36,244 nucleotides of DNA from Bacteroidia bacterium (GCA_025059915.1 JANXDD010000005.1:1-36244), one strand, 5' to 3'; shown: positions 1 through 36,244, counted from the first letter of the stretch. The notes: generated by a model from the letters alone, not told the origin. A program made the numbers and translations.

Positions 1-2
1 CT

Positions 3-83
3 CAGGAGGCTGGCACTATCCCATATGAGATTTTGGCTCGTCTCTCTCCCAGAGTGTATAGAATGTACTCATGGGGTGGATGA
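3..83 (+). CDS. alr: Alanine racemase C-terminus (partial; could be the Alr part of a MurF-Alr fusion)
   Basis: Frame 3 reads QEAGTIPYEILARLSPRVYRMYSWGG*. The GTIPYEIL...RV.R.Y motif is typical of the Alr C-terminus. The stop overlaps the birA start (ATGA). Absent from the ORF track because it is truncated by the window edge. Confidence 0.8.
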   Translation, partial: QEAGTIPYEILARLSPRVYRMYSWGG

Positions 84-793
84 AACGGTATTTTTTCCCT
101 GAGCTGGACTCTACGCAGAGCCTTCTGCGAGAATGGGCTGAGAATCATTTTTATCCTTCTGGTACGCTTGTATGGACTTTTCATCAGCGGGCAGGCTATG
201 GACGAAAGGGCTCCTCTTGGTACGCCGCTCCCGGTGAAAGTCTTACTTTTAGCTTTCTTCTGCGGGAAAAGATAGAGCCTGAGACGCTGCTGGCGCGGGC
301 GGCATTAGCCTTGTATGATACAGTTTCCCCGTATGTTTCTTCTCCCCTTTATCTCAAGTGGCCTAATGACCTATGGGCAGGAGCCCGTGGGAAGCTGGCA
401 GGAATTCTGGCGGAGGTGCGATGGGCTGGAGCTCACCCCTTATATGCAATCATAGGAATCGGAGTCAATGTATATCAGCGGGAATTTCCCGCTGGCCTAC
501 AGGCGGTAAGTTTAGCTCAAATAGGAAGTCCCCCTTCCGAGTTAGAGCGCTTATTGGAGGAGTTTGAAAAGGCCTTTCTGGGGTGGAGTACAGCGGAGGC
601 AAGCTATGTGCGAGAGAGGTTTGTAGAACGGGCCTGGCGAGAAGGTATTCTCTCCCAGGAGGGGCATAGCTTGCCAGCATACCTTTTGAAATGGACAGAG
701 GCAAACGAAATACACTTTGAAACTCCGAAGGGGCTGTATGTATGCCCTGCTGGACAAGTGGAAATGATATGGAAGGCCCGCTTTTCTGCATAG
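80..793 (+). CDS. birA: Biotin--[acetyl-CoA-carboxylase] ligase
   Basis: Protein contains ELDSTQSLLRE, GYGRKGSSW, LKWPNDLW..GKLAGILAE and IGIGVNV, all BirA/BPL motifs. ATG at 80 overlaps the upstream stop. Confidence 0.92.
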   Translation: MKRYFFPELDSTQSLLREWAENHFYPSGTLVWTFHQRAGYGRKGSSWYAAPGESLTFSFLLREKIEPETLLARAALALYDTVSPYVSSPLYLKWPNDLWAGARGKLAGILAEVRWAGAHPLYAIIGIGVNVYQREFPAGLQAVSLAQIGSPPSELERLLEEFEKAFLGWSTAEASYVRERFVERAWREGILSQEGHSLPAYLLKWTEANEIHFETPKGLYVCPAGQVEMIWKARFSA

Positions 794-1497
794 ATGTAGG
801 CAATAGCACGGTGAAAGTCGCTCAGTTTTCTCCTGCGGGAGAGATGCTGGGGCTGGAGCCTATAGAAGAGCCTGAGCAGCTTCTTTCTCTTACTGGGAAA
901 AGGGTTGTTTATATAGATACTCGGCTGGAGCCGCACTGGCGGGCTCGCCTCGCTGAAATAGGAGCGGAAGAGCTCTCCCTAAGCCGAGGAGTACCTTTTG
1001 TGTCGGATTATACCTTGCAGTTAGGGCCTGAGAGAGCAGCTCAGATTATAGCGGTGTGGGAAAGTGGGAAGTTTCCAGCGGTTATCCTTAGTTTAGGCAC
1101 CGCTTGTACGATAGACTACATAGATGCGGGGGGAAGGCACCGAGGGGGAACTATTACAGCGGGAATTCACTTGCGTCTGCGAGCGCTGAAAGAGGGAACA
1201 GGGCGGCTGCCCTGGGTAGAGCCGCAAAAAAGAGCGCTCCAACTTGGCACTAATACGGAAGAAGCCATCATAGCAGGGGTGGTGGGAGGCTTTCGGTTAG
1301 AGCTTAGGGCTCGGCTAGAGAGCCTTAGGAAGCAGTATGGGGATTTTTCTATTTGGGTTACAGGGGGAGAAGTAGAGCTGGTCAAGGATGAACTTCCCGC
1401 GGACGCTATCTTTGCGCCTGAACTGACACTGCGTGGCGTGTGGCTCTGGCAGCGATTTTTGCATACCTCTGGGGGCAGCTCACTTTCAATCCTTTGA
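769..1497 (+). CDS. coaX: Type III pantothenate kinase
   Basis: N-terminal CIDVGNSTVKVA, then LSLGTACTIDYIDAGGRHRGGTITAGIHLRLRAL and WVTGGEVELV, characteristic of CoaX. Start refined from 742 to the ATG at 769. Confidence 0.9.
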   Translation: MEGPLFCIDVGNSTVKVAQFSPAGEMLGLEPIEEPEQLLSLTGKRVVYIDTRLEPHWRARLAEIGAEELSLSRGVPFVSDYTLQLGPERAAQIIAVWESGKFPAVILSLGTACTIDYIDAGGRHRGGTITAGIHLRLRALKEGTGRLPWVEPQKRALQLGTNTEEAIIAGVVGGFRLELRARLESLRKQYGDFSIWVTGGEVELVKDELPADAIFAPELTLRGVWLWQRFLHTSGGSSLSIL

Positions 1498-2615
1498 GCG
1501 GGTATGGGACGGGGTTTCCGCATTTGACGGCGTCGGGGGGTGGATTGGGAATGGGGCGGCTTTCGGTGGTAGGGCTCGGGGTTGGCCTTCCTGAGCAGCC
1601 AGCCCATAGTGCCCATCTCTCAGCCATGCAAGCGGATTTCAGCGGCTATGGGCGCTCTCAAATCCTGCGCACCTCCACCCAGCGCGCCCGCTTCGGCTCA
1701 GGCTCGCTTCAAAACCTCCAAATGAGCTTTGCCCGAGGTAAGGGTTGGGGGTTTGCTATCGGACTTTCCCCCCAAGCCCTCCAGGGGTACCAAGGAAGCT
1801 CTCACCTTCGCTCCCCCCTTGCTTTCCGATATGCAGAAAAAGCTGAGGGACTTCTTTCCTTGGCTTATCTTCAGGTCGGCTTTCGGTGGAAGCAGCTTGG
1901 ATTAGGTTATCAGTTTGGCTATCTGTGGGGCACTTATGAGCGGCAGCGCAGCATCCAGCTTCTGGACCAGCTTCTTCCAGACCTTTTACTTACTACTTTG
2001 CGGCTGAGCGGCGTCCAGCATCGCATCGGCGCCCTATGGCAAGACTCTCTCAAAAGCTGGGCTTATCAGCTGAGTCTCTCCTACGCCTTGCCAACGCAGC
2101 TTCACTATGAGCTCACTTACAGCTTTCAGAAAAATTTTTCCCTTACCAGCATCCTCGTGGATACTTTTGCCAATGGTGGCGGGAAAATGGACTATTCCCC
2201 TGCGCTGCGTGGAGGCTTTACTATAGGAAATGCTCAGTGGCGGATGGGTGTAGAGGGAGCAGTAGTAAAGGGCGGGCAAAAGTGGTCGGGAGCGGGTTTG
2301 CCTTCAGCGGAGGGACGGACAGGCTGGGATGTACGCTTTGGAATAGAGTGGCAGCCAGATTCCCGCAGTAATGCGTTCTATAAGCGTTTGAGATATCAGG
2401 GGGGAGGATATGTCGCCCAGATGCCTTATGTGGATTTACATTTTTATGGGGTTACGACTGGCATCGGCTGGCAGTTTCCTCGCAGTCCTAATCTCGTTTA
2501 TTTAGCGGTGGAATATGGACATGCTCCCCATCCGCAGATCAGAGAGACTTTTCTTCAAGTCAGCGTTGCAGCCGTTTTCCGAGAGCTATGGTTTATCCCG
2601 CCGCGTATAGACTGA
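1440..2615 (+). CDS. Outer-membrane beta-barrel-like protein, unknown function
   Basis: GTG start, short hydrophobic signal (ALAAIFAYLWGQ), Gly/aromatic alternating strands typical of Bacteroidota OM barrels. Overlaps the coaX 3' end. Confidence 0.65.
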   Translation: MALAAIFAYLWGQLTFNPLSGYGTGFPHLTASGGGLGMGRLSVVGLGVGLPEQPAHSAHLSAMQADFSGYGRSQILRTSTQRARFGSGSLQNLQMSFARGKGWGFAIGLSPQALQGYQGSSHLRSPLAFRYAEKAEGLLSLAYLQVGFRWKQLGLGYQFGYLWGTYERQRSIQLLDQLLPDLLLTTLRLSGVQHRIGALWQDSLKSWAYQLSLSYALPTQLHYELTYSFQKNFSLTSILVDTFANGGGKMDYSPALRGGFTIGNAQWRMGVEGAVVKGGQKWSGAGLPSAEGRTGWDVRFGIEWQPDSRSNAFYKRLRYQGGGYVAQMPYVDLHFYGVTTGIGWQFPRSPNLVYLAVEYGHAPHPQIRETFLQVSVAAVFRELWFIPPRID

Positions 2616-2638
2616 GCATCTGCCTAACTTTCCGCAGC

Positions 2639-4087
2639 ATGAGGGGTAAAGGTTTTGCACTGCGATATGCCGGAGGAGGGGACTATTCTTTGCGTATCCT
2701 TGTCCGATTTTTCCTTGGCCTGATTATTCTACGGGGGGCAGGAGAAAGGGGATATGCGCAAGTTTCCCTTCCCCTCTTTCCGCCGGCGAAAGCACAGCGG
2801 ATTACTTTGCCTGTTTTTCTGAACGAGGTTCGCCGAAATGCGCTGGCTATTCGTCAAGCGGGCGTAGCCTTACGTCCTGTCCAAGCTGAGCTTCAGCAGG
2901 CATATGCAGCCTTTTTTCCCTCTCTAAATGCGAGTGCCAGTGCGACTCAGAACTATGGTACGACCTTTGACCCTTTTGCATTTGATAGGGTTCAGCAGAC
3001 TACGACATTTGCCTCGGGGTCTGTGAGTGCAGGGTGGATCATTTTTGCTGGCTTGGCTAATCATTACCTCCTTCGCCAGGCTCGGGCTAATGCCGCCCTT
3101 ACGCAGGCCAGCTATAGGCGCACTCAGACAGAGGTTTTAGCTCAGGCTCTTATTCAGTTTAGTCAAACTTTGAGCGACTCTTTTCTGATAGCTCTTTCTC
3201 ACCAGCGAATAGAGCGGCTGCGCGACCAGCTTCGGCGCTTTGCAGCGCAAGCTCAAGCCGGGCAGGTTCTTTCGGCAGACAGTTTGTCTATTTCAGCCCA
3301 GATTGCTCGTGAAGAAGCCCAGTACCTCACCCTCTACAATCGTCATCGGGAGAATAAGCTCTTTCTCCTTCAACTGATGGGATGGGATTCGGTGTCGGTA
3401 GATTCGGTGGAATTCAGCTTAGGGGTGGAGGTGCCTGACCTTGGGCTTTTGACGGAAGAAGAAGCAATTCAGCTTGCCCTTCGTAATGCCCCTGAGATAG
3501 AAGAAGCCCGATGGCGAACTGTAGTTCAGACTTACAGCTTGCGAGCAGCACGCGCTGCCTATTTTCCAACTCTTTCATTGGGCGCCTCTCTCCAGACAAA
3601 CTATTCCTCTAACGCCGGGAATGTGCGGTTTGATCCAGCGAGGGGATTAGTACGGGAGCCTCTCTCTTTTGAGCGGCAGGTCAGGGAAAACTTCAATCAG
3701 TCCATTTCTCTTTCTTTGTCTGTGCCTATTTTTCAGCAGCTGCGCCGGCGGACGCAAGTAGCTCGGGCCGAAGGGGCTCTTCGCAGCGCAGAAATTCAAG
3801 TGGAGATTCAGAGGCAGCAGGTGGTGCGGCGCACCCAGCAGGCTTATCTGGCGTGGCGAAATGCTCTCCAGCAAGAGGCTGCCCTACGCTATAGTGTAGA
3901 GGCTTCTCAAAGGGCTCTCCAGCAGGCTCAGATTCAATATGAAGCTGGTAGGCTCTCTTATTGGGGCTACCGAGAAGCGCTTCTCACGGCTACACAAGCT
4001 CAGCTGGAGCTAGAGCAAGCCCGACTAGATAAAGCATTCCGAGCTATCTTGCTGGCAGCATACACTGGCAAATACACTGGCCTATGA
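2639..4087 (+). CDS. TolC-family outer membrane efflux protein
   Basis: Two-repeat coiled-coil OEP architecture (VRRNALAIRQAGVALRPVQAELQQAYAAFFPSLNASASATQNYG; EEAIQLALRNAPEIEEARWR..YSLRAARAAYFPTLSLGASLQ). Start codon uncertain. Confidence 0.85.
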   Translation: MRGKGFALRYAGGGDYSLRILVRFFLGLIILRGAGERGYAQVSLPLFPPAKAQRITLPVFLNEVRRNALAIRQAGVALRPVQAELQQAYAAFFPSLNASASATQNYGTTFDPFAFDRVQQTTTFASGSVSAGWIIFAGLANHYLLRQARANAALTQASYRRTQTEVLAQALIQFSQTLSDSFLIALSHQRIERLRDQLRRFAAQAQAGQVLSADSLSISAQIAREEAQYLTLYNRHRENKLFLLQLMGWDSVSVDSVEFSLGVEVPDLGLLTEEEAIQLALRNAPEIEEARWRTVVQTYSLRAARAAYFPTLSLGASLQTNYSSNAGNVRFDPARGLVREPLSFERQVRENFNQSISLSLSVPIFQQLRRRTQVARAEGALRSAEIQVEIQRQQVVRRTQQAYLAWRNALQQEAALRYSVEASQRALQQAQIQYEAGRLSYWGYREALLTATQAQLELEQARLDKAFRAILLAAYTGKYTGL

Positions 4088-5322
4088 GGCGCTGGCAATG
4101 GCTTCTTCTCATAGGAATAGGGCTCCTCTTACTATTTGGGGTGGGGCGATGGGCGTGTGGAGGCGACGGAGCTCTCACTGTAGAAGTGGATACCCTGCGA
4201 AGGCGAACCATCCGTCCTTTCATCACGGAGACAGCAGTCATCCGACCTGTAGTGGAAGTGCCTATTAGCCCAGATGTATCAGGCGAAGTAGTGCGGATTT
4301 ATGTGAAAGAAGGAGATACGGTAAAAGCAGGGCAGCTTCTTTTTACCATCCGACCAGATAACTACCGTATGGCTCTTCTTCAGATGCAGGCGGCTCTGGA
4401 GGAAGCAAAGGCTCAGTATGCCTCAGCTCAAGCTGCTTTAGCCCAGCAGGCAGCTGCTTTCATTCAAGAATCCCTTGCTTATGAGCGAGCAAAGCGGCTC
4501 TACGAAGGACGAGCCCTCTCAGAGGCTGAATGGGATGCGGCTCGCCTGCGCTATCAGATTAGTCAAGCTCAGCGACAAAGTGCCGAAAACTCTGTCCGAG
4601 CGGCATTCCATCGCATTCGGAGTGTGCAAGCTAACCTTGACCGCACGAAGTTGGATTACGAGCGTACCTCTGTTTATGCTTCCATGGATGGAGTGATTAC
4701 ACGCTTGCTTGTACGGGTGGGGCAGCGAGTGGTCGGTGTAGGACAAATGGCAGGCACCGAAAGCGTCCGTATCGCAGACCTGAGCCGATTTCTCGTAGAA
4801 ACTCAAATCTCTGAAAATGACGTCGTACGCCTACATGTAGGCGATTCAGTGAGTATTGAGGTTCAAGCCTATCCAGAACTGAAACTGCGGGGATATGTGC
4901 AGCAGATTGGGTATAGCTCTGGGAGAGCTTCCCCCCAAAGTGAAGCGGCCAGCGCCCTCGCAGGAGAACAGGTGAGTACCTATCTCGTCCGCATAGCGAT
5001 AGATACCTCAGGCTATGATCCAAAGAAGTATCCCCTACGCCCCGATATGAGCGCTCTGGTACGGATTTATTATGCTAAACGCGAGAATGTACTGACTTTA
5101 CCACTTCAAGCCATTGTTTTACGCAGGGGTGAGGAGGTCGTATATGAAGTGCGGGAGGGAAAGGCTATTGAGCGAAAAGTCCGCAGTGGCTTAGCCGATG
5201 ATAAATGGGTGGAAGTGGAGGGGGAGCTTCAAGAAGGGGCGCTCATAGTTACAGGTCCCTACGAGGTGCTGCAAGAGCGGTTGAGAGATAGTGTGGAGGT
5301 TAGCATTCGTTCTCGCTTGTGA
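4084..5322 (+). CDS. Efflux transporter periplasmic adaptor subunit (HlyD/MacA-like membrane fusion protein)
   Basis: N-terminal TM helix, biotinyl-lipoyl-like segment (ISPDVSGEVVRIYVKEGDTVKAGQLLFTI), long coiled-coil hairpin, DGVITRLLVRVGQRV. ATGA overlap with tolC. Confidence 0.9.
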   Translation: MRRWQWLLLIGIGLLLLFGVGRWACGGDGALTVEVDTLRRRTIRPFITETAVIRPVVEVPISPDVSGEVVRIYVKEGDTVKAGQLLFTIRPDNYRMALLQMQAALEEAKAQYASAQAALAQQAAAFIQESLAYERAKRLYEGRALSEAEWDAARLRYQISQAQRQSAENSVRAAFHRIRSVQANLDRTKLDYERTSVYASMDGVITRLLVRVGQRVVGVGQMAGTESVRIADLSRFLVETQISENDVVRLHVGDSVSIEVQAYPELKLRGYVQQIGYSSGRASPQSEAASALAGEQVSTYLVRIAIDTSGYDPKKYPLRPDMSALVRIYYAKRENVLTLPLQAIVLRRGEEVVYEVREGKAIERKVRSGLADDKWVEVEGELQEGALIVTGPYEVLQERLRDSVEVSIRSRL

Positions 5323-6281
5323 AGGTAGGGCTTATTGGGTCAGGCAGTTGGGCTTGTGCTCTTGCTTCTTTGATTTGTCAGAATAGGCATACCCTTCTGT
5401 GGTGGGTGCGGCGTCCAGAAGTAGCCGCCACCCTGCGTAGGGAAGGTCGGCATCTGGAGGTCTTTCCAGAATACGTTTTTCCCCAGCAGTGTGTGGAGTT
5501 TGTTACTTCGGACATTACGGCGGTATTGGGGGAGGCTGAGCTTTTGATTTTAGCGATACCTGCGCGGTATGTGTGGAGCACTTTGGAGAAGGTGGATTTT
5601 CCTGAAGGGGTTCCGTGGGTTTCAGGGACAAAAGGGCTTCTTTTTGAGACTGGACTGCGTCCCAGTGAGTACCTTTCTCGCCGAGGGGTGAAAGAGCTGG
5701 CAATTCTCAGCGGCCCCAGTTATGCCGAAGAAGTGCTTGCTTGCCGACCGACATGGGTCGGCTTAGGCACAGCATCCTTTCATCTCCGAGAAGTAGTACA
5801 GGCGGTCTTAGGTACTTCATTTTTCCATTTGCTTCCGACTGCGGCTGTGGAATCTTTAGAGTGGGTGGGCATTTTGAAGAATATCTACGCCATAGGGATC
5901 GGGGCAGTGAGCCTTTTGGGGGATAACGCTCGGGCGGCGCTGGCAGCGGCGATGCTGAGGGAGCTGCAGGCTATTCTATCCGTCTGGGTGCCAGAGGAGA
6001 AGGTAGAGGTGCTCTCCCCGCCATGGGCGGGGGATTTTTTAGTTACTGCATTCGGGACGCTGAGCCGCAATCAGCGTCTGGGGCAGTACTTAGCTCAGGG
6101 CTATCGTCCTCGCACGGCATTGGCTCGGCTCGGCACAGAAGCAGAAGGATATTATGCTGCCCTCTCCCTGCGCAGCCGTATAAGTCCAGAGTTTCCCCTC
6201 CTCTATACCATCACACGCGTCTTGAATGAGGAGGAGCTTTCCGAAAACCTTAGCTCGCATTTGTTGAGGCTCCTTTCCTGA
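5319..6281 (+). CDS. gpsA: NAD(P)H-dependent glycerol-3-phosphate dehydrogenase
   Basis: GSGSWACALASLIC Rossmann motif, VSGTKGL, LSGPSYAEEV, ESLEWVGILKNIYAIGIGAVSLLGDNARAAL. GTG start overlapping the adaptor stop. Confidence 0.9.
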   Translation: MKVGLIGSGSWACALASLICQNRHTLLWWVRRPEVAATLRREGRHLEVFPEYVFPQQCVEFVTSDITAVLGEAELLILAIPARYVWSTLEKVDFPEGVPWVSGTKGLLFETGLRPSEYLSRRGVKELAILSGPSYAEEVLACRPTWVGLGTASFHLREVVQAVLGTSFFHLLPTAAVESLEWVGILKNIYAIGIGAVSLLGDNARAALAAAMLRELQAILSVWVPEEKVEVLSPPWAGDFLVTAFGTLSRNQRLGQYLAQGYRPRTALARLGTEAEGYYAALSLRSRISPEFPLLYTITRVLNEEELSENLSSHLLRLLS

Positions 6282-6286
6282 TGATT

Positions 6287-6811
6287 TTACCACTCCTTTA
6301 TATCCTCTCGCCGAAGGCGCTTAGGAATGTATCTGTGGGGGCGATAGAAGCCGCCTATTTGAGCCTCTGCCGTAGGCAAAATCCGCCAAAAGGTTGGGTA
6401 GGCTCTGTGAAGTTGAACCCCTACTCCGCCTTGAAGGTAAAAACGCTGCAGGTAAGGCTCTAACCACACCCGTATCCCCGAGAGAATCATCATCCGCGTG
6501 TCCCAGCGAGTTTCCCTGCCCGGTAGGTACCGCTGGTGAATATGAAATCCAACATAAAGAGGGCGGTCATACCTTTCTTTTTTCATAAAAAAGCCAACGG
6601 GATGAGAAACTCCCAAAGAAAAGTAGGCAGGGATGGGGGAGCAGTGGAAAAAAGTGTGATTGTACCGAAGGGCTAAAGCGGGTCGCGCCCATAGATGAAC
6701 CCCACCTATGCCCCAGCTTCCCCCCCAGTAAAAGGGCTTGGGAGCATCTAAAGGCTGACTATAGGCGACGCAGCTTCCCAGCAGCCCAATCCACTTGATA
6801 GCGGCTCTCAC
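6287..6811 (-). CDS. Hypothetical secreted/outer-membrane protein
   Basis: Reading frame with a signal-like N-terminus (AAIKWIGLLGSCVAYSQ) and aromatic beta-strand-like composition. Start uncertain (track: 6847; GTG at 6811 more plausible). Overlaps the end of the upstream lipoprotein gene. Confidence 0.5.
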   Translation of the reverse strand: MRAAIKWIGLLGSCVAYSQPLDAPKPFYWGGSWGIGGVHLWARPALALRYNHTFFHCSPIPAYFSLGVSHPVGFFMKKERYDRPLYVGFHIHQRYLPGRETRWDTRMMILSGIRVWLEPYLQRFYLQGGVGVQLHRAYPTFWRILPTAEAQIGGFYRPHRYIPKRLRREDIKEW

Positions 6812-7328
6812 TGGTAGTCGTCGTAGTGCGCGGCTCCTCTCCAACAAAGTCTGTTACTCGCTCTTCACTGCGCCTTAGGAGGCTGCCATCCCGTTCCAAT
6901 AGAGCTTGAGCTTGACTTACTCTATTCGGAAAAACCTGCTGATAGGCACACAGGAGGGTATCTAACAGATTGCAAGTGCTATCTGTCAAAAGGGCATAGA
7001 AGAGGGTGCCGTCGGGAGACATTAGCTCTATGAACCAGAGCTCTCGGGCCTCTGGTCCTTTCCAGCGACCAATGGGAGCATACACGCCCACAGGTAGCAC
7101 CTGCTTTTTGAGCCATTCTTGCACCTCTGGAGAAAATGGATCCATGGACCGTCCTGAGGGAATTTGCACAGGAGGGACTACGGGAGGAAGTCCATTTCTC
7201 AGCTCCTCACAGACAGAGGGACTACCGAGATTAAGAGGAGGGGCTTCTTCTGTCGGCGTAGAAGAAGGAGTAGGACTACAAGAACTTAGAAGGCATAAGA
7301 GCCCTGCCCATACATACCTGTAGGTCAT
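6759..7328 (-). CDS. Putative lipoprotein, unknown function
   Basis: N-terminus MTYRYVWAGLLCLLSSCSP with lipobox (LSSC). Start supported by TAAGTTTG-N4-ATG. Confidence 0.7.
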   Translation of the reverse strand: MTYRYVWAGLLCLLSSCSPTPSSTPTEEAPPLNLGSPSVCEELRNGLPPVVPPVQIPSGRSMDPFSPEVQEWLKKQVLPVGVYAPIGRWKGPEARELWFIELMSPDGTLFYALLTDSTCNLLDTLLCAYQQVFPNRVSQAQALLERDGSLLRRSEERVTDFVGEEPRTTTTTSESRYQVDWAAGKLRRL

Positions 7329-7332
7329 GATA

Positions 7333-7340
7333 CAAACTTA
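7333..7340 (-). promoter_or_regulatory. -7 box TAAGTTTG, 4 nt before ATG of the lipoprotein gene
   Basis: Minus strand reads TAAGTTTG-TATC-ATG. Confidence 0.75.
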
Positions 7341-7365
7341 CGGGCTTTTTATGAGAATAGATGCG

Positions 7366-7373
7366 TAATATTG
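7366..7373 (+). promoter_or_regulatory. Putative -7 box TAATATTG (one mismatch), 6 nt before glmS ATG
   Basis: TAATATTG-CAAGCA-ATGTGCGGT. Confidence 0.45.
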
Positions 7374-7379
7374 CAAGCA

Positions 7380-9230
7380 ATGTGCGGTATCGTAGCTTAT
7401 ACGGGTTTCCGCAGCGCAGCGCCTCTCTTGATAGAGGGCCTTCGCCGGCTGGAATACCGGGGATACGATTCTGCTGGGCTCGTTACTCTCTCTAATGGTC
7501 AGTTCTGGCTTCGCAAGCAGGCAGGAAAAGTCTCAGCTTTGGCTCGTGTAACCGATGAGCGCTCAGTTCCCGGTACGGTTGGCATTGCTCATACTCGCTG
7601 GGCTACCCACGGCGCTCCCACCGATACCAACGCTCATCCCCATGTCAGCTATGATGAAAATCTCGTGCTGGTGCATAATGGCATCATAGAAAATCATGCT
7701 GCTCTGCGTGCGCGTTTAGAGCGGGAGGGCATAAGCTTTGTGAGCGAGACAGATACAGAGGTTTTAGCGCACTGGCTGGCGTGGATACGTCAGCAATATC
7801 CGACTGAGAGTTGGTCAGAGGTAATAAAGCGGGCTTTCGCTCACGTAGAGGGAACCTTTGGCATAGCTATTTTGGTCAAACAGGCCCCCGGGCTTGTGAT
7901 TTTGGTGAGGCGATTCAGTCCTCTCTTGATAGGATTAGGAAAGGGTGAATATATCGCTGCTTCGGATGCCACGGCTATTATCCCTTATACGCGGGAGGTG
8001 ATTCATTTGGAAGAGGATGAGGCTGCTCTTTTGCACCCAGACTTTTCGGAGCCAGAAATTTTCAGCCTGAAGGATAAGATACGCATTCCTCAGAGAGAGT
8101 ATATAGAGTGGGATGTAGCGGCGATTGAGCGGGGGGGCTATCCTCACTTTATGCTCAAAGAGATATTTGAGCAGCCTCAGGCTTTGCGTGAATGCATGCG
8201 GGGTCGGATTCGTCAAGAGCCTTTAGAGGTGCGGCTGGGAGGAATCAGTAGCGTAATGGACAAGCTCCTCTCTGCTTCTCGTCTCACTCTCGTGGGATGC
8301 GGAACCAGCTGGCATGCTGCCTTAGTTGGGGAATATCTGATAGAGCAGTTAGCTCGCGTCCCTGTGGAAGTTGAATATGCTTCAGAGTTTCGTTACAGGG
8401 ACCCCGTTATTTTGCCAGGCGATGTTGTTATAGGTATAAGTCAAAGTGGGGAAACCGCTGATACTTTGGCTGCCCTTCGCATGGCAAAAGCCCGAAATGC
8501 CCTCATTTTAGGCATCACGAACGTAGTAGGTTCCAGCATTCCACGTGAAACCCACGCAGGGATATACATTCATGCAGGTCCTGAGATAGGGGTGGCTTCT
8601 ACAAAAGCTTTTACGGCTCAGCTTACAGCGCTTACGCTTTTTGCCCTACATCTGGGAGCTGCTCGGTATGTCATAGACCGCAGCCTTCATGACCTTTTGA
8701 TAGAAACGCTTCTTGGGCTGCCTGACTTGGTAGCGCAGACCTTAGAACGGCTAAATGAGCCTGCCTTACACGTTGCTGAGCAGCTTGTCTCTGCGACAAA
8801 TGTGTTCTACCTGGGGCGGGGATATAACTTCCCAGTGGCTTTAGAGGGTGCTCTCAAGCTTAAGGAGATTGCCTACATTCATGCGGAGGGCTATCCTGCT
8901 GCTGAGATGAAACACGGCCCCATAGCGCTGATTGACAAAGGAATGCCAGTGGTAGTAATTGCTCTGCGGGACAGCCTTTATGAAAAGGTGCTGGGAAATA
9001 TCCAAGAGGTACGCGCCCGAGGGGCAAAAGTCATAGCTATTGCCACAGAGGGGGATGAACACATTCGTTCGTATGCGGAGGAGGTTCTGTACGTGCCAAA
9101 AGTACCTGAGCCTCTATCTCCAATTTTGGCCGTACTTCCGCTCCAGCTTTTAGCCTACCATACAGCGGTCTTACGCGGATGCGATGTAGACCAACCGCGC
9201 AATCTGGCTAAGTCAGTAACAGTAGAGTAA
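7380..9230 (+). CDS. glmS: Glutamine--fructose-6-phosphate aminotransferase (isomerizing)
   Basis: MCGIVAYTGFR with catalytic Cys2, RRLEYRGYDSAG, HTRWATHG, SIS motifs (CGTSWHAALV, ISQSGETADTLAAL), C-terminal DQPRNLAKSVTVE. Mature start is ATG 7380, not the TTG at 7371. Confidence 0.97.
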   Translation: MCGIVAYTGFRSAAPLLIEGLRRLEYRGYDSAGLVTLSNGQFWLRKQAGKVSALARVTDERSVPGTVGIAHTRWATHGAPTDTNAHPHVSYDENLVLVHNGIIENHAALRARLEREGISFVSETDTEVLAHWLAWIRQQYPTESWSEVIKRAFAHVEGTFGIAILVKQAPGLVILVRRFSPLLIGLGKGEYIAASDATAIIPYTREVIHLEEDEAALLHPDFSEPEIFSLKDKIRIPQREYIEWDVAAIERGGYPHFMLKEIFEQPQALRECMRGRIRQEPLEVRLGGISSVMDKLLSASRLTLVGCGTSWHAALVGEYLIEQLARVPVEVEYASEFRYRDPVILPGDVVIGISQSGETADTLAALRMAKARNALILGITNVVGSSIPRETHAGIYIHAGPEIGVASTKAFTAQLTALTLFALHLGAARYVIDRSLHDLLIETLLGLPDLVAQTLERLNEPALHVAEQLVSATNVFYLGRGYNFPVALEGALKLKEIAYIHAEGYPAAEMKHGPIALIDKGMPVVVIALRDSLYEKVLGNIQEVRARGAKVIAIATEGDEHIRSYAEEVLYVPKVPEPLSPILAVLPLQLLAYHTAVLRGCDVDQPRNLAKSVTVE

Positions 9231-9237
9231 GCTCCTA

Positions 9238-10746
9238 ATGCCCGCATGGCGATATCCCTTCGTGTGGGCAGCAGCGGGCATGATTTTGGGGATTCTCCTT
9301 GCTGAGATTTCAGGGAAGGGAGCTTTGCTCATATGGGGTGGAATAGTAGGGGGAAGTGCCTATGCGTGGTTTAGATTGCAGTGGGGGCGGCTAGTGTGGA
9401 GCTTGCCTCTTTTCGCTTTTCTGGGATGGGTGCGGGCATGGGTGGAAAAACTTCCTCCTCCTAATGCTCTTTCTACTTTCACGGGACATCTGGTTCGGCT
9501 CTCTGGGTATGTAATAGAAGAGCCTTTTCGCACAAAAAGGGCTTATCGGCTTCTTTTGCGGGTAGATTCAGTTTATCTATATCGCTTGAGGCAGCTCTTT
9601 CCTACAGAAGGTCGGCTTCTTCTGTATGTGAGAGACAGTAGCGTAATGACCATTCCTGTCGGGACCCGCATTTATGCTTCCTGCCGGCTGGATAGCATTC
9701 GCTTCGGGGCAGATTATTGGGCACGACAAAAAGTTTTTGTAAGTGCATTTTCAGAAGAGGTGGAGAAAGGAAAGATAGAACCCCTTTACCTCTTCGGTTA
9801 CTTTCAGCGGCTGCGGCAAGCTATAATAGCCAAGATGGAATCCACCTCTCCTCTCTCAGGGGCCCCTCTGGCTGTGGCACAAGCGCTTCTACTGGGATAC
9901 AAGCGGGGCATAGAACCAGAAGTCCGAGAAACTTTCCAGCTCTCTGGCGCAGCTCATATCCTTGCCGTGTCTGGAATGCATGTAGGGCTTGTTTTGTCTG
10001 TATGGCTTTTTCTTCTTTCTAAGCTGCCGGCGGGGTGGGGAAGGCATTGGGTCAGTCAGAGCCTCCTTCTGGTGGTAGTGGTAATGTATGGCTTTCTTAC
10101 TGGCGCCAGTCCTTCTGCAATGCGAGCCGTGATTATGGGAAGTGTGGCTATCGCAGCGCGCATGCTTCAGCAGCTTTATCTGCCGCTGAATGCCTTAGGC
10201 TTTGCAGCATTTCTCCAGAGTGCAGCCGAACCAAATGTAATATATGAACTGGGATTTCAGCTTTCTTACGCAGCCGTAGGAGGAATCATGGCCTTCTACG
10301 AGCCTATCCGAACTTTTCTCTTGCGCCGCTCAAAGAAAGAAAGCCTCTTTTTCTCCTACCTCAAAGACATTACTGCTGTTTCTCTGGCAGCCCAAGGAGG
10401 AACGCTATTTTTGAGCTGGGCGTACTTTGGGCGCTTTCCTATCTACTTTCTGCTGGCGAACTTGATTGCAGTGCCGCTGGCTACAGCATTAGCTTTTTCA
10501 GCAGTGGCGTGGGTCGGGCTTATGTATGTGCCAGGCGTGGCAGAGATAGTGGGCTATCCTCCTTATGCTTTTGCTTGGCTGCTTGTGAAAAGCGTTCAGC
10601 TTATATCTGCACTGCCCGGGGGAAGTCTTTCCCTTCCTGCTATCCCTCCTTATCTGGGGGTATTCCTGACGCTCATCACGATAGTCGCCGTAGGGGTGTG
10701 GCTCCATCATCGCTTGAAAGAAGCCAAAACGCCTTGGCTCATTTGA
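9238..10746 (+). CDS. comEC: ComEC/Rec2-family competence protein (short form without MBL domain)
   Basis: Polytopic; LSGAAHILAVSGMHVGLV and GASPSAMRAVIMGS are diagnostic of the competence domain. Confidence 0.87.
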   Translation: MPAWRYPFVWAAAGMILGILLAEISGKGALLIWGGIVGGSAYAWFRLQWGRLVWSLPLFAFLGWVRAWVEKLPPPNALSTFTGHLVRLSGYVIEEPFRTKRAYRLLLRVDSVYLYRLRQLFPTEGRLLLYVRDSSVMTIPVGTRIYASCRLDSIRFGADYWARQKVFVSAFSEEVEKGKIEPLYLFGYFQRLRQAIIAKMESTSPLSGAPLAVAQALLLGYKRGIEPEVRETFQLSGAAHILAVSGMHVGLVLSVWLFLLSKLPAGWGRHWVSQSLLLVVVVMYGFLTGASPSAMRAVIMGSVAIAARMLQQLYLPLNALGFAAFLQSAAEPNVIYELGFQLSYAAVGGIMAFYEPIRTFLLRRSKKESLFFSYLKDITAVSLAAQGGTLFLSWAYFGRFPIYFLLANLIAVPLATALAFSAVAWVGLMYVPGVAEIVGYPPYAFAWLLVKSVQLISALPGGSLSLPAIPPYLGVFLTLITIVAVGVWLHHRLKEAKTPWLI

Positions 10747-10767
10747 AGTTTGCTTACTTCGTTGCCC

Positions 10768-11184
10768 ATGTACCGCAATCAAGCCATAGAAATAGATGTA
10801 GATGGCTCTTGGCAAGAAAATGGCTATGTGGGCTACGGACTGGTAGTTCGGCAAGATGGAAAAGAAGTATACCGAGAAGGGGGGCGGGTTCCCTCAAATG
10901 ATCCTGACCTTCAGGCTCATCGGCAGATTGGGGGGGAAATCTATGCTGTTGTGCAAGCGGTGCGCTGGTGCCTCCGCCATAAAGTAAAAGCTTGTACCAT
11001 CTATCATGATTACGAGGGCTTAGCTCGCTGGGCGCGTGGAGAGTGGAAAGCTAAAACTACGCTGACCAAGCGCTACGTGGATTTCCTCCGCCGAGCTGGT
11101 GTGGAGATAGAATGGGTGAAGGTGCCAGCCCATGCGGGGCTGGTATGGAATGAGATAGCGAACAAGTTAGCCATGGGCTCCTGA
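10768..11184 (+). CDS. RNase H type I-like protein (caulimovirus-type/viroplasmin-associated RNase H-like family)
   Basis: IDVDGSW, GGEIYAVVQAV, IYHDYEGLARWARGEWKAK, VKVPAHAGLVWNEIANKLA: RNase HI fold landmarks. Confidence 0.82.
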   Translation: MYRNQAIEIDVDGSWQENGYVGYGLVVRQDGKEVYREGGRVPSNDPDLQAHRQIGGEIYAVVQAVRWCLRHKVKACTIYHDYEGLARWARGEWKAKTTLTKRYVDFLRRAGVEIEWVKVPAHAGLVWNEIANKLAMGS

Positions 11185-11196
11185 GGACTTCCGTTT

Positions 11197-12147
11197 TTAT
11201 ATCCCTAAGCTCTCTATAGCTGCTTCGCAGCGGCTTCGGATTTCTTCTTCTAAATTGTCATAGGCTCTTGGCTGGAAGGTCTCGCCGGTCAGGCGCTGAT
11301 AGACTTCAATGTACCTTTCCCGAGCCTCTTGGATTATGGTAGGAGGGAGGGGAGGAGGGGTGGCATTAGGTTGTCCTTGAAAGCCTTGGCGCATAAGCCA
11401 TTCGCGTACATATTCTTTGGTCAGGTGGATTTGGGGGTCTTGGCGAGCTTGCCTTTCATAGTATCCGTCCAACTTTAAGTACCGAGCACTATCAGGAGTA
11501 TGTACCTCGTCGGCCAGAAGGACTTCTCCATCCCACGTTCCAAATTCATACTTCGCATCGCAGAGGAGCATCCCCCCACGCTCTGCAATCTCTATACCTT
11601 TTTTGAAGAGATAGAAGGCATATTCTCTGATGCGATCCCAGTGGGCTCGGGGCACCAGTCCAGATTCTACTATCTCTCGCTCAGAGATTTCCACATCATG
11701 ACCAATAATGGATTTCGTAGTAGGTGTGAGAATAGGCTCGGGAAGAATATCATTCTCTATAAGTCCGTCGGGCAATCGCACGCCGCTGATTAACCGTCCC
11801 CCAGTCCGATACAAGCGCCACGCATACCCTACTAAGCACCGCCGAATAATCACCTCTACCGGATAAACCTTCACTCGCCGCATCAGAAGCACATTGGGGT
11901 CAGGCGTACTAATCCAAGCAGAGGGCACTTCATTTTGATAAAAGCGGAACATGAAATCCGATATCCCCGTGAGAACTTGCCCTTTATGAGGAATTGTCTC
12001 GGAAAGGATAGTGTCAAACGCCGAGATGCGGTCGGTCGTTACGATCAAAAGGTATTCATGCTCTATCTCGTACACATCGCGTACTTTGCCCCGATAGAAG
12101 CCTGTCTGCTTTGGCAGCTGAAAGTTAGTCTGGTAAAAACCTTGCAT
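11197..12147 (-). CDS. purC: Phosphoribosylaminoimidazole-succinocarboxamide synthase
   Basis: GKVRDVYEIEHEYLLIVTTDRISAFD, IPHKGQVL, EVIIRRCLVGYAWR, LCDAKYEFGTWDGEVLLADEVHTPDSARYL. Confidence 0.96.
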   Translation of the reverse strand: MQGFYQTNFQLPKQTGFYRGKVRDVYEIEHEYLLIVTTDRISAFDTILSETIPHKGQVLTGISDFMFRFYQNEVPSAWISTPDPNVLLMRRVKVYPVEVIIRRCLVGYAWRLYRTGGRLISGVRLPDGLIENDILPEPILTPTTKSIIGHDVEISEREIVESGLVPRAHWDRIREYAFYLFKKGIEIAERGGMLLCDAKYEFGTWDGEVLLADEVHTPDSARYLKLDGYYERQARQDPQIHLTKEYVREWLMRQGFQGQPNATPPPLPPTIIQEARERYIEVYQRLTGETFQPRAYDNLEEEIRSRCEAAIESLGI

Positions 12148-12153
12148 GGCTTT

Positions 12154-12906
12154 TTATGAAGTGGCAGCGTAATGGGCGGCGATTTCCTCTGTCATAGCGA
12201 GGTTGTGATACACCTTTTGAACATCATCGTGTTCCTCCAGCTGCTCTATCAGGCGAAGGGCTTTTTGGGCTTCTTCCCAGCTGAGTTGCACATATGAGCT
12301 GGGAACCCAAGCCAGGGAGGCTTCTTCTGGTTCAATCTTGAGCTTTTCCAGGGCTTCTTGGAGGGCTCCGAAGCTCTCGTAGCTACAAGTTACTACGGCT
12401 GTATCTTCACTGATTTCCACATCTTCTGCGCCTGCTTCTATCATGGCTTCTAAGAAGGTTTCTTCTTGGGGAATTCTTTCGGCGGGGATAGTGAATACTC
12501 CTTTTCGGGAGAAAAGATAAGACACGGCGCCCGAGGTGGCGAGGCTACCCCCTCCGCGGGAAAAAAGCGTCCTAAGCTGAGAAACTGTGCGGTTCGTGTT
12601 ATCGGTCATGGCTTCAATCAGGACAGCTACGCCGCCAGGCGCATAGCCTTCATACATGACTTCTGTGTAGTTTTCTGCGCCAGAGTCGCCTTTGGAAATA
12701 GCGCGTTCAATCACATCCTTAGGCATATTGGCGCGGCGAGCGTTCTGAATAGCCAAACGCAAACGCGGGTTGAAGTCTGGGTTAGGGCCGCCCTCTCGTG
12801 CTGCTACCGTGATTTCTCGCACCAGTCGGGTGAAAAGCGCTCCTCTTTTCGCATCCACTATGGCTTTTTTTCGTTTTATCTGCGCCCATTTACTATGACC
12901 CGCCAT
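12154..12906 (-). CDS. yebC: YebC/PmpR-family (TACO1) regulator/translation factor
   Basis: MAGHSKWAQIKRKKAIVDAKRGALFTRLVREI; MYEGYAPGGVAVLIEAMTDNTNRT. Start refined to ATG 12906 (track: 12921). Confidence 0.96.
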   Translation of the reverse strand: MAGHSKWAQIKRKKAIVDAKRGALFTRLVREITVAAREGGPNPDFNPRLRLAIQNARRANMPKDVIERAISKGDSGAENYTEVMYEGYAPGGVAVLIEAMTDNTNRTVSQLRTLFSRGGGSLATSGAVSYLFSRKGVFTIPAERIPQEETFLEAMIEAGAEDVEISEDTAVVTCSYESFGALQEALEKLKIEPEEASLAWVPSSYVQLSWEEAQKALRLIEQLEEHDDVQKVYHNLAMTEEIAAHYAATS

Positions 12907-12910
12907 ACAA

Positions 12911-12918
12911 CAAAGATA
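12911..12918 (-). promoter_or_regulatory. -7 box TATCTTTG, 4 nt before yebC ATG
   Basis: Minus strand reads TATCTTTG-TTGT-ATGGCGGGT. Confidence 0.8.
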
Positions 12919-12929
12919 CAAAGCCTCTC

Positions 12930-14324
12930 TTAGCGGCTCTTTCTAAGAATATGATAGGCAAATCCACCCACTATTCCCATTCCTGCGGCAGTCATGAAGA
13001 GACGCCATTCCATGCTTTCTGCGCATAGAGGCTCCATGAAGGTTACAGCGAGTGCAGGTAAGGTAGCTCCTGCGATTGTAAGTCCCAGGCGCAGCGCCCC
13101 CCGAAAGCTATACCCCATAGTAAGGGATAAAGCCGTCATGCCTCCATAGGCAAGGAGGGTAGTCCATGCGCTGGCGATGTATCCAAACCTTGGAATGCCA
13201 TATAGATTCCCCATCCAAGTTATCAGACTGCCGACGGCTGTGATGACTATGCCGGGGGTTGGGGTCTTTTTGAGCTTGTACCAAATAGAGGCTTGGATGA
13301 GAGAGCCAGCAAAAAGATTTGCCCATAGAAGGATAGGCACCACTTTGAGCGCTTCATGATAAGCTGTAGGGAAGAGCGGTTTAGGAAGCAGTCCCCCCCA
13401 CTGCGTTGCTAAAAGCGGTTTTGTCCATAGGGTGAGAAAAATCACCCCAATAGAGGCGATGGTGTGATATAAAATCCAGCTTCGGTGGAAAAATGAACTG
13501 TCTCCCCGGTATTCGCCCAGCAGGAGCGGCTCTCCCGCTTGACGATACGCTTGAACAAAAAGCGCCAAAGCCATCGCCGCTTTATATGCAGCTCCATAGA
13601 GAGCAGTTTCTACCAAACTGTACCGAGCCAATAAAATGCGGTCTAATACATCGTTTGTAGCGCCAAGGAGGCCCATGATAGCCAGAGGAACCCCATACTG
13701 CAGAAGTGTGAAAGCTGACGGTGCCTCTGAGGGAGAAGGAGGCGGTCCCCACGCAAGCCCCCATATAAGCCGCAGCGCAGAAGAGAAAAGATTAGCCCCG
13801 AGAATAAACTCCACCCCATAGCCCTGGATACCTACGCCCCATATATTGAGTAAAAGAAAGGTGCCTACATGTCCTATTTGGATTGCGGCAAATCGCAGAG
13901 GCGAGCCTATCGCTCTCTGATGCGCCAAAGTAAAACTGCCCCAAGCATCTACCATCCATATGCTTATAGCCAGCCAGAGAAGGGCTTCTCTCCCCTTATA
14001 CCCTAAGGCTGGAGAAATAAAAGGCACTGCCAGAGCAAGAGGAAAGTTGAGCAGAAGCCCGCTCAGGAGAAGTAGTCGCATCACTCGCCAGAAGGTGCCG
14101 CCTAACTGCTCCTTTCTGCCGAAGCGGAAATACGCTGTCTCCATGCCCAAGCCCGTAGCTATGAGTCCAAAGGCAATCCACGAGTACAATTCAGACAGGC
14201 GCCCGTAGTCTTCTACAGGGAGCCTATGTACATAAAGGGGAGTAAGGAGCCAGTTGAGAAGGCGAGCAGTAGCACTGGTAAGCCCGTAAATCGCTCCATG
14301 ATACAGGAGCCTTCGTAGAGACAC
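12930..14324 (-). CDS. Oligosaccharide flippase / polysaccharide biosynthesis protein (MATE/MOP superfamily)
   Basis: Polytopic protein with N-terminal YGLTSATARLLNWLLTPLYVHRLPVEDYGRLSELYSW typical of Wzx-like flippases. Start refined to GTG 14324 from promoter geometry (track TTG 14330 lies inside the -7 box). Confidence 0.82.
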   Translation of the reverse strand: MSLRRLLYHGAIYGLTSATARLLNWLLTPLYVHRLPVEDYGRLSELYSWIAFGLIATGLGMETAYFRFGRKEQLGGTFWRVMRLLLLSGLLLNFPLALAVPFISPALGYKGREALLWLAISIWMVDAWGSFTLAHQRAIGSPLRFAAIQIGHVGTFLLLNIWGVGIQGYGVEFILGANLFSSALRLIWGLAWGPPPSPSEAPSAFTLLQYGVPLAIMGLLGATNDVLDRILLARYSLVETALYGAAYKAAMALALFVQAYRQAGEPLLLGEYRGDSSFFHRSWILYHTIASIGVIFLTLWTKPLLATQWGGLLPKPLFPTAYHEALKVVPILLWANLFAGSLIQASIWYKLKKTPTPGIVITAVGSLITWMGNLYGIPRFGYIASAWTTLLAYGGMTALSLTMGYSFRGALRLGLTIAGATLPALAVTFMEPLCAESMEWRLFMTAAGMGIVGGFAYHILRKSR

Positions 14325-14327
14325 GCT

Positions 14328-14335
14328 CAAAGGTA
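14328..14335 (-). promoter_or_regulatory. -7 box TACCTTTG, 3 nt before GTG of the flippase
   Basis: Minus strand reads TACCTTTG-AGC-GTGTCTCTACGAAGG. Confidence 0.7.
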
Positions 14336-14503
14336 GGAGACTACAGGGGTACTGTCTCGTATGCTATCGCCAGTTTTTTACCGCACAGCTGATGAGCGTA
14401 CGCAGGGGCTACAGGAAAAGGGCTTCAGGGCTGGTATGAGATTACGACTTCTTATAAGCAATTACCGCTGAGAGTGGCTTTTTGAGGGCTTACGAAAAAG
14501 GTA

Positions 14504-14521
14504 GTAGATAAGCTAAACTAC
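14504..14521. repeat. 18-bp imperfect palindrome GTAGATAAGCTAAACTAC, distal copy upstream of thrS
   Basis: Identical to its reverse complement at 14 of 18 positions. Part of a ~50-bp imperfect direct repeat with 14572-14621. Confidence 0.8.
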
Positions 14522-14571
14522 GTTGAGTACTTCTGTCAGGCTATGCAGCCCTTATGAAGGAAGCAGCTGTG

Positions 14572-14589
14572 GTAGATAAGCTGAACTAC
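14572..14589. repeat. 18-bp imperfect palindrome GTAGATAAGCTGAACTAC, proximal copy upstream of thrS
   Basis: One base different from the distal copy, 68 bp downstream of it, 13 bp upstream of the TAGCTTTG box. Confidence 0.8.
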
Positions 14590-14602
14590 GCTAAGTATCT
14601 TG

Positions 14603-14610
14603 TAGCTTTG
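14603..14610 (+). promoter_or_regulatory. -7 box TAGCTTTG, 8 nt before thrS ATG
   Basis: TAGCTTTG-CAGCCTAT-ATG. Confidence 0.7.
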
Positions 14611-14618
14611 CAGCCTAT

Positions 14619-16535
14619 ATGCAGCGCATCCTCCACTGGGCTGGACAGACATTTTCTTCTGAAGCTTCACCAGAAGAGCCACTTTACAAGGTTTTAGAAC
14701 GGGTGGGGCTGCCAGCAGGTACGGAGATTCTCACGGCCACTACAAATGGGTCTATCCATGAGCTACAAGCTCCCGTCGGAGACCATGTGGAATTTCAGCT
14801 TTTAGGCTGGGATTCGCCCGAGGGGAAATACGTCTTTTGGCATTCCAGCGCTCATATTCTTGCAGAGGCGATTTTGTCTTTTTTCCCTAAGGCGAAGCTC
14901 AGTATCGGCCCTCCCATAGAGAATGGATTCTACTACGACATAGATTTCGGCGATACTCCCATATCCCCAGAAGATTTTGAGCGCATAGAGCAGAAATTTC
15001 TTGAACTTGCTGCCCAGCCTGAATACTTTGTCCGCAAAAAAGTCTCTAAGGAGGAGGCTCTCTCTTATTACCAGCAGCGAGAAAACCCCTATAAGATAGA
15101 GCTTATTCAAGAGCTTCCCCCTGATGATATTACTTTTTATGAGTCGGGCAATTTCGTAGATTTATGCAAAGGCCCGCATTTGTGGCATTCGGGACCTATT
15201 CGTGCAGTGAAGATCCTTTCGTTGGCGGGGGCTTATTGGCGAGGCGATAGTCGGAATCCTCAGCTGACGCGGGTCTATGCTATAAGCTTTCCTGAGAAAG
15301 CCCTTTTAGAAGAGTATCTCCATTTCTTAGAAGAAGCGGCTCGCCGTGATCACCGAAACCTGGGCAAGCAGCTTGACCTTTTTTCTTTCCACGAGGAGGG
15401 GCCGGGCTTTCCTTTCTGGCATCCTAAAGGCATGCGCCTCCTTACTGCTCTCCAAGACTGGATGCGGGCGAAGCTCCTCCGCAGTGGCTATGAAGAGATA
15501 AGAACGCCAATCATTCTCACTCAGCGCCTGTGGGAGCAATCAGGCCACTATGAGAACTATCGGGAGAACATGTACTTCACTACCATAGACGAAGAGCCCT
15601 ACGCCGTAAAGCCAATGAACTGTCCCGGAAGTACAATTATTTACCGCAGCCGTTTAAGGTCATATCGGGAACTGCCGCTGCGCCTATTTGAGTTTGGGCT
15701 TGTGCATCGGCATGAGCTTTCTGGCGTGCTTACGGGGCTTTTCCGAGTGAGGGCTTTCACCCAAGACGATGCTCATATCTATTGCACGCCAGAGCAGATT
15801 GAGCCAGAAATCACCGCTCTCCTACAGCTGGTGAATGAAGTATATGAAGCCTTCGGATTTTCTCAGCGGGAAATATACCTCTCTACTCGTCCAGAAAAGT
15901 ACATTGGTTCTCTGGAGCTTTGGTCTCAGGCAGAATCAGCTTTAGAGGCTGCATTGCGGAAGTCTGGCTTCACTTTTCAGATTAATCCAGGGGAGGGGGC
16001 TTTCTACGGGCCGAAGATAGACTTTGTTGTGCGGGATAGTTTGAGGCGGCGATGGCAGTTGGGAACGATTCAGTTAGACTTTTCCATGCCCAGACGATTT
16101 GGTTTGGAGTACATTGGTCCGGATGGGCAGCCTTCTACACCAGTGATGATACATCGGGCTATTTTGGGTTCCTTTGAGCGGTTTATAGGGGTGCTGCTGG
16201 AGCACACAGCAGGTGAGCTTCCCCTATGGCTATCCCCTATTCAAGTCAAGGTTTTACCAGTGAGTGAAAAATTTTATGCCTATGCAGATGAGGTCGGCAA
16301 GGCCTTAGCTCAAGCTGGCATACGATGGGCAGTGGATAAAACGGATGAGAAACTTGGCAAAAAAATCAGAGAAGCGGAACAGGAGAAAGTTCCTCTTATC
16401 TGGGTAGTTGGGGCGAAGGAAGCAGAGAGCGGCACTGTCTCTATACGGGATCGGCGCACTCGCACCCAATCGGAGGGAGTGCCCTTGGCGCAGGCTGTGC
16501 AGGATGTTCTTCAGGCTTCCCAGCCCCCTATATAA
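14619..16535 (+). CDS. thrS: Threonine--tRNA ligase
   Basis: HSSAHILAEAILSFFP, GPPIENGFYYDI, YAVKPMNCPGSTIIY, RLFEFGLVHRHELSGVLTGLFRVRAFTQDDAHIYC, GEGAFYGPKIDF. Confidence 0.97.
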   Translation: MQRILHWAGQTFSSEASPEEPLYKVLERVGLPAGTEILTATTNGSIHELQAPVGDHVEFQLLGWDSPEGKYVFWHSSAHILAEAILSFFPKAKLSIGPPIENGFYYDIDFGDTPISPEDFERIEQKFLELAAQPEYFVRKKVSKEEALSYYQQRENPYKIELIQELPPDDITFYESGNFVDLCKGPHLWHSGPIRAVKILSLAGAYWRGDSRNPQLTRVYAISFPEKALLEEYLHFLEEAARRDHRNLGKQLDLFSFHEEGPGFPFWHPKGMRLLTALQDWMRAKLLRSGYEEIRTPIILTQRLWEQSGHYENYRENMYFTTIDEEPYAVKPMNCPGSTIIYRSRLRSYRELPLRLFEFGLVHRHELSGVLTGLFRVRAFTQDDAHIYCTPEQIEPEITALLQLVNEVYEAFGFSQREIYLSTRPEKYIGSLELWSQAESALEAALRKSGFTFQINPGEGAFYGPKIDFVVRDSLRRRWQLGTIQLDFSMPRRFGLEYIGPDGQPSTPVMIHRAILGSFERFIGVLLEHTAGELPLWLSPIQVKVLPVSEKFYAYADEVGKALAQAGIRWAVDKTDEKLGKKIREAEQEKVPLIWVVGAKEAESGTVSIRDRRTRTQSEGVPLAQAVQDVLQASQPPI

Positions 16536-16558
16536 GATAAAAATCGTATTTTGGGGCC

Positions 16559-18019
16559 ATGAGAGAAGATATACTCTTAGGGGGGCCATCCGCTTTTTTG
16601 GCGGAGGAGCTGGGGCTTCAGCTTTCTGAAAGGCTTGTTGCCTATCAAGCCTGGTGGGAGACGGAGGGGGCCTCTATCTCTGCAGCGATAGATCGGCTTG
16701 GAACCCCTCATTTGCGACAGTTCAGTCCTACAGGCGAGCGGGTAGATGAAATACTCTATCCTCCCAATTACACTTATCTGCTGGATGCGGGCTACTCAGC
16801 AGGAGTTTTATACGAGGTGGCGGAGAGGCATGATTGGCGGTTCAGCTTTATGTTGGGGTTTATCACCTCGTATTACGATCCGGGGGTGTATTGCCCATAC
16901 ACGGTTACTTTTTCGGCTTGGGTGCCGATATATAAGTACTATTCGGGGGCGCGTCGGGAGGAGTTTCTAAACCTTTTGACTCGGCGGGAACCTCCCTTCG
17001 GACAGGGGGCGACCTGGATGACAGAAATAGGAGGGGGGTCTGACTTAGGGGCAAATGTTCAGACGCATGCGCGTTTCTCTAACGGAATGTGGCTATTGAA
17101 TGGAGAAAAGTATTTCGCCAGTAATGTAGGAGCAGATTTGAGCGTAGTGGCTGCGCGACCGGAAGGAGCTCCTACCGGTGTCAAAGGCGTTGCCCTTTTT
17201 ATCGTTCCGCGGGAAAGGCTCCATGGTATCGGTCGGAATTATTTGATTCGCAGGCTGAAGGACAAGATAGGTACTCGTAGTGTGCCCACGGGGGAGGTGG
17301 AGCTTCGAGAGGCTGAGGGTTATTTGATTGGTGATGCTCGGCAGGGGATTTATTACATCATGGAGGTGCTCAACTTTTCTCGGGTGGCAAATAGCATCGG
17401 GGTAGTAGCACATGGACTACATGCTCTTTCACAGGCATATCGGTTTGCCCAGCAAAGGAGGCTTTTTGGGCGATTTTTAGTAGAGCAGCCCCTTTTTCGG
17501 CATGAGCTGGCTCAGCAGTATGAAAGGCTCCGATGGGCAGGTGCGCTGGCTTGGCTTACTGAGCAGTGGTTAGAGACCGTCTGGCTTGAAAAGCCCCCTT
17601 ACTCAGAAAAGTATGCCCTCTTTCGCCTTTTGACTCATTTGGCGAAATTCTGGACTGCGAAAGTTGCCCTTCAAGCTGCCCAGTGGAACTTTGAAATATG
17701 GGCAGGGCTGGGGACGCTTAGAGAGTTTCCACCTGAGCGCTTCGTTCGGGAGCTGCTGGTAACTGACATTTGGGAGGGGACCCGACATCGCCACCTTCTG
17801 GATGGGTGGGAAGTCCTGCGGCGCTATCCCCTTCTCTCTCACATATCCGCACTGTGGGAGATTCAGGCAGTAGATTCTTCTCTGCTCACCGATATAGAGA
17901 AGGCTCTAAGCCTTCCCGAAGAAGAAGCTATTTCGCTCATAGAACCTCTACTCACCCGCCTCGCTCAGGCCATCGGTATGATTACAGCGGAAAAGCGTTC
18001 CTATGCAGTGTTAGCCTAA
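16559..18019 (+). CDS. Acyl-CoA dehydrogenase family protein (AidB-like)
   Basis: GATWMTEIGGGSDLGANVQTHARF..WLLNGEKYFASN, C-terminal VTDIWEGTRHRHLLDGWEVLRR. Confidence 0.82.
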   Translation: MREDILLGGPSAFLAEELGLQLSERLVAYQAWWETEGASISAAIDRLGTPHLRQFSPTGERVDEILYPPNYTYLLDAGYSAGVLYEVAERHDWRFSFMLGFITSYYDPGVYCPYTVTFSAWVPIYKYYSGARREEFLNLLTRREPPFGQGATWMTEIGGGSDLGANVQTHARFSNGMWLLNGEKYFASNVGADLSVVAARPEGAPTGVKGVALFIVPRERLHGIGRNYLIRRLKDKIGTRSVPTGEVELREAEGYLIGDARQGIYYIMEVLNFSRVANSIGVVAHGLHALSQAYRFAQQRRLFGRFLVEQPLFRHELAQQYERLRWAGALAWLTEQWLETVWLEKPPYSEKYALFRLLTHLAKFWTAKVALQAAQWNFEIWAGLGTLREFPPERFVRELLVTDIWEGTRHRHLLDGWEVLRRYPLLSHISALWEIQAVDSSLLTDIEKALSLPEEEAISLIEPLLTRLAQAIGMITAEKRSYAVLA

Positions 18020-18083
18020 GGGGCTGGACCTACTTCAGCTTATCCAGTGAGAAAGCTTCTGGGCTGAGATTTTTCGGATTTCC

Positions 18084-18110
18084 TTTGAGAAACTTTTTCC
18101 ATTTCTCAAA
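18084..18110. repeat. Perfect 9-bp inverted repeat TTTGAGAAA-N9-TTTCTCAAA
   Basis: Read directly from sequence, ~65 bp after the acyl-CoA dehydrogenase stop. Confidence 0.75.
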
Positions 18111-18147
18111 AGCTCTCTCTTCTGAGCTATGCCTGCTCAAAGGAAAG

Positions 18148-18175
18148 AGAGGGTGATAGCCCTCTGTACAGGGCT
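18148..18175 (+). other. Two mutually exclusive nested hairpins: AGAGGG-TGATAG-CCCTCT and AGCCCT-CTGTAC-AGGGCT
   Basis: 18148-18165 and 18158-18175 share the AGCCCTCT segment, so only one can form at a time. Confidence 0.55.
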
Positions 18176-18383
18176 TTCTATGCGGAGGCTACAAACCTCC
18201 TGAAAGGTGGGTCTGATTAGAGCTGAGGAGCTCTCTGGCTAAGGCTGAGGGGGAAAAGCAGGGCTCTAAAAAAACTTACGTATTCCGAGGAGGGGAGCCA
18301 TTCGTCAAAAAATGAGTGCAGTAGCAAGCGCTTCTTTTGCTTTCAGCGCCATGGTCAGAAGCTGTGGGGAAAGCGGAGCCCTA

Positions 18384-18424
18384 CTAACTTTTCTTCAAAA
18401 CTCTTTTTGGGAAAGAGAAGTTAG
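18384..18424 (+). other. Long hairpin, 12-bp stem (one G-U) with 17-nt loop
   Basis: CTAACTTTTCTT / AAGAGAAGTTAG arms in an intergenic region. Confidence 0.65.
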
Positions 18425-18589
18425 GCAGCCTTGCTTGGGTTATGCTTTGGGGGGGCAAGGGGGTAGCTGCTTACGAGCAGGAGGAATCTTTGTGTAGGCT
18501 TGAAACTTGATTAGCATCGGGCGCGGGGTTCATAGAAAGCAGAAACTTTGTCGCCCCTTCCTCTGCGAAGTGGAAAAAGGCTATATGAG

Positions 18590-19627
18590 CTATGAGGTGG
18601 GAGGAAGGCTTTCCTCTTCGGCGGCGGCTTCTTGGGAGGTCGGGATTTCTTCTTCTCCTGTGTAAGCTGTCTCCCACGCAGAGGCATTGTAGCCAGCTAA
18701 GCGGGCCAGATGAACCATATTTTCTGTGTAGCCATGGGTGAAAATCACTTCCTCTGCTTCAGTCTCCCGCAGCGTCTGGAGAAGCTGATAAAAGTCGGCG
18801 TGGTCTGAGAGGGAGAAGCCTCGGTCTAAGGCTTTTTGTCGGCGGCGGCCGCGGATAGCCATCCACCCCGAAGCCTGAGCTTCTTCATAGGGCTCAAAGC
18901 GGCTAAGCCAGCGGCTCTTCTGTACCGCCGGCGGAGCTATCAATAAGATGCCGTTTTCTTTATTCCATTCTGCCGCTGATTTCCAAGGAAGCAGTCGCAC
19001 ACCCGCCGCTTCGTATATCTGATTGAGCTCTACCAGACTTTGATGAACATAAACAGGGCCTACTGGCGGAAGGGAAGCCAGAAGCCGTTGAGCCTTCCCC
19101 AACGAATAGGCATATAGAATGGCATTTTTTCCTTTAGCTCGGCAATCAGCCCACCACTGAGCTATTTCTTCTATGACAGTCTCGGGCGGTGCCCATTGAT
19201 AAATAGGAAGTCCGAAGGTGCATTCCGAAATAAGCACATGAGCCTTCAGCGGCTCAAAGGGTGAAGTCGTTGGGTCTGCCTGCCGTTTATAGTCTCCTGT
19301 AATTACATACACCTCACCTCGATACTCTAACCGAATCTGTGCCGCTCCTCTTATATGACCAGAGGGATGAAAGCTGACTTTCACTCCAGTGATGGAGCGC
19401 TTCTCCCCCCATCTTAGTCCTTCTACTTGAATGTTTCCCAGTCGCTGACGCAAAAGGGGGACATTTTCCTCTGAGGTGAGGTAAGCTGCACTGCCCCATC
19501 GTGCATGGTCGCTGTGGGCATGGGTGATAAGAGCATACTTCACAGGCCGCCAAGGGTCTATGAAAAAATCCCCCGGCTCGCAGTATAAGCCATAAGGGGT
19601 AGGATATATCCAGCGCTCCACCGGCAT
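18590..19627 (-). CDS. Ligase-associated DNA exonuclease-like MBL-fold/beta-CASP protein
   Basis: LITHAHSDHARWGS (HxHxDH), FHPSGHIRGAAQIRLEYRGEVYVITGDYK, LISECTFGLPIYQW, LSDHADFYQLL. ATG overlaps the sprA stop (TGATG). Confidence 0.85.
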   Translation of the reverse strand: MPVERWIYPTPYGLYCEPGDFFIDPWRPVKYALITHAHSDHARWGSAAYLTSEENVPLLRQRLGNIQVEGLRWGEKRSITGVKVSFHPSGHIRGAAQIRLEYRGEVYVITGDYKRQADPTTSPFEPLKAHVLISECTFGLPIYQWAPPETVIEEIAQWWADCRAKGKNAILYAYSLGKAQRLLASLPPVGPVYVHQSLVELNQIYEAAGVRLLPWKSAAEWNKENGILLIAPPAVQKSRWLSRFEPYEEAQASGWMAIRGRRRQKALDRGFSLSDHADFYQLLQTLRETEAEEVIFTHGYTENMVHLARLAGYNASAWETAYTGEEEIPTSQEAAAEEESLPPTS

Positions 19628-22600
19628 CAGTTGGTGAGGGAGAAGCGAAACTGTACTCCTACTGCCGTGAAGGAAGTAGGAAAGGAATTCGACAGTACAG
19701 GGCGATTACGGGTGTGCTCTATGTAGGCGCGGACAGTGAGCTGAGTGCTGATGCTGTAATCCACCGCAGGCTTTATAGTGAAAGAGCGAGTGCCTCCTAT
19801 CGGCTGCGTGAAAATCGGATTGTCTATCTGGCGGTTTTGATTAATCAGGCTACGATAGGTGATTTCTATGCGGAAGGTCGCGCTATTTTTCAGCTCAAAA
19901 GTTCGTCCAAAGAGAGAGAAGGGCTGCAAGAAACTCTCTCGCCGCCAGTTCCATGTGAAACTGAATTCGGTATTCTTGTTTTGATTGAGCTGAAGGGCTC
20001 CGACATTGAGGGTAGTGGTACGACTGCGCCGCAGTTCTATAGTAGTGTTCATGCCGTTTTTCCAGGCTATATTGAACCCTACCAGCGGAGAGAAACTCTC
20101 CTGAATGCTAACTGCATTGATGACAAAGACGGGCTCAAAGTTATATACCGTAAGTCCTGGCAAAGTATCTAAGGGGCTCTGAATAGGCTGGATGGACTCG
20201 GAAAAGCCGTCTCTATTTCGGTCTGCCGCCCGCAGGTTGAGAACATAGCTTGCTGTATAGGTGCCTCGGTAAGCGTGATTGAGGGTAACGGTTCGGAAGC
20301 GCTCTTTGAAAAATGGAATTTGGCTCAGTCCAGTATAGCTGACATTCCAGTTAGGAAGGGGAATTGAAGGAAAAGGCGAAAGGCTCATGCGATTGGGGTT
20401 ATAGGGACCATAAGCGCTCAAAAAAGCGAGGGTCAGCACATCCTGCTGAGAACCTGTATAGCCGTTCCAGTAGTCTCGGCGCGTTAGCACGGCATTTGGT
20501 CCAAGGACGGATTCGTAAAAAGGATTAGAAAGCCGCAGGCGGGTAGAAAAAATGTAACGATACTCTCCTTCTAACCGCTCATAGGAGCGGTCTCTTTGTC
20601 CTAACGCTAAAAGCCGGGCCCCAAGAAAACTCATGCTAAAGCTACCCTGAGCACTGGGGTTACTGAAAGCAAAGTCCTGCTGGAGGGTATCCCAGCCAAA
20701 AAGCCCTCCTCGGGTAAAGCTTTCATTGCGGGTAAGGGTAAGGTCTATACGCAAGTCTTTTACTGGAGTGATGCCTGCGCGGACATTGAGTTGGGTGCTA
20801 CGGGTTTGCTGGAAAGGAAGGGTGAAGCGCGGGTCCCGAGTGAACCAGCCTTTGCGGGCATTTGTTTGGAGCCATCCGCCTTGCAGGTCAGGCTGTTCCC
20901 CAAGGATAAAGCCCCATCCCGGCGCTTGACTTCGCACCCCCGTAACCGAATCAGTATAGTCCCAGTCTAATCCAAAGTTAGCTGGACGAGGCAGAAAACC
21001 CGGTAAAGTCGTCCCTTGCTGACGGCTGTAGGTTACATCCACATTCTGAATGCCGAAAATAATCTTGCCTATCACTCGTCCAATTTGCCGGGCTGCGATG
21101 TATGGGTCATCTCCTTGCTTGCGAGAAGTATCTGCTTGAGAAAAGATGTTTCTTTTCGGCGGAGGCGTCAAAAGTTTGTCAATAAACTTGACCTTCTTGT
21201 ACAAGCTGGATAGCTGAAACTGCCCCGTTACTTGAATGTTACGGCTGTTGGAGATGGTATTACCAAATCGCTCTTGTCCCAGAGCTGCTGTCATCCACCG
21301 ATAATCGGCTGTGTAGGTAACGCTGGAATTTATCCAATCTGTCCATTTGATTTTGTTCAGTGGCAGCCGATAGGTGGCCGTAATGTTTTGTTGGAAGTTC
21401 AGGGTGCGACCGAAATTTATTCGGTGAAACTTACCACGAGCGGGGTCTTTTCCAAAGCTGAGAAAGTTATTCCATAAGCTATCTCGTTTCTCAGGGGTGT
21501 TGATAGGTCCTTCTGGTTCATCTACCCGAGCCTGCACGGTGGCGTTATAGTTGAGATTGAGGCTGGGGGTAAGGTTCCATTGGAGCACATACTGACGATT
21601 CAAAAGGAAGTTCTGGTAGAAAGTGGGGCGAACTTGCGGTCCGCCGCCAATGGGACGAAGCTTTTGCTCTTGATACTGGCGGTTCCCCTCCACTCGCCAG
21701 CCAACTTGCGCTGGAAGATAGCTTATGCTAAAATCCCTAAGAAGTGCAGGCTTTAGCTTTCCGAAGGGCTTGAAGGGCTTGGATTGGAAATTGTAGTTAT
21801 AGGCAATGCTGCCGGTGTATTGGCGGTTAAAGAGATATTCGGTTTGGGGATTGCGGGTGTAAGTTTCATTGTAGCCATAGCTAAAGAGGAAGTTTTGCAA
21901 GTGCCAGAATCGCTTCTTAGCTTGCGGGTTGACGTAGGTCTTTCGCACCCCAGCGAAAGTGTAGCTGTAGGTGCGGCTATAAGAGGTGAGTATCCGCTCT
22001 AAGCTATCTCGCTGAGAGAGATTGGATTGAGCTTCTAAACGGGTGCGTGTCAGGACATCGGGGTCGTATGGACTATACAGCGGACGAGTAAAACTCTCCC
22101 CATAAGTGAAAAACGCGGGGATTTCCAAACCGGCTTTTTGAGGGAGGAGGCGATGAAGTTGCAGCCCGCCTGTCAGAGTGTAGCGCTGCTGCCATTCTGT
22201 AGAGCGCTGCCCTACCTTTTGTTCAATAGAGCCGAACCAGGGCGTACTCATGCTGCCTGATACGGACAGATTGCCTAAGTCAGCCAGTCGCACATTGAGC
22301 ACGCCCGAGGTACTCCACCCTGGACGAGTGTTGTAATTTGTTACTCGCAGTTCATTCACCCAGACCTCTACGCAGATGGGACCGCGCCCGTCGTCGGGAT
22401 TCCGTATTCCGATGAGAATAGTTTTGACATTATTGAGCTGGGGAGTGCCTTTCACAGAAATCCTACTGCCATTAGGGAGAGTATAAGTGAAAACCTGATT
22501 GATGGGGAAATTCTGGCGCTGTCTGGCTTCATCCCTAAGAACTTTTACAAAGTTGAGGTCCTCTAAGCGAATGTCTATGTTATTTGCCCAAATGTTTTCT

Positions 22601-25600
22601 ACGCTAAGGTTGCCGGGTTGGGAAAGCTGGAGGGGAACTTCATACTCGTAGTAGTTGTCTGAGTAGTCTGTACCAATGCGGATAAATAGCGTAACATCGC
22701 CGAGCTGGCTTACGTTTGGTGGAATGGGGCTTCCGACGAGAGGTTCTGCGTGAGCCCACAGGCGAAGCCGCTCATAAAAGCGCAAGTCATAATTGAAGGT
22801 GCGAAATACCCCGCGCCCATCTCCATCCGCGAGGTTGCATACCCGCATGACAAGGCTTTGTTCATTTTGAAGAAGGCCAGCGATAGGACTGCCGGGAATC
22901 GGCTGGCGCAAGATATTGGGCGGCAGGACGTAAGGGAAGGGTTGACGCGAACCGTTTTCTTCTATATTCATCGTGCCTGTCTCAAACTTTGTCGGATCCC
23001 CTGCTGGGTCTGGCAGAAGCGTTTCGTCCCGCTGATTGAGATTGATGAGGGCCCGGCGCCACATTGTGGATACAAGCTCCAACTTTCCAAAGCGCAAGAC
23101 CACCTCCCTGTCAAAGTTTGTAAGGTACATCCGAATAAAGTCTATGGCTTTGAAGTTTTGGATACCTCCTACGGGGGTTCCAGCGGATAGGGGTATTCTG
23201 AAGAGGTACCAGCGGGTGGTGACGGTGCTCCCATTAGGGAGCTTCACCTCCAACTCTCGCTTATCTACAATGTAATTTCGTCCTACGACGAGGTCCTGCG
23301 GGCGAAGGGATACACGATAGGAATAAAAAGCCTCCTGAGTATTGAGGGTGCCATCTAAGTTGATATCTTCTACATCAGGCAGGGCGCTGGCTTGACGAGT
23401 AAAAGGCTCATTAGGCCGCGGAATAGGAGAATTTCCCTCTAAGCCGCTGAAGCGCTTATACCTTTCCAAGATACTGGGACTGCTAATGTCTCTAAAATGA
23501 GCGTAATCATCACTGGAGGGGTCATTCAAAACCTGCTGGTAGGCTTCGGGGCTCAGTACGTTTTGTAGCTGAGATAAGTAAGAGGAGAAGAAATTGCGTT
23601 CAGCTTCGCTGCGCAGGCCATCTAAGCCAACATCTTGAAACTGGCGGGCGTTCGGATCATTATCAAATGCTAAGGTGGGGATTTGGATATTAGGCACTCG
23701 GCCCCATGGGGTCAGGGTCAGATTGAGATTTGCGGCATCGTCTTCCGCTCGTGTAGGCAGTCCATGCTCGTAAGCCCGACGATTATCTGGAAGTACATCC
23801 TCACTCATTTGACCCAGATTGAAATAAAGATCTCCTCCTTGTGCGGAAGGATTGTCCAAGAAGGGGTCCATAAGCCAGAACTCTATAAACTCATAGTTTG
23901 CTGCTTCAAAGTCGGTATTGCCTATCACTCGGCGCATGATGCCAGCCCAATTTGTTTGAGGATTGCGGAAGGTGCCGTCAGGATTGAGAGCGTTAGGGTT
24001 AGCGTTGTAGTTGTAGGGACCGCGTTCCTGCGGGCGGTAGTAAAGGTCAAAAGTCGTGAGGATGTTACTGCCTGCTGCGATAGTCCGATTAGGAAATATC
24101 TCCGCTGGCTCTACTCGTCGGGTATAGTGTGAGTTTAGGGCAGGGCTCTGATCATTCAATCCAAAAGTGGAAGGGCGATTGTAGAATTCTGGGTCTATGA
24201 AGTACCATGAAAGGGCTGCACGCGTGAAGTTAGCCGAGAGGGGATTAGGGTCACTCGGGCGCAGAGAAGGCGGCGTAGAGGCTAACTTCCACTGAGTCCA
24301 TTGAGTGAGGTCCAGTACATTCCGTAGTCCTTCAAAGTCGTCTATGTAGGCAATTCCTCGTTCTCCCCCTGTAACTACCTGGCGTGGTATGCCAGGACGC
24401 AGTTGAGCAAATTCTCCTTTGAAGGTAATCTCACTCTCTTCCTTCGTAGAATAGAAGGGGAGACTATTCAGAAGGGCGCTCAGAAAACGGGAGCGCTCTT
24501 GGAGATTTGCATCTATGCCCCACATTATGTTGGCAGCAGGTTCCTCAGAGATGATGACTTTATTGATGAGAGGTCGCTCGTAGAAACTCAGGCCAGTAGC
24601 GCCCAGCTGGAACCGCTGAGAGGGGCGCCATTCCACCCGCCCGCCCACCAGAGTCTTTTGGTCTATGCCAAAAAGCACATTGCTCTCAAATCGTACCCGA
24701 ATCTCCTGCCCAGATTGGAGAATACCCTGGTTTAGGATGGTTACTTTTCCGATAGTATAATCCACTTGGTAATCTACTCCCTCAGTGAGGGGAGCGCCCC
24801 CTGCCGTCACGCGAATGCTTCCCGGCTGAATCTGCGGCGTATTGAGATTTATCTCTGCCCCTGTGGAGGCGAGAAAGCTGTATTTGAGCTTGAACCGATT
24901 GAGCTGGGGATAGTACTGGACAGCATCTACCTGCGTGAGGCGATAGAGAGGGTCATAGGCGTATTTGATAGAGTCATTGACGGGGTCGGTTACGAACTGG
25001 CGGACAAGATGCCGCCCAAAAGGCTCTAAAACTGGAAAAACTATTATTCCCCTATCAGGAAAAACTGTAACCTGAGGAATAAAGTCAAAGACGTTGTCTG
25101 GACCAGCTTCCATGTTGTTGCGCAGGCGGTCTAAGCCTACTACCTGCAGAAGCGGCTTTTCCCTCGTGTCGGCAGAAGGAAGATAGAGAATATCACCACT
25201 TCCATCCGTGGCTTCATATACGATTTGCAGGTCAAAGCCCTCAGGACGAATGTTGAAAGCGTCTAACCGATACACATTTTTCATCATCAGGTCCCAGGTG
25301 GGGTAAGGCTGATTGTTGAGTGTGGGGCGAATCGCTTGCGGCTTGAGCATCTTGAGAAAGAGGACGTTGCTATTTTGAGGGTCAGCGGGCTGATCTATGC
25401 TAAATTCCCCCACCCGATAGACTGTATTGTCGCCTGCGAGGGTGTATTCATACGCCACAAAGACGGCGTCATTGGGCTGAAGGGAGATATTTAGGCTGAT
25501 ATAGCCCAGCTGCCGATGAACAAAATACTCATTTTCATTGAGCCGGCGCATGTTTTCCACCAGCTCAAAGTCTTGTCCATTGACGAGCCCCTCTTGAGAA

Positions 25601-26847
25601 AGGTAAAATACTACAGAGTCACGTGAGCGGGCCCCTGGATGTCGCAGTACTCGGGCATATACTTCATTAGCGTTGTTGTCAGGGTTTTGACCGCTGACGG
25701 CGATACCTGGGTTGAAAAGCCGCCCTCCACGAGAAGGAAGATTTTCTCCTAAATCCACTAATCCCACGGCATTGCGGGTGTTCTGCGCAACTGCATTGGC
25801 TCGGTTAGTAACCCATACCTCTATACGAGTGATATTGATGGGAGAGCTAACTACAGGGAGGGTGGAAAGGGATTGCTCATATAAAGAGCGGAAGAAGTGG
25901 TTGAGAAAAAAATGCCGGTTGAAATCGTAGTCGCTGGCTTTTTTGACGCGCTCTTGGCGCTGACCTCCTGCTCGGACGACAACCTCTTGACTTTTGCTGC
26001 GCTGCTGAGATGCCAACGCCGTAACGAAAACAGAGCCAAATTGCATTCTTGTTTTGATGCCCCACAGGTTTTGTCCTCCTGTGATGAGAGTGCCACCCAA
26101 AGGAAGCCCCACATTCCCTGCTTCTATGCTCTTGATAATGTCATCCTCGTAGCCTTGGTACTCTATTTTGAACTGATTCTCAAAGCTAAAGCCTGTCTGA
26201 GTGTCCCAGTTAAGGCGGAGCTTGAGTTTTTCGCCGATGTTGCCTATAACATTGAGCTGGATTTGCTGATTGAAGGCGAGGTTAGTATTGCGCTGCTGGC
26301 GGATAGTGAGAGCTGGATTGCGCATGCGATTGCTGCGCAGAGACAAGTCCAGTAGGACATTGATATTGGGGCGAATATCCACCCGCCCGCTTCCAAAAAT
26401 ATCTCTGAAAAGCTCGCTATTGATGTTTATAGGGGGGACGAGGCCGGAGAGGGACTGTGTAGTGGGGGTGGTACCTGGACGATTTGAAGTGGAGCTAAGC
26501 TGGGCCTCGCGGCTGCGGCGCTCTAAATACTGGCGAGTGAAGCGCCTGGCCTGGATTTTTTCATACTCCTCCCGACTGATGTAGGAAGGCGGGCGAATAG
26601 TCTTACCTCCTATGCGCTCATACACCCAATACCCTTTTCCATCAGGTGTAAGTTCATACACCACCTCATAATTGCTTGGGGGAGGTAACATCCATGGAGG
26701 GGACGGAATGTATCGCCCTGTTACATCAGCGGGCGAATCGCGAAATCTGGTACGAACGGTGTCTCCTGGCTGAGCTTTTAGCCATTCTACGACACCGAAC
26801 GCGTATAAGATTAAAACTCTACTCTTTAGGGAGAGCCGAAGCGGCAC
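19627..26847 (-). CDS. sprA: Cell surface/gliding protein SprA, T9SS outer-membrane translocon
   Basis: 2406 aa. Conserved N-terminal block (GRVDIRPNINVLLDLSLRSNRMRNPALTIRQQRNTNLAFNQQIQLNVIGNIGEKLKLRLNWDTQTGFSFENQFKIEYQGYEDDIIKSIEAGNVGLPLGG..LITGGQNLWGIKTRMQFG); size matches the SprA family. Confidence 0.96.
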   Translation of the reverse strand: MPLRLSLKSRVLILYAFGVVEWLKAQPGDTVRTRFRDSPADVTGRYIPSPPWMLPPPSNYEVVYELTPDGKGYWVYERIGGKTIRPPSYISREEYEKIQARRFTRQYLERRSREAQLSSTSNRPGTTPTTQSLSGLVPPININSELFRDIFGSGRVDIRPNINVLLDLSLRSNRMRNPALTIRQQRNTNLAFNQQIQLNVIGNIGEKLKLRLNWDTQTGFSFENQFKIEYQGYEDDIIKSIEAGNVGLPLGGTLITGGQNLWGIKTRMQFGSVFVTALASQQRSKSQEVVVRAGGQRQERVKKASDYDFNRHFFLNHFFRSLYEQSLSTLPVVSSPINITRIEVWVTNRANAVAQNTRNAVGLVDLGENLPSRGGRLFNPGIAVSGQNPDNNANEVYARVLRHPGARSRDSVVFYLSQEGLVNGQDFELVENMRRLNENEYFVHRQLGYISLNISLQPNDAVFVAYEYTLAGDNTVYRVGEFSIDQPADPQNSNVLFLKMLKPQAIRPTLNNQPYPTWDLMMKNVYRLDAFNIRPEGFDLQIVYEATDGSGDILYLPSADTREKPLLQVVGLDRLRNNMEAGPDNVFDFIPQVTVFPDRGIIVFPVLEPFGRHLVRQFVTDPVNDSIKYAYDPLYRLTQVDAVQYYPQLNRFKLKYSFLASTGAEINLNTPQIQPGSIRVTAGGAPLTEGVDYQVDYTIGKVTILNQGILQSGQEIRVRFESNVLFGIDQKTLVGGRVEWRPSQRFQLGATGLSFYERPLINKVIISEEPAANIMWGIDANLQERSRFLSALLNSLPFYSTKEESEITFKGEFAQLRPGIPRQVVTGGERGIAYIDDFEGLRNVLDLTQWTQWKLASTPPSLRPSDPNPLSANFTRAALSWYFIDPEFYNRPSTFGLNDQSPALNSHYTRRVEPAEIFPNRTIAAGSNILTTFDLYYRPQERGPYNYNANPNALNPDGTFRNPQTNWAGIMRRVIGNTDFEAANYEFIEFWLMDPFLDNPSAQGGDLYFNLGQMSEDVLPDNRRAYEHGLPTRAEDDAANLNLTLTPWGRVPNIQIPTLAFDNDPNARQFQDVGLDGLRSEAERNFFSSYLSQLQNVLSPEAYQQVLNDPSSDDYAHFRDISSPSILERYKRFSGLEGNSPIPRPNEPFTRQASALPDVEDINLDGTLNTQEAFYSYRVSLRPQDLVVGRNYIVDKRELEVKLPNGSTVTTRWYLFRIPLSAGTPVGGIQNFKAIDFIRMYLTNFDREVVLRFGKLELVSTMWRRALINLNQRDETLLPDPAGDPTKFETGTMNIEENGSRQPFPYVLPPNILRQPIPGSPIAGLLQNEQSLVMRVCNLADGDGRGVFRTFNYDLRFYERLRLWAHAEPLVGSPIPPNVSQLGDVTLFIRIGTDYSDNYYEYEVPLQLSQPGNLSVENIWANNIDIRLEDLNFVKVLRDEARQRQNFPINQVFTYTLPNGSRISVKGTPQLNNVKTILIGIRNPDDGRGPICVEVWVNELRVTNYNTRPGWSTSGVLNVRLADLGNLSVSGSMSTPWFGSIEQKVGQRSTEWQQRYTLTGGLQLHRLLPQKAGLEIPAFFTYGESFTRPLYSPYDPDVLTRTRLEAQSNLSQRDSLERILTSYSRTYSYTFAGVRKTYVNPQAKKRFWHLQNFLFSYGYNETYTRNPQTEYLFNRQYTGSIAYNYNFQSKPFKPFGKLKPALLRDFSISYLPAQVGWRVEGNRQYQEQKLRPIGGGPQVRPTFYQNFLLNRQYVLQWNLTPSLNLNYNATVQARVDEPEGPINTPEKRDSLWNNFLSFGKDPARGKFHRINFGRTLNFQQNITATYRLPLNKIKWTDWINSSVTYTADYRWMTAALGQERFGNTISNSRNIQVTGQFQLSSLYKKVKFIDKLLTPPPKRNIFSQADTSRKQGDDPYIAARQIGRVIGKIIFGIQNVDVTYSRQQGTTLPGFLPRPANFGLDWDYTDSVTGVRSQAPGWGFILGEQPDLQGGWLQTNARKGWFTRDPRFTLPFQQTRSTQLNVRAGITPVKDLRIDLTLTRNESFTRGGLFGWDTLQQDFAFSNPSAQGSFSMSFLGARLLALGQRDRSYERLEGEYRYIFSTRLRLSNPFYESVLGPNAVLTRRDYWNGYTGSQQDVLTLAFLSAYGPYNPNRMSLSPFPSIPLPNWNVSYTGLSQIPFFKERFRTVTLNHAYRGTYTASYVLNLRAADRNRDGFSESIQPIQSPLDTLPGLTVYNFEPVFVINAVSIQESFSPLVGFNIAWKNGMNTTIELRRSRTTTLNVGALQLNQNKNTEFSFTWNWRRESFLQPFSLFGRTFELKNSATFRIEITYRSLINQNRQIDNPIFTQPIGGTRSFTIKPAVDYSISTQLTVRAYIEHTRNRPVLSNSFPTSFTAVGVQFRFSLTN

Positions 26848-26888
26848 AAATAAAAATAGCCGCTACGAAGTTATAGAAGGAGCGCTAT

Positions 26889-27044
26889 TTAGTACACGTG
26901 ATTGTCCACTCGGGTCGCTGGGCAAGAACCGCTTCGCATCCACACTGACCGCCCACCCGCTCGTCCAGAGGCACAGGCTTCCAGAAGAATGGCTACCGCC
27001 ATGAATGTAAGTACAACTAAACTTGTTTTACGGATTTTGCGCAT
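26889..27044 (-). CDS. Small (51 aa) putative lipoprotein
   Basis: MRKIRKTSLVVLTFMAVAILLEACASGRAGGRSVWMRSGSCPATRVDNHVY*; lipobox-like LLEAC. Start refined from 27122 to 27044 using TATATTTG-N4-ATG. Confidence 0.7.
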   Translation of the reverse strand: MRKIRKTSLVVLTFMAVAILLEACASGRAGGRSVWMRSGSCPATRVDNHVY

Positions 27045-27198
27045 ACAGCAAATATACGCTCTCTTCACGATATGAGTTGCAAGGGCAAGGAGTTCGTACC
27101 TTATGGCGTTTGCGATGGGCACTGGAGAGAGAACATCCCGCTATCAAAAAGGCCAAAATGCCCCCGAGAACTAACCTATACTTCCTCCAGGCTATCAC
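27028..27198 (-). CDS. Small (56 aa) putative lipoprotein, not in the supplied ORF track
   Basis: GTG start: MIAWRKYRLVLGGILAFLIAGCSLSSAHRKRHKVRTPCPCNSYREESVYLLYAQNP*. Signal peptide with lipobox LIAGC, preceded by TACCTTTG-N4-GTG. Confidence 0.7.
   Translation of the reverse strand: MIAWRKYRLVLGGILAFLIAGCSLSSAHRKRHKVRTPCPCNSYREESVYLLYAQNP
27049..27056 (-). promoter_or_regulatory. -7 box TATATTTG, 4 nt before ATG of the 51-aa lipoprotein
   Basis: Minus strand reads TATATTTG-CTGT-ATGCGCAAA; lies inside the upstream small lipoprotein ORF. Confidence 0.75.
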
Positions 27199-27202
27199 CA
27201 TG

Positions 27203-27210
27203 CAAAGGTA
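27203..27210 (-). promoter_or_regulatory. -7 box TACCTTTG, 4 nt before GTG of the 56-aa lipoprotein
   Basis: Minus strand reads TACCTTTG-CATG-GTGATAGCC. Confidence 0.75.
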
Positions 27211-27300
27211 TTCACTTTGCAGGATTTGAAAAAGGGGGTATTAGGTCCATTCCCACATTTTGACCAGAGTAAGGGAGCTTTTTTGATGCTGGCTATTTTG

Positions 27301-27308
27301 TAACTTTG
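27301..27308 (+). promoter_or_regulatory. -7 box TAACTTTG, 4 nt before GTG at 27313
   Basis: TAACTTTG-TAGC-GTGAGGGGG. Confidence 0.8.
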
Positions 27309-27312
27309 TAGC

Positions 27313-27870
27313 GTGAGGGGGTATCATCTCGGCAAATTCGTTTTGGGGGGCCTTCTTCTGGTTATATCGTGTAAGCGGGAGAAGAAGGACGCAACAGAGG
27401 ACATCGGACATGCTCCTGTGACGACGATAGAGGTTTGGCTTATCAAGGGTGCAGATACGATTAGAGGGCGCTATAAGGATCCAGATGGCCCGGGGGGGCG
27501 GCCTCCTGCGATTGATACCCTTCGTCCGCGAGCAAACGAAACTTACACTTATGTCTTACGCATTCTGGATGAGAGCGGTAATCCTACGAAGGATCTTACG
27601 GAGCTTATATTCTCCCAGCAGAAAAATACTCATCGTATGTTCTTCTTTCCTACTCCAGAGGAGTTAGTGACTATACAGATAGGGGATACAGATGATTTCG
27701 GGCGTCCCGTCGGGGGGCGAGGCACTTGGCGTCAAGGAATTGATACAATCAGAGAGGGAATCGTCCGATTTCTTCTGCGGCATTACCTAAATCCGGCCGA
27801 TAAAGATTTCGGGCTGGAGCGTGGTAGTACAGATTTAGATGTCAGGCTTCCCATAAGAATCCAAAACTAA
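27313..27870 (+). CDS. Putative lipoprotein, unknown function
   Basis: MRGYHLGKFVLGGLLLVISCKREKKD with lipobox; leaderless promoter geometry supports the start. Confidence 0.7.
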   Translation: MRGYHLGKFVLGGLLLVISCKREKKDATEDIGHAPVTTIEVWLIKGADTIRGRYKDPDGPGGRPPAIDTLRPRANETYTYVLRILDESGNPTKDLTELIFSQQKNTHRMFFFPTPEELVTIQIGDTDDFGRPVGGRGTWRQGIDTIREGIVRFLLRHYLNPADKDFGLERGSTDLDVRLPIRIQN

Positions 27871-27880
27871 ACGATAGTGT

Positions 27881-28255
27881 ATGAGGCTTAAACTGAAGAA
27901 GCGCCTGCATGCGGAGGGATTGCGTTGCACGCATCCTCGCCGGTGTATTCTGGAGGCTTTGGAAAAGGGACCTAAAACCCATGCTGAGCTTCTCCGAGAT
28001 ACCCAGCTGGATAGAGTAACTATCTACCGCAATCTTATCGCGCTTCAGAGGACGGGGCTCGTGTATAAGGTGTACTTGCCAGGGCACGAGCCTGTGTATG
28101 TGCTTTGCGAGAGTGAAGGTCCTACACACGCCCATTTTTTCTGTCAGAAATGTCGTAAGGGTATATGCCTTCCCCCTAATATTGTGCAGATAGCGGAGCC
28201 ATGGGCTTCTCGCACGGAAAGAGTTTTTCTACTGGGCAGCTGCTCGGAGTGCTAA
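27881..28255 (+). CDS. Fur-family transcriptional regulator
   Basis: LRCTHPRRCILEALEKGPKTHAELLRD..LDRVTIYRNLIALQRTGLVYKV winged helix; THAHFFCQKC and terminal CSEC metal/zinc motifs. Confidence 0.88.
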   Translation: MRLKLKKRLHAEGLRCTHPRRCILEALEKGPKTHAELLRDTQLDRVTIYRNLIALQRTGLVYKVYLPGHEPVYVLCESEGPTHAHFFCQKCRKGICLPPNIVQIAEPWASRTERVFLLGSCSEC

Positions 28256-29533
28256 AAGGGCTTCCCCTACGAGATAGACGCTCCCGGTAACCAGGATGGT
28301 TTGACATTCTTGGGAAGCGGCTGCTAAGGCATCTGCGACACTTCTGAAGGCCCTTCCTTTATAGCCAAGGTGGGAGGCTATTTCGGCGAGATGGGGGGCG
28401 GGGAGTGCCCGTGGATTGTCAGCTTGGGTGAAATAAACTGGCCCTTGCCAACCGCCAAAGGCGTGGAGAGCTCCTTCTATGTCCTTGTCTGAAGAAAAGC
28501 CTATCACGAGCCCTTCTATGGTCTGAGGGGCATTTCGCACGAGGCGGCGCAGAGCTGCAAAGCCAGGGGGGTTATGCGCCACATCCAAAAGATAGGTGTG
28601 AGTCTCGGAGCGAATCCACTGCCCCCGCCCATATAGAGGAGCTAAGCGCCCTGCCGAAGCGATGCCCTCCTTTATCGCCTCTTCATCCACTGACCATCCT
28701 AAATCCCTAAGACGCTCTATAGCTGTTATAGCAGTGGCGATATTGACAGCTTGATAGTCCCCTGTAAGATCGCAGAGATGAGAGGTACTTGTCATTTCCT
28801 CCGTAAATACCCGGTAGTAAGTCTGCGGTCCCTCCATCCAAGCCGCAGGAGATAAACGGCGATGTACTTCTGTAAGGGGTGCGTTTTGGTTATGAGCCAC
28901 TTCCCTGAATACCTCATACACTTCAGGATGCTCTTGCTGAGCTACTACAACTGGACGCTCTGGTTTGATAATCCCTGCTTTTTCTCGGGCAATATGAGTG
29001 AGGGTGGGTCCTAACACTTCTACGTGGTCCCAGCCAATAGGAGTTATCACAGCGAGCAGGGGAGTAACTATATTCGTAGCATCCCATCTCCCCCCTAATC
29101 CTACCTCTACGACAGCCACATCCACCTTGGCATCTGCGAAATACGCTAAGCTCATTCCTACGGTAGCTTCAAAGAAGCTGAGCTGGAGCTCTTCTATCGC
29201 AGCCCTCCAGCGAGAAAGAAATTCATCTACCCATTCTGCTGGTGGCTCTTCTCCATTGACACGCATGCGTTCTGTGAAGCGCCACAGGTGGGGTGATGTA
29301 TGAAGCCCTACCCGATATCCTGCAGCGCGGAGGATGGAGGCTATCAAAGCAGAAGTAGAACCTTTTCCATTTGTACCAGCGATGTGGATGATAGGATAGC
29401 GGCGGTGCGGCGCTCCTAAGACCTCATCCCATCGTTTCATGAAGGCTAAAGTGGGATGAAGGGCTTTTCTCCCAGTTTGTTCATAAACTTTCAGGCGAGA
29501 GTACAGCCAGGCTTGCCACTCTGCGATGGACAC
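28229..29533 (-). CDS. folC: Bifunctional folylpolyglutamate synthase/dihydrofolate synthase
   Basis: HIAGTNGKGSTSALIASILRAAGYRVGLHTSPHL, VVEVGLGGRWDATNIV, VAHNPPG. Confidence 0.95.
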   Translation of the reverse strand: MSIAEWQAWLYSRLKVYEQTGRKALHPTLAFMKRWDEVLGAPHRRYPIIHIAGTNGKGSTSALIASILRAAGYRVGLHTSPHLWRFTERMRVNGEEPPAEWVDEFLSRWRAAIEELQLSFFEATVGMSLAYFADAKVDVAVVEVGLGGRWDATNIVTPLLAVITPIGWDHVEVLGPTLTHIAREKAGIIKPERPVVVAQQEHPEVYEVFREVAHNQNAPLTEVHRRLSPAAWMEGPQTYYRVFTEEMTSTSHLCDLTGDYQAVNIATAITAIERLRDLGWSVDEEAIKEGIASAGRLAPLYGRGQWIRSETHTYLLDVAHNPPGFAALRRLVRNAPQTIEGLVIGFSSDKDIEGALHAFGGWQGPVYFTQADNPRALPAPHLAEIASHLGYKGRAFRSVADALAAASQECQTILVTGSVYLVGEALLALRAAAQ

Positions 29534-29537
29534 GAGG

Positions 29538-29545
29538 CGAAGGTA
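29538..29545 (-). promoter_or_regulatory. -7 box variant TACCTTCG, 4 nt before folC GTG
   Basis: Minus strand reads TACCTTCG-CCTC-GTGTCCATC. Confidence 0.6.
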
Positions 29546-29564
29546 AGGTGTGAAGGATTTGGGC

Positions 29565-29572
29565 TACTTTTG
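29565..29572 (+). promoter_or_regulatory. -7 box TACTTTTG, 4 nt before ATG at 29577
   Basis: TACTTTTG-TGAG-ATGAACCTT. Confidence 0.8.
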
Positions 29573-29576
29573 TGAG

Positions 29577-31268
29577 ATGAACCTTTATCTGAGCGATGTT
29601 CGGCGGCTTACTCTCTGGAATCGTCATGAGGCTCGTTTGCGAGAGGCTTTAGAAGCATGGCGTCGCCGAACCTACTGGTATGCTTTCCCTGAGGATCCAA
29701 AGGAGTATGGAGAAGAAGCAGCTGCTGAAGGTGAAGCTGCTTTTCGCTCTCAGTTGAATAAGCCTTTTGATAGGCTTAGGCAGTCTGCGCGCCGCTGGCT
29801 TTTGTCGGATGAGGTTTCACCCTACACCCGAGAGCCTTTGGGCATTTCTTACCCTCAAATGGAAGTTGCAGAGGCTCTCTTTCATGCGCAGGAAGCTTTG
29901 TCTCAGTGGCGATGGGTGCCGTACACTGAGCGGCTCGGTCTGCTGATGGAGTCTATTCAGCGCTTTTCTAAGCACTTTTTTGAGGTAGCGCATGCCACTA
30001 TGCACACGACGGGTCAGGCATGGATGATGGCATTTCAGGCATCTGGTCCTCATGCAGCAGACCGAGCAGTAGAGGCGCTGGCTGTAGCCTATGGGGAGCT
30101 TAGTCAGATTCCCTCGCAGGTTCAGTGGGTGCGAGATTTCGGAAAAGCTCAAGCAGTAGTTGAGAAATACTTCATTCCTCAGCCCGAGGGTATTTCGCTT
30201 CATATCGGCGTTTCTACTTTTCCCGTGTGGAATGTTCTGCCAGGATTATACGCCAGTCTGGCGGTCGGCAGTCCCGTCCTAATGAAGCCCCATCCCCGAG
30301 CTATTTATCCGATAGCGGTAGTAGTTTCTATCCTGCAGGAACTTTTTGAGGAGTATGGGCTTTCCCCTGCTATTGTACAGCTTCTTCCTGATACAGTTGC
30401 AGAGCCTATTACGAAAACCCTCGCTGAACATCCCCTCGTTCGCATCATAGACTATACGGGAGGCACAGAATTTGGGAACTACTTGGAAGGCCTGCCAGGG
30501 AAGGTAACCTTTTTAGAAAAAGCTGGCGTGAATGGGGTTTTGATAGAAAGTGTGGAAGATATGGAGGCTGTGGCTAAAAACCTTGCATTTTCCGCCAGCT
30601 TATACAGCGGTCAAATGTGCACCGCCCCTCAGAATGTATATATTCCTCGGGAAGGTGTTCGGACGCCACAGGGTGTGCTTTCCTACGAGGAAGTGAAAGC
30701 GATTCTTACAAAGGCGGTGGATGACCTCTCTTCTCATCCGAAGGCGGCACCGGCGATTCTGGGGGCTCTGCAGAATGATGCTGTCTCGGAGCGGATTGAG
30801 AAACTTGCAAGTACAGCGGCGGCAGTTCATCGGGCTCCGCAGGCGTACGCCCATCCGCAATACAAGGCTGCTCGCACTCTCACCCCCATCGTCGCTGAAG
30901 TAGCTTCTCCCGAAGATAAGGCAGCTCACACAGAGCATTTCGGTCCTCGTTTGCTTTTTATTCCCGTGGAGAGCCCACAGCGCGGCTTAGAGACCCTTTA
31001 TCAGCTTGCTCGGGAGAAGGGCATGCTCTCCTGTGCGATTTATACCACGGATTCAGACTTCAAGCAAAAAGCGATTCGCTTGCTCGCAGAAGCAGCGGTG
31101 CCCTTGAGCTTCAACTTCCGCGGACAGGTTTTTATCAATCAAAGTGTAGCCTTCTCGGACTTCCATGGTACTGGGGGGAATCCCGCAGGAAATGCATCTT
31201 TCACAGATGCCAGCTTTATTGTGAAGCGATTTCGTTGGATTGGAGTGCGGGACTGCCTACAGGCATGA
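29577..31268 (+). CDS. paaN: Aldehyde dehydrogenase-family protein resembling phenylacetic acid degradation protein PaaN
   Basis: DEVSPYTREPLGISYP, ALDH core (VLMKPHPRAIYPIAVVVS, VTFLEKAGVNGVLIE, SGQMCTAPQNVYIPREGV, DFHGTGGNPAGNASFTDASFIVKRF). Start refined from 29550. Confidence 0.8.
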   Translation: MNLYLSDVRRLTLWNRHEARLREALEAWRRRTYWYAFPEDPKEYGEEAAAEGEAAFRSQLNKPFDRLRQSARRWLLSDEVSPYTREPLGISYPQMEVAEALFHAQEALSQWRWVPYTERLGLLMESIQRFSKHFFEVAHATMHTTGQAWMMAFQASGPHAADRAVEALAVAYGELSQIPSQVQWVRDFGKAQAVVEKYFIPQPEGISLHIGVSTFPVWNVLPGLYASLAVGSPVLMKPHPRAIYPIAVVVSILQELFEEYGLSPAIVQLLPDTVAEPITKTLAEHPLVRIIDYTGGTEFGNYLEGLPGKVTFLEKAGVNGVLIESVEDMEAVAKNLAFSASLYSGQMCTAPQNVYIPREGVRTPQGVLSYEEVKAILTKAVDDLSSHPKAAPAILGALQNDAVSERIEKLASTAAAVHRAPQAYAHPQYKAARTLTPIVAEVASPEDKAAHTEHFGPRLLFIPVESPQRGLETLYQLAREKGMLSCAIYTTDSDFKQKAIRLLAEAAVPLSFNFRGQVFINQSVAFSDFHGTGGNPAGNASFTDASFIVKRFRWIGVRDCLQA

Positions 31269-31295
31269 GGGAAAGATAAAATGCGTTCCTTTTGG

Positions 31296-31303
31296 TATCT
31301 TTG
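31296..31303 (+). promoter_or_regulatory. -7 box TATCTTTG, 4 nt before GTG at 31308
   Basis: TATCTTTG-AGAA-GTGAGGCTC. Confidence 0.8.
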
Positions 31304-31307
31304 AGAA

Positions 31308-31958
31308 GTGAGGCTCATAATGCTTGGGCTTGGGGCGCTTTTGTGGGCACAGGAGCGCCCCCTGGTAAAGATTGGGAAGCTCCAATACGGGGGAGGGGGA
31401 GACTGGTATGGCAATCGCGCCTCGCTCTCTAACCTGCTAAAGTACGTCCAGCAGCATGCCCCTATTCCTGTCCAACTGCAAGAGGAAGTTGTTCGTCCAG
31501 CTGCACCTAACCTACATGAGTTTTCGCTTCTCTACGCTTCTGGCCATGGGAATATAGAGTTTTCACCCGAGGAAGTTGAGAATCTGAGAAAGTACCTTCT
31601 GCGGGGCGGCTTTCTCCTCATAGATGACGACTATGGCATGCATGAGTATGCCAAACGAGCACTTTTACAGATTCTACCCGAGGGGCAGTTTCAGCTTATC
31701 CCAGACAATCATCCGATTTTTCACTGCTACTACGACTTTCCGTATGGACTTCCCAAGGTTCATGAGCATGATAATAAAGCACCGCAGCTATATGGATTGT
31801 TTTATCAAGGGCGGCTGGTGGCAGCTCTTACCTATGAAGCGGACTTAGGGGATGGCTGGGAAGACCCGCAGGTGCATAAGGACCCTCCAGAAGTTAGAGA
31901 GCTGGCTTTTCGCATGGGCGTCAATATCTTATGCTACGTGCTGACACATGCATGGTGA
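31308..31958 (+). CDS. DUF4159-family secreted protein
   Basis: Signal (MRLIMLGLGALLWAQ), then KIGKLQYGGGGDWYGNRASLSNLLKYV and LRKYLLRGGFLLIDDDYG, the DUF4159 pattern. Confidence 0.8.
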   Translation: MRLIMLGLGALLWAQERPLVKIGKLQYGGGGDWYGNRASLSNLLKYVQQHAPIPVQLQEEVVRPAAPNLHEFSLLYASGHGNIEFSPEEVENLRKYLLRGGFLLIDDDYGMHEYAKRALLQILPEGQFQLIPDNHPIFHCYYDFPYGLPKVHEHDNKAPQLYGLFYQGRLVAALTYEADLGDGWEDPQVHKDPPEVRELAFRMGVNILCYVLTHAW

Positions 31959-32001
31959 AAGGAGGGGAGCCTTGCGACGCTTTTCTCACAAATAGGGAGG
32001 G

Positions 32002-34314
32002 CTATTTCTCTTCCACCGGAAGTTCCCCTCTCTTAGAAGGCTTATTTTTACCTTTAGGAGCAGGCGGGGAAACGTTCTTTTTGGCAAGCTTCCATGAGAA
32101 CTTCGGCTTTTCCGTCGTACCAGTAACAAGGATAGCCAGACGAATGCGCTCATCCTCGCTTTCTTCTACGAACTCTTTTACGCGCTCGTAGCTTTTGTCT
32201 AAAAGGATACGCGGTACCTCTACCAGGAGGTCATAAGCCAGTTCCCCTTTGAGGGTGTGTGCTCCAGCCACACGCATTTTCCAGCGATTAGCTTGGAGCC
32301 ATGTCGTGTCTGTCCGAATCACCCCCTCCTCCAAGGAAATCCGAGTATCTACCTGCCCTACTTCTATGCGGCGAAAGTCTGTAAGAGGAATAAGGGAAAA
32401 GAGCTCGTAAGTGTAGGGGCTTTCTACGATGACGAGGTTTTGCAAGGAAAGCTTGAGTTTTCCTTTTACATCAGCCCAAGAGATTTTTCCTTGGGATAAA
32501 GGAAGGCTGCCGCTCAGCTCTCCTTTGACCTTGCCCTGCATATGCCGAAGAAGCGGAAAAAGGGTGTCTAACTGCGGCAGCTGCTGATAAAGACGACTAA
32601 GGTCTATGTCTGCAAAACGCCCCTCTCCTTCTACAAGGGTAGGGGTAAAAAGCCCAGTAAAAGAAACTTTTCCCCCTCCAATCCCCCAAACCTGAAGCTC
32701 TTTCAAATGAAGTGCCGAGTGCTCTTTCACAATGTGAGCTTGCATCGGACCAAATAGCCCATTTGTCCAGAGAAAAGTATCTATCCGAACCTTGATATCG
32801 CCCTGCCAGTCTATGGGGGGACCAGCTCCTTTGCTGCTGGGCTCATACTTCAGCCGGGATAAATGCACCTCTCCCAAAATGTTCAGAGGGGCAGCGGTAC
32901 TGTCCCAAAGTCGGCTGTAAGAGTGGACGGAAAGAGAAGGAGCGCTAATAGTTATGTCCTCATATCGTCCGGTAAGGTTAGTTATGTTTAGCTTGTCGGG
33001 CGAGGCTTTGAAAGATACCTGATTGATTTGAAGGGGAGGGGAGAGAAGGTCCTGAATGTATCCTTCGCCGTGGAAAGCCCATCGGTGCTTGGAGCGCTGA
33101 AGGCTCCCTGTCATCCATACGGTGCCAGCAAGGGAGTCGGTTTTGGGAAGTTTCCATCGGCGGAGAAGAGCGAGATTGAGACGGGCATAAAACTCAGCGG
33201 AAATCTCCTCGGAGGAGAGGCCGTATTTTCCCCGAAGGTATAGGGTATCTGAATCGCCCCCGACGAAGTAGAGGCTATCTACTTCTACGGAGCTCTTTTT
33301 GGGGAGGTCGGAGTCCCAGTATAGCCTTCCTTGGGCATAAAGGACTTGACAAGGGTAATCCTCTATGCTAAAAGGCTTGGAAGTTTGTAATGCAGCATTC
33401 AGGCGGAGGCGAGGGAGTTTGCCCCGCCCTACTGGACCTAAAATTTCGCCTTCGGCTCGCAAACTCCCGCTGAGCTGGCTGAGTGCCGAAGGAGCATCTG
33501 CCCACAAGGCTTTTACTCTATCAAGGTCTATATCCAAATCTTCTATCCGAAGGGAGAGTTCAGGGCGTTCTTTGCCGAGCTGGATGCCTCCTTGTACCTT
33601 CGTAAGCATGCCAGAGAGCCCTACATGCAGTGGAGAAAAAAGCAGCCAGTCTGTTTCATAGGTGATGTTGCCAGTCAAACTAAAAGGCTGGGCAGGGAGA
33701 TAGTTCTTTTTGTGGTGGAGGAGGTGCTGAACCTGCCCTTCGGCTTGACCTTGGATGTGGAGCTGGTGTTTCAGTCCTTTGAGACGGGCTTTGAGGGAGG
33801 AAATAAGAAGCGCTAAGCTGAAGTTAGCCTTTTGGTCAGTGTAGAGAAAGTATCCTTCCTTTACCTTTACCTGCTCTAAAGCCCAGGGGGAAGGTTCCTC
33901 AGCAGAGCGTGAAGGCGTCTGAAAGATTTTCTCCCATGGAGTGTATCCTTTTTGATCATATACAAGCCAGACCTGCGGCTTCTCTAAAATGAGACCCTCT
34001 ATACGGTAGTTTTTCTCAATAAGAGCTTCCCAGAGGTTCAGATGCAAAACTACCGCTTCAGCGGAAAAAAGGGTATCTCCATCCTTGCTCTGAAGGAGGA
34101 AGCCTCGCAGTTGTAAGCCCAGTGCTGGTAGCGCTCGCAGCGAACCGACCTCTACGGCAGTTAGATGAATTTTAGCGGAAAAAGATTGCGCCAGCTCTCG
34201 TATCACCCAGGCTATTAGCCGCTCTTTGGAAAGATATATCAGCAGAAGGAGCCCTCCCGCCAGCAAAGATATACTCAATAAAAGCCCTGCCAAAAATCGG
34301 AAAACCCTTCTCAC
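32002..34314 (-). CDS. AsmA-like envelope protein
   Basis: Single N-terminal TM (RFLAGLLLSISLLAGGLLLLIYL), AsmA-like beta-rich repeats (VEVGSLRALPALGLQLRGFLL..DTLFSAEAVVLHLNLWEALIEKNYRIEGLILEKPQVWL). ATGA overlap with upstream gene. Confidence 0.75.
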   Translation of the reverse strand: MRRVFRFLAGLLLSISLLAGGLLLLIYLSKERLIAWVIRELAQSFSAKIHLTAVEVGSLRALPALGLQLRGFLLQSKDGDTLFSAEAVVLHLNLWEALIEKNYRIEGLILEKPQVWLVYDQKGYTPWEKIFQTPSRSAEEPSPWALEQVKVKEGYFLYTDQKANFSLALLISSLKARLKGLKHQLHIQGQAEGQVQHLLHHKKNYLPAQPFSLTGNITYETDWLLFSPLHVGLSGMLTKVQGGIQLGKERPELSLRIEDLDIDLDRVKALWADAPSALSQLSGSLRAEGEILGPVGRGKLPRLRLNAALQTSKPFSIEDYPCQVLYAQGRLYWDSDLPKKSSVEVDSLYFVGGDSDTLYLRGKYGLSSEEISAEFYARLNLALLRRWKLPKTDSLAGTVWMTGSLQRSKHRWAFHGEGYIQDLLSPPLQINQVSFKASPDKLNITNLTGRYEDITISAPSLSVHSYSRLWDSTAAPLNILGEVHLSRLKYEPSSKGAGPPIDWQGDIKVRIDTFLWTNGLFGPMQAHIVKEHSALHLKELQVWGIGGGKVSFTGLFTPTLVEGEGRFADIDLSRLYQQLPQLDTLFPLLRHMQGKVKGELSGSLPLSQGKISWADVKGKLKLSLQNLVIVESPYTYELFSLIPLTDFRRIEVGQVDTRISLEEGVIRTDTTWLQANRWKMRVAGAHTLKGELAYDLLVEVPRILLDKSYERVKEFVEESEDERIRLAILVTGTTEKPKFSWKLAKKNVSPPAPKGKNKPSKRGELPVEEK

Positions 34315-36047
34315 GGCCGTAGAGTATCAGGAAAAGACCACGCTGGGGGACGCAGACACACCCGTTCGGGGAGGATTGTCGCCATAGAGTCGGGCGGTAG
34401 GTAGTTTTGCCGAACCAAAAAGTAGGCAATCTTCTGAAAGTGGGGCTTGTAGGCGGAGAGCACACAGCCTGTCTCTTTATCTATGAAGAAGCGGTAGGTT
34501 TTGGGATTCGGTAAGAGCATGCCTAAAAAAATAGCTTCGGGGATCGTGAGGTCATGGGGTTCTTTGCCGAAGTAAAAGCGAGAAGCCTCCACTAATCCAT
34601 ACACATCTGGTCCCCATTCTATGATATTGAGGTAGAGTTCTGCGATACGCTGCTTAGAGAGAAGGTGGAATCGCTCTATGATAGCGGTGAGGAGAATCTC
34701 CTCCACCTTGCGAGCCAGAGTTTTTTCCCGAGAAAGGAGAAGGTTTCTGACGAGCTGCATGGTGATAGTTCCCGCCCCGCGTCTGAAGCAGCGGCAGTGC
34801 CAGTTCTCCAGCATGGCTTTGAGAAAGTGGGCTTTTTGGAACCCCTGATGAGAGAAAAAAACCCCATCCTCCGAATGAAGTACGGCATGAAGGACATATG
34901 GCGTGATCTGGGAGAAAACTAAAAAATTAGGCTGGTCTGGGCTCACAAGGATGGTCCGAGTAGAGCCGGGGGGGCTATAAGAAAAGCTTTCTCGCAAAGT
35001 AAGAGGGGTGCGCACTCCTTCCCATGCGTAGATGACGAAACCTTCTGGCTGCCAGTCTACTTCTAACGCCAAAGTATCAGGTAGGCTTGGGTCATATACG
35101 AGCTTTAGGGAAAGAGAGGAGCTGCCGCCCAACTTAGCCTTATCAAGGCAGGTAAAAAAGCCCTGAGGAAAAGCTTGAAGGTAAGCCTGATGGGGCTGCC
35201 GAGGAATGTCAAGCTTTAGCCATGCTCTATTTCCAGAGAGCTGCCCGCCTACAGCGAGAATGCCCTGCAAGGGAAGAGCCCGAGGCATCAGTTCTACAAG
35301 GAAACTGTCTGCATGTACAATACTTTTTAGGTGGAAGCCCACCTGTGCATAGCTTAATTTTCGGCTGGCGAGCCTATGATGAAAAACTTGCACTCCTTCC
35401 GCTTGCAGGTCTGCTGAAAGACTTTCTGGACTCACCGTAAGGTGTCCTGTAAGGCTGTCCCAGCTTAGGAAGTTTTCACCATTTAGAGAGATTCTGCCGG
35501 GGGGGATTTGGAAGCTCAGGCTATCTTCTCCAATCGTGGAGTGAAGGAGGACTTGAAATGTGTCTCTGCGCACCTGGGCGGTGCAGAGCTTTCCGAATTT
35601 ATTCAGCGTGAGCCTAATTCCCTTGGGAAGCAGAAGGTGGTCGCAGACGATAGTGTCTATGCGGGATACGAGACGGATGAGTTTCCTGAAGTTACCGAAA
35701 GCAGAAAAGCTACGAGGGGCAGAAGAAGGTGTAGAATAAGCCGAGGAAGATTCTTTTTGGGCTACTTCTCCATTTTTTATGCGGATGCTCAGAGAAGGAA
35801 AAAGCAGCACACGCAGGGTATCGGCTATGAGCATCCAGTGATTTTTCTCCACGGATAAGTGATAGAAGGCGATTTCTCGGAGCGTACTCCATTCAGCGGC
35901 TTCGTATTTTACACGGTCTATTTCGTATCGCTGACCGACGAGATAAATGAGAAAGGGAAGGACCCGCAACCGCAGAATCCACAGAATCCCCACTCCCCCC
36001 GAGAGGATAAGTACGCTGAAGAGCCCTATCCATTTCCAGCGCTTCAT
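34311..36047 (-). CDS. GT51 peptidoglycan transglycosylase with long AsmA-like N-terminal extension
   Basis: C-terminal GT51 motifs: HSEDGVFFSHQGF, GAGTITMQLVRNLLLSREKTLARKVEEILLTAIIER, ELYLNIIEWGPDVYG, IPEAIFLGMLLPNPKTYRF. About 375 aa beta-rich N-terminus after one TM. Start refined to ATG 36047. Confidence 0.85.
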   Translation of the reverse strand: MKRWKWIGLFSVLILSGGVGILWILRLRVLPFLIYLVGQRYEIDRVKYEAAEWSTLREIAFYHLSVEKNHWMLIADTLRVLLFPSLSIRIKNGEVAQKESSSAYSTPSSAPRSFSAFGNFRKLIRLVSRIDTIVCDHLLLPKGIRLTLNKFGKLCTAQVRRDTFQVLLHSTIGEDSLSFQIPPGRISLNGENFLSWDSLTGHLTVSPESLSADLQAEGVQVFHHRLASRKLSYAQVGFHLKSIVHADSFLVELMPRALPLQGILAVGGQLSGNRAWLKLDIPRQPHQAYLQAFPQGFFTCLDKAKLGGSSSLSLKLVYDPSLPDTLALEVDWQPEGFVIYAWEGVRTPLTLRESFSYSPPGSTRTILVSPDQPNFLVFSQITPYVLHAVLHSEDGVFFSHQGFQKAHFLKAMLENWHCRCFRRGAGTITMQLVRNLLLSREKTLARKVEEILLTAIIERFHLLSKQRIAELYLNIIEWGPDVYGLVEASRFYFGKEPHDLTIPEAIFLGMLLPNPKTYRFFIDKETGCVLSAYKPHFQKIAYFLVRQNYLPPDSMATILPERVCLRPPAWSFPDTLRP

Positions 36048-36244
36048 GCGTATAGAATCCCACGGGGACCGATAAGTTTGGATGGTGCATTTAGGGTTTT
36101 GTTTAGCGCCTGCCAGCCAGCGAACATCTCCCGACTCCAAAATACATCATCGCAGACCAGCATTCCCCCAGGATTGAGGCGTTGGTAGAGGTAGGTAGCG
36201 TATTCATACAGTGCAGGGCCGCGGTGGTCTCCATCTATGTAGAT
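36044..36244 (-). CDS. Class I SAM-dependent methyltransferase, C-terminal part (partial at window edge)
   Basis: Minus strand reads IYIDGDHRGPALYEYATYLYQRLNPGGMLVCDDVFWSREMFAGWQALNKTLNAPSKLIGPRGILYA*. IDGDH...L.PGG..V.DD is typical of Methyltransf_24/O-MT types. ATGA overlap with the GT51 gene. Confidence 0.75.
   Translation of the reverse strand: MYIDGDHRGPALYEYATYLYQRLNPGGMLVCDDVFWSREMFAGWQALNKTLNAPSKLIGPRGILYA

Follow-up and report, generated by a model that had tools for sequence, protein, structure and literature searches.

Promoter boxes abutting start codons in one family of Bacteroidota predict leaderless or near-leaderless transcription as its main mode

Introduction

Why should seven genes in one short stretch of a Bacteroidia genome carry the same promoter-like box, TAnnTTTG, exactly four bases before the start codon? 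Bacteroidota are known from textbooks for their lack of Shine-Dalgarno sequences, and the start of their genes has usually been explained by A-rich leaders, not by leaderless mRNA. A sequence-only reading of the window (the whole stretch of DNA analysed, 36,244 nucleotides of GCA_025059915.1, JANXDD010000005.1) had proposed that these boxes set transcription starts at or within about a base of the start codon, and that the lineage may use this arrangement as its main mode. Our analysis makes it very probable that, in one family, start codons are fused to the housekeeping sigma-A promoter, which gives leaders of 0–4 nt as the main mode, although no transcription start has been mapped.

In those Bacteroidota whose transcripts have been mapped to date, only a minority are leaderless or nearly so. 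In Bacteroides thetaiotaomicron, 3.7% of 5' UTRs are shorter than 10 nt and the mode is 23 nt (PMC7366714); in Flavobacterium johnsoniae, 87% of leaders are longer than 10 nt and 13% are 10 nt or less (PMC6847099); and in F. psychrophilum 5.5% are leaderless (PMC9723704). The survey of Zheng (2011), which could see Pribnow-like boxes only, reported leaderless genes at averages of 19.2% in Actinobacteria and 39.4% in Deinococcus-Thermus, and in 1 of 37 Bacteroidetes/Chlorobi genomes, at 2.4% (PMC3160421). Two later sequence surveys suggested leaderless mRNA in some Bacteroidetes from nucleotide bias or loss of the anti-Shine-Dalgarno sequence (PMC5397173, PMC10783764); within a search limited to open-licence literature, no mention in them of the family or of the box module described here was found.

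Boxes and gene starts in the window

All seven perfect boxes lie where the sequence-only reading had placed them, each four bases 5' of the named start codon. They are listed with the genes concerned and the less regular cases, and the number of bases between box and start codon is written N4 and so on.

6759-7328, minus strand: gene for a 189-aa lipoprotein-like protein, with box TAAGTTTG at its ATG
7333..7340, minus strand: TAAGTTTG -7 box, N4 to ATG 7328
7366..7373, plus strand: TAATATTG box, 5/6 fixed bases, N6 to ATG 7380 of glmS (TIGR01135)
12154..12906, minus strand: yebC, aligned to NF001030 from residue 1; the N-terminus MAGHSKW fixes the start
12911..12918, minus strand: TATCTTTG -7 box, N4 to ATG 12906 (yebC)
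12930-14324, minus strand: flippase-like ORF, 464 aa (flippase being the label of the sequence-only reading)
14328..14335, minus strand: TACCTTTG -7 box, N3 to GTG 14324 of the flippase-like ORF
14603..14610, plus strand: TAGCTTTG -7 box, N8 to ATG 14619 of thrS (TIGR00418)
26889..27044, minus strand: small lipoprotein gene, 51 aa; homologues in 10/12 family genomes, this one counted
27028..27198, minus strand: small lipoprotein gene, 56 aa, GTG start; in 9/12 family genomes, this one counted
27049..27056, minus strand: TATATTTG -7 box, N4 to ATG 27044
27203..27210, minus strand: TACCTTTG -7 box, N4 to GTG 27198
27301..27308, plus strand: TAACTTTG -7 box, N4 to GTG 27313
27313-27870, plus strand: gene for a 185-aa lipoprotein-like protein, GTG start after TAACTTTG
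29538..29545, minus strand: TACCTTCG box, 5/6 fixed bases, N4 to GTG 29533 of folC (TIGR01499)
29565..29572, plus strand: TACTTTTG -7 box, N4 to ATG 29577
29577..31268, plus strand: aldehyde dehydrogenase family gene (PF00171)
31296..31303, plus strand: TATCTTTG -7 box, N4 to GTG 31308
31308..31958, plus strand: DUF4159 protein gene, GTG start, box TATCTTTG at N4

The irregular cases also proved broadly as described: folC has its one-mismatch box at N4, the flippase-like ORF a spacing of three bases, and thrS and glmS spacings of eight and six, the latter measured to the true glmS start, ATG 7380. Searches found no Pfam family for the 189-aa protein and no match in Pfam or NCBIfam for the 464-aa ORF. 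With 25 boxes against 17 expected, the whole window is only slightly enriched, and what is unusual is the position of the boxes, not their number. Seven matches at one offset among about 30 starts have a chance of about 1e-18 at the window's own box density, a figure that does not yet allow for the choice of offset and starts.

A sharp offset across the genome

The source genome is a 2.04-Mb draft, from which a sample of 434 kb (21%; 51% GC in the sample) was analysed gene by gene. Counted over both strands of the full draft, TAnnTTTG-N4-ATG has 174 occurrences and the reversed pattern 10. The sample contains 325 boxes; at N4 they are followed by 48 ATG and 18 GTG codons (66 together), and at most other offsets by about 6 ATG and 4 GTG (about 10 together), while the offset histogram of the sample has no peak for TTG, CTG or ATH. 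When ORFs of at least 80 aa with ATG or GTG starts are counted, 53 lie at N4, 15, 11 and 10 at N5, N6 and N7, and 2–5 at offsets beyond. Histograms of like shape, with relatively more at N5, were obtained for a complete sister genome (G005) and for a second genus (G011).

The distance histogram that the sequence-only reading had called for, built here from the 21% sample and the whole-genome pattern count, thus peaks sharply at N4 and falls off over N5–N7 as a shoulder; absence of an N4 peak, which would have refuted that reading, was looked for and did not occur. Among divergently transcribed genes, a perfect N4 box was observed before 21/92 in the source genome and 34/104 in G005, against 0.0 and 0.2 for permuted boxes. 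A chance origin of the N4 boxes is excluded by the reversed pattern, the permuted boxes and the offset histogram. The start codons at N4 are 87 ATG, 29 GTG and 3 TTG; this preference for ATG and GTG over TTG is as expected if the first base doubles as the +1 purine.

The box as a probable sigma-A promoter element

The character of the box was examined in 248 aligned examples. Its six fixed bases were the selection criterion, but the free positions -10 and -9 were unselected, and G occurs there in only 9% and 6%. AT-rich stretches lie upstream at -20..-17 and -28..-26, with A+T of 0.65–0.69 at -19/-18 and 0.60–0.61 at -28/-27. These features are like those of sigma-A (sigma-ABfr) promoters of Bacteroides and Flavobacterium, which share the box TAnnTTTG (TAHHTTTG), avoid G at -10/-9, are likewise AT-rich near -18 and -28, and have little or no -33 element. 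No TTG spacing was enriched among the aligned boxes, in agreement with the earlier remark that no -33 TTG is consistently visible; as this element is also not evident in F. johnsoniae, it is not a strict requirement for Bacteroidota sigma-A.

Mapped promoters of F. johnsoniae have the -7 element at -12 to -5, with transcription beginning 4 or 5 nt beyond it (PMC6847099). By this measure, boxes at N4 or N5 place the start on the start codon, and those at N6–N8 leave 1–4 nt. The location of transcription starts in the present family is therefore inferred from start-site mapping in Flavobacterium. The difference lies in what follows the box: leaders in the mapped Bacteroides and Flavobacterium are mostly long, whereas consensus boxes in this family are mostly at N3–8.

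How many genes carry the module

Genes were predicted with a simple, self-written gene finder that uses a hexamer coding score and no motif information. First genes, which probably require a promoter of their own, were defined as those with a divergent neighbour or separated by more than 80 nt from an upstream co-directional gene. A box was called near if perfect and at N3–8, and leadered if perfect and at N9–112, the latter counted only in the absence of a near box. The samples cover 21% of the source genome and 26% of G005; those of the comparators are much smaller.

Near boxes precede 52/126 first genes in the source genome and 76/168 in G005, and leadered boxes 15/126 and 20/168. In G190, a Flavobacteriaceae-like control, the proportions are reversed (3/96 near, 40/96 leadered; Fisher 9e-14 for near:leadered against the source genome). 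Nine permuted boxes gave means of 1.4 and 1.9 near and 3.8 and 3.6 leadered in the source genome and G005, respectively, and once these are subtracted, the near class makes up about 82% of the recognisable consensus promoters. The near count rises a little when any in-frame start close to the predicted one is allowed (1.4 genes in the permuted-box control). Of all genes in the samples whose neighbour is known, 82/312 (26%) in the source genome and 131/433 (30%) in G005 have a near perfect box, values that are probably lower bounds since imperfect boxes were left out of the count. They can be set beside the averages of 19.2% and 39.4% for Actinobacteria and Deinococcus-Thermus (PMC3160421).

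A preference for the heads of operons is also observed. Near boxes precede 52/126 first genes but 18/150 operon-internal genes in the source genome (p 3e-8), and 76/168 but 29/196 in G005 (p 2e-10), so that the odds are about five times higher before first genes.

Three observations qualify the picture. Near boxes are still present before 12–15% of operon-internal genes, and 59% of first genes in the source genome lack a perfect box at N3–8, both of which count against a leaderless promoter reading; some of these first genes have a box with five of the six fixed bases, and others possibly carry a leader or depend on other sigma factors. In addition, N4 accounts for only about half of the near boxes, the others being at N3 or N5–N8, and many leaders may consequently be 1–4 nt rather than zero. 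The claim that transcription begins at or within about one base of the codon is supported by the N4 peak, subject to this qualification. The claim of a main mode for the lineage gains from the near:leadered ratios (52:15 and 76:20 against 3:40 in G190) and from restriction to one family, and is limited by the fact that most first genes remain undetermined.

Leaderless transcripts might exist and yet form a minor fraction of expression, with stronger promoters further upstream at most genes. Promoter strength is not given by sequence alone, and the many first genes without a perfect near box leave room for this. We consider it unlikely all the same, as divergent gaps offer little space for extra promoters (median 65–68 nt, 178 nt in G190) and as leadered perfect boxes, counted where a near one is absent, stand before just 15/126 and 20/168 first genes. 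The short divergent gaps fit promoters that need no leader.

Conservation of box and spacing

Box and spacing are observed to persist in orthologous promoters while the flanks diverge, as in the 51-aa lipoprotein gene, yebC, alaS, rpsU and infC. Before yebC, a perfect box stands at N4 both in the window and in five named relatives, while a sixth named relative has it at N5; in more distant Bacteroidales the yebC box is at about N22, and in KatS3mg041 at about N39. For alaS, the N4 box is present in both the source genome and G005 (compared as reciprocal best hits between the samples), and a perfect box precedes the G005 orthologue of the aldehyde dehydrogenase gene, at N5. Many other reciprocal-best-hit orthologues keep the box, often with a spacing that is off by a few bases, and some orthologues of the two genomes are without it.

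Among genomes with a recognised start, a perfect box stands at N4–N6 before rpsU in 9/10, and at N7–N8 before infC, which starts with GTG, in 4/5. Gene-specific spacings are held across species in rpsU (mostly N6) and infC, and the exact leader length may thus be set gene by gene.

It could be objected that the N4 start codons are mis-chosen and that the real starts lie downstream, behind ordinary short leaders. Starts are easily mispredicted in draft genomes, and some genes offer several in-frame candidates. The ATG of yebC, however, opens the MAGHSKW N-terminus conserved across phyla, the starts of alaS, rpsU and infC are likewise fixed by conserved N-termini, and in most cases the start chosen by coding score is the one adjoining the box, which played no part in the choice. 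Since several box-linked starts are fixed by protein homology, mis-calling is excluded as the cause of the pattern, and the objection is left with hardly any credibility.

In most family genomes, homologues of the 51- and 56-aa lipoprotein genes are immediate neighbours. Dismissal of the two ORFs, at 27044(-) and 27198(-), as spurious was dropped in view of this family-wide conservation. The 51-aa gene has a perfect box at exactly N4 before an ATG in 10/10 family genomes that have the gene, despite variation among genomes in the free box bases, the four-base spacer and much of the signal peptide; for the 56-aa gene, three further relatives have a perfect box at N3–4. The pair (26889-27198, minus strand) sits directly upstream of the sprA gene. 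The C-terminus of the 51-aa protein is conserved (SGSCPATRVDNH-like), and the 56-aa protein carries a RKRKKVRTPCPC-like sequence. A Pfam search found no family for either.

Translation initiation

A gene whose box is at N4 has no room for a Shine-Dalgarno sequence between box and start. Operon-internal genes show no enrichment either, with a Shine-Dalgarno motif before 13/150 against 27/150 for the antisense motif. No clear A-rich upstream pattern was found at their predicted starts, where start errors blur the signal; such a pattern is present in G190, which is much richer in A+T overall. F. johnsoniae, with its Kozak-like A-rich leaders, is likewise an example of non-Shine-Dalgarno initiation in Bacteroidota. 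Overlaps of 4 nt make up 17% of co-directional pairs and 1% in G190, which suggests, by inference, translational coupling.

Genes for bS21, IF3 and a bS1-like protein were each found in most family genomes. Loss of bS21, IF3 or bS1 was rejected as a marker, as none is lost family-wide. No 16S gene was recovered from 13 genomes, one of them a single contig; the sole exact match to GGATCACCTCCTT and the inspected short-pattern matches were without 16S context.

Given that Bacteroidota lack Shine-Dalgarno sequences and use other upstream signals, the box might itself be a signal for translation, acting in the mRNA as a U-rich site for bS1 or the ribosome, with transcription starting further upstream; the presence of bS21 and a bS1-like protein would accommodate this. 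Such a signal should serve operon-internal genes too, which also need translation, but the box is about 5-fold rarer by odds before them. The known sigma-A element has the same six bases and likewise avoids G at -10/-9, the AT-rich positions near -18 and -27 repeat the helical phasing of mapped promoters, and outgroup yebC orthologues carry the same box some 22–39 nt upstream. A ribosome-binding site in place of a promoter was rejected on operon context and promoter-like flanks, and very little likelihood remains for this explanation.

Distribution across Bacteroidota

The trait is observed in one family. Excess N4-ATG sites number 70–104 per Mb in all 12 family genomes, and about 45 at most in the roughly 320 others from the class and phylum (G031 43, G028 39, the rest below 28). 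A phylum-wide trait is ruled out, as these other genomes reach at most about half the excess per Mb. Members recognised by matching N4 counts are SKW77, SKYG57, KatS3mg026, SKYB116, SKYG92 and RSWP8, all metagenome-assembled genomes; from the isolate names, we take the family's habitat to be hot springs. KatS3mg041 shows no N4-ATG enrichment. One RSWP8 record, JAPYWM010000135.1, is titled Sphingobacterium sp.; it belongs to the family by N4-site counts and yebC identity, and the title is probably a mislabelling.

In G012, the sole genome that represents the sister family, the N4 peak is absent; the excess is at N5–N8, with a second group near N20, and it is possible that this genome represents an intermediate state. 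A genome from another family of the class (G028; 43% GC, 2.3 Mb) has a smaller N4 peak, with 10 ORF starts among 94 boxes, and near and leadered boxes are equally frequent at its first genes (11/72 each); it is possibly a second, partial leaderless case. Despite its high N4-ATG count, G031 has no clear N4 peak among ORF starts in a 160-kb sample. In group f50 of another class (for example G180, G172 and G149), N4-ATG is about 6–7 fold over control, with few boxes overall.

A predicted mode of expression and its implications

The preferred reading, that of a sigma-A promoter fused to the start codon, would work as follows. The -7 element TAHHTTTG would span -12 to -5 relative to the transcription start, and RNA polymerase would begin on the purine of the ATG or GTG, 4 or 5 bases past the box, yielding a leaderless mRNA, while spacings of N6–N8 would yield leaders of 1–4 nt. 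Most predictable mRNAs should consequently begin at the start codon or within about four bases of it, although no 5' end has been mapped. The ribosome would then start on the 5'-terminal AUG or GUG without Shine-Dalgarno contact. Operon-internal genes, which cannot be leaderless, would probably be reached largely by coupling to the gene upstream. This mode of ribosome start is inferred from general knowledge.

A more far-reaching version would make the promoter-start codon unit the main gene-start signal, have first genes of operons begin leaderless on a 5'-terminal AUG or GUG and internal ones by termination-reinitiation, leave almost no leader-dependent initiation, and place the sister family in between. 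We put this forward tentatively, as somewhat more likely to be wrong than right.

Leaderless genes of mycobacteria, other Actinobacteria and Deinococcus-Thermus likewise have a fixed short promoter distance, both ATG and GTG starts and no Shine-Dalgarno sequence. They differ in belonging to other phyla and in using a TATAAT-like -10 element; TAnnTTTG ends closer to the start.

Large-scale leaderless expression would gain a separate example in a family whose recognisable promoters mostly adjoin the start codon. With lineages in the usual and in an apparently intermediate state among its relatives, the family would offer a clean comparative system for the evolution of such expression. In practice, box, four bases and start codon provide a gene-start rule for family genomes, in which gene finders that assume an upstream ribosome site would be expected to misplace some starts and to overlook small genes.
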